Source of the DNA: Opisthorchis felineus
Taxonomy: Eukaryota > Platyhelminthes > Trematoda > Opisthorchiida > Opisthorchiidae
Assembly: GCA_004794785.1 (NCBI GenBank)
Contig: SJOL01008692.1
Span: 1,367,153-1,431,152 of the forward strand
Length of the DNA stretch: 64,000 nt
Direction of reading: 5' to 3'
Shown here: positions 1-64,000 of the stretch, one piece after another
How the letters are laid out: every line of letters begins with the position of its first letter
How positions within the stretch are numbered: the stretch's first letter is position 1
Position numbers and translations under genes: made by a program
Notes under the pieces: generated by a model
What the model saw: only the letters and a program-made list of their open reading frames with translations
Told to the model about the DNA's origin: nothing
Databases searched by the model: none

Positions 1-3000
1 CTTCGCCGGGCAGCCAATTCTTCGATCTGCTCACTTTGTTTCCCCTACGGTTCGTCAGTGATGTGGCTGAGTTGTTGCGCCAGCTAGTTCCGAGCGTCTG
101 GTAGCCTTTGCTTCTTGGCCCCGGTGCTCGCATCGGCAATGGGGAAAATTCCGGTTCAGGGTTATTTTGTATGATGGATGTTAGCATGTTAGGTGAAGTT
201 GTCCGTCTTTAGCATTCGGTGCTACAAACTGTGCCTCACTCTTGTGAATGAGCTGGATAGGTTGAAGTCTATTAACCTAATTTCAAGACCCTTCAGACTT
301 GTTACCTTAAACTTTGCGCGTTCTTTGATGGGGTGGCATCAGGCTGACCACCAGGCTGTGTTCGGGCAATTTGGTTGTCCGTTCCACATTCGGCTTCTCG
401 CATCATTCGTGTTTACTAACGATAACGTAATCCAGTAGATGAGAGTGGCTGTTGTGTGGGTGAGTCCTTGTGACGATGTTTTGAGATTCGCGTAGTTTCA
501 ACAAGAACGCCGCGAAATCCGGTGCTATGCTGTCAAAAACGATTCATACGGACGCTGAGTCTTCATTGGTAATGTGACACGAATCAATCGACGCAGTTGT
601 TCAGCGGCCGTCTAGACTGTCTCACAGTATCCAGCTGGATGCGACATGAGGTGCGCTGACAACCATGTTTCCGCATTTTCTGATTTACTGACCATTCTTA
701 TCTGTTTGTTTCATTATTTCCCCCATTTTTGACCATTCTATATGTACTGACCTGATGGCGGAAGCCCGAAAACATTAATGTTCGTCACTGTGTTCACGCA
801 ATTGTATGTTGCTCTTCGCAGCGAAATTTCATATTAGTGATTGCAAGCGCGTGGAAAGCCCAAACTTAGAGACGTCGGTCACCGTTGGTGCTCACGTTCC
901 AGACACCATGGCGTCTCAGAACGCCTGACCACCGATCGTAGTCTCGACCGACTCGCGCGTTGAAATCTCCCGAACTGACTGGAAAAAAGTATCAACTTTG
1001 ATGTCCAACTCGTTTGCGACCCTCTGTTGAGCAAAACGGTGCAGCGTAGTCACATATTTTGACCTATCTAGTTAGACCTCAATGAACCAAGACGTGACTT
1101 TCTTCAGAGTCCAGTACGTTCTTGCTGTGGTCGGACGAAGCAAACCATGATCCCATTTCTCGTTTGCCCGGCATTCGGTCAAGTGAAAGGTACACCCGAA
1201 ACCAGTTACTCGAAGACTAATTTGGTCAGCTAGTCTAATTTTTCTCACTGACACTGATTCCGTATCTTTTGATCTCCACTGCCACGGTAGTTCATCTTGT
1301 CGGAGGCCTGATCTGGTCATGAGTGTTCGGAGGTTTTACAGGCCGACGGTTGGTGTTTGTCTATTTTTACAGACGTGATCGCTTCCAACGTATCCGCAAC
1401 AGAGAGGAATCAGTAAGAATGACTATACCAACCCCAGACACCCAGTCTTGACGGGAGGGTGGCCTGGCCTTAAGGGACTGTACTTTAGAGTGAGTACGCA
1501 CGAAATTTGAGTTTTTGCCATTAGTCATTCTTTGACCGACTTCGACCACTGTCCGCCACGTGCCGTAGCGGGATCAAACCTTAAAATTCCCTTTACTATC
1601 CCCTCCTATAACGGAAGGACAGTGTTGAATGCCGACTTGTAGATATGACTGTCTCAAATGAAGGTTACACCTGAGCGGATATTAATTCATAGGCGCCGGC
1701 AGAGTGGCCACTGTCTCAGCATCAAACAACCAAGTATGTATAGCGTTCCAGCCAGTGTACACATTGGACAGTGGTCAGACGTGGATGATGCAATGGTGCC
1801 GTCTATCGTCAGATTCCTTAAACGACATAAACTAGCAACCTAAAGGTTTTTAAGATGGGACACCGAATGCACACCTAAAGTAAAGGGTTTCTAGAATGGC
1901 TCCTCCTGTTCTCATAAGCGGCATGGTAAACCGTGTCAGCGGCCCCTACAGTAAATATTTAGCTAGCCAAGTTTACTGGCTTGCTCTGTAGAATGCAGGT
2001 GTGGGGCTTGAGTCAATCTGGTCGAGTCCAATCTCTTGAAGTCCCCAAAAAATGGGGGGTGCGGGGATTATGCGCGTTCCACGCTTGAATATGATCCAAC
2101 CAATTCATATCACCCACCCTGCAGAACATAGTGTCTGATACGAATAATTAACTGAGGAAAAAACGAATAAAACTGAGAAGATAAACCGTCCGCACAAACT
2201 AAGGGCTTGGAATGGCGAGCCACGGTGGGAATCTATGGGTTTGAACGGTAGTAATTCCCCAGATGGCATTAACTTTCTCTCCTACCCGCACGCAATCTGG
2301 CATAAATGCTCAGCCGGTCAAAACACTCAGCTTGATGATCGCTCACTTCGGAAATCACTCATCAGCCGATCAAAGATTAGACGGTCGCCTGTTTTACAGG
2401 CGCATTTCTCTCTAAGGAAGCAGACTCCAAGAACGACATTGACGGGCAGAATGTGTTATTTCATGTACTGGCTACGGAAATTGCTAGTTTATTACCAGAC
2501 TGGTCTCATCAACTTAACATCGACCCTTTCTTACATCGTATATTTTAGTAAATTGATCGTAGGTTCACTTAAGTATCACTGACCACTCGTTGTTTTGTAA
2601 GGTATTACCTAACCCCTGAAAAGCCACTCGGTCACGTTTGAATTAAATTTGGTCAATGAAAACCAATGTGAATAGATCTCTTCTCATCTCTTTAACTTTG
2701 GGATAACCGTGTCATGTTATTACAAAATGTTCACATTTGCAATTGAATTTTCTGGGGTGGGGGGGGGGCGAGTAACTGCAGATCCAGTGTGCCAGTCCCT
2801 CGATAACTATGTTTAGGTGGGGCATCAACTCATTTCCTTGTTGTTGTCGTTGTTGTTGCTGTTGTCACGTTCTAATTGCTGTCCATTTGCGGCCAATTAA
2901 AGAGTTTGATCAGCTTTCTTCATTGCTTGTTGCCACGTGGACGGCATGGACACTTTCTTGGGAATTAACGTGTAAAGAAGAGTCGGCCGTGCAAAATTCT

Positions 3001-4574
3001 TGTTACACATCTTGAACACCTCAAGATGGACTTTCAGTCGGTTAGATCTGATGGAAGGACTACCACCACCCACCAGCATGTGCTCACTTGCTCTGCCTCA
3101 TTAACCAGCTCCCCTACGCCGTGTAAATGAATGAAAACAGAGGTGCTGGTGGACAAATTTGTTGAACTCGCCTCTTCACTTCCACTTGTCAACCTATTCA
3201 GCCATTCACACTTGTTTTTAAATGAGCACTGAGTTGAGTCACAATCACTGAGATTCCATGTGCAAGGATAGGAACGTGAACACTTTTTGGAACAGCTCGG
3301 GATCCACAACGATTTTGATCACAACGATTAAGTGAAAAACGGCTCCATCGTATTCATCGCGCTTTCGTGGTATTCAACCGTACGGATTGCAGTGTCTGCT
3401 GCGGGAAGATTGAAACCTCTTCTTCAACAGTTACAGTTTAATGATCGAGTGATATCAGATTTGGGTTCACTATTGTCACGTGCCTCTTGGTCGATTACAT
3501 TTGACTAGTAAGTCCATTCCAAAGTAAGTTTGAAGCTGCTGTTAAGTCCGTGGATCGGAAAGCGCTGGCGGTGGGCTATCGATCAGAAAGTTTACTAAAT
3601 TTACTGAGTCGTCGTTCAAGGCATTGATCTAGTCATTTACCTGTTCTAGTGCGGAACTGATCTGCATGCAGTGCTGGATAAAAAACAGAACGAAAAACAC
3701 CACCCTAAAAATGGTCGTTTACTGAATAAATGCGATCTGTCATGGGATTTTTCGTGTTGAATGAGTAATATGATCAGTATGACTCAGTCAAGGTCGTAGT
3801 CCTGGCTTTTCCACAATCAGATGGAAGCAAAAGAATAACTGGGAGAGTGCGGTAAGCTGACTAACAAAACCAGAAAAGTTGGATATCATTTTTAGACGTC
3901 TTTTTTTTACCAAATGTAACTCCGATTTGATTGCACAGCACATCAATGTACACAATCAGAAATTACTATACAGTTAAACTTGATCTCATCCTCGAATGGA
4001 ACAAAGGTCCAAGGAGGTTGGGACTTTGGCCGGCCCTAACAAAGTACACTTGTTCCCTGAACAAAGGCTATTCCTGTGGGACAGTTGAAGTGGATTTAAT
4101 TTGACGGTCCGTGTTGAGAGAACAAACAAACAAGCAAATGTTACTAAAAAGTCACAACTGCTAGTGATACTTGTAGCGAATCTGTAAGGTAAGTAACGTG
4201 GTTTGTGGCTTCCATTTTGGAAACCATAAAGACAAAGATAACCTCCTACGACGGACCGCTCTTTTCACGCACACAATGCTTGCCAACGAAGACCTTAGAT
4301 ACTCGAAGGGGCCCTTTATGCAGACATCACGTCAAAAGGCGCTCTTGAGTCCCGCCCTGCACATGACCTAATTTCATGTCCTTTCACCTTCAACAACTTA
4401 TACTTTTATTCGTGGATATATTTCCCTATCATTATTCATTAATTGAACGACATTTAGCTAGATTCCAGTTTTCTGACAAATCACGTAAACCAAATCGAGT
4501 CATTTCAGTTCAAGAAGAGCCTTGTGAATTTTCAATTAAGGATTTGTCCAATCTATGTTGTAAACCCGAGAAGC
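1..4574. other. Anonymous non-coding DNA
   Basis: Only the G10 and TTG tracts stand out. The longest ORF (2235-2582, 115 codons) has no recognisable features. Confidence 0.5.
2759..2865. repeat. G10 run and TTG-rich tract
   Basis: Ten consecutive G at 2759-2768 and an interrupted TTG repeat at about 2838-2865. Similar homopolymers occur at 32742-32750 (C9) and 46724-46733 (G10). Confidence 0.85.
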
Positions 4575-4870
4575 CGACGAGTGAATATTCAGTCTGAAAA
4601 GCCATCACTCGGAGAGCCAGCCAACACGTGACCACGTGATGTGGATTCGGTGGTTGAAGGATGAATGACTCTGTATCCTGTCTAAATGAGAGTTCATCAT
4701 ACTGTGGATTAGTCACTCATGGCCGAACTGTCAAGTGTTCAACCGCAGATTCGAAACTCTGGAATTTCGTGAAACACACTGCAAATCATTCCCAATAAGG
4801 ATGAAACAACTGTAGCATGGTTCTCGGCATTTCAGCACAGAGTGACTTAACTAACAGGACGAAATCTTAG
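4575..4870 (+). repeat. tRNA-like SINE, family B (diverged)
   Basis: Contains the family order: AGCCAGCCAACACGTGACCACG, CCTGTCTAAATGAGAG, CATGGCCGAACTGTCAAGTG, AGATTCGAAACTCTGGA, CCCAATAAGGATGAAACAAC, and the TTCTCGGCATTTCAGCA terminus. The B box is degraded. Confidence 0.6.
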
Positions 4871-7800
4871 TTGAAAATCCGCAAACCTCCTCAAAGTATC
4901 AACGATTTGAACTTCCCTTCTCCGAAGCAAGGTGGATGATCCAACTTCAACACTTGCTGTATAGTAGAACTTCTGGGGAGATATAGACCAAATTTTATCG
5001 GCTCGCGGAACAAGCTGCTTGTTTGTGAGCTGACTTTCGGCTGACTGACACCGATACTACCAACGATTTCTAAGAATTAGATCAGCCTAATCAAATACTG
5101 AAATCATTTCGCACTCCAGGATCACGCTTATATTGCTCTTCAGCGCCCTTGAGCTGCATCGTAATCTGCGTAGCTGGATTGTGCGGACCTCCAAGCCCTT
5201 CTTTTCAGACGCTGAAAGGCGACTGCCTGGGGGTATTTTCTACCCTGGAAAGAAATCGCTCTAAACATTCAATTTCTCCCTCAAGAGAGGTCAAACAAAA
5301 CAGGCTTTTTCTAAGGCGTTCTTCTAAGGCGGACCTGGCCGTCCATCCTCCAGGTGGACGACCCTCAGGAAGGGCTAATTCTAGATGACTACCAGCAGCG
5401 TATTTCAAGGCACGCGAACTCTGCAGAGACTACCTGAAGGAACTACCCAACAGTAATGTCTTCCAGAGAGAATTTACTATCAAAGCATGTTTCAAGGTGT
5501 TAATCAAAAGAGGGTGGTCCCAGCATAAGGTGGAAAATTTTGCAAACCAATTGCCACAACAGCCCATTGTACTAGTTATAGTGGGTTAGAGATCACAGCT
5601 GGGAGACAGTGGGGATAATTAGGGCGGCTTTCATTTGGAGGCATAGAGTAGTTTCTCGAAAGATACTGATTCCAACCATCCTGAAGTAATCATAGTTTGG
5701 GTGGGATCTCTCCAGGGTGGACTATGGTACTTTCGAAGAAGAATCACCAAATAACACAAACCAGCCAATGAATTAATTTTATTGATCGAAAGCTAGTCTG
5801 CTTTGGTCAGGTCCAGAGGCAACCACGTCAGACGAAGAGGATATTACGTGAGAACCATATGAAGTTTATCAGACTCTTCAGTTACTTGACATAACGGGAT
5901 GCAATGGGTCTTGCACGAAAGCTTTCCAGTCTTACCACGGCTACTCGAAAATTTTAAGCATTTTCCAAGTGTACCTTGGAAATTGTCAGTGCAGAATTCT
6001 TGTTTATATAAGTGACGAATAAATTGGTTTCACCATTAGAAACCGATCCTTGTAGGGTTTTGTGTCATGGTTCACGTGCCACTCAACCAAAAGCTGCTGT
6101 GAGTAGGATACAATATCCCCTCCCACTCCACCCCTAACTTCAGTTTGAGATGCGCCATTTCGATTGGCCAGTCAGGCAAAACTTCCCACTTGACAACCAC
6201 CCATGTTGACCTGTGGACTGGAAGCAGTGAGGTAGAAAATAAATTCATCCAGGTGAAAAGATCAAGAGGACATAGTCCTCCCCCATGCTGATGTCAGTTT
6301 CGATCAGAACTTGTTGAACTGCAGTAACCTTGTGGATATCAGGCGTGGTGTTCGAAAGGTATGTGTCAGTCGAGCAGAAGGGAAGAACGAGTGATTCTAA
6401 TAACTTCAGATGGGCAAAGGTGAAAGCACATAAGAGGCTGTGGCTACGCTTTAGTGATTTAAAACCTTCATGTGAACATTTGTGACAGGTTTTTCACTGT
6501 CCATCTCTAGGCTACATTGATTTTCTGCTGGAGAACACACCTCCTATGGTTAATGAGTTTCCTGTCGTCAATAAACATATGCGTAAGGTGGAGTTGCGTC
6601 AATCGTGTGCACGCGACTGTGTTGAAAAGTGCATCTAGTCAAAAGCGGAGGATGAGAACAACAAATTTACACCATGTGAAATCTGAATTATCGAAATAAT
6701 AATCAATTGAAGGTTACTTGATCATCAAATGGTAAGCTCAGGGGCAGTCTGTTCAATTGGAGATCATTTGAGCACAGGTGGCTGATCGCACCAAAAATCG
6801 ATAAGCAAACGATTTGGCATTGTGAATGGCACCAACGAATAGGTAAGGAAGGCAATTAACTCGCAGGAAATTTGGATGAGTGAATGCGTTGAGATCACCT
6901 GATTAGAATTATCCGTTCAAATGATTTTTACCAGACAAAATCAGCGAACCAGTGGACACTTGATTGTTCTGCATTTGCGCCCATCCGCAAGGTTCATCAA
7001 ACGACAGAGCAGCGGAATTCTCAATGACATCAGGCAGCGGACCGGGCGAACAATATGATTAGTTGATGCTCTAACCCAGCAGGCGTGGTGTTCTCTCGAA
7101 CCCAACAGCTTAAATGCTAGCTGTAGTGCTGTTCATAAAAATCTGATATTCCTTTTAATACGTCCGAGGGAAACATAATATCATTAAACCAGGTAATTTT
7201 TCTCAAGTAGAGAATTTGAAATTATCAGCTAAAAGTAACGCTCACCAGGATGCAAAATTATAGCTCTTACTAGGGAAACTTGCTACAATATACGGTACTG
7301 TTATGACTGTTGTCCTTTTAATCTGAAGTGATTTCACCTACAGTGCATATACTGTCATTTCCAGTTCCCACACTGTCTTAATAACGCATATAATTCCATC
7401 CAGATACCTTTTTTACATGCCGAAAATCTATCGCCAGCCGCCGTATTTTGACACCGACCGGTTGACCTTGGCACCAGACTGACTACAGAACTCGTCTCGT
7501 GTATCACGTGATTAGAGATTAGCCAATCAGCATTTGAGGTTTTCTAGGTCCGCTGTCAAGAGGCCCACCTAACCACAGTTTCGAACACACAAATCAGCTG
7601 TAGTGTCCCGACTTCTATGAGCACGATAACCCACAACTTTTAGTGCATCACGGATCAATAAAACCGACACAGTTCGAATACTAATCTGCCAAGTGAGTAA
7701 AAATCAATCGCCCAAGTGGAAAAAAACAGTACACAGTACAATCAATGGTGGACCAGTAAACAAGCAAATAATCGGGATATAACTAAGCAATGGCTGACCA

Positions 7801-10800
7801 CTGCCCAGATTACGCATCACTGTACACCAGCTCTAGTCTAGTACAGTAAGTTCAGTACATGAACGACCATACCAGAATACACAGTTCCAAATGGGATAGG
7901 TTGCTACCAGTGATATTCTATCCACGTATCACAGAGGACTTATAACCTACACCAGACCCCCCTTACAGAGGAAGTTTTCCCCGTCCGAGCAAGACTACTG
8001 CTGTTAGGATTGAAAGCGAGCGGAGAGGCGATGTTTTGCAGATGCTTAGGAAGGCTTATGTTCATTGTGTGTTCCCATTTTTATGGCATCGCGATAAGAT
8101 TGTCGATGGTATTCAATAAAACTGTACGTCTACATCCGGAGATTGTCCCTTGAATAACTGTCATCAAATATCTACGGCAACCATGCCTGGTGAGTTCATT
8201 GGATCGATCGTTGCACGTGAATATGGAAGTCGGTTATCTTTACTTGTTACAATTCCCTTGAATTGTCCGAGCCAGAGTTCTAACTCGGTAAGGTGCACCC
8301 TTATACAAAGGTCATTAATGTTGTAGCCAGTTCCCACATACCCAATCTAGGTTGTTGGACAGAATTGGAGTGGATTCATAGGTAGCAACGCATGCGTCCA
8401 CATAACTGTATTAGAAACTATTTGACTTTTAAATGAATGATTACTTTTGTTCTGGCCAAACAAACAACACCTCCCTGTCTTACTTTAAAGGATGGTAAGT
8501 CCTCCGAAAGCGCGCCATAAGATATGAACCACCAGATAGGAAAAAGCGGTTTAACATCGCACAATAGACACAAACACACCTGCAAATGCTTCTGTACGGA
8601 TAGCAATGCCAACAACTCACTACTTGTGTTGTATAGACTCAAAAGATTTCCCGTTATAAGGCGACAATGCAACAAAACCTAAAAGTGCTTGTCTACACAA
8701 AAAGAGTGGAGTAAATTTTTACCATAAGGCGGTTCAGTCAGTCATTATTTTCTGAACCGAAATTTCACTCTAATATAATTTACGCCCATTTGTGCATTTG
8801 TGGAAGAAAATATCGAATATCCTTCGCGAAATGCTAACCGTGATGCATAAAACGACCAACCCCATTTCATACCACTAGACGCATCGTTTGCAGGTAATGA
8901 GAACTTCAAAGTTCAGTCAAGTCTTTCCTTCGGAAGGAAACTAGCAAGATCACTTTCGGTGTGCATGTGTGCGGGACAAAATCCTTTTGTTCTCATTCGC
9001 GTCTAGGCGGACAAACTCATCCATCATCCTTACCAAGCCTCATATCATCACAATTCAACCCATCCATCCTCTCCTATCAACCACAACGATTGTTTCGGCT
9101 GGAACTTTTGTGCTTGTGTCCCTCCGCTTCAGATGAATGGAGCTGTGCAATCTTTCTAATGAGCAAGTTTTGATAACTCACCCCCATGGTTTAATAATCC
9201 AAATTGCTCAAAACAGGCCAGTCCAAATGTCATTTCCCTGTTTTCTTCCCCCCTTTCTCTCTCTGACCATCACTGACAGACACCTGTGCCTTCTATGAAA
9301 GCAACTCATACCGTAGCCGTCTGAATACTCATTGTCACCTCGTTCCAGTGCCCACTACTCTGGTGACCATAAACGTTAGACGACGCTGTCATCTTGCCCT
9401 GTCGAGCTCCCCCGTACGCATCACATTCCACTCACATACACACGCATACACACGCGCAAACAATGATGAATACTCACGAGTTGTGAATCCACTTCTACGA
9501 TGGAGGCAGGGAAATAAGTCTAGAATAGTGGCACTGGGGTGGTGGATGATGGGGCTGTCCAAACCCTCTAGCAATTTGCGTAATGACCACTCCCGTCTTC
9601 CACGGGACTCACACATCTGCGCTCTCATTCACCAGGAATATGCATATGTTAATCCACCGTGGAATACATTCATCATCCACGGCAGGTTACCTGTCATCGA
9701 GTTGCACGTGTGAAGATTTGCTGTCGGTTGACACAGCCCGATATCCGGTTGTTCTGGTGGCCATGGGCTGCAGATGAACCAGGTGGTCTCAGTGCATTTC
9801 GATCAGATGAACGCTTTCCGGCGGATGATTACGTTGGTAACGAACAGTTGATAGCAAAAGTGCGTCTTTATGAGGTGGCTCAGAGACCACTTGTAACAAT
9901 GCCTGTCAGGTTGTAATGTCGGCAGTAGCTATGTCTGCATGGGAACAGGTAAACTTATTAGGATCATACAACAGCTCTGTTGATGTTCTTATTCGACTGA
10001 TCGGGAAGTGAAGATAAACACGATTGAGCTGATCAGAGATAATGCAGGCTCTTCACGTTTTGCCTTCCTTAAATGAAACAAATGGGTTGTCCAGTCCATT
10101 TGAACCATCATCGTCTCTTGAAAATGCTCACTACCGGGGAGTATTGAAATGACCTCTTTACGGCTGCCCATCTCAAACAAGAACCAGTCAAACAAGCGTC
10201 ATGCGGCCTAGAGAATCGTGTCAGTGCAAAGTGTCCTCGTTATTGTGGTCAACAGGATATCCCGAACACGCGCCATCCTTTTGCTGGGATTTTTTCAGCT
10301 GCATCCATAAAAGACTCGGAACAAGGTACCCCTGAAACCGACTGCCTTCAAGCGGGGAGGGCTCTGTTCCAAGATTTCCGAAGATCGACAACAGCCTAGT
10401 TACTCAGGCTGAAAAAAATCTATTGTGCGTATTTCGTACCACAACCTATTGGTTGGGCAGCATTAGCTCAAATTGTGGACGCGGTGGCAATTCAGGGGAG
10501 TGGATGGTGGCGCGACACTGTTTGGATCATGAAAATTACAGATGTCTGAGGGTCAGCTTATGAATCTTACCACTAAGACGTCTCTACATGAGGAGAGTAT
10601 GGACAATGCAGGATTCCAGCCTGACAGCCGCTCCTAGTTGTGCTTACATTAGCTAAACCTGGGTGTTATTTAGGAGAATATTGATCGGTACAGAGAACCA
10701 TTTGATTAAGTGCCCAGATTGACGATAAAACGAATAGCGAAGTTTGGCATGTTATTGAAGAATTTTGTTGCAGCGCACTTTTTCGAACCAGCGGACGTCA

Positions 10801-12389
10801 TATGTGACAACCTCTCGCTTATGCTGTTCTCCAAGTGAGAGTGTTGCGCGAAAGCCGCCTCAAATTTCCGTGGACACGCTATTTCAGATATCGGGGCATT
10901 TTTTGTTGACGTTAGACTACTTGTGAGGTTGCTGAAAACTCTTCAAAATGGGGCAATCTTTATGCAGCCCATCCAGTTGAAAAGTATCATAAATGAGGGG
11001 TTCAGCTTGGATCCAGCTGAGTCTCTCGTTACCGCCAGGCTAATTTTGCCACTAGCCACCGTTTGTTTGATTTTTTGAAGCGCAATTAGCTTTTGTACGC
11101 TGCATGATTAGTCTTTCAACTGGACTGAGCGTTAAGGCTTTGAAAAACTGGACTAATTCGGTCGTACTACGCGGTATTACTGAGGCGAACTCAATAACTA
11201 CATGAAATTAGGCAGGTAGTCTCTCAAATTGAATAGGGGCATCCATTGGAAAAGTTAGCTCCTTGGTCAAACGCTCCGCATCGGTAGGGAGTGCCGGGTG
11301 AGTGAGGAAAATCTTCTCATTTTAGACGGTGACTCTGATGACAAGAGCATGAAATTCTGAAGTATCACTGTTGCCACGAAGTGTTGCACACAAGTTGCGC
11401 AAACCGGAAGGCAAGATTATTAATTTAGCCGAGGCGTGCAAAAGCTTATGCATAGAAATTTTTACTGATAAGTTGTACAAAAACCGTACCTACCTACTTG
11501 CCATACAAGGTGCACGAGTGGACTCCTCATAATAAATTATACGGCATTGTTTTCTATACATTATCTCATTAGGCTGCATTTCTGGCAAAAGAACAACCAC
11601 CTGAGTCCCAGAAAGCCTACAACAGTCGAATAAGCGGCTAAAAGCAACTGTATGGAATACTAATCGTGAGATTTTTGCCCATCTGTTGAACAGAATTCTA
11701 GACCACCAATCATGATTATTCGTTGTAATTTTAAATATGCTCAGGCAATTATTCGACCGTAATTCGGTGAAGAAAGTGTTGTTTTTTTTTAATCTGCGGC
11801 AGCAGGTGAAGATTTCGGGAAATGTTCACAGGCATGTTTGGAGAGACGCACAAAGATGTGACGCGACAGGACCCGGCACCGTTTACAATGAAACCAGTTC
11901 CCTTTTAATCTTAGACATTGATGTGCACGTTCGTTGTCCGTGTGAAAAAAGAATTCACACAGAGGGCAACTGTTGGTAGGTTGTGAAAAGAATGTGACGT
12001 ATTTCTGTGTTTTTTGATTTCGAAAGACACTGTACAGCTCCTTAGTAGGAGCTCTTGGCTCGAACTCGGATCATTGGATTGTTGATTCAATATGTTGTTC
12101 AGTCGGCCACCTTGCTTTTCCAACCTATATTCCCATTGTGTTCACCATTTCAAGTACAACCTATGCTAAAGGCTTAACAAAATTCGGTAAAACAGAATTT
12201 TCTTGTAGCCATCAAACTGTTCCACATCTTTTAACAGGATGGCCTGAAACAAAGATGCTAGATTTCAAACAGCTCCAGCTTACCACCAGTCCATCGAAAC
12301 TCACCACGCTACTCCTAGAGTGGAGAGGAGAATCTCCGTTGTGATCGCCTATGTCTGCACTACCCGAGGTAACTAAATTAAATTTTGAC
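4871..12389. other. Anonymous non-coding DNA
   Basis: No family repeat, RNA gene or convincing exon was seen. A CA-rich stretch lies at about 9429-9462. Three short plus-strand ORFs overlap at 9348-9916, without a consistent frame or splice support. Confidence 0.45.
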
Positions 12390-12563
12390 CTGGAGGTAGC
12401 TCAGTGGTTAAGGTGCAGATTTACTGACCGGAAGGTTCGAGGTTCGAACCCAACCGTGGCATCTCGACTGCTCCTGTCTAAACCTGACAGTATCTCAGCC
12501 CTTGTGCTCCCTTCGAGTGGCATGACAGCTAGGCACCGAAAAGGTGTTACAACTGAAATGTTT
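12390..12563 (+). repeat. tRNA-derived SINE, family A
   Basis: The head has Pol III promoter boxes: GTAGCTCAGTGGTTAAGG (A-box region) and GAGGTTCGAACCC (B box). The shared body follows (CTCCTGTCTAAACCTGACAGT, ATCTCAGCCCTTGTGCT, GACAGCTAGGCACCGAAAAG, GTGTTACAACTG). Four other copies share head and body. Confidence 0.75.
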
Positions 12564-12779
12564 TTTTATTAACTGACTAGTTTATTTCCGAGCTATCGAG
12601 CACTCAGTCCATTCGATAGTATTCATGACCTTCTCTTTCCTTGTATCCAGAATCGGCGCCCACGAGTGTTTTTGTTTGTTTCTGTGTCCAGCAATGTCTA
12701 CCTAAACAGAAGAGACCTCGTTTGACTCTACCAATTCAAACATTTAACTAGATCGTTTCACAAAATTAGCAAAATACAC

Positions 12780-13225
12780 TCATTGGCAAACCAGTTTGGT
12801 TTTGCGGGAGACTCACCTGGAACCCAGCCGAATCTCTTGATTATGATGTTTTTAAGCAACTGAATGTGCTGCACCAGGCCACCTCATGTTTCAGTTGGCA
12901 CGATATTCGAGATATCGCGATACATGTATAGACGTAATACACTACTCATAAGGTTGCTGAGAATTCCTCGACAGCCCACGACCGGTTTCGCCCTTCTTGG
13001 GGCTCTTCAGGTAGACGCAGTCCCCGAGTTTCCGTCAACCTCATGTTCTACTTGAACCCAAATTGCATGATTCTAGCGAAATGCACTTATCTGCACACCA
13101 CTTTAGTTTTGACGGGAGACTCACCTGGAACCCAGCCGAATCTCTTGATTATGATGTCTTTAAGCAACTGAATGTGCTGCACCAGGCTGCCTCATGTTTC
13201 AGTTGGCACGATATTCGAGAGTCTC
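12780..13225 (-). repeat. Hammerhead repeat, tandem head-to-tail units
   Basis: Two successive copies of the 5' half of the family unit occur in the same orientation. The marker ACTCACCTGG starts at 12811 and again at 13119, a 308-bp period. Between them is a complete ribozyme region (12970-13022) and the unit's 3' end (CCTTATGAGTAGTGTATTAC read on the minus strand, about 12960-12940). This is a one-and-a-half-unit tandem array, the arrangement expected of retrozymes and PLE terminal repeats. Confidence 0.75.
12970..13022 (-). ncRNA. Hammerhead ribozyme, core intact
   Basis: Minus strand: stem I strand GACTGCGTCTAC, core CTGAAGAG (13010-13003; the variable base is A), stem II GCCC/GGGC, GAAAC, stem III ACCGGT, then the cleavage triplet GTC with the cut predicted between 12980 and 12979, followed by GTGGG, which pairs back to the stem I strand. 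All invariant residues are present. The only notable change is the permitted variable base in CTGANGA. Confidence 0.75.
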
Positions 13226-13352
13226 CCACAAAACCAAATTGGTTTGGAAATGAGTGTATTTCGGGGACTGCATCTCCCTGATGAGCCCCAAGAAAGGCGA
13301 AACCGGTCGTGGGCTGTCGAAGAATTTTCAGCAACCTTATGAGTAGTGTATT
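13218..13352 (+). repeat. Hammerhead repeat, inverted partial copy
   Basis: A plus-sense copy abuts the minus-sense tandem array. It starts at GAGTCTCCCACAAAACC, jumps with an internal deletion of about 55 bp from the TGTATTTCG segment to GGGGACTG, and continues through an intact ribozyme core to the 3' end TTATGAGTAGTGTATT. Confidence 0.75.
13266..13318 (+). ncRNA. Hammerhead ribozyme, core intact, weak stem I
   Basis: CTGATGAG at 13278-13285, stem II GCC/GGC, GAAAC at 13299-13303, ACCGGTC with cleavage predicted after 13308, then GTGGGCTGTC. The catalytic core is complete, but the 5' stem I strand (GCATCTCC) pairs poorly with GTGGG, so activity is uncertain. Confidence 0.65.
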
Positions 13353-13720
13353 AGACCGTTTCATATTATGCTTCAGATTTCCGTCAAGAATGTCTCCGCG
13401 CAATGCCCTTCTTTCCACGATTATGTCGGTGAGCTCCAGGAAACTTCTAATACCAGACGTACTGTTTGATGTAGTGTGAACTTTTACTTTCACCAAGACG
13501 TTATCCTGAATGAGTGACGGGCAACCCCTGACTGTGCGACCTACTATTTGGAGTAGCTCTACTTCCGAGTCAGGCCCAGTCTTTCAGGTCACCTTCAGCA
13601 AGCAAAAAAACTCATCTTCGTCCAACACATCTTCTGGTAAACGAAACGGCCTTCCTCCTGTTTCGGTGTGCCATTCTCAGGAGAATACTCCCTGGCGAAA
13701 CTTCCATCTCCGAATGTTCT
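13350..13720 (-). pseudogene. Degraded protein-coding relic, family unknown
   Basis: One minus-strand frame reads through about 120 codons with protein-like composition, broken only by two in-frame TGA codons (13679-13677 and 13586-13584) that are 31 codons apart. Recognisable stretches include RPFRLPEDVLDEDEFFCLLK and VELLQIVGRTVRGC. Both stops could have arisen by CGA-to-TGA or TGG-to-TGA change. The frame runs into the hammerhead repeat at 13350. It may be an old retroelement ORF or a processed gene fragment; I could not name it. The serine-rich ORF on the opposite strand (13510-13722) looks less like protein. Confidence 0.3.
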
Positions 13721-14762
13721 AACAACTATTTTTCTCATATAACACGAATGAATAAATTAAGCTCGCTGTTAGTAATAACTATTACACTACATCGAACGAG
13801 CTGACAACAGAAGTAGCCAACTTTTCGCACTTTTTGACACAAAAACCCCATAAGCTGTCAGCTGAAGTGCTTCACTCGTCTTCAATCGATTCGGTTATTG
13901 GAGCTCCTTAAAAGTGCATTGCTAAAGTAAACATGGTCAGTAAGTTTTAAAGTGGCTAACTCACTAAGACAGTTCACCGTTAGCCATTTTAAGCCCTTCC
14001 TGACCACATTGTGGTTCAGAAATGCTTCACCACGTGTGATTCCATCTTTCAGATTGAATAATTAAGCAACTAGGCACGACGTGATGTCTCGGAACGAGCC
14101 ACATACCATTGGAGTTGCTTTGATAAACAAACACAGCATTCCAGGGTCATAACCAGGCTCGTTTATTTTCACCACTGAATGATTGAAGGAGCGTGTGCAA
14201 CAGCGCGGGTTGTGTTCATGAGGGTTGACTTCGGGGGATCTAACGAGTCTGTAAGTTTCGGAATGATTAAATGTAAGCTGATATCCGCGAATCTGTAACG
14301 ACCTTGTTGGGAAATGCGTGGTTGGTTGCCCTTGTGAGTACTTCGGTATCGGACCACAGAACTGTTCCACCGACTTCAGTGAGTTGGTCATAGATTAAGC
14401 TCACTGATTCATTTCTCGCTGAGAAAGGTGCTGTTCTGGATACCCTTATCGAAGTGGTGTAACCAGAGGGAGAGGAAACATGTGACATGGAGGATGTGTA
14501 GGAAACCTGGATGCTGGTGGTACAATCAGGCACTTCTCAGGATGGGATACCTGTGACTGATGCTGTTATACGATGGTCGACTTCAGTGTTGCCTGTGCTG
14601 GCAGCTTAGATCTGCGTTATTTGGTTGAATTCTTGGAGATGCTGGGTAGCCTCAAGTCACTTGACTTCCCCCCTTATCTCTTTTCATTGCGGCGATTGCT
14701 GAAGTAAACGATCCGCTGTGACATCCACGCAACATGGCATCACTGACGACTCTGGTTTTTGT

Positions 14763-15112
14763 GGTAGTATGTGGTCTCGTCCTGTCAGTGAGGCCAATCT
14801 ATGCTGAAAAGCCGAGAAGCGCAGTGCGGCTGTTTCATCCGTATTAGGAATCCTCAGCAGTGTGTATCTCACGGGACTCAAAGGGTTTCGAACCCGTGAC
14901 CTCCCGACTAATAGTTTGAACGCTTAACCGTTTGGACACGAGCGACTGACCAGCAGTGTGATTAACCCGCACTTAGACAGGATACAGCGCCGCTCATCGT
15001 TCACTCACGGGATCCACATCACGTGGTCACACTTGTTGACTGGCTCCTCAAGCAACCAATTCTCACATGGGAGTTTCACTCACCTTGTGAAATCATTCTT
15101 CCTCTGAGCGTA
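14763..15112 (-). repeat. tRNA-like SINE, family B
   Basis: Minus strand: upstream region (CTTGAGGAGCCAGTCAACAA, GTGTGACCACGTGATG), CCTGTCTAAGTGCGGGTTAA, tRNA-like head GTCCAAACGGTTAAGCGTTC with B box GTCACGGGTTCGAAACCC, then the body ending CTTTTCAGCATAGATTGGCC. Among the most complete copies. Confidence 0.7.
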
Positions 15113-15136
15113 GTATGAAATCTGGTAATTTCCAAT

Positions 15137-15395
15137 AGAGGTTTCGTCCTATCAGTGAAGCCAGTGTATGCTGTAAAGCCGGGAAGTACTGTACAGATGT
15201 ACAGTGAGTTCTAATCACACTGCTGTTCAGCCACTCATGGCCGAACCGTTAAGTGTTCAGCCACTGGCCGAAAGATCATGGGTTTGAAACTCTGAGTTTC
15301 GTGAGATGATGATTCACAATAAAGATGGAACAGCTTCAGAGTAGTTCTTGGGTTTTGACATAGATTGGATTCACTGACAGGACGGAATGTCAGTT
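15137..15395. repeat. SINE family B foldback composite
   Basis: A minus-sense terminus (TCCTATCAGTGAAGCCAGTG, 15145-15190) is joined to a plus-sense copy (GAGTTCTAATCACACTGCTG through TGGGTTTGAAACTCTGAG to TCACTGACAGGACGGAATG). The 5' part is inverted, as in the hammerhead repeats. Confidence 0.6.
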
Positions 15396-15809
15396 ATAAA
15401 GTCTAGTTTTGCCGTCGCTGACTAAAGTCCCGGATATGGAGATTGCCCCTTCTTTTCTAAAATGTATGAAAGGCGTTCCCATTGATCATCACTCAAAGCA
15501 CTTGTCAATTTTAATCACTTCTGCCCGTTTTTCCAATAAATCTGATAAGACATCCACCAAAGATGCGAAAGTAAAACGAAGTCTCAGACATTTTTCTAAG
15601 TATATCTTGCTCACATGCGCGCATGTAAATATGAAAAACACCAAGAATATAGGTGGCGAAGAACTGAGAGACTAATCTGCTGATTACCGCTCAGTCTGAT
15701 TAGTACGAGTTTATGCATATTCTATACAAATTGGTAACTAGATTCAAATAAACTGGCAGCTTTTATACACATTGTGCTCCGAAAAGAAAGCAGAGTCTAC
15801 GGGGAGGTA

Positions 15810-16472
15810 TTAGTTACACTGTTCCGTCGCCAAAATTGATAATTCAGCGTGAGGCTTGGGAAATCCTTGGAAAAATTTGGTCTTAACCGGTGTACTCTCA
15901 TTTTGCGGGGCTACTGAACTCGTAGTGGTGGTGGTTGGTGATCCGGTCTTCGGTTCTTCTCCATGATTTCGAGAAAATTGGTTTGATGGGCTTGCGTAAA
16001 ACCCCGAATCGAGTCGACCACTTGGTGAGACAAGTAAACTGGAATGATGTGGTTTGCGTTCGTCCGTTCCATTCGAAGAAGTGTTGAACGTTTCCGTTTG
16101 TCGTGAATCGTTTGGACAATCAGAATGTGTGGAACTACTGAGGTTTGGATGAATTACAGAGCGAGCAAACGGAAACAGTCCTGAGTGCGTGGCCCATGGA
16201 AGTGAAAGTGCACCTGTATTCATCATCATCGATAGATCTGTCGGTGACGGTATTCCTGTCAGACTGTCTCCAGCGCCTCCCGCATAAAGACTCGAACCAT
16301 TTTCTGCTTTGTGGAATTGTGGGGCTAGTTGTGTATCCCCTGAAGGAATCTTCCCCGTGGGAGGAGGGAGTGTAGCCGAGGACGACATTGGTGGTGGTCG
16401 GGGTAGTGCCGTCCCTGTCGCCATGGCAACAGCCACCGCATTTCGATAGGCCTCAATAGTTTCGTGATGTTG
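15810..16472 (-). CDS. sall: SALL terminal exon
   Basis: The acceptor ATAATTTTAG ends at 16473, then the frame is open for 220 codons to TAA at 15812-15810. The first two residues (QH) complete the second C2H2 finger. The remainder is a low-complexity tail rich in Ser, Pro and Thr with a run of threonines near residue 180, typical of the disordered C-terminus of SALL proteins. No further finger is encoded, whereas vertebrate SALL1 has one more finger after the equivalent pair. Either the fluke-like protein ends here, or an alternative donor leads to an exon I did not see. Confidence 0.75.
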   Translation of the reverse strand, partial: QHHETIEAYRNAVAVAMATGTALPRPPPMSSSATLPPPTGKIPSGDTQLAPQFHKAENGSSLYAGGAGDSLTGIPSPTDLSMMMNTGALSLPWATHSGLFPFARSVIHPNLSSSTHSDCPNDSRQTETFNTSSNGTDERKPHHSSLLVSPSGRLDSGFYASPSNQFSRNHGEEPKTGSPTTTTTSSVAPQNESTPVKTKFFQGFPKPHAELSILATEQCN

Positions 16473-19400
16473 CTAAAATTATAAAACATGAATTAGACTT
16501 TGTGAAGTCAGTACATTGAAAAGCCTTTGATAGTAATGGAATGGCGAACACTAATAAACGTGTTGTTGGTGATGAAAGTTGGTTACCACTTTCCAAAGTT
16601 TACAAAATTGTGAAAATTGGTCGATCTCTCTGGGCCATAAAACGAGGAAATCTTGACTACAAATAAGCTTCACTCCAAAATTCAACAAGGTAGTCTGTTT
16701 ACACATCATGAGAAAGAAGTAACGCTTACCCCCAAGTGAGTTTTCAGATTTCCTTTCGTTGAGAACCGTTTCTCACATATAATGCAAACAAACGGTCGCT
16801 CCTCTGAAAGATTGAAAAAGAGGGAATTAGCCATGGTCACCGATGTTTCATTCTTATACGTACTAGTTATCGGAACCCTTCTACAAAATACCCGTTTGTG
16901 GTAGTCGGATAGGCACACTGTACGTGTGAGCAGACTGTGTGTGTATTCATCTGTTTCACAACAACCGTCTGCTTCTCACACATGATATACGTCATGTAAA
17001 TCTTTGTCATTCATTCATACACAAGGTTCTTTTTGGAATCTCCCACTTTCCGATGGCTGTAGGTTGGGCATTCAATTACACATTGCAGCCAACCAAGCAT
17101 CTCAATACCAACTGCAATGACCTCCCCCAGCAGTGATTGCTTTTTGTCAGTCCGGTCAAATCTCCGCTATTTTTCCAATACGGCAAACTGTTAACTTCCC
17201 GGTCAAAAAGTTCGGAAATTCTACCCCCACGTCATCGTTCAACTTCTTTTATGAAATCAATTAATATGCGAAATTTTACACCAGACTGCATTAGTTTTCA
17301 TTCTACAATATTTACCAACTGCAGCGATCGTTTTCGACGGCTGCTGTTGAGTGTCATACTGCGTAGAAGACTTATGGTACTTGGAATCTAACACAGACAC
17401 AAACATTTTGGCCGGTGTTGTTGAATAGGTCCTTCTAGATGGAAATTAGACGTAGATCATCCGTGCAGAAAAATTTTCTTTGGAGTCACCAAATTACTGC
17501 AAGACCATACAACAGAGTCAGTACTGGTCATCGAATCTTACGGAGACTCCTGTAACGTCAGTAAGCTCTCTAATCACTAGCCACAGTCGTGAGTTCACAC
17601 GGATAGGTTTCAGGTCTTCCCTGCCAAGTTTATGCAAATTCCGTGAACCTTTATTGGGGTGGTTGTGTTTGTTGCCAAGACCATAGCTGCGTCACAGCTC
17701 TTGTACTGAGCGGTGCATGTTCTAGTGGCCAGTACACATCAGTTTTGAGTCAGAACAGAGCCGTAAAGAAAAATGGGTAGGTTGAAATGCGTTGAAAACG
17801 AATTCATGAAGAAACTATCCTTTTTTCATGTATACAGATCCACTTAGCTGGACTTGACGGTCCTTACCAGTGCGACGAACGATATTTGCCATCAGCTACT
17901 GTGCGTATTGGCCTTGAGGATTTCACAGATTGTCGCGCATCCTTTATCTTCGGAAAGCTAGGCATGGTTTGAGCCAAATGATGACGAACACACCAGGACA
18001 TCTTTACTACCGACAGCTGTGGAAGTCCACCTAACTTATCTACACATTGAATGCTAGTTGGTTGTGTCCGATATTGCACCTCTCCATTATCCCCACCCTT
18101 CTACACACCCATCTCCCACATCTTCTACAGAGGTGATGGGCATTCACCAGCCTCAGAGAGACGGAGGCACATTCGTGACAAAAAGTGGGCAGAGAAAGAA
18201 TGTCGTAAAAGAACTGTCAGGGACCTTGACATGTAAAAGAACAAATTTAGTGATCAGGGTTAAACCAGGGCTACGGAGTTCAGGTCTCACTGAAATAGCT
18301 TGGACAGCCGGGGGAATAGGACGCCGGAAACCTCACGGATCCCTGGTTGGTGTCACTGTGAGTGTGAAAATATTTTGAAGACTAGGCTGCTGCATCAATA
18401 GGCTGGATAACCGTCCTCCAACTAACATCCGTCTCGCACTTATATCGATATGATGCGTCCAGTTTCTGGGGATGACTCAGAGTTTTCCACTGGTCCTAAG
18501 TAGAATCATGACAGCGTCGTCTTGTTCAATACTTAAGAGACATTGTAGCAAAAGACACCATGCTCACAAACTGGTGATTTGTTTTTCTTTGATTACCAAG
18601 TTTCGGCTCGTTAGATTTTACCACTTACGCGAGTTGTCGTGAAGCCTCTTCACCAGCCGTTTTCTCACATCGTGCTCAGTTGTTCACCCGGTTGCCAAAA
18701 CCTGATAGCCCGACACACAAGGTTCGCACAACGGTGTCACCGAGTTAAACAGCTCACATGTTGTGTACCTTCCTGACCGAAGAGGCCCCGATAACGCAAC
18801 CAGCTCAAAATGCCACGACATGTGGTCAAATGTTGTCTTGCAACCGTCGATCTAATTGAAACCCTCTAATAAAGAGACGAGGTAGGCCCAGAGCGAATGT
18901 ATTCCGTCATTTGCTAACTTCTGAAGAAAAAAGTTCTTGTCACGTACAACGGATTTGTGTCAAACTACGCTCTTCCTAAAACCAACCTATCATTTGCTAC
19001 TTATATCTGGAAAGCAGTAGACAGGAAGAACTTTGCTCAGGTAGCGGAATTTCTCATCTGCTTTGGCGTCTTGTGGTTTGTTTTAAAACATTAAACCCAG
19101 TTAACTTCAAGCTCCTAATCAATCATGCCTCGGATGCATAACCGATTTCTGTCCTCGATGTTTTCATTTGGCGGTTGCGTGTCTATCGACAACTTTCAAA
19201 ACACGCCATTTCATGTCCGATAATGTATGCAGCCCCACTGACGCAGAATTCGATCAGGTGTGCTTCTGCAATCATAAACCATTGGAAAATGCAATTTTAA
19301 AATTTGCGCGCATGTCAGGACGATAAAACATGAAATACCGTTGGCGCATTTCAATCAGCTCACCTGTATGAACTCGGTAATGCATCGTGAGAGCACTGCG

Positions 19401-20536
19401 ACAACTCAACACTTTGTTACACACCCCACATTGATTGGGAGCCAGCGTGCGCTGAAATCGATCAGCAAGTTGTCGCCAGAGTATGTTTTGCGACTGATCA
19501 ACCTTCATGAACTGTTCCAAGTAGTCTTCTGACGGACGTGTCCGGCTGTTGTTGGGTGAAAGAGTACAATGACTCGAGCGCATGCCCAGATCTTCTTGTT
19601 CCAGGTCATCCAAACCAGCCTGGTCATTATAATGTCCTTTTGAGAGAGCAGAAGCACTTGTTGACATGTTGTAAACATCATGGTTGTTCGTCGCGTTAGC
19701 TGCTAGGTGGGTAGACCAGTAGGAGTTGGGATAGAAAACGGATGGTTGTGTGGCAGGAAAACCTCCTGACGTAAGCAGGTCACGTGACTGTATTGTATCC
19801 GACTCTTTGAACGAAGTGGAATGTCTTGTACTTCTCTCCTCCGTGGGATGTGATTGATCCATTTGGGTTTGGAACAATAAACTGCCAGGAACGATTGTAC
19901 CCGAGCTCCCAACATTCTGACAGCCATGGGTTAAAGCTGCTGCGTAGGCGGCGGTCAGAAGATCGATCGACGGAGTGGTCTGGTAGAGATAAGGGAACGA
20001 GGAGTTCATTGAAATGCCAGTTAAATTCATTTTTGCCGAGATACGGCTCATATAGTCAGGGGGAAGAAGATCTCCAACAGAAGCGGAGGGATCCGAACTC
20101 GGTGAGTTATGCGCCTTGAACAGTTCAGCAGCACTAAACGACATCCGTCGCTGGGCCGGAGTGATTTCATGAAGCTTTGTTCGCGAGTCATCAGTGACGG
20201 ACCTCAGGGGAGAGGGATTATTTGGCTCACAATTCTCTTGGTTCGTGTTGTCATTGTTCCAGGGGCGGTGAATCACATGCGCGGAATGTCTACTCTGATT
20301 TGTGCTCAGGTCTAAAGCTGTGTCCGAACTTACACCCCAAGCGGTGCCACTGTTGACTTCAACAAGATGCGGGTCTTTGCCAAACTTGGTGATAGATTTA
20401 TTCAGAGATGGTAATCCGTTGTCATGCGCTTCTATATCAACCTGATTGACTTCGTGTAAGGCTTCCAAAACCGGTGGGCTTATACGTTCCGGGTTGCCAC
20501 CACGATATTTCTCGGGAGATTCTTCAGATCTTGGAG
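15810..20536 (-). CDS. sall: SALL/Spalt-like C2H2 zinc-finger transcription factor, 3' part of gene (three exons)
   Basis: Joining minus-strand exons 20536-19364, 16803-16730 and 16472-15810 gives about 635 codons ending in TAA at 15812-15810. The joined product carries one C2H2 pair: finger 1 begins [20 protein letters not shown] and finger 2 includes [17 protein letters not shown]. The final histidine of finger 2 comes only from the next exon (H-LGQ-H), which strongly supports the splice model. The wording (VLSC..AL.MHYR.HT.ERPF, then [10 protein letters not shown]) is that of the C-terminal finger pairs of vertebrate SALL and fly Spalt, nuclear transcription factors in patterning and neural fate. 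The linker reads HTEERPF rather than HTGERPF. Outside the fingers the protein is Ser/Thr/Pro/Asn-rich and probably disordered. The exon at 20536 starts inside a codon, so the 5' part with other SALL fingers and the initiator lies upstream; I did not find it here. A possible ATTAAA poly(A) signal is at 15515-15510. Confidence 0.85.
16730..16803 (-). CDS. sall: SALL exon (second finger, 74 nt)
   Basis: A 74-nt internal exon lies between acceptor TTTCAG (AG ends at 16804) and donor GGG|GTAAGC (exon ends 16730). It completes the split linker codon (G|AG) and reads [20 protein letters not shown] followed by KTHLG. The donor is phase 0. The finger still lacks its last zinc ligand here; the following exon supplies it as QH, giving H-x3-H. 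Short exons bounding finger pairs fit the SALL family. Confidence 0.85.
16804..19363 (-). other. SALL intron, 2.56 kb
   Basis: The intron lies between donor GTGAGC at 19363 and acceptor CAG at 16804. I see no recognisable repeat copy, RNA gene or coding segment in it; short ORFs on both strands there have no protein-like features. The other visible intron (16473-16729, 257 bp) is also featureless. Confidence 0.6.
19364..20536 (-). CDS. sall: SALL exon (long, low-complexity region plus first finger)
   Basis: The frame is open from an acceptor with a strong pyrimidine tract (CCTCCTTTTTCAG, AG ending at 20537) to a consensus donor CAG|GTGAGC (exon ends 19364). Length is 1173 nt: it begins with two bases of a split codon and ends with one, so both bounding introns are phase 1. 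The frame stays open upstream to about 20590 but there runs into an inserted repeat, so the acceptor at 20537 is the natural boundary. The exon encodes about 390 residues rich in Ser, Thr, Asn and Leu and ends with the first C2H2 finger, broken just after HT. There is no in-frame ATG near the start, which supports it being an internal exon. Confidence 0.8.
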
Positions 20537-20579
20537 CTGAAAAAGGAGGTGAAGTGCCCAGTGAACGAGAATCTAACAG

Positions 20580-20960
20580 TACTCATAAGGTTGCTGAAAA
20601 TTCTTCGACAGCCCACGACCGGTTTCGCCCTTCTTGGGGCTCATCAGGTAGGCGCAGTCCCCGAGTTTCCGTCAAACTTATGTTCTACTTGAAACCAAAT
20701 TGCACGAAATTAGCGAAATACACTCATTTGCAAACAAATTTGGTTTTGCGAGAGACTCACCTGGAACCCAGCTGAATCTCTCGTTTGTGATGTTTCCAGA
20801 CCACAACGTATCGCGATAACTCGAATATCGTAGCAACTGAGACCTGAGGTGGCCTGGTGCAGCACATTCAGTTGCCTGGAGACATCACAAACGAGGGATT
20901 CAGCTGGGTTCCAGGTGAGCCTCTCGCAAAACCGAATTTGTTTGCAAATGAGTGTATTTC
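20580..20960 (-). mobile_element. Hammerhead repeat, foldback insertion with 15-bp target duplication
   Basis: The plus strand begins with the reverse complement of the unit's 3' end (ACTCATAAGG...) and includes a perfect ribozyme. It reaches the unit's middle at about 20795, then switches at about 20810 to a sense copy of the 5' half (TATCGCGATA... to TGTATTTC). The composite is flanked by the perfect direct repeat CGAGAATCTAACAGT at 20566-20580 and 20960-20974. A target-site duplication of this length plus a 5' inversion indicates target-primed reverse transcription. The insertion lies in the SALL intron, about 45 bp from the exon that starts at 20536. Confidence 0.8.
20607..20659 (-). ncRNA. 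Hammerhead ribozyme, consensus-perfect copy
   Basis: Minus strand: GACTGCGCCTAC, CTGATGAG (20647-20640), stem II GCCC-CAAGAA-GGGC, GAAAC, ACCGGTC with cleavage predicted between 20617 and 20616, then GTGGGCTGTC. CCTAC pairs with GTGGG to close stem I. The stem III sequence ACCGGT is self-complementary with no loop, so a single molecule cannot form a normal hairpin there. Cleavage would be expected mainly from a dimeric ribozyme, as reported for short-stem-III hammerheads in PLEs. Confidence 0.85.
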
Positions 20961-21061
20961 GAGAATCTAACAGTTTTGATCTGAATTCATTAACATTTAT
21001 GTCTATCTGTTTACACAGGACATAAACTCTGTTGGATTTTGTGTCTCGTGACCTTTTCGGC

Positions 21062-21305
21062 AAGTGACGTGGTTTCCGTGACTGAAGCATGAGTGGCGCT
21101 CTGTCCTATCTAAGTGAAAGCTAATCACACTGCTGATCGGCTGCTCAAGGCCAAACCATTAAGTGTTCAAGCACTGGCCAGAAGGTCGCGGGTTCGAAAT
21201 TATCAGAGTTTCGTGAGATGCGCACTGCTGATGATTCCCAACAGGGACGAAATAGCTGTACAACACTTCTCGGCTTTTCAGCATAGATTGGCCTCACTGA
21301 CCGGA
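21062..21305 (+). repeat. tRNA-like SINE, family B
   Basis: CTGTCCTATCTAAGTGAAAG, head GGCCAAACCATTAAGTGTTC, B box GTCGCGGGTTCGAAATT, body AACAGGGACGAAATAGCTGT, end TCAGCATAGATTGGCCTCAC. It lies about 90 bp from the hammerhead foldback insertion and is probably in the SALL 5' intron. Confidence 0.7.
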
Positions 21306-21818
21306 GGAATCTCAATAAAAAAATTATCAAATCTCCTCACACTACTATTAACCTTTTTCATTTTAAGGACATGTGTGACCTGATATGTAGCACGCCATAT
21401 ATTATGTGCAGTAAGGAAAAAATTCCATCCAGACGAGAAATACTTGTACACCAGAGATCATTACTGTGTTTAAAAACTGCCGGTAAAATGGCGCAATGAG
21501 AACAACTGCGAACATTTTCCCGACGACTCTACCCTAATGAAGCAAAGGATAAAAGCCACAGAGAAAGGCCTGAAAATGTTTCTTAGGTAGGCATTTCAAC
21601 TGTTCCTTTAATAGCTAGTTCATTCCAACTAAACGGCCGACAGACAACAGTTTGTTTCTAATGATTCACTAAATTCGTGGAATAAAATCTTTATTTCTGA
21701 ATAGAATGAATACAGACAGGAAAATGCGAGAAATGTGGAGGATACAGTAAAGAGGCGGGAAACACTTTATTCGTTAGCGTGTTACCAGTCAACTAAAATG
21801 ATCCCAAAGTGCATGCTA

Positions 21819-22015
21819 ATACTACTACTTATATTAATAGTAGTATCGTCCATTTTTAGAAGCATGGTCGTAGAATGAATACGACAACTACTACCACTAC
21901 TGCTACTGTTACCAACACTAACAATACTACTAACAGTATTGGTAAGTATTGGTAATTTTAGCGACAGTCACCATCATCACCTACGTCACCGTCACCGTCA
22001 GTATAATCATACTCA
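21819..22015. repeat. Trinucleotide-rich tract with a hairpin
   Basis: Imperfect ACT/TAC and CAC/ATC trinucleotide runs. A perfect 9-bp inverted repeat ATACTACTA / TAGTAGTAT lies at 21819-21827 and 21838-21846. Confidence 0.7.
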
Positions 22016-22100
22016 TGGTTGTAATCATCGCCGGTGATGAACCCATTGTACCGGAGTTCTTGTGCCACATATTCACTTGCCAACGCCTCTATGGACGGAG

Positions 22101-22742
22101 CTAAATAGCTATGCAACTGCGCTGGCAGTATCTCCCAGGTGGTGGTTGTGTGCATGAATCTTGATAAATGGAGTATTCCGAGGTGTAGTTGTGCACCGAT
22201 AGGAACACCTCAAATATACGAGTACCAATGGATGTGCTACGCTTGCCAGTGTATCTAACTACGGACGTTTTCCATCTCCGGGACGGATTTTCAACGCCAA
22301 CAAAAGTGGATTTACTGGACCTTGTTTTCATCTGAGAATAAACTGAGTCGGTAATCACAAAAAAACCGCACACGGTGGCTGTATTTTACTGGGTTGTTGA
22401 TTTGCACATATATTTCCGTGGACAGAAACGGTCAGATAAATTTTGTCAGAATTGCTTGTTATGTTCCAGCGATGGTGAGCGGCTGGCGACACAAATCTGT
22501 AGGGTTTTTTTGATTTGATGACAAAAAGAAAATGTCATTTACCAACTCTTTTCAAAGCGAAATCGATAGGTTCGGTATGGATCGGATAAAAGCTGCGAGC
22601 TGCTGCAGTGAGTCGTGGATCAAGTTGTAATGCGTGAACATGAATTGACGCGTGATCACACACGATGCATTTTATCGATGGTGCCCCATAGAAAGATGAA
22701 AGCGGCGGTTGAAAGGCCAAAAAGAAATGTCTTCATTATCAT
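22101..22742 (-). CDS. Candidate small secreted protein or peptide precursor, two to three exons
   Basis: On the minus strand an ATG at 22742 (or 22736) opens a classical signal-peptide frame: MKTFLFGLSTAAFIFLWGT. That frame stops after about 28 codons. Downstream another frame, ending in PIDFALKRV, runs to a donor G|GTAAAT (exon end 22543). It is phase-compatible with an acceptor GACTCAG (AG ends at 22343) and an 80-codon terminal exon stopping at TAG 22103-22101. Linking the signal peptide to the second segment needs a small intron (for example GTGTGT to CTGCAG, about 70 bp) or implies a one-base lesion. The mature region has dibasic sites (KR, SRR, GKR) and three C-terminal cysteines. I do not recognise the family. 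An AATAAA is at 21695-21690. A second open frame overlaps the end (22155-21958) and is acidic because of trinucleotide repeats. Confidence 0.4.
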
Positions 22743-23769
22743 ATTCGCTTAAATTTACCAAAACGGCGAAACCGCGTGTGTTTGTTTGTGTTGTGAGTGG
22801 TGTTGTGTTATGTTGCGTGTAGGCATGAAAATCTCACACGAGTTCGCCATGTTCGTCATCATGATGACGACGATGCTTGTTAGCCCGAATACGACTGAGG
22901 ACTAGGTGACGACTGCTTTGAAATTACCTTTGATCTGGTCTCATAAAAGTACAAAAATGCGATACATGTCCTCCGACTTGGCGTCCAATTTTCACCAACC
23001 TCTACATAACGAACTGCCTTGCTAACCACCGATGATGTGTGTGTATCGCAAAATCACGTCATCCCCCCCTCCCCGGGAGGCTTAATGAATATGTATAGTG
23101 GATGAAACCATACCAACGTCCATGTGTAAGCTCACAGGCGCCATCGTTCTAAACCGAATAGGGTGACTGTCAGAGTTACGAAATAGCAATGACGGTATGA
23201 CGTTGTATTAATCGCAAGCTGTGGTTCGTGGGGAGGAGTTGGCGACACCGATTCACCGTTTTAACAACCCCAAATTTCGGAAACTTCAAACGGAATTTTT
23301 GTGGCGTGCTCGATGGTTGCAATAAGTTTAGAATAACAAACGTTTGTACGCCGTTTCACCTGTATGCTTTTTTTCAATCGACTAACAAGGATGCGGTTTG
23401 ACGAACCCAGGAAATATCGCCAAGTCTTGTTTGAGTGAAAAGGTCGGAATTAATACAGCATTGGTGCCACTGATCTAAACTGACTGGAGCGTCTCGAGAG
23501 TGTTCTATAACTTTTCTTAACAATTTTTCCGTCAACACCTTTCGTGGTGAAAATTCATTCATTCAGAACTTGTCCAGGCAAAGAAATACAGTTCCAATTC
23601 ATGATGAGTTAGCTTAACTCACAGTGATCAGAAAATGACTCCACTGAGCGACAGCTCTTCTGTGAGTTAAATTCCTAACCTAACATCCAAGTCGTTTTAT
23701 TGTTGCATGATAAATCATATCTGGATAATTTAGTTGAGCACCTAAGTACTTCATTAACTTTTTTCACCG

Positions 23770-23965
23770 ATGGAACACGCTACTAAAAATGTTATTGAAA
23801 ACTATTCGACAATGTATGACCGGTTTTGTTCCTCTTTGGGCGAGATTATCATGTAGGCAGAGTCCCAGAGTTTCGTTCAACTTTATTTTCTACCTGAACA
23901 ACAAATTTTACGTAGTCCACAAGGCAAGTTGGTATTGGAGACTCAACTGAATCGCTCGTTTGGGA
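23770..23965 (-). repeat. Hammerhead repeat, old degraded copy
   Basis: The order of family segments is retained (3' end near 23780, GACCGGTTTTG at about 23818, GAGTCCCAGAG at about 23860, GAGACTCAACTG near 23938), but the core is broken (ATGATAAT for CTGATGAG, ACAAAAC for CGAAAC). The ribozyme should be inactive. Confidence 0.6.
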
Positions 23966-26139
23966 CCTTCTCGAGCTTAATTTACGGATGAGTGTAGTTC
24001 TCATTTCAACATAAAAAGGTATAGATCACGGGAACCTTTTGAATCAACTGTCTATTCACGAAACCAAGTTGTTACGAGTAGGTGATCAAAGCTTTTGTCA
24101 CCTCAGTGACCTTGGGACTTACGGAAGCTCAACTAAAAGTTGATGACTTCTCAGTAACCTTTTGAGTAGTAGTATACAAAAGTCGATGGAAATTACAAGT
24201 TGTACGTAATGCACAAAATATTCGATAAGATGTGTTTGGTCATAGTGTGTGGTGTCAAGATCCAGTGTGCGGAAGGTCTTCATCACAGGTGTGTTGTTCT
24301 GAGCAGACAAAACAATTGAGAGACACCACAAAACCTACACACTCCAAGAACGGATTACATCCGATTTTTTTGTAGTTCGTGAAAAACCACGTCATAATAG
24401 CGCACCACCAGGGGTTGTGGATTTAGGTGGAGTGGATTTTAAGGGGTTATAATTTTGACGACGCTATGAAACTGATAAATTAAGCATTCGATAAATTAGA
24501 GGGGAGTGGGTCGGAACATTATTCACAGAAAGTTTAGCATGTTTTACCCGGGGTCAACCAGCTGACCTTCTTTCATTCACCAAGTGAAGTTTCGTTTTTT
24601 TTCGCTTGACGATTTGCTTCACCGTAAGTTATCAACGAGCGACACGCAAGTATGCATGCGGTGATTTTGGTAGATTGCTCAAACTGTCACTTTCAGGCGA
24701 TGCCAAAACTTTTGGAGCTGCGTTTCTCAATCTGAACGGATTCCGAACTGAGCTTTCACAGGTGAATTCGACCTCCGAGGCCACCAATTTCAGGCCTCTT
24801 TCACCTTATCCCTAAAACAATTACAGTAGAAAAACTAACTGAAAGTTAGCAACACTTTCAGGTATAGTCGTACCTTTCGAGTCGCCGAAGTAGGGGACAG
24901 CTTTCATCTGTTTATTGCGCACTGAGTAATAGAATCGAAATCCACTGGTTACAGCACTTGCTGGAAACCGTTCGAAGCATGTTTGTCAGGAGTGCTGAGG
25001 TGAGTTTCACAACTTAGCTCTGAAATGTGTTCAAACTATTCTATGCTCGGTGCTAGAACGCTTGTCCTTATTGTCCATGCTGCTCACTTTCTCGATCCAG
25101 CTTTCAGACAGAAACGCCTCCGATCACTTTCCGAACAGGTTATTACCCAACAACAGGCATGAGAATCGTCAATAACTGACAACCCACTGACCTCTCGTCA
25201 GACGTTCAAACTTCAGAGGATTGCCGAATACTGCAAAAGTTTAAGCCAACAGTAATACGGTTGCACATCCGACAGTTTAGTCCACTGATTAGCGATGTGC
25301 TCCCACTTATCAGAGTTTAAATTCAAGACCTATGGCGCATAATATATATGCCGTGAAGGCAATGACACGAAGTCAGTGCGCCGTTTGGGATGGACCAGAG
25401 TGATCAATTGTTTACAACAGGAACACTAATTAACCAAATCGTATTACATGGCTGCAATGTGTACCAAAGCTACTTGGAACTGGCACAGTGCTTGGGCTTA
25501 AGATTCGGTCTCAGAACTTAGATCAATGTTCTAGAAGTCTGGTTTATCTGTGAGAAAGTTAATTTATAGTTGACTACTTCTGACAAATGATCAGCAACTC
25601 TACCACGAGGGATGGACGAGATGAAATGTGTCCGCTTAGAGACGAAGGAAACTTAAGCATGCATTTCAAGCAGCGGAACTATACTACTTACATTTTCTAC
25701 ATTAAATTATATCTTAACCAAGCAATCACTTTGTTTCAAACGGGGCGTGGTGAACGTCGCAAATTGTGCACATCTGAACTGATGAGTGATTTTGGATGAA
25801 CTTGGTGAAATCGAAGATTCCAATTAGTATTGTTTCAGAGAGGTTTAGTAAACAATCAGTGGATTTGTTTACCAAACTTTTCTGAAACAATGACTACTCA
25901 ATCGGTCTCAAATATCCTCCAACTGATTCCGATTAGTACTTATAAGCAACCCTATTTTAACCCTGGTGACAAGTGCCAAATGGAACAGCATTACGCAATG
26001 GTTGATAAATCAGATATTTTGTCGTTGCAACCACTCGATTCGAATGGTCTCGTACCAGCAGGCTATTCAGGAAGGCAACAACCTCCATCCGCTCACCGTT
26101 CCTCTTGTTGACAGGATTTTATCAAACACTGTACATCCA

Positions 26140-26215
26140 TTAGTGAAGTACACTCATTTGCATACTAATTTGGTTTTAATGAGAGACTCAGGTGAATCCA
26201 AGTTGAATCTCTCGT
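26140..26215 (-). repeat. Hammerhead repeat, 5'-half fragment
   Basis: Reverse complement of the TGTATTTC to GAGAGATTCAG segment of the unit, with about 15% substitutions by eye. It faces the sense copies at 26250-26510, forming another inverted pair. Confidence 0.6.
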
Positions 26216-26249
26216 GAATGTGCGACACATTCGCTTGTAGAATATCACA

Positions 26250-26510
26250 TTCAGTTGAGTCCCCCGTTAAAACCGAGTCCGTGTGTAAATGAGTGTAGTT
26301 CGCGAATTCCGTGCAATCTGAAGTTGGGGGACCACGCGTACCTGATGAACGCCAAAATGGGTGAAACTGGTCGTCGAAGAGTTTTCAGTAAACGTTTAAG
26401 TAGTATGTCCCGTCGGTAGGCGAGTGCGCCTTCCTGCTGAGCCAGAAGAAAGGCGAAACCGGTCGTGGGCTGTCAAAGAATTTTCAGCAACCTTGTGAGT
26501 AGTGTTCCGT
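26250..26510 (+). repeat. Hammerhead repeat, two successive ribozyme regions
   Basis: A sense copy carries CTGATGA at 26342 with GAAACTGGTC (core letters retained, weak stem I). A second ribozyme region follows 92 bp later (CTGCTGAG at 26434-26441, GAAACCGGTCGTGGG). The second has the invariant A of CTGANGA changed to C and should be dead. Both end in the family's 3' sequence TTTTCAG..ACC/ACG..AGTAGT. Confidence 0.65.
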
Positions 26511-29500
26511 CAGGATCACATTGCATTTATCCCTTATTTCAGGATTTGCCATATCCTACTCAGCGCTCTACGGTATACAGAAGCGCCTCACGTGTTCGGT
26601 AGGATCACACTCAGCGCACAGATCATTATCCTCACACGACCACTCATTTCCTTACCTCAATGACAATACACTTGCCTAAACCGACACGGCACCAGTTTTT
26701 ATGGCAAGTACAATGTAGTCCGGGCAGTTTGAAGAAAACTTCTAAGGTATTCACATCACCGTCGTCTGAACAGTCCTCATTCTATGCTGTTGACTCTAGT
26801 CCACCACAAAAAGGAGAAGGACAGGGCTCGAGTTTTGTTCTAACGAGCTAATCGGCTTTACCACGACCGTGTCGGTATTTGAACTTCAGACATTTGAAGT
26901 GAACTGTTACCACTACTCCACCAGCACCGGCCAGATGCACCCGATTTATTACGTCAGAGTGTGCTACGTTTGTGACTCTGAAGCTACGAGGGATCACTTA
27001 GAGGTTGTCCCGGTTGTGTCGACCGATTTACTCGCCTATCAGGACTTTTCGGTCGGGTAGCTCGAGTGCTTCGGATGAAGTGGTCTCGTCTCCCCTATCA
27101 GGACAAGGAGAAGCATTACTGAAAAGCTCTGACCACAGCGGAACTCGAGTTCTGTTCTCCCACGCTTTGATGTGGACTCACCAGAATAATCACATCCGAA
27201 CAGAAAAAGACTGGTTCGAACGGGAGTGCTGCGAAACAACCCAAAACTGGACAACAAAATGGTCCAGTCTATGACCACATCATCGCATAATAGATGAGTC
27301 TATGACAGAAAAAGTTGTTACTGAGGAAGTCCTGTAGTTCGGAGCAATTAATTGGGCCGTCTGTCCAGCAGAATCACCCTGAGTAGAGGTTACTTCTCTG
27401 GAGTGAACAGGAAACTTTTTTTCCCATTGTGACCTCAGTTCACATTCACACTTCAGAAACTCACCCCTGGCTAGCAGTTGTTCTGTTACCAGCGTTTTAC
27501 CCGAAATGGCTTAGAGTTAGCCGATAGTACGTTATTCTCCTTGCTGGCTATCTTTTCGGTAACGGGTATTTGAGATTTTAACTCACCGGAATGTCTGCTT
27601 GAAATCTAGCCTGTTCCTACACCTTACAACGGCCATGATATCATCATTATCTTGACGAAAAAATACTTTTCTGTAACCTGATCGCTTGGTCACGTGCCAT
27701 CTTTTATCCTCAATCTAAGGGAGAATGGGAAAAGTTGCAACCAATTTGCAAAGGGTTTCCTCTGTCAGTTGATGGTCACACCACAGAGGTATATGGTAAG
27801 TTGTGTCACCAGCCGGAAGGCACAGCTGTCATCTCCCCAGAACAGCAGCCGAATCTCGATGGATGGTCTAGAAATGACACAGCCTGTAACCAACAACGCT
27901 GACCGATAAGTCCTTGTAAGACAGTTCATTTCAGGACCGGCCATTTTGTGAAGTTGGAACAATACACGAAGAGGGCCTACACCATTAACAATATCCGAGT
28001 ACCTCTTTCAAACAAACCCTTGAATTTCCCTCAACTCCACCCGAACTTTGAATGACGTAAGACTTTTTTCATGGTACCACCTGAAGAGACAGATGTAGTT
28101 TGTTCTAAATAATCTCACTGCTTATTTGACCGATACTGGACCGTCACAGAAGACCTGATAAATATCACGCTGTTGGCTTGATACCTGAACAAGTGTTTAT
28201 GGTAAATATCTGGTTGAAACCGCAAAGCTGACTCAGGACACGTGCTCCTGAGACCAGCTAGTCAAAGGGTCACGTGACCAATTTCATCTAAGCAGACCCG
28301 ATAAGTTACGCCAAGGAGAAAATGCCTGGTATGGTTGAACTTTTCCGGATCCAACAACATATTTCCCATAATTCCTGGGATTTTTTTCCTAAGTTAACAT
28401 GGACCATTTCAACTTGAACCGGGTTGGACTCACTAGAAAGATAGATAAAACCGTGTTTTCCTGGTTGAAAGCTTTGTGCCGATGGCACAACCTGCAAAGA
28501 CCATTCAAATCAGTGGCTATGCACTTTGGTTAATTTCTCGAAATAATCCACAACAAAACAACCGAACACTAAAAGGTAACCAGCTCACACCTGACGCACT
28601 CTGGAGTGCTTGAGGAACGGAGTCTATCCCAACCTCTCCCAATAATCGTTTGTGTTACTGAGACTTAAAAAGATGTCTGATGACAATCTATTTCATCGTC
28701 TGGGCCTCGATCGATATCTGGACGGATAACCTAACTGGGCAGCACTTAGTTAGCCTAATTGCTACTGAGTAACTGATCAAGGCTTGGAAGTTGTGTTTCA
28801 CAGTATTGGGGTTCCTTATGGACGGACTAGCTACACAGTGGACGGGTCACTAAGATGAAAAACTAAGGAGGTCAGAGAATATAACTAATTTAATGACAGA
28901 TTAACCAACTTGACTACTGATTTCACCAAAATTAACACCCTTGTTTGCGCTGACAAGATATACTGCAATTATTTTCTACCCATCTAAACTGTGTATCCGA
29001 CGCTTTGACATTTTCAGCTGTACTGAAAACAGATTGGCTATATTGAGGAATGAAAAGTTGTTGCACCTAAAGACTGTTTCCAAATCTCACGAACAACTCC
29101 GCTGTTTTCATCCATTGTATGTGCTAATGTCCCCGCAGAAACAAACGACGAATTGGTCTGCAAGGGACAAACTGGACGGAATGGTTGTCTTGTCACAACA
29201 TTTGGGGGACAGTGGTAGAAGTCGTTTCTTCCATCCACTCAGCACCCTGAGGTTCTATTTCAATCACTGATCGTAATAGTCTATTTGAACCCATCTCAAA
29301 GGCACCAAAAATGGTCGGAGACCATCTTGCTGCGATTTCCCCATTGGATTCACACAGTCTGGACAACGGCAGATGCTTCCTTCCACAGAGAAGACTGACG
29401 AAGAACAAGAACACCTGCGAACCTGGTCTGACCTGATGGTACTCACTTAACCATTTTTCTTAAGGTATGCTTTGCCCGGAATTATCGGCTCGTTCTAAAA

Positions 29501-30472
29501 CAAACGGAGCGACAGTGTACAGATGTCTCATTCATTCTGGAAATAAATGGCAATAAGTATCTTCCGAATTCTGAAGTTGATTCAAACCCACATCTCCTAT
29601 CAGAGTACTAAACAGGTGTGTCAATGATGACCAATCAGTAGTTAATTTGAGGAACAAACGCCTTAGAAAGCTGGGCAAGGAAAAGATGTCGATCAGACAA
29701 ACTTCGCTCATAACATCATATTTAGCCATGAAAAAAAAACATTCATCTTGATTCTCAAAGAATACAATGACTGTCTCTTGGCAGTGTTCCCGCGTAAGAT
29801 CGTCGACTTTACAACCTGCGGTGCGTCCGGAATCTTTTATTAACAGTACAAACAGCCTAGTAACTTATTCGTACACGTGATAACCAAACCCGACTAAACA
29901 CTTCGAAGACAGGTGAATAACCAACTTTTACACCTGCTTTTTCCGCCTCTAAATCAATATGCACCACAATATCTATATGTCGGGGTGAAGTAATGTTCTC
30001 CGCACACGCTGCTTGCCTCCATGTGTGTACACATGCTTACGAATGCGTCCGTGTTTTGATCAGCTTGTCTTCGATACAGTTGGTGGTGTTCGCGGGGTGG
30101 GTTGGCAACTAATATATGCATAATTTGCGACTATCACACCGTCAACCCGCCTCTTAAACTCAAGCATTCAACAACTTCTCTGTTTGTTGTATTTCGGTAA
30201 ATATGGTGACCATATGAGACCAAGTTTAGCTTGTTTTCACCCACCCAAAGCACGAGATATATTTTACGCCATTACCACAATTAGAACATATTCCAGTCTT
30301 GTACTGTAGGGGAACAGACATATCTGCTAATTTTATTCCCATGGAAGGCGGTTTTAGTTCCCGCCACCTGCTAGGGGTGTGAAAGTTTGTCACCTGACGT
30401 TTGAAAACATTACCAACTAAAGAGACCTTGGTTCACCTATCTTTCAAGAATCCCAGACATAGTAAGACTTAC

Positions 30473-30938
30473 CATTTTGTTCCAAGAGTTGTTGGATAAA
30501 CATCTTTTTCAGTGGCATATTTATCATATTTTGATAAGTTGCTGCTGATGGCTGAAGATAACAGCGTGATCCAAGTGTTGACTGAACAACCCGGCTGTCT
30601 TTTGCTATCACGACGGGTTTGGGTTGAATCTTTTCCAAAAGTTTCCTAGCTTGTTTGAACAAATTCTGAGTTGAATGATCATTTGACGGTGAGCTAAATC
30701 CATTACGTTGTCCTTTGTCAGAGGACAAATGGTGTGTTTGAAGCGTTATGCGACGCAACACGCGATGAAGCTGTAGACGAACAGTTAGTTCCCGGCGTAG
30801 TTGAGCATCAAGTTTTCGGATGGAATGTTGAACTTGATGTTTTGTCAAACGGTTGACTAACTGCTGGCGCCTGTGATAGTTCGGAGCAAATACGTTAGCC
30901 GATTGTTCAGTGGAAGTTGCACAGAATGTCGGTCTCAT
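30473..30938 (-). CDS. First coding exon of an unrecognised basic, helical protein
   Basis: The ATG at 30938-30936 opens a 155-codon frame ending at a perfect donor, G|GTAAGT (exon ends 30473, phase 1). About residues 20-70 form a strongly basic, leucine/isoleucine-periodic segment (for example LDAQLRRELTVRLQLHRVLRR) likely to be helical or coiled-coil. A second helix-like stretch (NLFKQARKLLEKIQ) follows around residue 105. No signal peptide or transmembrane segment is seen. A TATA box and CCAAT box precede it at the expected spacing, so this is probably a true transcription start. The downstream exon is unproven. One phase-compatible candidate is a 58-nt segment with acceptor CTTTGCAG and donor GTGAGT near 28490-28430. 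I do not recognise the family. Confidence 0.55.
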
Positions 30939-30997
30939 GTTCACTCCTCAGTCAAATTTTTTCGTTTTTGCGTGAATGCGGAGAGAGGAAAGGCTGT

Positions 30998-31024
30998 TTT
31001 TATAGTGCAGTCTCCGCTTATTGG
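30998..31024 (-). promoter_or_regulatory. Core promoter: TATA box and CCAAT box
   Basis: On the minus strand TATAAAA lies at 31004-30998 and CCAAT at 31024-31020, about 60-85 bp upstream of the ATG at 30938. This implies transcription starting near 30970 and a leader of about 30-40 nt. A G-rich stretch (GGGGGCGC on the plus strand near 31050) may be a GC box. Confidence 0.5.
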
Positions 31025-31164
31025 TTTGTGCAGGCGTGTGCGATAAAGGGGGCGCATTTTGAAATAAGGGACAGAGCTATTGTTCTGCGTTAGGGGTGAA
31101 ATGTATAGGAAGCAAACGGGGGAACGACTCTACAGTCGTAAGATCATAAGCATAGATGAAAGCA

Positions 31165-31355
31165 TACGAATGCACTTGTACACAAACGCACACGTACATG
31201 CGCACACTCACACGTGCTAGCGCGTTCACTTGTTGGTCCGGCTGAGGCATCGGTTATGATGCGTTCGATCCAGCCAATCATGTTTTAAGATGCAAGTCAT
31301 ATGCGATGGCGCGCATGACGTGTGTGTGTGCGAGCCTGTGTGTTTGTGTGCGTCC
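31165..31355. repeat. CA/TG-rich tracts upstream of the promoter
   Basis: Interrupted CA-rich DNA (31178-31216) and TG-rich DNA (31319-31352) flank the region 150-330 bp upstream of the TATA box. The alternating purine-pyrimidine composition could adopt Z-form. Confidence 0.5.
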
Positions 31356-32275
31356 ATGCTTGTCCGCTAAATCAGCGGTCCACAAAGATGAACGGACGCA
31401 CATTCGAAAGGCCTTATGTTAGCTGTGCATATTCGCCGCACACTCAACACATTTTTTAGGTCTCCCTGATGCGAACATTGTGCAGTAAGTTGGTAAGCGC
31501 GCGGTCCATTTTCGCCCTCACACTCGCTCAACCCATGATGATATTCTCACAACACCATAACAAACGATGCGTGTCCGTTCATCACTCATCACGCCATGCG
31601 TTTTTGGTATGGCACGATTCGGTTGTTCGTTCGCCTCGATTCAGGAGTCCAGCATATGAGTTTCGTATAATTAAGACGAACGGACGCGAGCGAACGAACG
31701 ATAGGCAAAACTGGACAGAAAGATGAATTTTGTTCCATCCCCTATGAATTTCTGATTTAGCGATCGATGGGTGATATCCGAGTTCTATTCGGTAATATCT
31801 AAAGGTGAACGGACAGGTAGAATAGGTTAGAATGGAGAAAAATTGGCATAATATGGCCATATGGAGGACGGAAAGCAACCCCGTTCTCTTACCCGATCCA
31901 AAATTCGCTCATATCACGTGTTCCATTGTTCCAATTCGCTTGGATGCGAAACCCTCAATCGCCAACCTAGTAGTACCTCCCAAAAGTAAACGCCCTAGTA
32001 ACCACATTATTTTCGCTTAAAAAACACTTTTGTCCCCCCACACCATACTCACACCGCTGTACAACGACCCATCCCGTCCTTTGCTTGCTGACGCTGTCCA
32101 TCTACAATAGTGCCTTATCTAGCAAGTGTTCTTTCCTTTGGACTAGATGCCTCCTCGTACGCATGTCACAGAAAGCAATCGCCGCAAAGTTTTTACTTAG
32201 CTTTGCAAATTTGACTTAATAGTCGAATAAGGTTGGATGAATTTAGACTATTGTTAATATGGTATAGTATAGCAT

Positions 32276-32452
32276 CAGCTGTAACACCCTTCCGGCACCT
32301 AGTTCCCATGCCACCTGAAAGACGTATGAGGGCTGAGATACGGCCAAGTTGCCCAAGTCTAGACAGGAGCAGTCGAGGTGATGAGGTTGGGTTCGAACGA
32401 CGGACCTTTCGGTTGATAAGTTCGCGCCTTAACGACTGATCTTCCTCGAGCT
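32276..32452 (-). repeat. tRNA-derived SINE, family A
   Basis: A minus-strand copy with head GCTCGAGGAAGATCAGTCG at 32451, a B-box region (GTCGTTCGAACCCAACC) and body ending in GGTGCCGGAAGGGTGTTACA near 32280. The A box is mutated. Confidence 0.75.
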
Positions 32453-32971
32453 TGGAAAGTCGGTTTCACTAGAGGTGTGGTCCTATCACGGAGGGTCGGC
32501 TATCCTAACACTAACCGCTTCCACGCATATTTAAACAGTCCTATTCAGTCACAACTTAACACCACCATTTCGTAGGTTTCCATTCCTGTTCTCCACTGCA
32601 ATAATTCGACAAGCCTGTGAGTTATCGGAGACACGCACCAAAGCGGCCTGGGTGGAGCCATGCAGGCCTATGATTAAACTGGTCAATGGCTTCAAAGTTG
32701 TGAGTGTGAAATGATATGAGCAGTTTGCTGTATATCCAACGCCCCCCCCCAAGTAACTATGCTCTTCTAATGTGGCTCTAGGACAGGGCACAACAGGCGC
32801 TAGTGTTAGGTACAGCCACTTTCCTAAGATGCCCGAAGTCACTTGGTTTTCCAAGGCGGTAGAAGACATTTTTGGGGTCCAGAATGTGACATAGGGCTCA
32901 GGGACTGGCGAAGAAAGGGCGAGAAATCTAGTAAGCCTAAAAAGGAAACTAGGTCCATATGATAATTAAAA

Positions 32972-33062
32972 TGTAAGCGCCCTTGGATGGGACTCGAACC
33001 CGTGGTCTGCTACTTACTTAACGAATAACTGCACCACCGTGAACGCCGTCGAGCGTCGCGTA
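32972..33062 (-). repeat. tRNA-like relic (possible third SINE type)
   Basis: Minus strand: GGTGGTGCAGTTATTCG followed by ACCACGGGTTCGAGTCCCAT and an acceptor-stem-like GGGCGC. The spacing between boxes is too long and the arms pair poorly for a functional tRNA, so it is a tRNA-derived fragment. Confidence 0.4.
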
Positions 33063-34249
33063 CATGCAGTTAAGTTTCACATTGGTTCGTCCCCCCTGCT
33101 TGAGAAATTTAACAGGTGATGTCTATTGGCGCCATTAATGAGCCCCTGGTGTGACTTCCAAGTAACTCACCTCTGCGATTTCTCACAATCTGTGTACTTG
33201 AATTCTTAGTCAAGCTGGATAATTCTTGATAATTTCTACTGAATTTTTGACTTTATTCCAGATTTATAAATGCGCTACTTCACTCTGCAGCCAAGTAACG
33301 ACACAAAAGAATCCCTCGTTCTTTTCAATTATTCTTCTTAGTTTTTAAGAGTATGAGAATGCATCTTCTAGTGATGCTCCAACCGGTGATGAGGTCTTTT
33401 CAGTCATTTCGCTTATGCATTTACATTAAACTCACTTTTATCATGGTTTGAAGGGGGAATCTCACGTTACCGAACTGACAGACGAGGACCTTTGTCATTC
33501 CCGAGCCCAACTTATCTGATGAGGGCCAGGGAGCTGAGTGTTGATCCAGTCGGAGCCACCCCTGTGCATTGGAACCTGTGTCTTGACAATACCAACTACT
33601 TACAAGAAGTCACATTGCTGAACCTGAGGCCTTCCAAGCTACATTTCCATTTTCCTTACCGTTTACAACAAGCAAAATGGAACTGGTCCTTCTAGTTTAC
33701 TTTTTTGCGATGCTTACATCGCAGAAATCCAGTCCTTGAAGTGTAACTTAAACGAAGTGATTCTACCCTTGTTTCTCCTTATGCTCTCAGAGAATCGTAA
33801 ATTCACAATTTGATGATCTTCATTAACAATTCGACAGCGGAAGTAGCCAAGGCAATTAGGTATTCGAACTCAACCCACACCACTGCTCAGAGTAAGAATG
33901 AGTTCTGTTTACTGACCATTCTCGTTTTTTGCATAACAATTGTTTTCAATAAAGTTTCGACTGTCAAATGCAGCTGTAAATAGAATATACGGGTGAAATA
34001 TTTGCATAACAGCTGATTGAGGATACGATCAAAATAGTATTTAGTATAGTATTTAAGTCACTCAACTCAGGCTAGTTAAGAACAATCGAGACATTCACGT
34101 GACACTTGATGACAATGTGGTCTGGTGTAGGAGATCGTCTCTGTTGTTACGACCGCGTCTTGTCTTGGCATTCGATGTATCAGGCTGAAAGTCCTAGCCG
34201 GGTTGAGTTGTGGTTTGTAACGATCAGCTGAGCTGTAATCAAGCTTGTC

Positions 34250-35345
34250 ACGTGTTTCACTTGATCAGTTCCATGTCGAACAGATGAGTATCGAGTTGTC
34301 CGACCAACTCAGCTTGCGGAACACTAGTAAACAAATGAATACATAATCGTAGAAGACTAGTGAACCGGACCCTTATCCTGAGTGCCTGTGTTGAGCACCT
34401 GATCACTGCTAAAGTGGTTCCTTCAGTGAGCGCCATCAGGTGTTTTCTGATTGGAAGCATTAGTGTCCGCTTGACTGTTTCAGAAGTACTGCCGGTTCTG
34501 AATGGTATCTACGAGAAGAACGGGCTTCTGACTTTCTGTTGTACGGGATCTTCTCAAATATTTTACTTCAAACTTCTCCATGTGTCCATCTTCCGTCTGG
34601 GTTCTCGATATGGATACCAACTCTGCATTCAGTGCATCATCCGTGTTTCCTAGACACCTAAAAAAATCAGGTTTGTACTTCATGCCCACAAGTTGTGGAA
34701 CTGTGTGTAGTGGGTGGACTAGGTTGACTTCCAGTATATCTGTCGCTGCCGTCTTGTCTCCTAGCCAATGCAGCATCAAGAAACTGAAAGATGTTGTCGA
34801 TTTTCTACTTCGCGGTGAGGTGGGTTGCCGAAGGTACCGTATTAAACTATTCAGAGTTGCCCAAACGTAACACACTACTCACAAGGTTGCTGAAAATTCT
34901 TGGACCGCGGACCTTCATAAATGAGAGATTCGGCTGGATTTATTTGAGTATCTTGTCGAAACCAAATTCGTGTGCGAATGTGGGCATCTGTCGTATTCAG
35001 AGTTCCCTTGATTACACTGTAACACTGTGAAAATGTCGTCGACACGGCCTTGATGAATTATGAACTGTTCAGAGTTTGGTTTCAAAACGCCATGTTCATT
35101 TGTACCCACGAAACTAGTGGCTAAAAGCGGGCAAAGGGGAGAAGCCATGGGAACTTTATAGACAAGATCATTGATAAAGAACTGTTTTAAATGTATAATA
35201 CAAAAAAGCGGATCCTTTCAGTCCATAAGGGAAACGGTAAACTCATGCTGGATCACACAATGAGATTGTAGAAGCAGTCAATCGTTTCGCGCAAGGACGC
35301 ATTGGTAAAAAGAGACAGAAACTCTGTAATTAATTTTTCTTGTGT
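34250..35345 (-). mobile_element. Penelope-like element relic (reverse transcriptase fragment)
   Basis: Read on the minus strand in shifting frames, the order of motifs is that of a PLE reverse transcriptase. A segment like SLFTNASLRETIDCF comes near 35325. KVPMASPLCPLLATSFVG (family form GVPMGSPL.P.LA) is at about 35160-35105, and RVDDIF in place of YVDD at about 35055. Then FQFLDAALARRQDGS (family FLDVLLTRR.DGS) lies near 34790, and DDALNAELVSISRT with KYLRRS near 34615-34545. In-frame stops and frameshifts make it non-functional. Hammerhead-family sequence at about 34866-34995 interrupts it between the catalytic motif and the FLD motif. PLEs are retroelements whose terminal repeats are known to contain hammerhead ribozymes, which makes this a plausible relative of the autonomous partner of the short repeats around it. 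Confidence 0.7.
34866..34995. repeat. Hammerhead repeat fragments inside the PLE relic
   Basis: A minus-sense 3' end (CACTACTCACAAGGTTGCTG) joins a diverged plus-sense 5' half (CATAAATGAGAGATTCGGCTG, GTCGAAACCAAATTCGTGTG) without the ribozyme. It separates two parts of the reverse-transcriptase relic, so it was inserted after, or rearranged within, that element. Confidence 0.6.
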
Positions 35346-35690
35346 TAACAGTCAACAGCCGGTTTTGAAGAGTTTTCAGAAATGTTATGAGTAGTGTTTT
35401 TTCCAGAAACTATACTGCGATATTTTGAATATCGTACCAACTGAAACAGGAGACAGCCTGTTGCAGCAAATCAAGCTGAAAAAATCATAGCCGAGAGATT
35501 CAGGTGAGTAACCCGTGAAAATTAAGTTGAGTGAGTGTATTTGCCGAATTTCGTGCAATCTGGGTTCAACTAGAGGAAGGACTGCGCCTACCTGATGAGT
35601 CTGGGGAAGGGCGAAACCGGTCGGGGGTTGCCGAAGAGTTTCCGGCAAAATTATGGATAGTTTACTTTCAGCTTGAAAAAAATGCTTTGG
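35345..35690 (+). repeat. Hammerhead repeat, tandem sense units
   Basis: A unit 3' end (TTTTCAGAAATGTTATGAGTA near 35375) is followed directly by a nearly full unit (TGCGATATTTTGAATATCG near 35416 through the ribozyme at 35580-35632 to TTATGGATAGT near 35652), about 266 bp from end to end. It is a head-to-tail arrangement abutting the PLE relic. Confidence 0.7.
35580..35632 (+). ncRNA. Hammerhead ribozyme, core intact
   Basis: GACTGCGCCTAC, CTGATGAG at 35592-35599, stem II GTCT/GGGC (with G-U pairs), GAAACCGGTC with cleavage predicted after 35622, then GGGGGTTGCC. All invariant residues are present; stem I has one mismatch. Confidence 0.7.
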
Positions 35691-35788
35691 TACATTTTGA
35701 TGTCCCTGATTTAAAAGTGCAACTTATCGGGCGTGGAAGTCACAGAATTCGTGCACTGAAGTAGACAAGTAAAGAAACTGACTACGCT

Positions 35789-35895
35789 AGCGAAATACAC
35801 TCATTTGCAAACAAATTTGGTTTTGCGAGAGACTCACCTGGGACCCAGCTGAATCTCTCGTCGAAGAATTTTCAGCAACCTTATGAGTAGTGTAC
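35789..35895. repeat. Hammerhead repeat, foldback mini-copy
   Basis: A minus-sense 5'-half segment (GAAATACACTCATTTGC to GAATCTCTCG) is fused at about 35862 to the plus-sense 3' end (TCGAAGAATTTTCAGCAACC to GTAGTGTA). The ribozyme core is absent. Confidence 0.65.
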
Positions 35896-36069
35896 TACGT
35901 CTATAAACTGACTGCGCGTTGGACAAATTCTCACCTGAACCCCACTGTGATATGCATATCAATGTGCACATCATCCTATGCGTATATTTTGACGACCAGT
36001 GTAGTCGTCTTGCTAATTATAAATGTATGATTACTCCAGACCCCATGGAGAGTTCCGTATGGAGATTGG

Positions 36070-36480
36070 TCACAAATTAGACGGAAACATACCACTCGTA
36101 AAGTTGCTGAAAACCTTTCGAAATCACACGAACGGTTACACCCTTCGTTGTGCTCATCACGTGGGGACAGTCCCCGAGTTGCCGTCAACCTGAACCTAAA
36201 TTGTACGCAGTTCGCCAAATCCTCTCACACTTATTTGGTTTTGACACAGGACTCTTTTATGATATTCTTCAACTGAATATGCTGCATGGGACCGCCTCAT
36301 GTTTCAGCTAGTACACTACTCGGCAGATCGCAATACACTACTCAAAGATAGCGTACTCTTCAGGAGGTTGCTTAAAACTCTTCCACAACGGTTTCGCCCT
36401 TCTTGAGGCTCATCAGATGGGTGAAGTCCCTGAGTTTCACTCAGCCAAATTGCATGCAGTTCGCGAACTGCACCCATTTG
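36070..36480 (-). repeat. Hammerhead repeat, minus-sense tandem array
   Basis: Two ribozyme regions lie in the same orientation, 257 bp apart (CTCATCAC at 36152 and CTCATCAG at 36409), with a 5' half between them (36235-36320). The first is dead (GTGATGAG, GTAAC). The second keeps CTGATGAG and GAAAC but has lost the GGTC cleavage site (ACCGTTGTGG). Confidence 0.65.
36383..36432 (-). ncRNA. Hammerhead ribozyme, cleavage site lost
   Basis: CTGATGAG, stem II GCCTC/GGGC and GAAAC are retained, but a small deletion replaces CGGTCGTGGG with CGTTGTGG, removing stem III and the normal cleavage triplet. Confidence 0.55.
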
Positions 36481-36482
36481 CA

Positions 36483-36720
36483 TCTGATAAGCCTAAAGGA
36501 GGGTAAAACCGGTGGTGGGCTGAGAAGTCTTCTCAGCAACCCTGTGAGTATTGTGTTCCGACGAGAAAACGTACGGCGATTTCTCGTATCAACTGAAACA
36601 TTAGGTTAATCTATGCAGCACTTTCAACTAAAGAGGAAAATCACAAAGGATATTTTTAGATGGAATTAATTTGAATCCATTGTTGAAACCAAACTGGTTT
36701 CAGAGGAATGTATTTCACGA
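36483..36720 (+). repeat. Hammerhead repeat, sense remnant
   Basis: A decayed sense ribozyme (CTGATAAG, GTAAAACCGGTGGTGGG) and 3' end are followed by a decayed 5' half (CAACTGAAACATTAGG... GAAACCAAACTGG...GAATGTATTTC). It faces the preceding minus-sense array. Confidence 0.55.
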
Positions 36721-37715
36721 CTTGATCAGTCTTTAGTACTCCAGTCGGTTGAATCGAGCAGCAAAGGTCGGTCCAACTGTAAGTAGTCGGTTGATTGGGT
36801 AAGGTCACATCACAAAGATCGGATTAAGGGATGGATGGTAGATCATCGAATTGGTTTGCTATTGGCCCCCCTTTGGTGATGAACAGCTATTCACTGCTGC
36901 ATTTAGCCATCCATTATCGTTAACTAGTCATCAAAACAGTGAATTTTTTCACACCGGACCGAATAAAGAACGCCTTCGAAACCCTTCTGGGAACTGTTCT
37001 TTCGTAGACCAGTACTGGTGTTCACTTTGCCACTGTCTGCAGCCGACATTTGATTCTCTGTGTCCCATCAACGGAACCTCAGTCCTTCTAAACCATCCTT
37101 TTTGTGTTATGAATGATCTCCTTTGATCTATCACGACTGGTCGTTTGCATAAAGATAGGCGAGAAGACCGCAGCGCCGACCCAGTTATTGTTTACGTCCT
37201 AATTATGGTTCTTTTCGATACGAATACCTCATATTCTTCTGATCACCTGATGTGTGTATGCGTGTGTGGGTGTGTACGTGAAGGTCCAAGGTTGGATATT
37301 ATCTGTTGGCCAAGCTGAGGTCATTTCCGACCGATGCGCCACAAGACTTCCGAATTGTTGTACTACGTATGCATAACAAATAAGTTTAGCATATGCTCTC
37401 TGACAATATATGCAAAGTTCGCACGGAGCTGGATACCACTTATCTGATGCATTTGGTGTATGAAGGGATAACCGTATTCATTTCTGTGTGTCTGGTCTTG
37501 TTTTGAGGGTAGAAGAATAGCAGAATATGGTTTGTATTCACTCCGCGTGAACAAAAGATGGAGGGTTATGTTTTAGTAGGTTGGAGAGTAGAACAACACA
37601 ATGGAAAGTACTTGATCTGTTTTGACAGACAGCTGGAGACAACAGTTCTCATAACTTGAACGAGATTTCAGTAACTGACCTCTAGCCTACCAGACAACCA
37701 ACCCACCAGTTACAT

Positions 37716-37823
37716 AGAGATTCATCTAATTTTGCCTCCTGTCTATGCAATTCAACAAATCATTAGCACCTTTCACGTCAAGAATCAATCGGTTTTTCGT
37801 GACAATGCTCGACGAAAACATCA
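37716..37823 (+). repeat. Direct repeat, left copy
   Basis: AGAGATTCATCT...GCAATTCAACAAATCATTAG... to GACGAAAACATCA. A diverged second copy follows the hammerhead element at 38024-38098. Confidence 0.5.
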
Positions 37824-38023
37824 TAAACGAGAGATTCAGCTGGGTTCTAGGTGAGTCTCTCGCAAAACCAAATTTGTTTGCAAATGAGTGTATTTTGCTA
37901 ATTTCGTGCAATTTGGGTTCAAGTAGAACATAAAGTTGACGGACTGCGGTTACCTCCTGATGAGCCCCAAGAAGGGAGAAACCGGTCGTGGTCTGTCGAA
38001 GAATTTTCAACAACCTTAAGAGT
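37805..38023 (+). repeat. Hammerhead repeat, sense copy
   Basis: Runs from CGAAAACATCATAAACGAGA through GCAAAACCAAATTTGTTTGC and the ribozyme to CAACCTTAAGAGTA; about 90% like the consensus by eye. The first about 70 bp of the unit are missing. Flanked by a long diverged direct repeat (37716-37823 and 38024-38098). Confidence 0.75.
37942..37997 (+). ncRNA. Hammerhead ribozyme, near-intact
   Basis: CTGATGAG at 37957-37964, stem II GCCC/GGGA (the closing G-C pair is changed to G-A), GAAAC at 37978-37982, GGTC with cleavage predicted after 37987. The G-A change next to the core and a shifted stem I probably weaken it. Confidence 0.65.
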
Positions 38024-38098
38024 AGAGATTCACCTTCCGTCTGTGCAATTCAACGAAAAATTAGCACGTTTAGTGACAGTTCTCGATGAAAATATCAG
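38024..38098 (+). repeat. Direct repeat, right copy
   Basis: AGAGATTCACCTTCCGTCTG, GCAATTCAACGAAAAATTAG, then TTCTCGATGAAAATATCAG matches the left copy with small indels and a gap of about 30 bp. Confidence 0.5.
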
Positions 38099-41000
38099 AA
38101 TGATTTGGTGTGAAGTTTACATACCCTGAGGAGTGTGCAATGCCATAGTTTGCGACATTTTTAGGTTTCTGTCGGAAAGTCGAGGTGTGGGGCAAGTGCA
38201 CGAACTATGAGAACGGAAAGGAATAATCAGTGGGAAACATTTAAGCTACCCGGAGAATCAGCATGTACCTAACGCAAATGTCTTTGGTGGTTCATCTAAC
38301 TTTGAATGGATTCAAGTTGCAAGGTAAGTCTGAGTACCTGAGATGTACACAGACAAATAAGATCTGCTGGCCGATACTGTGAGACATTTCATGCAAAGTG
38401 AGTTTAACCATCACTGAGAGGCAAAAATGACTTAAAGTTGTCGGTGTCATCACATGAACCCACGTGTGTAATGCATGCATGCAGACGCGGTCTGGACAGC
38501 AAGGTGGTTAAATTACCTAGTAAGGTGTCAATGATACAATACTGTCCTTCACTACTGTTTCACCGGTATCTCTAAATGACTTTCTCAGTTTGAGTTTTTC
38601 ACCAGGTTATGGCCTCTCAACTTCCTGGTTCCATTACCATCTCAGAATTGGAATGCATAGGCAACTCCGAATAGAGCTTTAGGTAATACGTAGAGAATTT
38701 GCTTGGAGCCAACCTCAGCTTGGTGGAGGCGAGACTACATGTATGTTAGCCGGACTCCGGGGTTAGGTGATTTGAAAACAGCTTCATTTTTTCGGTGCCC
38801 TCGAATAGGCTCAGGTACTTTTTTATGACATTTACCTGGTCATCTTGAATTATGGTTTATGTTTTCCCTCCTGTGCGGTGCTACTCGCCTTCCAGGATGG
38901 GGACCGCGTGATCTCCACTACGCCTGGTTGGAGACGCTGCAAGATATGGCTGCCAGCCGATGTCAGTGGCGTTCTTGTTGTCAATTTCTATCCAGATTGC
39001 CTGAATGAGTGTCTGGAGGTGTGGGCGCCTCGGGATGATTGTAGTAAGCTAGCACCAAGTCCCTTCCCCGTCTACCCTTATTCTTTTCTTCACAATAAGG
39101 CTTTCAAATAAATCATGNNNNNNNNNNNNNNNNNNNNNNNNNNNNNNNNNNNNNNNNNNNNNNNNNNNNNNNNNNNNNNNNNNNNNNNNNNNNNNNNNNN
39201 NNNNNNNNNNNNNNNNNNNNNNNNNNNNNNNNNNNNNNNNNNNNNNNNNNNNNNNNNNATAATTTTCCTCCTGTGTAATAAATGTTTCTCGGAATTCCCT
39301 GGTGCTCCAGGGCGTTTTATAAGCCACATCGTCCAGGAAAAAAAGAAAGGCTGAATTAATATTTGAGTGTCCTCTCATTCACTCGTTAAGATCTTTCCAA
39401 GAAAAACTGAAAGCCATCTGCTGTGACGATGAAATAGGGAAATCAAGTCGAGGACACACTGGCGCAATAAAGCAGGGAAAGTTCTACTCATTCCCTCTCC
39501 ACAGCTATTATTTAAAAATGATTGATTAGACGCTCGTGCGGATGCCGTAGCGACCATCTTACGTTGTAATGGGCAAATCTCAATGTACCGGTTTGAACGA
39601 AACTCATCACTACCTTGGAGTCTGTCAGTCGCGGTCAATCAATCGAGTATATTTGAAATCACGTACCTGGTCGCACACTATGTAACCATTCATGGATGAC
39701 GAGCATCAACCAAATAGGAACCCGAGCTCTGGGGCTTGTGACACGTACAAGTTGAATGCGTGAGATCAGATATACAGACAGCCTTGAAGCTACGTGTTGG
39801 TTGAGGTGTGACGCTTTTCTACCATGGTCCACGTGACACCTAACTAGTTGCCTTTTCCTTCGACCGCTTTAGAACAGAGGGTTTTTAATTGTCAACTGTA
39901 AACCGATTCGGAAACTCGACAACATCATTTGTCATTCATACCAGTTTATTCACACATTTTTTCAACTGTGGTAACAATTATCACCAAATCTGACAACCTG
40001 GTTACAAAAAATCGCTTCCGTAGTCATCTGCCCTTCTGTTTGACGTTCTTGAGTAGTCATGCTCCACCCTTTCCTTTCGATTACGTGACCTTTTGGTTGG
40101 GTTGGTCCGAGTGAACAACCACCCACTTGAAAGTGAGAATTGTGATCTTGTTTAACTGTAATTAGACACGTGATCGAAAGTCAGCGTATGCATTCAAAGG
40201 GCTGTTGGCCACTGCTTCAACAACAGAAACGTCAACAACCATTGAGCTGATTGACCGAAGTAGCGCAGAATAGTAGAGGGACAATGCGAATAGTTCAAGT
40301 AGCTGAGGCAGGAACAGCGCCAGTCACGTTCACAACTCTTCAGACGTTCCACTTGAGTGCTGGTAAATATCTGAAGTAAAATCTGAACGTCCTTTCTAAT
40401 TCCCATTATTCGTTGTACTGGAAATGGTTTTTTAAATAAAAAATATTCATTTCGAGGCTCTCGTGATTGTATCGTTAGGTGGGCAGTATTCACTGGAACG
40501 TTGACCTTTACTGAACGACCCATATATTAAAAAAACTGAACGGAATATCCTGAGATCAGAGTACTCCAGAAAGCCAAAGTAAGTATGGTAAACAGAAGGC
40601 GTCTCAGCTTTTTAGAGAGCAATAAATCGTGTACGAATATAATACGTTTGGTGTTCATTCTCACTTGATAAAGCCTCATATACAATGCTGCTTGCATTGT
40701 ACAAAATCTCTAGTTGTCTGCAGTTGATGATGTTGATTGTTTCCAGCAATCAGTTGGGCCGCCTTGGGTTACGTGCAAAAGTTACCCCAAAAGTTAAATC
40801 GTTCAAATGGAGGTCTATCAACAAATGCGGTACTATGAATACAGTTATAAAATAGTAAAGTTGTACAAACCTCAAATCGTGGGATTACGCCGGCTTCTAT
40901 ACACCGGTTTGGGTGCTGCTAATTTCAAGCGGGGGAGCCCAAAGTTCGCACCGACTCAAGAAAAACTGGCCACAAGATGGCGAAATCCATGTGGTTGATT

Positions 41001-42441
41001 TAAACTAGACATGATGACAAGGTCAAAGAGCTGTATATGTCCAGGTCAAAACAAGAAAGCGGGTATAGGGGCAAAAACGGGAAGTCACGTGGTACACAAT
41101 AAGAATAGAACAGAGTTGTAACATCATGACAGGTTAAAATAATGCACACACCGAAGGATTGGACACCGGAAAGTAGTGTATACATGACATTGGTATGCAA
41201 GAAATCAGCTTCAATTGGAAGTTGTTGGTTTGCAGTTTGCTCTCAGCCTAAGCGACGAACTAGTTGAAGCCACTGAAATGGTCAATAATACTCTGATACA
41301 TAATTACAGAGGTTGAAATAACTAATATTGTCACCTGTAAACAGGAGGGTGATATAGGTAAACACACAAATGTATCGGAACAACTAGGACTTGTTTCTCT
41401 TCCTCCTGTCACAGACGTTGAACCTGTAGTAACCATCTTCACTTGATGCAGACCATGCACAATGTACAAATGTCTGTGGCTCTATAACTCACTTGGCGGC
41501 AACCCGGAGACAGGGGTGATGGATTATCAGTGGAAATGTCATCCATGCAGTCAGCAGAAGTAATTTGTAGAGATCCTGGTGCGAAGTGGTCGAAAGATAG
41601 TAGCGCACCTTTCCAGACAGGATGATCTTGTCACGCCCATAGTTCACCGTTTGGTGTATTCAAACCAAGTGATCATACCACTATTCATTTAAGTTAAGTT
41701 CTACAAATCGATTTCCGACGTAATTCATCACCCAGCGATCAGAAACATTCAGCTGATTACTTAGGGAATGGAGTTATGGTGGGAATCATTGAAGGTCTCA
41801 TAATTTCGTCGAGCAGAGTTTAAAGACTGAGGAACAAGCCCCCGCTTTACGGACACTTGGACTTGGACGATCAAAACTCGTGAGCCGATTCTTTCACAGT
41901 TGTAGTTAGCTCATTTAACAATCACACAGCCAAAGCTCGAAATATCACCAGTTGTATATAAGTCTGTATCGCGTTCGAACTCTTGGGGACTAGGTTAAAT
42001 TCATACATCTTTCCACGTTGATGTGCATTGCGCTAAAACCTCCTTTGAGAAGTCGCTGAAAAGACCTCCAGAGGGCAGTGGTCTTCACACTATGCAGCTC
42101 GACCTATTGCCTCCCCGCAATCCATAGGACTTGCATTAACGGTAAATTCAAAGCGGCTGAAACAAACCACTGCGAATTTATGCGCCACGTCATAAAGTAC
42201 GAACCACTAAAGCAGAGCTCTCTGGTGAGGGCCCTCTTGCTGCACCATATAAATAATATCATTACAAGTCAGGCGGATGTGATGTAGGATTCATTCGAAA
42301 AGGGACCATGCTTTCGTAAACCATCTTCTCGTAAACCAAACAAACACCAGTCATCTTGTAAGGTTATCAACAAACATTTCAAATATTACAACGTCAACGG
42401 GTGAGCTTTGTCTTTCCTCTATGTTGTGTTTCTGATAACAG
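38099..42441. other. Anonymous DNA around the assembly gap
   Basis: No copies of the hammerhead or SINE families and no supported gene. The ORF at 40523-40194 (minus, 109 codons) has no identifiable features. Confidence 0.45.
39118..39258. other. Assembly gap (141 N)
   Basis: A run of N; the flanking sequences show no recognisable element, so the missing content cannot be guessed. ORFs that span it are meaningless. Confidence 1.
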
Positions 42442-42622
42442 AGCTCGAGATAGCTCACTGATTAGGGTGCGAACTTACTGACCGGAACGTCCATGGTTCT
42501 AACTCAACCCCGACATCTCAGTTTCTCCTGTCTAGGCTTTGGCAGCCTGACAGTATCTCAGCCCTCGTGCTTCTTTCGGGGTAATGGCAGCTAGACACCG
42601 AAAGGGTGTTGCAGCTGAACAG
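42442..42622 (+). repeat. tRNA-derived SINE, family A
   Basis: Head GCTCGAGATAGCTCACTGAT and a mutated B box (ATGGTTCTAACTCAACC), with body CTCCTGTCTAGGCTTTGGCA through GACACCGAAAGGGTGTTGCA. Followed by a short TATATATA tail. Confidence 0.75.
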
Positions 42623-42649
42623 TATATATATAATGCAACCTCCGCTACC

Positions 42650-43040
42650 ACGAGCGGCTGATCAGTAGTCTGGTTTGCTCTTACTTGGACAGGACAGAAC
42701 GTCACTTATCTTTCAGTCACGGAAACACGTCACGTGGTCACGTACTGACTGGCTCTTCGAGCGATGGCTTTTCAAAAAGAAGTTTCACTCATCTTGTGAA
42801 AGTATTCTTCCACTGGGCTGCTTATTGACTGATTTCATCTTATCTAAATGAGAGCTAATCACATTGCTGGTCAGCCGCTCGCGGCCAAACAGATGATAGT
42901 TCAAACTGCTAGCCGAGAGGTCGCGGGTTTGAAACTACCTGAGTTCGGTGAGATGATAATTGTTCCCAACTAGGATGAAACAGCTGTACAGTGCTTCTCG
43001 GCTTTTCAACATGGATCAGCTTCACTGACTGGATGAAACC
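42650..43040. repeat. SINE family B foldback composite
   Basis: The minus-sense upstream region (GCGGCTGATCAGTAGTC to TTTCACTCATCTTGTGAAAG, 42650-42810) is joined to a plus-sense copy (TCTAAATGAGAGCTAATC, GTCGCGGGTTTGAAACTACC, TTCTCGGCTTTTCAACATGG). It follows SINE A at 42442-42622 by about 30 bp. Confidence 0.65.
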
Positions 43041-45483
43041 GAAACTGAACATTTTATCGGTGTCATTTTCGATGATATGGATAGTCACGTTCCTTCTGAT
43101 CATGACTGTTATACGCTTGCTCTTCACGGGAGCGAATTCTTCGGGGAGTGGTGTCCAATATCGCCTGTTTTATGACATCCTACAAAGTCCTCGATGAACT
43201 TGCAATCCAACTACACCTTGGAATAGAAAGTCGATGCAGGAAACGCGAGCGTATTGATTCAGGATTGATGAAATTCTCTCATATGTTGTAACTGTAGAGT
43301 TTGATTTTCGAATTTATTTGGCGGAAGTAATTGGCAACCGAACGATTCTTCGATTCTCCCTCACTTATTGATACAACAACATCTGCGCAGAACTTTCAAG
43401 ATGGGGATCAACAGCCATTTTGTAGGCATCCACACAAGTATTCGAAGCCAGAAGTTTACATTGTTAACAAATGAGATGTCCAAGCTCGGTATCTTAAAAT
43501 AACTTACACTTGATTACTTTTGTAAACGAAAAATCAGTAGAACAGAGCCCTGCCGTCGGTTTGACGAGGGTTCAGCCTCAGTTCATTCAAACAGCGATAT
43601 CGGTAGACTTTTTGGGAGGGGGGAATGGACTGGTATTGTAAACATGTTGCAGTAAAATCAAGCGGGATTGCGATTTTTGCGTGAATTTTGTTTGTTAAGA
43701 TACTCCTCTTCAAAGACAGGGGCTACCGCGGATATCAAAATACCTTCTCGACCAGGGTGTTGCTTTGTGCAAGGAAGGTTGACTAAAGAATGCACTACAC
43801 ATTTTTGCGCCAGCCTGACGTGCGATAGAATTCCTCCTGGAGTGGAAGAGTCAGCAGTGAGACTTACTGATACGTGGCAGTTGGCTAACTTGAGCCAGAG
43901 TGAGCTGAACTCAAAGGGCAAAATTACCACAGCTATGCGGCAAAAAGTCAACAAAAGTCTAGCTGCCGTCTAACTGCTCCATCGTTAGCGTCAAACCGTA
44001 ATCCAGTCGCTAATTGTTCGCGCGTCGGATGTATTACAGGCTAAACTGTGCTCAAACCATTCGAAGATGGAAGTACAATTCACGAGTAGCTAGCATAAGG
44101 CGTCCTCACTGTGGTAGGAGAACAACAGCTTGGGGATCCAGTTTTAGGGGATGTCTTCCACCAGGGGAGAGGGGAGCTTTTCGATGAAAGTAGTTCCTTT
44201 TCGGAGGTTTCCTTGTCGGACAAAATACTGCAAATCGCGGTTGCTGTTGAGAAATTAGCATTGTACTTCAAATGGAATATCTAAACCACGTCCTTACACA
44301 CAGGTAAGTCCGTTCTACTTCAAAGTACCTTGGTGCTTAGACAAGACAGTCTGCCCTGAAAAATCAACTATGTTATCTCTTTTACCTTCATCTCCGGTCC
44401 GGACACGGTGGCTGTTGCTTTCATTTCTTGTTTGGACAATTTGTACAGTGATGGTGGTGTTGAGCGCAACACCCAAATCATCAAATGCTGGCGGGTGTCA
44501 CTCATCCCATCCCAGATTGATCTAATCCGTCGGTTGTTAAAGTAGAAAACAAGACCCCCAAAGGTGTCATGTCATGTGTTGCTTGCTTAAGGCCAGTGAG
44601 ATTACAGGGCTCAGAAGGAGGACGGGGGTGGGGGTGGGGTGGATCCTCAAATTATTTCACATCCACCGTCTGATGAATATTTACATTTTTCCTACCGGCG
44701 AAAGGGAGAGGTGAAATCAAGTTGAGTTTGATTTATGGCCTAGAGTCACGTAACCAAAAATTTCGACAAGGGATTGATTTGGCTTGTCACAAACCTGATG
44801 ACCTGTTGATGGTGTGTGTTTTCACAAGCCGCCTGATTTCACAACATTAATGATGTATGAAAAAAGTGGCGAGAAAGGCAACGCTTTCGTTAGGGCCGAT
44901 AAGTTTGATGCATTTTTCGTGGTTAGTCTTGGACGGGTTGATGTTGATCAGACAAACACAAGTTCTCGGGATAAGTTAGCATATACGGAGTTACACCAAG
45001 CTTTCAGTCACACAGCCGAAAGTTGAACTTTTAAAAACACAGTGTATGGAGTAAGATATTAGAGTCTCATGTTCATATAAATAAGAACTTGGTTTCCAAC
45101 CGAAGTTCAACCAGATATCTGACTTAGCAAATTCTTTAACTAGACGTGACTTACAAAGGTGGCCTCAAGCTTGATTTGGAAAAATATTCCAGACATTGAT
45201 GTGCGTCTCAGCACTACTCACATATGGTCGATAAAAAAACTCCGGACAACCCCCTACCAGTGTGGCGACTGTTGGAGCCTGTTGGAATCAGTCCCCGAAT
45301 TTCAATCCATCCTATGTCATAGTTGAGCACCAAATTTTATGCAAACTGGCATGCATCCACAGCACATCAAGCATGACATCAAGCAAGATAGCTGAATCTC
45401 CGGTTAATGCCAAGGTGAGTATTTATAACCGCATACGTACAATTTGGTATTCCAATATTTTATAATATTGGCGTAACTTTGGA

Positions 45484-45570
45484 AACTAAACTTATCTGAT
45501 GAACCCCAAGAAGGGCGAATCTGGTAGTCGGCTGTGAGTAGTTTTTACTGACCTTATAAGTAGGAGAATG
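45484..45570 (+). repeat. Hammerhead repeat, 3' fragment
   Basis: CTGATGAACCCCAAGAAGGG at 45496 matches the family, but GAAAC has become GAATC and the cleavage triplet is lost. It ends with the degraded 3' end ACCTTATAAGTAG. Confidence 0.6.
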
Positions 45571-46267
45571 TGATTGAATAAGTTGGTTTTAGTAGGACCA
45601 CTGTTTCACCTGAGATGTCCTCACTAAGAGCAGTCGATAAGTAAACCTAGGGATCATCTAGTTAAATGTTTCAAGATAAGCTCTACAAGACTGTTTCCAA
45701 GTCGATCAGTCAGGCCATAGTGGAAAAACAGCGGTCATGGTGGAGTTTGTGAGGGGAAACCAGCGGACAAGGATAATCACAGTCTATGATTTGAATATGT
45801 ACTAGGACGAATAAATACCGTCACATCTAACAGAACCATCTACTCTGTGAGCGGACGTTAACTAAGCGATCGAGCATTCAGTCATTCTTTACCTTTGTTC
45901 GCTTTGCTCAGCGTAAACACGAGAACGGGCAGACACAACATGCTGTTTTGACAAATATGCCCACCGAATGCGTATGTTGCATCATACAACTTTCACATGG
46001 TCACATTAGGGGAATTCAAGTACACACTAATCCATCCATCGAGGGTCCCCAATGAAGGACTCTTCCCCAGGACAGTCTAGAGCAGGAATTCCCACATGAG
46101 ATACCTAACCTCTAGCCAGACAAGAAGTGACTTTATTCTCCCTCCCCAAGAGTGTCATAAACCTAGGTTGCGGGCCTTCGTTTTGGCTACGAAACGTGCA
46201 TGGGGATCGAATGATATCTCCCACATTCAGTTTACAATTCTCATGGTTCTCTTATTATTGGTTGTAG

Positions 46268-46385
46268 GTGCCAATACACTCATCTGCATACCGATTCGGT
46301 TTTCACGATAGACTCAACTGGAACCTAGCTGAATCTCTTGTTTATGGTGTTCTTCTTTCAGTAACCTTCTGAGTAGTGCATTAGG
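46268..46385. repeat. Hammerhead repeat, foldback mini-copy
   Basis: A minus-sense 5' half (AATACACTCATCTGC to GAATCTCTTG) joins a plus-sense 3' end (TTTCAGTAACCTTCTGAGTAG). Same fusion type as 35789-35895, with no ribozyme core. Confidence 0.6.
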
Positions 46386-48170
46386 ACTAGGCAGTTGTAG
46401 GTGCTGTTCAAAACTTTTCCTTTTCTACCATCCATCTGACGGAATTACTCCTACAACGGAATAAGACTGGCAAATACTGTCATTGATCGTCCTGCTGCGA
46501 ATTGTGTCTTATTTGAATCAACTCACGTGGGCACGTCACACCTCCGCCCACACGCGGATCACCATTTGATTATACATCACCTCATTCCACAGCTGATAAT
46601 TAACTACTGTTGTGGACTCAACGCATGTGTTTCGAAAGTCGATTGTTCACTCAAAAACTCCTAGTTCCAACGAGCAAAGACAATTGACCACGAGGGATAA
46701 CGCGTATCATTATCGCATTCGTAGGGGGGGGGGTTGTCAGTCCAAGTCCTATAGGTCGGGACTTGATCTTCCAGAGGTGCTGTATCGGTGCAGATGACGT
46801 GTGCGTGATTAGCTGGCCATCTTAGTTGAAAAGGAAGCGACTGACTAAAAGTCTCGGGAACGTGGCTGGCATCTCAGTCGAAAACATATGGTTGGTTCAT
46901 CGTTAAATTCCAAAGCTGTTGAAACCATCAATTGTGGCCTGGGTGAACTAACTTTCCGGTCGATAAATTTCGTGCCTTGATTTGCGGCCCCGGTAAATAA
47001 AAAATACAGCCTAATCTTCCCATGCATGAATTGTGCATAATAGCCTGTTCAGTCTCAGGTGAAATACGGCCTACTGTGTGCTGAAGGAACGAGCTTGTCT
47101 CAGGACACATGAAGCTTCAACGCAGGAATTCTATCTCACAGATGCTAGTGAGCTTAACGCGCCGACTGGCCGCGCTTTGATCCCACTGGGAATTTACATC
47201 GGTCAATCGATAAAACCTCATGCAGTTCCAATAATTAATTTGACAGGTTTAAATTACAACTTGTAATCATTAGACTATTTGGTGGCCTTGCCACCGAGAT
47301 GGACTACCCACCTCTGAGTCGATGTGCTTCAGTAAACATCGGCTCAGCAACTTCCTCTTGATTGTTGCGTGTTGATCAACTTGCCTTTTACTTATCCCTG
47401 TGGCATGTGGATAAGTGCCAAATATTTGGGCTGCCTGAACTAGATTTTAGGTGTCAGCGGGAGGTGAAATCAACCACGCACAATCTCTAATCGTTCATCA
47501 CAGGTGTTATCGCGATCTAATCCATCTCGTTGTCATGGTTACACATGCTTATCACAAAGTTTGGTAAACTCTTCCGCGTGAGGGCTTTTCTACGCGTGTT
47601 TAATCATCAGAAGAAAGGCTTCATTGATTAGTACTCTGGGAGCAAATTAAACAGGGAGTTTGGGCTATCACGAATGGAGGGAGGACTGACCGAATCCACA
47701 AGAGTGAAGACGAATTCTCCTACCTGGAACAGCAATGCATTCCTGGCGACGACCAATTCGTTTGTGTTCGCAACGAAAAGCCGCTTGAATATTCGCTTTA
47801 AATAATGACTCGGCTTCATCCATCCAGGGCCTGCTAAGTTGTAGGTGCCAGCCGGTTCGGGGTCAGCTAGCTTTCTGAAGCAATTCCCTTGTTGTCCAGC
47901 TCAACCGAGAGCACACTCCAAAAGTTTGCCCCCACCTACACATGAATTTGTACAAACTCAGACGTGACGGTTGCATAATAGTTCTGTCCAGAAGCGGATG
48001 ACGTAATATCACATGAAGCCTACTGTGTTCTTCATATTTGCTTTGACAAAAAATAGTTTTTAGCTTGTAAAGAAGGGGGGAATGAGTTCGATCATTCTGA
48101 TCGTGGTCTTGTCACGTGTAAACACCCCGTAATCCGCTTATCTTCCACTGAATACGGTTCGCAATCTGAT

Positions 48171-48668
48171 TTAAGTCACGTGATCTGATGACGCAATTCG
48201 TAATGTGCGATCACTTGTTCGCACAACGCATGAATAGTAAATGAGAGTCGGGCTTTCAAAGAGCCGCAAAATAGACTCAAACGGAACAGCTAAACGTGTG
48301 TTTATGAACAGGCTGTATTTTCGTTTGTTTCTGTGGTTAATGGCATCAAGCTGAAGTGATACCGTTAGCACAATTGAATCGCATGATACACTGATATTCC
48401 AATTTGTTACCATGGTCATAAAACTCATGATGAAATTTATACAAGGCGGGCTACGAGCTATAGGTTTGGGGGAAGTCTTTTGGCTAGTGGTGGAATACTT
48501 GTTCAAACAAGGTTGATGACGAAATGAAATCCAATTTTCTGTGCTTGTATTGATAAACGTACGCGTCTTTACTTCAGAACACTGTTTAGGGGACTCAGTC
48601 GTAACTGCCCACAGAAGGAAAGGAAAGAAGGTCGAGAAGGAAACTCGACAAGTGGAAATAGCTAACAT
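48171..48668 (-). CDS. Possible secreted protein ORF, unrecognised
   Basis: An ATG-started frame of 165 codons to TAA. The N-terminus resembles a signal peptide (SFSTFFPFLLWAV hydrophobic core, residues 10-22), followed by a Ser/Thr-rich region with several cysteines. No promoter, splice site or family match supports it, and a chance ORF of this length is possible in 64 kb. Confidence 0.25.
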   Translation of the reverse strand: MLAISTCRVSFSTFFPFLLWAVTTESPKQCSEVKTRTFINTSTENWISFRHQPCLNKYSTTSQKTSPKPIARSPPCINFIMSFMTMVTNWNISVSCDSIVLTVSLQLDAINHRNKRKYSLFINTRLAVPFESILRLFESPTLIYYSCVVRTSDRTLRIASSDHVT

Positions 48669-50791
48669 CGATGAGTGAGAACATCACCTCGATAAATTCA
48701 GTGCTGTCTGTGATGCGATGCTAAATCAAACCCATCGCCTTCAATGCGACCCTTCAGAGCAATAAACAATCCGAGCTAACTGATTGTGTCATCGCCTTCA
48801 ATGCCTGGCTATATCTCCCACGCCATCCCATCTTCCGGTGACTAAAACTGTAGCAAATGGAAACAACGTACCTTTGGTACATGGTTTACGGCTGATAAAA
48901 TGACTGACCGGACTGGCCTCCATCTACTTTCAATTGGTTCAGCACAGAGCAGGAAACTCACCAGTGACAGCAGTCGTAGAGTGTTTCAGTGAGAAGTCAG
49001 GAATTTCTAAGCCAGTGGTGTTGTGGACTGTCCAGCATCCATGAAATAGAACTCTTAGAACGAGCCACGCTGTCATGAAGAAGACAGTTGGGGGTTGACA
49101 TCACTAGAATCCTTAACAAACGTGTGAGAAAATTTGTTTTTTTGGAGGGTTGGTGTCTTTAGCACAGACACTTGCTTGTGGAATCAAAAAACTCTACAAA
49201 AGCTTTTCTAAAACATGATGAACCATTTTGGGTACGACAAAACTTCACTGAAAAGCCCCTCCTGGCTGCGTTCTTTGGTTTTGTACATTCGTGGTTCCCC
49301 CCCTCCCCAGATAAATGTCTCTTTTATAATCAGGTGTCCCGGTTTGTCATGGAGCACGTTTCTTCAGCATACCGTAAAAGTTGTTCGACTCACATGGTTA
49401 TTACCCACAGTCAGATTGGATAGACAATCGACTAAGATCAGTCATACGAGTGGTCATTTCAAGTGGCCCGTTTTATTGGTGACATTTATGGGATCGCAGT
49501 GAAAGGTACAACAGATGATACATGCGCAAAACAAAATGACGCGGAAAAAAGAAACTGTCGTGTGCGAATGAACGGTAATAAACGGAATCCACAAATGTCT
49601 TTCGGTAGAGGACTGCTGGGAATGTGCACCTGTCAGAAGTCTTCATTCCCGTCCCCCATCGGTTTCACTGATAAGATTGCCTGCTCTTTTAGCCGATGGG
49701 AAGTGTTCAGATCAATGGTTATCAGCTGGATGGATTACTTTTCCGGAGGCGAATTTCAACAGTAAACGAGGAGGTGAGAGGGTTTTCAAATCACTCTACA
49801 TTCGTGTTTGTTTTTGTTGATGAAGGCAAACGCTTATCAGTGAAATTTAACACACGTGAAATGGTAACTTTTTGCAAAACTGACTGATAGTTTTTGCATT
49901 GTGTCCCCATCTACCATCATTTAACTTTTGAAAGTAATGTCCTCGGTGCCTCTCGCTTGGTCCAGTGCATTCATTTGTCCAGTTATTTTCGTCATATGCG
50001 ATTATTTACTACTTATTTATTTAGTAACACTATTCACAATTCTTCCTATTGTTCATCTCCATAAGAGCTTTGGAAAAGGTCAGAAGTATACGTTGTCAAC
50101 CATATGGACGCTACACACAGTCGATAGAATTTGGCACAATGTTTTCGAGGCTGTCAAGGTTTGCGACGTTCTACCTGCCACCAAATAGCCTACCAACTCA
50201 TCACCATTTTCATCGTCAGCTATGATCTATACGGGTGAGGAACAGTAATCCTAGCTTCTCAGTCCTTTCCACTGTATTCCAATTAGACACACTCAAATGT
50301 CACTTGGTTTCCGGGGCTTACAAAGTGGGGAAAAGTCTCGCACGTCTTGAGTCAGATATCACATGTCTTAAGTCGGTTACGGTTTGAGGCGAAGAAACCA
50401 AGTGGAGTGGAGGTGACGGAAACTGGGGCGTATCAAGTCACCCAACCCTTGTCCTGAAACTAACCATCGCGGCTTTCCTGTAAACTGACAATTCGTTCAA
50501 AAGCTTCGCCTGCAAGTCTGTTTTCCTTCCAGACTGAATCCACGGGACACCAGCAAGATTTTATTAGTAATCTAAGCTATTCCTTTTTACTAATTTTGAG
50601 TTAGAACGGTTTGCTTCGGGCAAGCATAGTCTGGATGACGGAATGAGGTTTTGGAATAAACAGAATGGTATGCGTGGTGTCAGGTTATATCATATCTTTT
50701 GTTCTGTTCTTCCAGAAAACAACCTCCAGTTCTGCGAACAACCAGGCATTGTGGGGACCTTCTATCGCATTTCAAAGGTCCAGGGTTCGAA

Positions 50792-51022
50792 TCATGAGAC
50801 AGGCGGTGTTATGGACTGCCAATAAACTCTAATAAGAAGGAGATTCCAGTTCGAATTTTTTCCTTCTGGTGCGGGCAGATCAAGGCTAATCAATCCAGGA
50901 CAAAAGGAGAAGAGATGAGGCCACGACAACCTCGTTCCTGTCAGAGGGGCGCCTGTGATAAGCAGCAAAAAGCACAGCCCGAAGGTGATCCCCAAAGCTG
51001 TGTACAAGATATTCTTTTTCAT
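50792..51022 (-). CDS. Possible short signal-peptide ORF, unrecognised
   Basis: From the ATG at 51022-51020, 76 codons begin MKKNILYTALGITFGLCFLL, a convincing signal or membrane-anchor sequence, then run on in nondescript sequence. The 3' end overlaps a tRNA-like B box on the plus strand (GGGTTCGAATC near 50783), which suggests repeat-derived DNA. Confidence 0.2.
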   Translation of the reverse strand: MKKNILYTALGITFGLCFLLLITGAPLTGTRLSWPHLFSFCPGLISLDLPAPEGKNSNWNLLLIRVYWQSITPPVS

Positions 51023-51199
51023 AAGTGATGAATTTTCAGTCCTGGTTTCCAATCGCCATACTTTTTGTTTCTTTCCCCTTAGGTCAAACCAATGGTTTGA
51101 TCAGATGTCGGACCATTCACAGAATTCCAGCAGGACTCGTAGACGAAATGTCAGATAGGACTGCTTCAATTACTTGCTTAAGCAGATGCTGAGGGGAGA

Positions 51200-51545
51200 A
51201 TCAATCGAAATTCACCTGAGTTCTTCAACTGAATGCGTTGCACAAATTCCACTCCATGTTTCCAGTTGGAACGATATTCAAGATATGGAAGTTTCCAGAA
51301 ACACTACTCATAACGTCGGTTTCGCCCTTCTTGAGGCTTACCAGGTTGGCCTAGTTCCAGAAGAGAGTGTGTGTGCTGAATTTCAGCTGAATCTCCTGTC
51401 AGTATTGACTGAAATTGCAGGTGAGCGATTATCGTGACAGATGCGCAAATTAGTGTTCAAGTAAGAAATAAGCTTGATGGAAATTTGGAGACGAGGCCTA
51501 CCTGATTAGTCCCATGAAGATCGAAACAGGTATTATGTATTCCAA
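51200..51545. repeat. Hammerhead repeats, decayed pair
   Basis: A minus-sense 5' half and ribozyme region (51205-51360; GTTTCGCCCTTCTTGAGGCT is present but CTGATGAG has become CTGGTAAG) is followed by a plus-sense ribozyme remnant near 51500 (CTGATTAG, CGAAACAGG). Neither is likely to be active. Confidence 0.5.
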
Positions 51546-53574
51546 AGTCTTCACAGGATTTTTCAAAAACTCCCTCAGTGAGAAGATGGCCCGTTCATTA
51601 TCGAAGGCAAAAAATTATTGGAACGGTTTTCTGGAAAGACGTGGTTCTGGCCGCAATGACTGTCTCTCGCGGTCAAAAATTTCGGAGAACGGTCGAATTG
51701 TTCAGCTTTACTAACAAAGATTGCGGCAGAACTGATTGAAACACTCCCGTTACACCAGTACGAACAAACCATTGGAGACGATAAATGCAGGAACATTCTC
51801 AGGGGCACGGAAGGAGCTCATTAATCGATCAAGTTCATTAATTCAACATGTACTGCTTCACTTTGAAAGATCTGGCGACCATGTTGTGAGAGCTGGTCTG
51901 GCTTTATTGTGAAAATTAATCACTCTGCAGTTTCGATACCCTGCTGACAGGACCAATGTGTTGCATATCTCCGAAGTTTAACCGTTCTCACAGATGAAGG
52001 TTCCCAGATAGTTTAGATTCTGTCTGTGTTTCTTGGGAAGCGAACTGCAAGAGTCTGGCCAGTCACAACAAGCCGGCTGCCTGTCGGATAAGAGAAGAAC
52101 ACAAAGGAACCTCGGTAGTTAGGCTTACAATAAACCTGAGAACTGAATGCCAGAGAAAATGGGCTTCAAATATAGGAAATACTGCAATTTATCGGGAGTA
52201 GTTACGCAGCTGGGATAGCAATGATTAACAGAAATATTTCGGACTCCAAAATGCACAGGTTGGGGAATGTGCTCCGTCAAGAACGCAAGTTCGAGTCCAA
52301 CACTGGGTTCTCTGTTGCTACTGTCTAAATCTGGGTAAGTTGGCAGAATCTCTATCCTCTCACTGTTTACCATACCCGTATGCATAATAAGGACACGCGA
52401 CTCGGAGCTCACGTTGCCGTCATTCAAATATTCCAGTCTTCTGTAAGTAACAGACATAAGCGTTAAATTAGATGGACTGAAGAATACTGCGCACTCTGGT
52501 AAGTTAGCACAAATGCTGTTTAATTCACCCGATCTTGAGACTAGCCTTTGCCTATCAGTACCGTGCAAACGCCTTCCAAATTCGGAAACTGTTTAGCCTT
52601 CAGAATCATTAACTATTCTCCATTTTTTCATGGGAACTTTCAGAAATACATTGAAAGTTCTCCACAGTTTTAGAAAATTACTTTTTACTGTCAGTGACTG
52701 TTTAGTTTTCATATATAAAATATACCAAGCAGAAAGCACTGTTCCTGGTTAGGCTGTTGACGCACCTCGAAATTCTTATCATTAGTGTAACACAGTCACA
52801 TCAATGAACGACCAGTATGAATGTTCCAAAAGCCGTCTTAGTATTTCAAACCATTTCAAAATCAAATGATCACCGAAAATTTCGAATTCAAAAGCAGCCA
52901 ATCACTCCCATAGCTGTTTGAATTCCGGATCAGTTATCCAGTTCATAATACTATGATCACCTGACTTTTCAGTTTCCTGCATGCGTCGGAAATCCACTGG
53001 GGCTATATGTACTTTTTAAGGGAAAACGAGCATACTTTTCTCTCACACCCCATTTTAGTGCCCTTCCATGGCAAACTCACCTACCCATGCTCTCAGGCAC
53101 TGACATGAAAAATAGAGATATTGACACTGGTGGGTCAGTTTGATCATCCGCGGTCATTTGACCTACATGCTGAGGAACGTATCGTTTAATCGGGCTGAAT
53201 TACTCAGGAGACGGGCTGGTAACCACCTTCTGTGTTTGAAATGAGAGCAGAATGTCATATAATTGGCCTATGCAATATTGAGAAGCCCGTTTCAGTATTG
53301 AAAACAGAGGATTGAAGCCAACTTTCACTGAGCAGAGTGTGACAAAGTTGTAGTTCAGCTGAAACGACTGAAGGATATTTTGCTGTATCGGTAATTTTCA
53401 GCGTTTGGACTTAAGTCTCCCACTTTTCAGTGAACACGATGCTCACAGCAATAACTGTAATAACGTTGTCTGTTGATGGAAGGGGCACATTCAAATTGTT
53501 TTCTTCGAATGCGAATTTTCCAGTAGTGTTGGTAGGATGATGGTGAATAACTCCCACGACGAGTGAACCTTCCA

Positions 53575-53835
53575 TCTGAGCAGTCGGCACTCACTCGAGG
53601 AGCCAGTCAAGACGTGACCGCGTCACGCGACTTCCATGACGGAAGGTTGGGTGGCGCTATGTTTTGTCTAAGAGCGAGTTAATCACATTGCTGACCGGCA
53701 CTCATGGCCGAACAATTATGCGTTCAAATTACTGGCCAGGCAATTACGAGTTCGAAGTTTTTTGAAGTTTCGTGAGAAGCGCACCGCTGATGATTCCCAA
53801 TGAGGATGAAACAGTTCTCCCCGGTGTTTGGTACA
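53575..53835 (+). repeat. tRNA-like SINE, family B
   Basis: AGGAGCCAGTCAAGACGTGA, TGTCTAAGAGCGAGTTAATC, head TGGCCGAACAATTATGCGTT, B box ACGAGTTCGAAG, then CCCAATGAGGATGAAACAGT. The 3' end is truncated. Confidence 0.65.
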
Positions 53836-53984
53836 GGATGGGAGCCAGATTGGCAAGTTCCAAATCTCTTCATAATTTGTTTGGAATACGGATAATGTGA
53901 TACAACGCCTATCAATGAAAGGCCGAAGTCCATCTGGATGGGTTTGTAACACAATATCCACGGAAGGAATTCAGTGTACTCCTG

Positions 53985-54370
53985 GTAACGCCGACGAAAT
54001 CTCAGGGTTACGGATCTCACCCTTCTTGGCATTCATCGAGTAGGCACACTCCCCAGAATTCCAACAAGCTTGTCGCGACAAACACTTAGTTGCAAATTAA
54101 GTACATGTTGATAGGAAATTCAACTGAATCCCTGCTTTTTAACGTCTTTCAGTTAGAAAATAACTGTAATGAACATTCCAGGACTGGTGAACGGCGAAAC
54201 CGGCAGTGGTCGTCCAGCCATCGATCCTATGAATAGCTTTGAAATATACTCCGATATCTTAGAAATCATTCTCAATGAAACGTGATGTGGCCTTTGTGCA
54301 GCATATTCACCTGAAGATAATTACAGACAGAGGATTTAGGTGAATATCCACCAAGCCTTCCGTCCTCACC
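53985..54370. repeat. Hammerhead repeats, very old
   Basis: A minus-sense ribozyme remnant (CACCCTTCTTGG at about 54018), a plus-sense remnant (GAACGGCGAAACCGGCAGTGG at about 54192) and a 5'-half trace (GATGTGGCC..TGTGCAGCA near 54283) can be aligned with the family in order. Confidence 0.45.
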
Positions 54371-54821
54371 GACCTAATTTGTAAATAAGTTTTAATCGCG
54401 AAACTGTGCTCCCGGCAACCACCATGAAATGTGAGTGCGTAAGTTCCCCCCTTATCAACCGATATCTCGTTTTCATCTTGCCGTCTGCTATTCAATATCC
54501 AAAAGGCCATTTGTAGGCCACGAATACGGCGTTTGCCAGAACTCACAGGTGCGACCTGGTCTGCCGTACTTGGGCTGTTCCACTTTGTCGTATAATCCAG
54601 CGAAGTGACCCAGTCGAATATTGCTTGGGTTTTTTAAAGTTACGTTCCCATAAACTCAGAGAACGCTGGCGTACGGCAACAGGCAACAAGACGAACGAAA
54701 ACCGACAGGTTGTTGTTGTCATCTTCGAATAATTCCACGGAATAGAACCGCATTACTTCATCCACTTGACAGTAGAACAATGGATTCCTTTGATTACCGA
54801 GTCATCAAAATCGGGTAGAAT

Positions 54822-55003
54822 GAGCCCGAGATAGCTCAGTGGTTAAGGGATGAACTTATTGAGCGGAAAGCCCGTGGTTCGAACCTAACCCCGACGTCTC
54901 GACTTCTCCTGTCTGGGTTCGGACAACCTGGTAGGACGTCAGCCCTCGTGCTTCTTTCGTGCGGCATGGCAGCTAGACACCGAAAGAATTTTCAAGCTAA
55001 ACG
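54822..55003 (+). repeat. tRNA-derived SINE, family A
   Basis: One of the best-preserved heads in the window: GAGATAGCTCAGTGGTTAAG and CGTGGTTCGAACCTAACC, then the common body to GACACCGAAAGAATTTTCAA. Confidence 0.8.
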
Positions 55004-55449
55004 ACTGCAATGTCATTATTGTCAGGCAGAATCCCCCTGATCCTAAAATAACGAATGAAACACTTTTAGACCATCGACCACTTGTTATCTGATGTTGTAG
55101 CCGGCGGATGACCTGAACAAGTTACCTCCAAGTTGAAGAAAAACTACGATTAGGAATTAGGCGGTGTTACTCGACGAGATTGATTAATCGACTACAGATT
55201 ATCACTACGGTTTAACGGGTCTTCATCCTAGCCTAGATGCTTCGATGTTTTCGTGAGTATTGCTTACTCCCTATTCTTGTCGTGGAATTGAGCGGTTCAG
55301 TGATGGTTATTTGCCGATCAGATTGTTCTTTTTCTTGCGAGTAGTTCTAACTTGTGTTCAGTAGAAGTGAATTTTTATTACAAGTCGGGTTACAGCAGAC
55401 ATTTCGGTTGAAGACAGACCAAGTGAAAACAGGTAGAAAACTGTCTATG

Positions 55450-55735
55450 TCGTAATACACAACTCGTAAGGTTGCTAAAAATTCTTCCACAGCCCACGAT
55501 CGGTTTCGCCCTTCTCCGGCCTCATCAGATAGGCGCAGTTCCCGAGTTTCCGTCAACCTGCTTGAACCTACTTGTACCAACTAGAATCCGAATTGCACGA
55601 AATTAGCGAAATGCACTCATTTGCTTGAAAATTTGTGCATTTCGGCCTGGTGCAACACATTCAGTCGCTTGAAAACATTATAAACGAGAGATTCAGCTGG
55701 GTCCCAGATATGTCTCTCAAAAAAGCCCATGTTTT
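55450..55735 (-). repeat. Hammerhead repeat, foldback copy
   Basis: The minus-sense 3' part and ribozyme (55451-55635) are joined to a plus-sense 5' half (GGCCTGGTGCAACACATTCA to GGGTCCCAGATATGTCTC, 55655-55735), the same geometry as the SALL-intron insertion at 20580-20960. Confidence 0.7.
55488..55541 (-). ncRNA. Hammerhead ribozyme, core intact with AUC cleavage triplet
   Basis: Minus strand: GAACTGCGCCTAT, CTGATGAG (55528-55521), stem II GGCC/GGGC, GAAAC, then CGATC, so the cleavage triplet is ATC (allowed NUH), with the cut predicted between 55498 and 55497, followed by GTGGGCTGTG. The G-to-A change breaks one stem III pair. Confidence 0.65.
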
Positions 55736-57675
55736 ATTATGTTTCGCTTTGAACTAGGGCTGAATCATCTTGCCGCACTTTGTTCAAGATATTTGGGTCC
55801 ATTTATTGAAGAAGAGCGAAGCTAATTTCCTTTTCTCTCTCTCCTAAACTTGAAGAGTGATTTTTGTAAAGTTTCGCATTACCATAAAGTTGAGAAAGAC
55901 TCGAACATGTTTCCCCAGCGTCTTTATTGAGCGACATTTTTTCTCCGGAATTGTATGCATAGCGAGGTTACCAAGGCCCTAAGAGGTTCAAGATTACAGA
56001 AAGTCTGAACGAAATGAATTTTTCTGGCTCAAATAATGCTATGTGTTTAGTTCACCAAATTTCTTCAAGCAAACTTTATGCAAAACAATTATTTTTGAAG
56101 AGCTTTAACCACGTGGCATGGTGTGACAAACGTTCCTACTACTTTAAAAAAAATGTAAACCCAGATTTTGGATGATACTTGTCTGTTTAGAGTTTTGCAA
56201 TACATTAAAACTATCGATAACAGTTCGTGGCATGCGTTCATGTGTTTGACAACTTTTACTATGTGCGTTTACGAAATCAAATTGGTCACTCATTTTCTAG
56301 ACATCAGTATCAAGGACGTATATATGGGAATATGTGTTCAGATCTTAAACGCTTATGCACGCACGCACGCACCTAATGAATACTCTTCCGCTTCCAAATT
56401 GCAGATGAGTAGAGATTTTCTCTTAGTGCACGCTCGATTGCCAGCTTGAGTAGCTGTTATGGCAGATAGGATAAGGCAGTTAGTTGGAACAATGCTAGAC
56501 CCCAGAGCGTTTTTAAAGAATTGAACGTCACTCAGAATCAACCGAACGCATCGTATACGCACACGTGTGCGCACGCATGCATTCGAATGCCGACTCAGCT
56601 GCCGAGATGGTGAACCCTCACAGATGACTGAGCACATTCGTGAAGTAGTGGAAGCAATCTTAAGAGAAGCGTGATGTCCTTGAAAAATATCAGTGGATGT
56701 CCATAGGTGTAAATACAACTCAGTTCGAAAACGAACAAAAGTAATTGCGAAAGTCGTAATCTAACGAATAGAATTTTTCGTTGGATTACTACTAGTAATT
56801 AGTAGCATTCAAATGGCAAGTCACGTGCTTGAAACGTTTACGTACAGTCGCGTTCGTCCTCAGGAAAATGTGACTAGCCCGATGAGAAAAGTGACTCTTT
56901 CCCACATACAGATATGGTGTTTAGTTGGAAGACGAACACAGATGTTGAGATGTTTCTACCGTAGTGGTATATTCGAAGCAAGAAACGCGGGAACTGCACC
57001 AACCCGAGGGCCTCAAGAAGAGCAAAGCTGGTCGAGGGCTTTCGGACTTTTAAGTAAGCTTATGCGTACAGTGAACCATCAAGAAAGGCACTGAGTCAAT
57101 TTCAGTGGCTAAGTTTAAATGATTTAAATAACCTAGCTCTACTGGGCTTACCATGACGACCAGTGGCTCTTTAAAGCTTTTTAATTACACGTGCTTTTGT
57201 GGAGTATTTGAGTAGAAAACTGCCTTTAACTATAAGCGCAAAGAATAAACTCACTGTTCTGGTATGAACATATAGAAGTTCAGGAAATTGTGGAATTTTA
57301 CCGTTAGAACTCTCAGTCCTTATGTACAAATGTATCCGAATCGCGGAGGAATTCCCTCTCTGATGTCTGCGCTTATATTCCCTCCACTAGTTGTCCAGCG
57401 ATGAAACCTGCATGCGTTATCAAATCCTTTCTTGTCTGGCTAAGCTTTTTCAAGTGAAATCACATGACCTGGTTCTGATAGCAGGGAATTCAGAGTCAAG
57501 CTTTGTCTTCCACGCCATGCTGAGGGACACTGAAGATGGTTCAACACTATCTATAAAGTGCACGGAACATAGTAAAATACGTCCTTGCGGATTGCTATTT
57601 GATATACTGTTGGTCTTTTTCGCTATGCAGACATTCCGTCGGCATAGTTTGTCATTCGCTATACAGTTTGTCGCA

Positions 57676-57731
57676 TTATATCATATATATTATATCATAT
57701 ATGTATATATATATATTATATCATATATATG
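57676..57731. repeat. AT-rich microsatellite
   Basis: Imperfect TATATCATATAT repeats, about 55 bp, self-complementary. Confidence 0.85.
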
Positions 57732-57969
57732 TTCAAAGCCAGTCTGGCACTGGGCCAATCACATTTCTTCCGGGCCCTCTTCTTTTGGAAGACTGGGCAA
57801 CCACTTTGTGCAGCTCACAAAAGGAACGATTTACGCTGATTTAGTCAAGAACTGTCACTACTATGGGTCACTTTTGAAACGAATTCATCCTCACTGTAAC
57901 TTTCAGCAAGACTAAGCCGTCAGAAAGACAACTGCTCGATATACTGTGAAGAATTATGTGTTTTTTCTT

Positions 57970-58222
57970 GAGAGAACAAACTATTCATAAAAGTTGCTGG
58001 AAAGGTTTGACAAATAAAACATCAGGTTTAGGGAAACTCGGAGATTGTGCCTATCTGAAGGGCACTAAGAAGGGTGAAACTGGTAGTGGGATTTTGAAGG
58101 GTTTTCAGCAACCTGTTGAGAAGTGTTCTTTCAAGAAACTATCCTGCTACACCCCCAATATTATACCAACAAATTCGGTTGAAGAATACCAAAAACGAGA
58201 GATTCACCTGGGATTAGTCTAA
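57970..58222 (+). repeat. Hammerhead repeat, decayed sense tandem
   Basis: A ribozyme remnant (CTGAAGGGCACTAAGAAGGG at 58055, GAAACTGGT) and 3' end (TTTTCAGCAACCTGTTGAG) are followed by the next unit's 5' half (ATACCAACAAATTCGG..AAACGAGAGATTCACCTGGG), preserving head-to-tail order. Confidence 0.55.
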
Positions 58223-59328
58223 GTCCATCGTCAACAGGAAGTGCGTAGAGCTGTTCCGTGACAGCATGGGTTGTGGCAACCCTGACTATCCGAACATTTA
58301 TCTCTCTAATCGAAATATTGTTTCACCTCAGGTTTCACATAAGTCACCAACAGGTGGAGATCAGAATTTAGTCAGTAAATCCTGTAAGTCGGCTAGTTAC
58401 GTTTGAACGCGCTGCAGAAAGAATTTTTTGGCAGGTGAAATGGACAATGGTGGATCCAAGACCTCCACTTGGTGACGAACCTAATAGTTTGGCAGATTCT
58501 CCCGAGGTTCAGAACTCACGAGTAAGAACTATTTCCGGTCAGTTTGTCAACGGCACAGCCGATCCACTGCTCTCTGGTGTTCATTAACCACGCTTTCACA
58601 TAAGGGTTTATTGTCCACACACAAGGCCATCAGTTAACCAGTTGAGTTGAACACATTTTCAAAGACTCGGTCTTTAAGCTAACCAACGTAAGCCTTCCTA
58701 CTGACCGAAAACCCACGGACCACCCACTCCCTGTTACGTCATCCGATGCTCATCAAGGTTCTCATTACGAAGGCTAGTAACTTGACTACAGCCCGGCAAA
58801 CCAACTTTGTGTCAGTTGTCAAGATAGCAAGAACCTTTTTGACATAGTAACGGTCAACTCTGACCCTTATCATTAAGTGGTAACATCAACGTTGTACGTT
58901 CAGCCAGCCAGAACCTAATCGCACAGATCGATAGATGAAGTTGAGGTTACACGTGTCGATAGTCGCAACACCCCCCGGATCCTCAAGATAAGCCTTTTTC
59001 ACCATGACGAAAGCTAAGGAAAAGGGTGGTGGTGCTTACTCGAAAACGGATGGGCTTCACCAAGAATCAGACATACACCTTTCCTCCACCCCTGTTCAGC
59101 GATGACACGTGCATAAGTGATCTCACTGGTAAGGTTGACCTGATAAAGAACAAATGAGTTAAACACAAACCGTGATTGGAACAGAAACGTCTTATCTTGT
59201 CTTGCTATGCACGTGTATCATTTCATCGGTGGATCCCAATTCACAGAGTGGGACCTGGCAAAACGTGGGAACTTTCCCTTTCCTTGTCAATAAGACCGAA
59301 TTTATTTTGTAGGAAGTATAAATAATGC

Positions 59329-59512
59329 TGACAGCTGACAGCACCCTTTTGGTGCCTAACTGCCATGCCACCAGAAGGAAGCACGAGGGCTGGGATACTG
59401 CCAGGTTGCCCAAGCCTAGAGAGGGGAATTCGAGAGGCAGAGGTCCGGTTCGAACCACGGACCTTCCGGTCAGTAAATTCGCGCTCTAACCAATGAGCTA
59501 TCTCAAGTATAC
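59329..59512 (-). repeat. tRNA-derived SINE, family A
   Basis: Minus strand: head TTGAGATAGCTCATTGGTTA at 59509, B-box region CGTGGTTCGAACCGGACC, body to GGCACCAAAAGGGTGCTGTC near 59340. Confidence 0.8.
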
Positions 59513-60110
59513 AATAGAGTGATTGGGAAAAGAAAACAAGGTGCGAACAGAAGGTGAACGTGCTTTCAACAAAAAAACGTCGTGATCAGTAAGTACACTC
59601 CCCCCTGAGACAAATTTCACATAGTGAACACAAAGCCGGATTATGTAAACTGCTGAGTTGATGCGAGACGAAATCGGGTGCTTGTTGGGAAGAGATAATG
59701 ACAGGTGTTGGGAGCTGGGTTTAATCGCAGTTAATTATACCGTGTCCCACAAGGATAAGCACGCAACATTCCGGGAGAACATGATTCTTAGCCTCATGCA
59801 AGAGCGATGCAAGAGATTCTGAATGCAACACTCATTTCTTCGAAAGCTGCGCTGATAATGACCTTGTTTGACTCGTTTTAAATTCCTGTCGAAACTGCTC
59901 AACAGCTAACGGTACGAAGAGGTGGGGGACTTAAGCACCACCAGTGATTAAAACCCGGACATTTAAATCATACAGAATGTACCCATTTTCGCACGGTTTT
60001 GCGTTCGCTGTTTGATTCTAAAAAAGTGCTCGCAACAAAAACGAAATGTGGTTAGGTAGAATTCAACCATCGTTGTTCAGCCAAAGTTTCCGAATCCATT
60101 ACTTACCCGG

Positions 60111-60377
60111 ATGTGCAGTGATGATGGTCCCAAACATGAATGTGAAAAGGTTCTTCAGGAATCTGAAAAGAAACCTTCACAAGAATGTTCCTCGTCCATC
60201 GTCTGGTTTGGTTGCTTAAACATTACAAGTGAACTACTCAGTAATGTAAGAGATTTTAGGCTAAAAGATGATGTTGAAAGGTTTGAAAATTACGGGGCAA
60301 AGGGTGGCAGATACCCAGAAGATCGGACGGCTTATCCAGATGGTTTGTTACCGCAGTTTGTGTGGGACTTCATGTGA
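60111..60377 (+). CDS. Possible short hydrophilic ORF
   Basis: An ATG-initiated 88-codon frame with charged, protein-like composition (CSDDGPKHECEKVLQESEKK, RFENYGAKGGRYPEDRTAYP). A donor-like AAT|GTAAGA lies inside at about 60246. No signal peptide, recognised domain or promoter. Confidence 0.25.
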   Translation: MCSDDGPKHECEKVLQESEKKPSQECSSSIVWFGCLNITSELLSNVRDFRLKDDVERFENYGAKGGRYPEDRTAYPDGLLPQFVWDFM

Positions 60378-61647
60378 CCACTGAGTGTTAGCACGAATAT
60401 TCAACAAAAATCTGTAATTGGCATCCTCATCGCAGCGGGCACCGTAACCTGTTGTACAACCATGCGAAGTAATTTCAAGAAGTCATTTATGTGTACTGAC
60501 GAAGGGATTGCCGGGGAGAAGGGACTTAGCACTAACCGACCACAAGTACTCAATGTGACTACATCTCCAACATTCAGTCAAACAGTTTGGGTAAAAAAAT
60601 GGCAACGAGAATACCACTTCTTGCAGTATCATAGGATGGTCACGTGAACTCTATCCTGGGAAGTGAATGGTGAATGCACATCTTGGTTGAAAATACGAGA
60701 ATCCTGATTGTCCGCATGGTAATTTGCAGGAGCAACTCGTCTGACAAGAAATGTTTGACGTTGCCTGCGAGTTTGATCTACCTTCAAAGTTACTTACCAA
60801 ATAGTGTCTGACTATGAATGATGTAGTAGACTCACGATGGGATGACCTCTCTTCAGAGGGTTAGTATATTTTTTGTATCTAAGTTCCATGTTTGAAACCT
60901 AGGGACTAGTATAGCAGAATTTCAGTAGTTATCATGGGCTGTTATGTGAGGCGAGTGAATCAGAAAACATTTTCGGTCGTATCATGTTTATTTGGATACA
61001 AATCGCTTCTATTCCAAGAAAAATCGGAAGCCAAGGGAATTCATACGACATGGAAACCCTTCGGAAAAATAACGAATTTTAAATAAATGTGTCTTCGAAC
61101 GTAACTGCTCAAACCCTGAATAACTGGCGGACGAATTAACTTGATAAAAGTTAGCGATATGCGAATATGTACATCGTATTTATTTAGGAGAATTATAGCG
61201 AGCTTGTTGTCTGGCAAATAACTTCGCGGTATCCTCTGGTCGTTCTCACGTTTCGTGGTCGACTAACGTTAATAGCAAGACCGAGCAACTCCTTTTCGTT
61301 GGGTGAAATTTTTCAACTTATGGAATTACTGGATAAACAATGGTTTTCTTCAGTGACCAACTGTGACTATGAGGGGATACTTGAAAGATTTGTGTATGGC
61401 TGCTCGAGCTATGACAGTTTCAGATGGGCTTAACTGTCCAGCAGGCAGCCTTAAGTCAGAGAGACGCTTAAAAAAAGTCCTAAATTGAAGGAATAGAAAG
61501 TAGGTTGTTTGGTGAACCTACGGAGGGCGTCCGGTTGCAAGATCGTATCATGGAATTCTAGTAATACGGTGTTTGTTTTTGAAAGGTGAGTAAACTCAGC
61601 ATACCATTGAGCCAAATTCTATTTTGCAGCTTTGAATACTATGTTTG

Positions 61648-61678
61648 CATGCATCGAATGTTCAAAAATCGATGCATG
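61648..61678. repeat. Perfect 10-bp inverted repeat
   Basis: CATGCATCGA at 61648-61657 and TCGATGCATG at 61669-61678, separated by 11 bp; can form a hairpin in either strand. No associated gene is seen. Confidence 0.7.
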
Positions 61679-61987
61679 TGGTTAAAGATCGAATATGATT
61701 ACAGAATCTAATCCAATGCATTTGTCTTCACATGACTGGGCAGAATTAATTTCTGGTTTAATGCGATGCCATTTATCGATCCAACATGGTGCACGTTCTG
61801 TGTTGTGGCCCAGAAACAATATTCAAGTTTTCATCAGTCACTGTAATTTCATCCCATGCCCTCCTCAAACAATCAGCTACTGATTTCCTAATTGGTCACA
61901 TGCTAAAGCAGGGTTCTTAGTTTGTGGGCAGGTCCAGACAAACTTGCCAAATATCGTGCCAAAACATAAACCGAAGCGAACAAAACC

Positions 61988-62160
61988 TTATGACGTAATA
62001 CACTACTCACAAGGTTGTATCGCGATATCTCGAATATCGTAGCAACGGAAACATGAGGCGACCTGGTGCAGCACATTCATTTGCTTAAAAACATCATAAA
62101 CGAGAGATTCAGCTAGGTTCCAGGTGAGTCTCCTACCAAACCAGATTGGTTTGCATGTTA
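61988..62160. repeat. Hammerhead repeat, foldback without ribozyme
   Basis: The minus-sense extreme 3' end (GACGTAATACACTACTCACA) is fused directly to a nearly complete plus-sense 5' half (TATCGCGATATCTCGAATAT to CCAGATTGGTTTGCATG). The ribozyme region is deleted. It is useful for defining the unit's two ends. Confidence 0.7.
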
Positions 62161-62536
62161 CTAAAACCTCCCATGGTCTTTGACGAAACCAAGCATGATG
62201 TACTGTTACCTTAGCTTAGTCACAACTTGATCAGTTATCATGTCAAATATTTGCGTTGTGATTACAAAACCTAACTAAGTCTGTTCAGTCGGTCAAAGTG
62301 ACATTTTTTCTAGAGTAATTTAAGGGTCATGGCTTGACAAGGTTATCAGTGCGATGGTGTCGGACACGGTCTTCAAACTTGGAGACAATTCGCTCATCGG
62401 GCAGATAATGCAGTGGTTAGTTGCTACGGCTCCCTCCTGGCACGTTGCCTCAGGACTTGTCAAATCTGACTGATAAACCTCAACGAGAGATGACTGAAAT
62501 CGCTCGTCTCATCAGGAATTGGATGCATCACCTGGT

Positions 62537-62564
62537 ATGTGTGTGTGTGTGTGTGTGTGCGCGC
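62537..62564. repeat. (GT)n microsatellite ending in GCGCGC
   Basis: About ten uninterrupted GT dinucleotides followed by GCGCGC. Confidence 0.9.
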
Positions 62565-64000
62565 TTGTCTGCTACGAACAGAAGACCAACCACTAACATA
62601 TTCCGTCTGTAGAATTCGCGACTTATCCGCTGAATTGATTGTCATTTATCCAACTGGTTAAGACAGAGGAAGAAATCATAGTTTTTGGAACAGGCTTTTC
62701 TCTTCTACACTTTGAAAGGCATGTTCTGCTATTATGAACTGAACTGTATTCTAACATACCACCAGGATAAACAGCTTATTCCACACCCATTCGCCTAATC
62801 CCCACAGGCTTCAACTTGACTTCTTTATCCTTTCTGAGCTAATTTTCGATCAGTGGATTTGATGAAATTAGACTCCCAAGGGTGCTGACGTGTTGCTTTT
62901 CTCCGTATGACTATGAAGACACTTCTGACCTGATTCCAAATCTGCGTCAACTCCTTCAAACGTCGTGTATATGACATACATGCCCGATAACTATGCTTGA
63001 GTTTAGCCTACAGCTCTGACTCCAGAATCCATTTGCCTAAGTCTACCGGTAGCATCTGCGCCTTGCGCATTTGTAGTTGCGGCCTAAGCTTTGCGCACTG
63101 ATGATTATATGATAAGGCTTTTCTTGGGCAAATACCCAAACATAACCCGGTGTCCCTGAGTGGAATTTGGAGAAGTCACCTACGGCCGAGACTGCTAGTA
63201 TAGACAAGAAGAGTGCCTTCCAAGTCCTATGCTTAGTACCGATGACTCACCTGGACTGCTATGGTTAGCAGAGGCCATAGAAATCCAACAGCATAATCTA
63301 GAACTCTGCGTTCGACCCTGTTGTTGCGAACTTTGAAGTTCTATCGACCTAGTAGCTATTCTGGTTCCATGGCCTAGTTTGACCGTAGCGTCATTCATTT
63401 TAACTCAGCAACCCAACCATTCATGCGGTCTGCTTTGTTCAGAATAGCCGCACCACAGAATGGTCACAATTGTCATGATCTACCCTGTTCACATGTTATT
63501 GTCAAGTGACCCCACTCTAACGAACCACACCAAACACTTGCTCTTCAGTAGGGTACCCTTTCGATGGGGAACTTAAGGTTCATCGTAATCAAAACCCGTC
63601 TAATTTGGCGGGCAATATTTTGGATGTTTGTCCCAACAGATCTCCAAGTGCTCAAACTTTGAACACTAAAATTGAATGCGCGTTTTCATGTATGTTGTCT
63701 TAGGTTAGTTTGGTAGACGGTTCCAATGAGAGGGATCCTTTCGACTTCAGTTTCTATCGACCACACTCAACTAGTCGACCTACGGCCTATCATGAACGGA
63801 CCTGGTCAAAATAAGCAAAGTACTCCCAACTTTGTCTACTGCTAGATTATTCAGTAGCCTGAAGCTGTTAGGTTTTTAAACTATTTGTTGTTTGGCATAT
63901 GGAGTTCGGAGTGCAGAGCTGATTCGATGTCTACGCTTGGGGCATTATGAATAGAAGTACACCGATTTTGTAAGTCAGAGGATGCGTCGCGCAAGTTCCC

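Follow-up and report, generated by a model that had tools for sequence, protein, structure and literature searches.

The window analysed here is a 64-kb stretch of the Opisthorchis felineus genome, of which a spalt-like exon has 96% identity to Opisthorchis viverrini. The window contains a family, at 21,228 and 42,954, which we take to recall the schistosome element Sm-alpha, and many pieces of a second, short dispersed repeat that is our subject. When the 307-bp unit of this repeat, taken from a tandem array (locus L009), was used as a query, it matched 31 pieces in 18 clusters of the window (E<=1e-3), with no matches in the reversed window (E<=1e-4). Seventeen clusters lie within 12,756-62,155, or 16 if those at 51,226 and 51,445 are one locus, which agrees with a preliminary description of at least fifteen loci in about 50 kb and of a unit of about 300 bp on both strands. 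The recurrence of the units that it described is real, but most of the pieces are partial, and many adjoin another piece head to head. Two sites internal to the unit and roughly opposite on a 307-nt circle, A (about u31-55) and B (about u205-217), serve to class the ends of pieces. The features in the window are the following.

10809..11028, old head-to-head composite, outside the 12,756-62,155 interval
12756..13353, composite locus: a 464-nt minus piece (1.5 units) head to head with plus pieces; hammerheads at 12973-13016 in the minus piece and 13278-13308 in one plus piece; no duplication of at least 9 bp found at its flanks
20581..20959, complete head-to-head insertion with outer ends A and B; arms 20577-20799 (minus, u40 back to u125) and 20808-20961 (plus, u57 to u210), 98% and 94% identical to the array unit; 15-bp exact duplication CGAGAATCTAACAGT at 20566..20580 (left) and 20960..20974 (right)
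20598..20662, minus strand, best-scoring hammerhead motif of the window (RF02275 match); predicted cut after GGTC, between 20617 and 20616
23780..23907, minus strand, decayed single-orientation piece
26139..26504, head-to-head composite: minus 26139-26215, plus 26252-26504 with two hammerhead-like copies
34859..34993, complete head-to-head insertion with AAAC as its left flank; 11-bp duplication TATTCAGAGTT at 34848-34858 and 34994-35004
35367..35661, plus strand, single-orientation piece, 70% identity, intact hammerhead core at 35592-35617
35784..35904, complete head-to-head insertion; arms 35790-35861 (minus) and 35860-35905 (plus); 9-bp duplication AAACTGACT at 35775-35783 and 35905-35913
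36091..36716, old head-to-head composite, 67% identity, hammerhead match 36432-36366 (minus)
37816..38025, plus strand, single-orientation piece, u129 to u38, with hammerhead
45436..45563, plus strand, decayed single-orientation piece
46272..46393, complete head-to-head insertion; 11-bp duplication GTTGTAGGTGC at 46261-46271 and 46394-46404
51226..51531, decayed pieces: minus 51226-51361 and plus 51445-51531, 83 bp apart and scored as two clusters
55442..55724, head-to-head composite, hammerhead core 55503-55528 (minus)
56982..57068, plus strand, decayed single-orientation piece
58004..58125, plus strand, decayed single-orientation piece, core degenerate (CTGAAGGG)
61984..62155, plus strand, single-orientation piece, u25 to u195, without hammerhead

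The one array examined holds 11.5 near-identical copies of 307 bp (99% matches), and further same-strand neighbours spaced 293-307 bp apart occur among the exact-core matches listed. The unit has a GC content of 0.466 and is non-coding, the longest stop-free frame in three joined units being 66 codons. Pieces longer than 307 nt make up 20 of the 138 in the window and fetched loci; four of the 20 belong to L009, and three others, of 397, 483 and 394 nt, sit within duplications of 11-13 bp (L012, L049, L051). The genome, of 630 Mb, holds thousands of copies. An expanded, non-autonomous type I hammerhead family, as had been proposed, is what we find, its hallmarks of retrotransposition being target-site duplications and tandem and partial copies.

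The arrangement of the pieces was studied in the window and 45 fetched loci (L009-L053), 43 of which contained matches. Among 87 clusters, 36 are head to head, 27 contain plus pieces only and 20 minus pieces only; clusters of single orientation are thus no rarer than head-to-head clusters, also at 90% identity or more (13 against 11). Adjoining pieces no more than 60 bp apart were minus-plus in 37 cases, plus-minus in one, minus-minus in eight (four within the L009 array) and plus-plus in five, so that opposite-strand neighbours are 37 head to head versus 1 tail to tail (p=3e-10). By eye count, opposite-strand core neighbours within 1 kb among the first 100 exact cores listed were likewise divergent in seven cases, one of them in L037, and convergent in none. 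The finding of two unit pieces head to head in one insertion suggests that a small RNA, possibly circular, served as template for copying that began at the two ends of a single DNA break.

The outer ends of the pieces lie mostly at these two sites. With L009 left out, 62 of 122 outer 3' ends fall at A, 33 at B and 27 elsewhere, in a sample that favours A-ended pieces because the loci were drawn from a listing of hammerhead pattern matches, the last 20 for their well-kept cores; the corresponding 124 inner 5' ends are distributed as 12, 7 and 105. The two outer ends of the 36 head-to-head clusters combine A with B in 21, A with A in one, B with B in none, A with another site in ten, B with another site in two and two other sites in two. 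One A and one B thus occur in 21 of 22 classed pairs (p=1e-5 against 0.5), while at least one end lies outside both sites in 14 of the 36. In the predicted circular fold both sites are more often unpaired than average (A 0.51-0.71, B 0.59, average 0.37).

LINE-1 twin priming is known to produce 5' inversions with target duplications, and a LINE enzyme could act in this way on multimeric transcripts that are linear, with the other end of the DNA break priming opportunistically inside the RNA. Multimeric RNA could give pieces of more than one unit, about half of the clusters are of single orientation, and 10 of the 37 inner junctions overlap by 2-4 nt, all in keeping with such a process. However, it predicts scattered outer ends on one side rather than an A paired with a B, and both sites are internal to the unit instead of at a common linear 3' end. 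We therefore regard ordinary twin priming as unlikely, although it is the strongest of the alternatives.

The hammerhead itself is well represented. The core pattern CTGATGAGN{4,30}CGAAAC has five matches in the window versus 0.04 expected, CTGATGAGN{4,30}GAAAC has 10,630 in the genome versus 512 for its reversed form, and exact matches to the 31-nt core number 2,327 versus 0 for a control. Stems I (CCTAC/GTGGG) and II (GCCC/GGGC) agree with the preliminary description and stand in the order of a type I hammerhead. Contrary to the claim that every copy with a 3' region retains the described motif, CTGATGAG is not kept everywhere, being replaced by CTGAAGAG at 12,941-13,032, CTGCTGAG at 26,419 and CTGAAGGG at 58,004. 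Rfam hammerhead models gave no match in the window at the gathering cut-off; the best match below it, to RF02275 (Hammerhead_HH9) at 20,662-20,598 on the minus strand, scores 36 bits against a cut-off of 52. The core nevertheless aligns to the hammerhead model (E=2e-5), and the shortfall results in part from the missing loop of stem III, which is a loopless palindrome, ACCGGT. Since stem III in the RNA consists of the palindrome ACCGGU only, cutting would probably need two ribozymes acting as a dimer.

It may be asked whether the motif is a fossil in a satellite or retrozyme that moves without cleavage. The loopless stem III and the scores below gathering fit this idea, as does the weak covariation of stem II, which in a first test was no better than shuffles (103/132, shuffle mean 101.5) and in a second was reached by 8 of 500 shuffles. 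In the PAc system, moreover, hammerhead mutants left insertion unblocked (PMC11167929). In the window copies, on the other hand, the 13 core sites diverge less than sites outside the hammerhead (19/193 versus 347/2,201 differ; p=0.028), so that the core does not mutate as fast as its flanks there, albeit by a small margin that neither stem II (22/120) nor the stem III stretch (21/147) shares. Some divergent copies of the window are better preserved in the core than in the flanks, for example that at 35,367-35,661 with 0/13 differences in the core versus 27/129 in the flanks; copies not matching the search pattern have no excess conservation (core 62/345, near flanks 387/2,321). With the abundance of exact cores and the existence of a unit-length tandem array also against it, an inert ribozyme seems to us even less probable than twin priming.

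Among head-to-head insertions, target-site duplications of at least 9 bp flank 9 of the 11 with 90% identity or more, 6 of the 14 with 80-90% and none of the 11 below 80%, compared with 6 of 400 controls. At 80% identity or more, one duplication pair of 9-15 bp encloses both arms in 15 of 25, and none of at least 9 bp was found around the other 10, among them those at L053 and L043 (97% and 92% identity). Single-orientation insertions in that identity range have one in only 3 of 27. Head-to-head pairs make up 15 of the 19 duplication-bounded insertions (9-15 bp), on whose 38 sides A occupies positions -4, -3 and -2 in 23, 24 and 27 cases and C position -1 in 17; in the first set, AAC stands next to the insertion on 13 of 30 sides, the background being 6.3%. 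The target flanks are thus symmetric, AAAC/GTTT.

It is very unlikely that the two arms arrived separately as nested insertions, or that the pairs are satellite arrays in which an inversion followed insertion: the 30-46 bp between arms in some clusters and the insertions without a duplication would suit separate events, but a single duplication pair around both arms, and the 37 to 1 orientation bias, would not. A MITE or foldback DNA transposon with ACTCAT/ATGAGT terminal inverted repeats is hardly credible, despite the inverted ends and fairly constant duplication length, given that inner junctions vary among the duplication-bounded copies, joining different opposite-strand parts of one unit, that the ATGAGT common to A and B is a 6-nt similarity without significance (411 of 1000 shuffles), and that single-orientation and multi-unit copies have the same ends as head-to-head copies.

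We therefore favour, with a probability of about 0.7, an animal-type (non-LTR) fluke retrozyme family inserted by two-ended target-primed reverse transcription of a circular or multimeric ribozyme RNA. According to this model, tandem units would be transcribed and cut into monomers by the hammerhead, probably as a dimer, and the monomers would probably be closed into circles by ligation. The reverse transcriptase would act in trans and would most likely belong to a Penelope-like element; by cutting each strand before GTTT it would break the DNA in a staggered fashion, with 3' overhangs about 13 nt long. Both overhangs could then prime cDNA, one at site A and the other at site B, and the two cDNAs would extend toward each other and be joined. 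The insertion would then consist of two partial or multi-unit copies, placed head to head and bounded by a single target-site duplication. A single-orientation copy would result where one end alone primes or survives. Pieces of more than one unit would be equally expected from uncut multimeric RNA. One may go further and speculate, at slightly less than even odds, that a single RNA circle has two start sites dedicated to this role, separated by about half its length, and that a dimeric Penelope-type enzyme seats one on each 3' overhang of the symmetric staggered cut, so that both cDNAs are made at once.

These observations bear on the return of circular ribozyme RNA to DNA and on how Penelope-like enzymes complete insertion, steps left open in the available parts of PMC7229834 and PMC11167929. 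If the dual-start circle is true, the copies document, in vivo and in the genome itself, a route of retrotransposition by dual priming, and may explain how an endless template becomes an insertion. Should the A/B rule also be true in mussels, corals or axolotls, it would be a general retrozyme rule. Thousands of copies keep a record of the start sites, the target, the length of the duplication and the junctions, making the mechanism statistically readable from genomes.

Penelope-like elements carry an RT/GIY-YIG gene. No such gene was found within the 307-bp element, whose longest stop-free frame has 66 codons; of the preliminary assignment to a retrozyme/PLE type, retrozyme therefore fits better than PLE. 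RT/GIY-YIG frames do occur elsewhere in the genome, with relatives in O. viverrini and Clonorchis, and no Penelope-like copy with the retrozyme's ends or target was seen. Schistosome Sm-alpha resembles the present family in its fluke genome, type I hammerhead and high copy number, and may differ in being a SINE-like element that has Pol III boxes.

A weak or absent stem III loop is shared with the newt satellite, axolotl retrozymes and PLE minimal hammerheads, for which dimer cleavage is reported or proposed (PMC7229834, PMC7761336), while host, unit sequence and insertion structure differ. The purified Penelope-like PAc protein of Anolis cuts and extends both strands in vitro, starts reverse transcription internally at two adjacent RNA sites and prefers an ATT target motif (Frangieh et al. 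2024, PMC11167929). The hammerhead, internal start sites and extension of both DNA strands are common ground, the extension of both strands being implied in the fluke family by the genomic copies. PAc differs in that its element encodes its own protein whereas the fluke unit encodes none, in start sites that are adjacent rather than about half a circle apart, and in its ATT target as opposed to AAAC/GTTT flanks; the available text of that study, on in-vitro work and genomic tails, does not describe head-to-head genomic pairs. Animal non-LTR retrozymes are low-GC, non-coding tandem repeats of about 170-400 bp with a type I hammerhead, no LTR, PBS or PPT, duplications of more than 4 bp when present, and thousands of copies (Cervera & de la Pena 2020, PMC7229834). 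Schistosomes are named in the available parts of that paper, trematodes, Opisthorchis and Clonorchis are not, and its main text uses none of the terms inverted, head-to-head, twin priming or both strands. The 307-bp family shares with these retrozymes the type I hammerhead, short non-coding tandem repeats within a range of about 150-450 bp, a GC content below 50%, the lack of LTR, PBS and PPT, duplications longer than 4 bp and a copy number in the thousands. It differs in its loopless palindromic stem III, in the head-to-head arrangement of 36 of 87 clusters and in its two preferred internal ends, and this insertion structure, with its head-to-head pairs, is the new part.

The 307-bp unit was taken from a tandem array elsewhere in the genome (L009; 11.5 copies, 99% matches), and positions in it are numbered u1-u307, with u1 directly 3' of the predicted cut, GGTC^GTGGG. 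It is non-coding, with no stop-free frame above 66 codons; its GC content is 46.6%, and it folds more stably than shuffled sequences (z=-4.35; 0 of 100 shuffles equally stable). A search of the window with this unit returned 31 pieces in 18 clusters, as against no match at E<=1e-4 in the reversed window, bearing out the repeated ribozyme-bearing family proposed in the preliminary description. Across the genome (630 Mb in 1,848 contigs), a loose hammerhead core matched 10,630 times versus 512 with the pattern reversed, and the exact 31-nt core 2,327 times versus 0 in the control. Unit counts of arrays in the assembly may be lower bounds, with N runs at L009 (deduced from stretches lacking a match at period 307) and at the locus L044, where they are seen directly beside or inside copies. 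The family itself is new and belongs to an established class, with the animal retrozymes as the best fit.

The orientation of neighbouring pieces was examined by mapping the unit on the window and on 45 loci (L009-L053; 43 with matches), L001-L008 being left out of the counts. These loci were drawn from the first 100 listed places with the hammerhead pattern, the last 20 being picked for well-kept cores, and thus form a small, preselected and non-random sample. The resulting 87 clusters comprise 36 head-to-head arrangements (a minus piece followed by a plus piece), 47 single pieces, two pairs of minus pieces, the L009 array and one minus-plus-minus cluster (L027) that was excluded from the head-to-head set. 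Among neighbours at most 60 bp apart, L009 included, 37 were minus-plus and only one plus-minus, with eight minus-minus (four of them in the L009 array) and five plus-plus. Neighbours on opposite strands therefore meet head to head, their RNA 3' ends facing away from each other. Among the first 100 exact cores listed, opposite-strand neighbours within 1 kb, counted by eye, were divergent in seven cases, one of them in the sampled locus L037, and convergent in none.

Both arms of a head-to-head insertion arise in one event. With L009 excluded, an exact duplication of at least 9 bp surrounded both arms in 9 of 11 head-to-head clusters at >=90% identity to the unit, in 6 of 14 at 80-90% and in 0 of 11 below 80%, versus 6 of 400 random point pairs; the corresponding numbers for single-orientation clusters were 3 of 13, 0 of 14 and 1 of 22. 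Head-to-head clusters make up 11 of the 24 at >=90% identity, about half of the better-kept ones, and 15 of the 19 insertions in which both duplications are in view. Four complete examples lie in the window.

Complete head-to-head insertions in the window
20,581-20,959, both strands, 15-bp duplication
34,859-34,993, both strands, 11-bp duplication
35,784-35,904, both strands, 9-bp duplication
46,272-46,393, both strands, 11-bp duplication

A wider search for more distant duplications covered 23 clusters of >=84% identity that had shown none of 9 bp or more. The flanks of L014 displayed a 13-bp duplication, which a further, wider search also recovered. In L048, a 12-nt repeat lies 7 and 25 nt outside the aligned ends (control maximum 9) and was left uncounted; 10-nt repeats in L045 and at window position 37,816 were within their own controls. 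The rest of the 23 gave nothing clear in this search, and no duplication was found in L053 and L043, wider search included.

An open frame in the window (19,272-20,582, minus strand) matches an Opisthorchis viverrini spalt-like protein at 376 of 392 residues, pointing to O. viverrini or a closely related opisthorchiid fluke as the source. The first of the four insertions starts about 44 nt (window 20537-20581), and its duplication about 29 nt, upstream of the spalt-like exon's likely 3' splice acceptor, as judged by the open frame and the O. viverrini match.

The target is symmetric. Read toward the duplication from either side, flanks carry A at positions -4, -3 and -2 in 23, 24 and 27 of 38 cases (A makes up 28% of the window) and C at -1 in 17 of 38; in the first set, AAC was present in 13 of 30 flanks versus 6.3% in the window (p=1e-8). 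Because the insert is separated from AAAC by the duplication, priming would come from the duplication's 3' ends, with each strand cut before GTTT to leave 3' overhangs of about 13 nt, a polarity that we infer from this layout.

The outer ends of the insertions concentrate in two internal regions of the unit, A (scored as u26-62) and B (u195-220). Without L009, 62 of 122 outer 3' ends fell in A, 33 in B and 27 elsewhere, compared with 12, 7 and 105 of the 124 inner 5' ends. In the set with duplications of at least 8 bp, A ends spanned u31-u55 and B ends u205-u217, except for u25 in L020 and u12/u188 in L046. The 36 head-to-head clusters combined A with B in 21 cases, A with A in one and B with B in none, the remainder being A with another position (10), B with another (2) or two others (2). 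Preselection for the hammerhead favours A-ended pieces but does not account for B as their partner. The only sequence common to the two sites is ATGAGT, a similarity that is not significant.

Inner junctions vary among the duplication-bounded copies. Of all 37 inner junctions scored, 25 have a gap of 1-46 nt between the arms; the others overlap, seven by exactly 2 nt and five by a longer stretch. Part of the overlaps can be chance extension of the alignments. L039 and L049 suggested that one cDNA might end where its partner began, a reading dropped because the 5' ends show no such enrichment. Twenty pieces (four in L009) exceed 307 nt, pointing to an endless or multi-unit template; pieces of 397, 483 and 394 nt lie within exact 11-13 bp duplications (L012, L049 and L051, respectively).

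These features would follow if two primers were extended from two internal start sites on a template that was circular or multimeric, with single-orientation copies requiring that one end fail or be lost. Work with a Penelope-like protein in purified form, a predicted dimer, showed that it cuts and extends both DNA strands and begins copying within the RNA, at two adjacent sites non-homologous to the target (Frangieh et al. 2024, PMC11167929). Circles have been proposed as templates for the reverse transcriptase (RT) of autonomous elements, priming being left open (Cervera and de la Pena 2020, PMC7229834). The present genome contains Penelope-like genes that combine RT and GIY-YIG parts (L054, L055) and have relatives in O. 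viverrini and Clonorchis; at least six GIY-YIG matches came from the 150 of 553 candidates scored. Our best guess is that a Penelope-like enzyme moves the retrozyme. L054 and L055 both retain RT and GIY-YIG frames and are decayed; a search of them for a hammerhead and for the element's ends yielded no clear hammerhead. In L054, the element continues into a Penelope fragment of opposite orientation.

Two other repeat families occur in the window.

Other repeats in the window
21113-21309 and 42840-43037, SINE-like family, hammerhead-like motif after a stretch resembling a Pol III B box
21228-21252, hammerhead-like motif of this family, CTGATGATTCCCAACAGGGACGAAA, degenerate in the second copy
12386-12479, 42440-42578 and 54821-54959, tRNA-like SINE family, 76-78% identity, GGTAGCTCAGTGGTTAAG...GGTTCGAACC

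The first is reminiscent of the schistosome Sm-alpha element. ARAGORN called no tRNA over the window. Matches to MIR4208 (in L049, spanning an inverted pair) and to mir-297 (in the window) were below gathering score and were rejected.

The putative hammerhead reads CCTAC-CTGATGA-GCCC-CAAGAA-GGGC-GAAA-CCGGTC-GTGGG, and the complementarity previously noted for stems I and II holds, with five and four pairs, respectively. The Rfam check proposed at that stage gave a divided answer: nothing in the window matched at gathering, but below it the HH9 model aligned end to end (36 bits, E=2e-5), with gaps in the stem III loop and outer stem I. Slower change of the core than of its surroundings was seen in part. 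Comparison of the window copies with the unit gave 19 differences in 193 for the 13 core sites scored, versus 347 in 2,201 for sites outside the hammerhead (p=0.028); stem II differed in 22 of 120, and the stretch covering loop II and stem III in 21 of 147. In copies not matching the search pattern, however, core and near flanks decayed equally (62 of 345 versus 387 of 2,321), as expected for dead copies and for that selection.

Covariation is weak. The three inner pairs of stem II showed no excess in 44 distinct 26-mers (103 of 132 versus a shuffled mean of 101.5; from 89 strings, 12 of another length dropped). In the 52 distinct sequences among 53 hammerheads (55 found, one with an N and one longer left out), 91.4% of cells were paired versus 90.7% when shuffled, and the covariation score of the 52 was reached by 8 of 500 shuffles, changes being mostly one-sided. 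The case for the predicted hammerhead thus lies in the order of its motifs, the sequence of its core and the number of copies, not in covariation. In the genome-wide listing, a stem II variant, GCTC-TAATAA-GAGC, differs on both sides from GCCC-CAAGAA-GGGC and may mark another subfamily. ACCGATC recurs in place of ACCGGTC in stem III.

In the literature searched, in which subscription journals are thinly covered, the head-to-head, two-site insertion record is undescribed for retrozymes: among the papers listed for retrozyme or Penelope-like with inverted, twin-priming or target-primed, no title or abstract concerned inverted retrozyme insertions. No paper there paired a hammerhead ribozyme with Opisthorchis, the two liver-fluke matches both concerning schistosomes. 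Stem III of the unit consists of ACCGGT alone, a loopless palindrome, so that a single copy could hardly close it; two copies can pair mutually. In its loopless stem III the unit resembles the amphibian and Penelope-type hammerheads, which are mentioned as acting as dimers (PMC7229834, PMC7761336).
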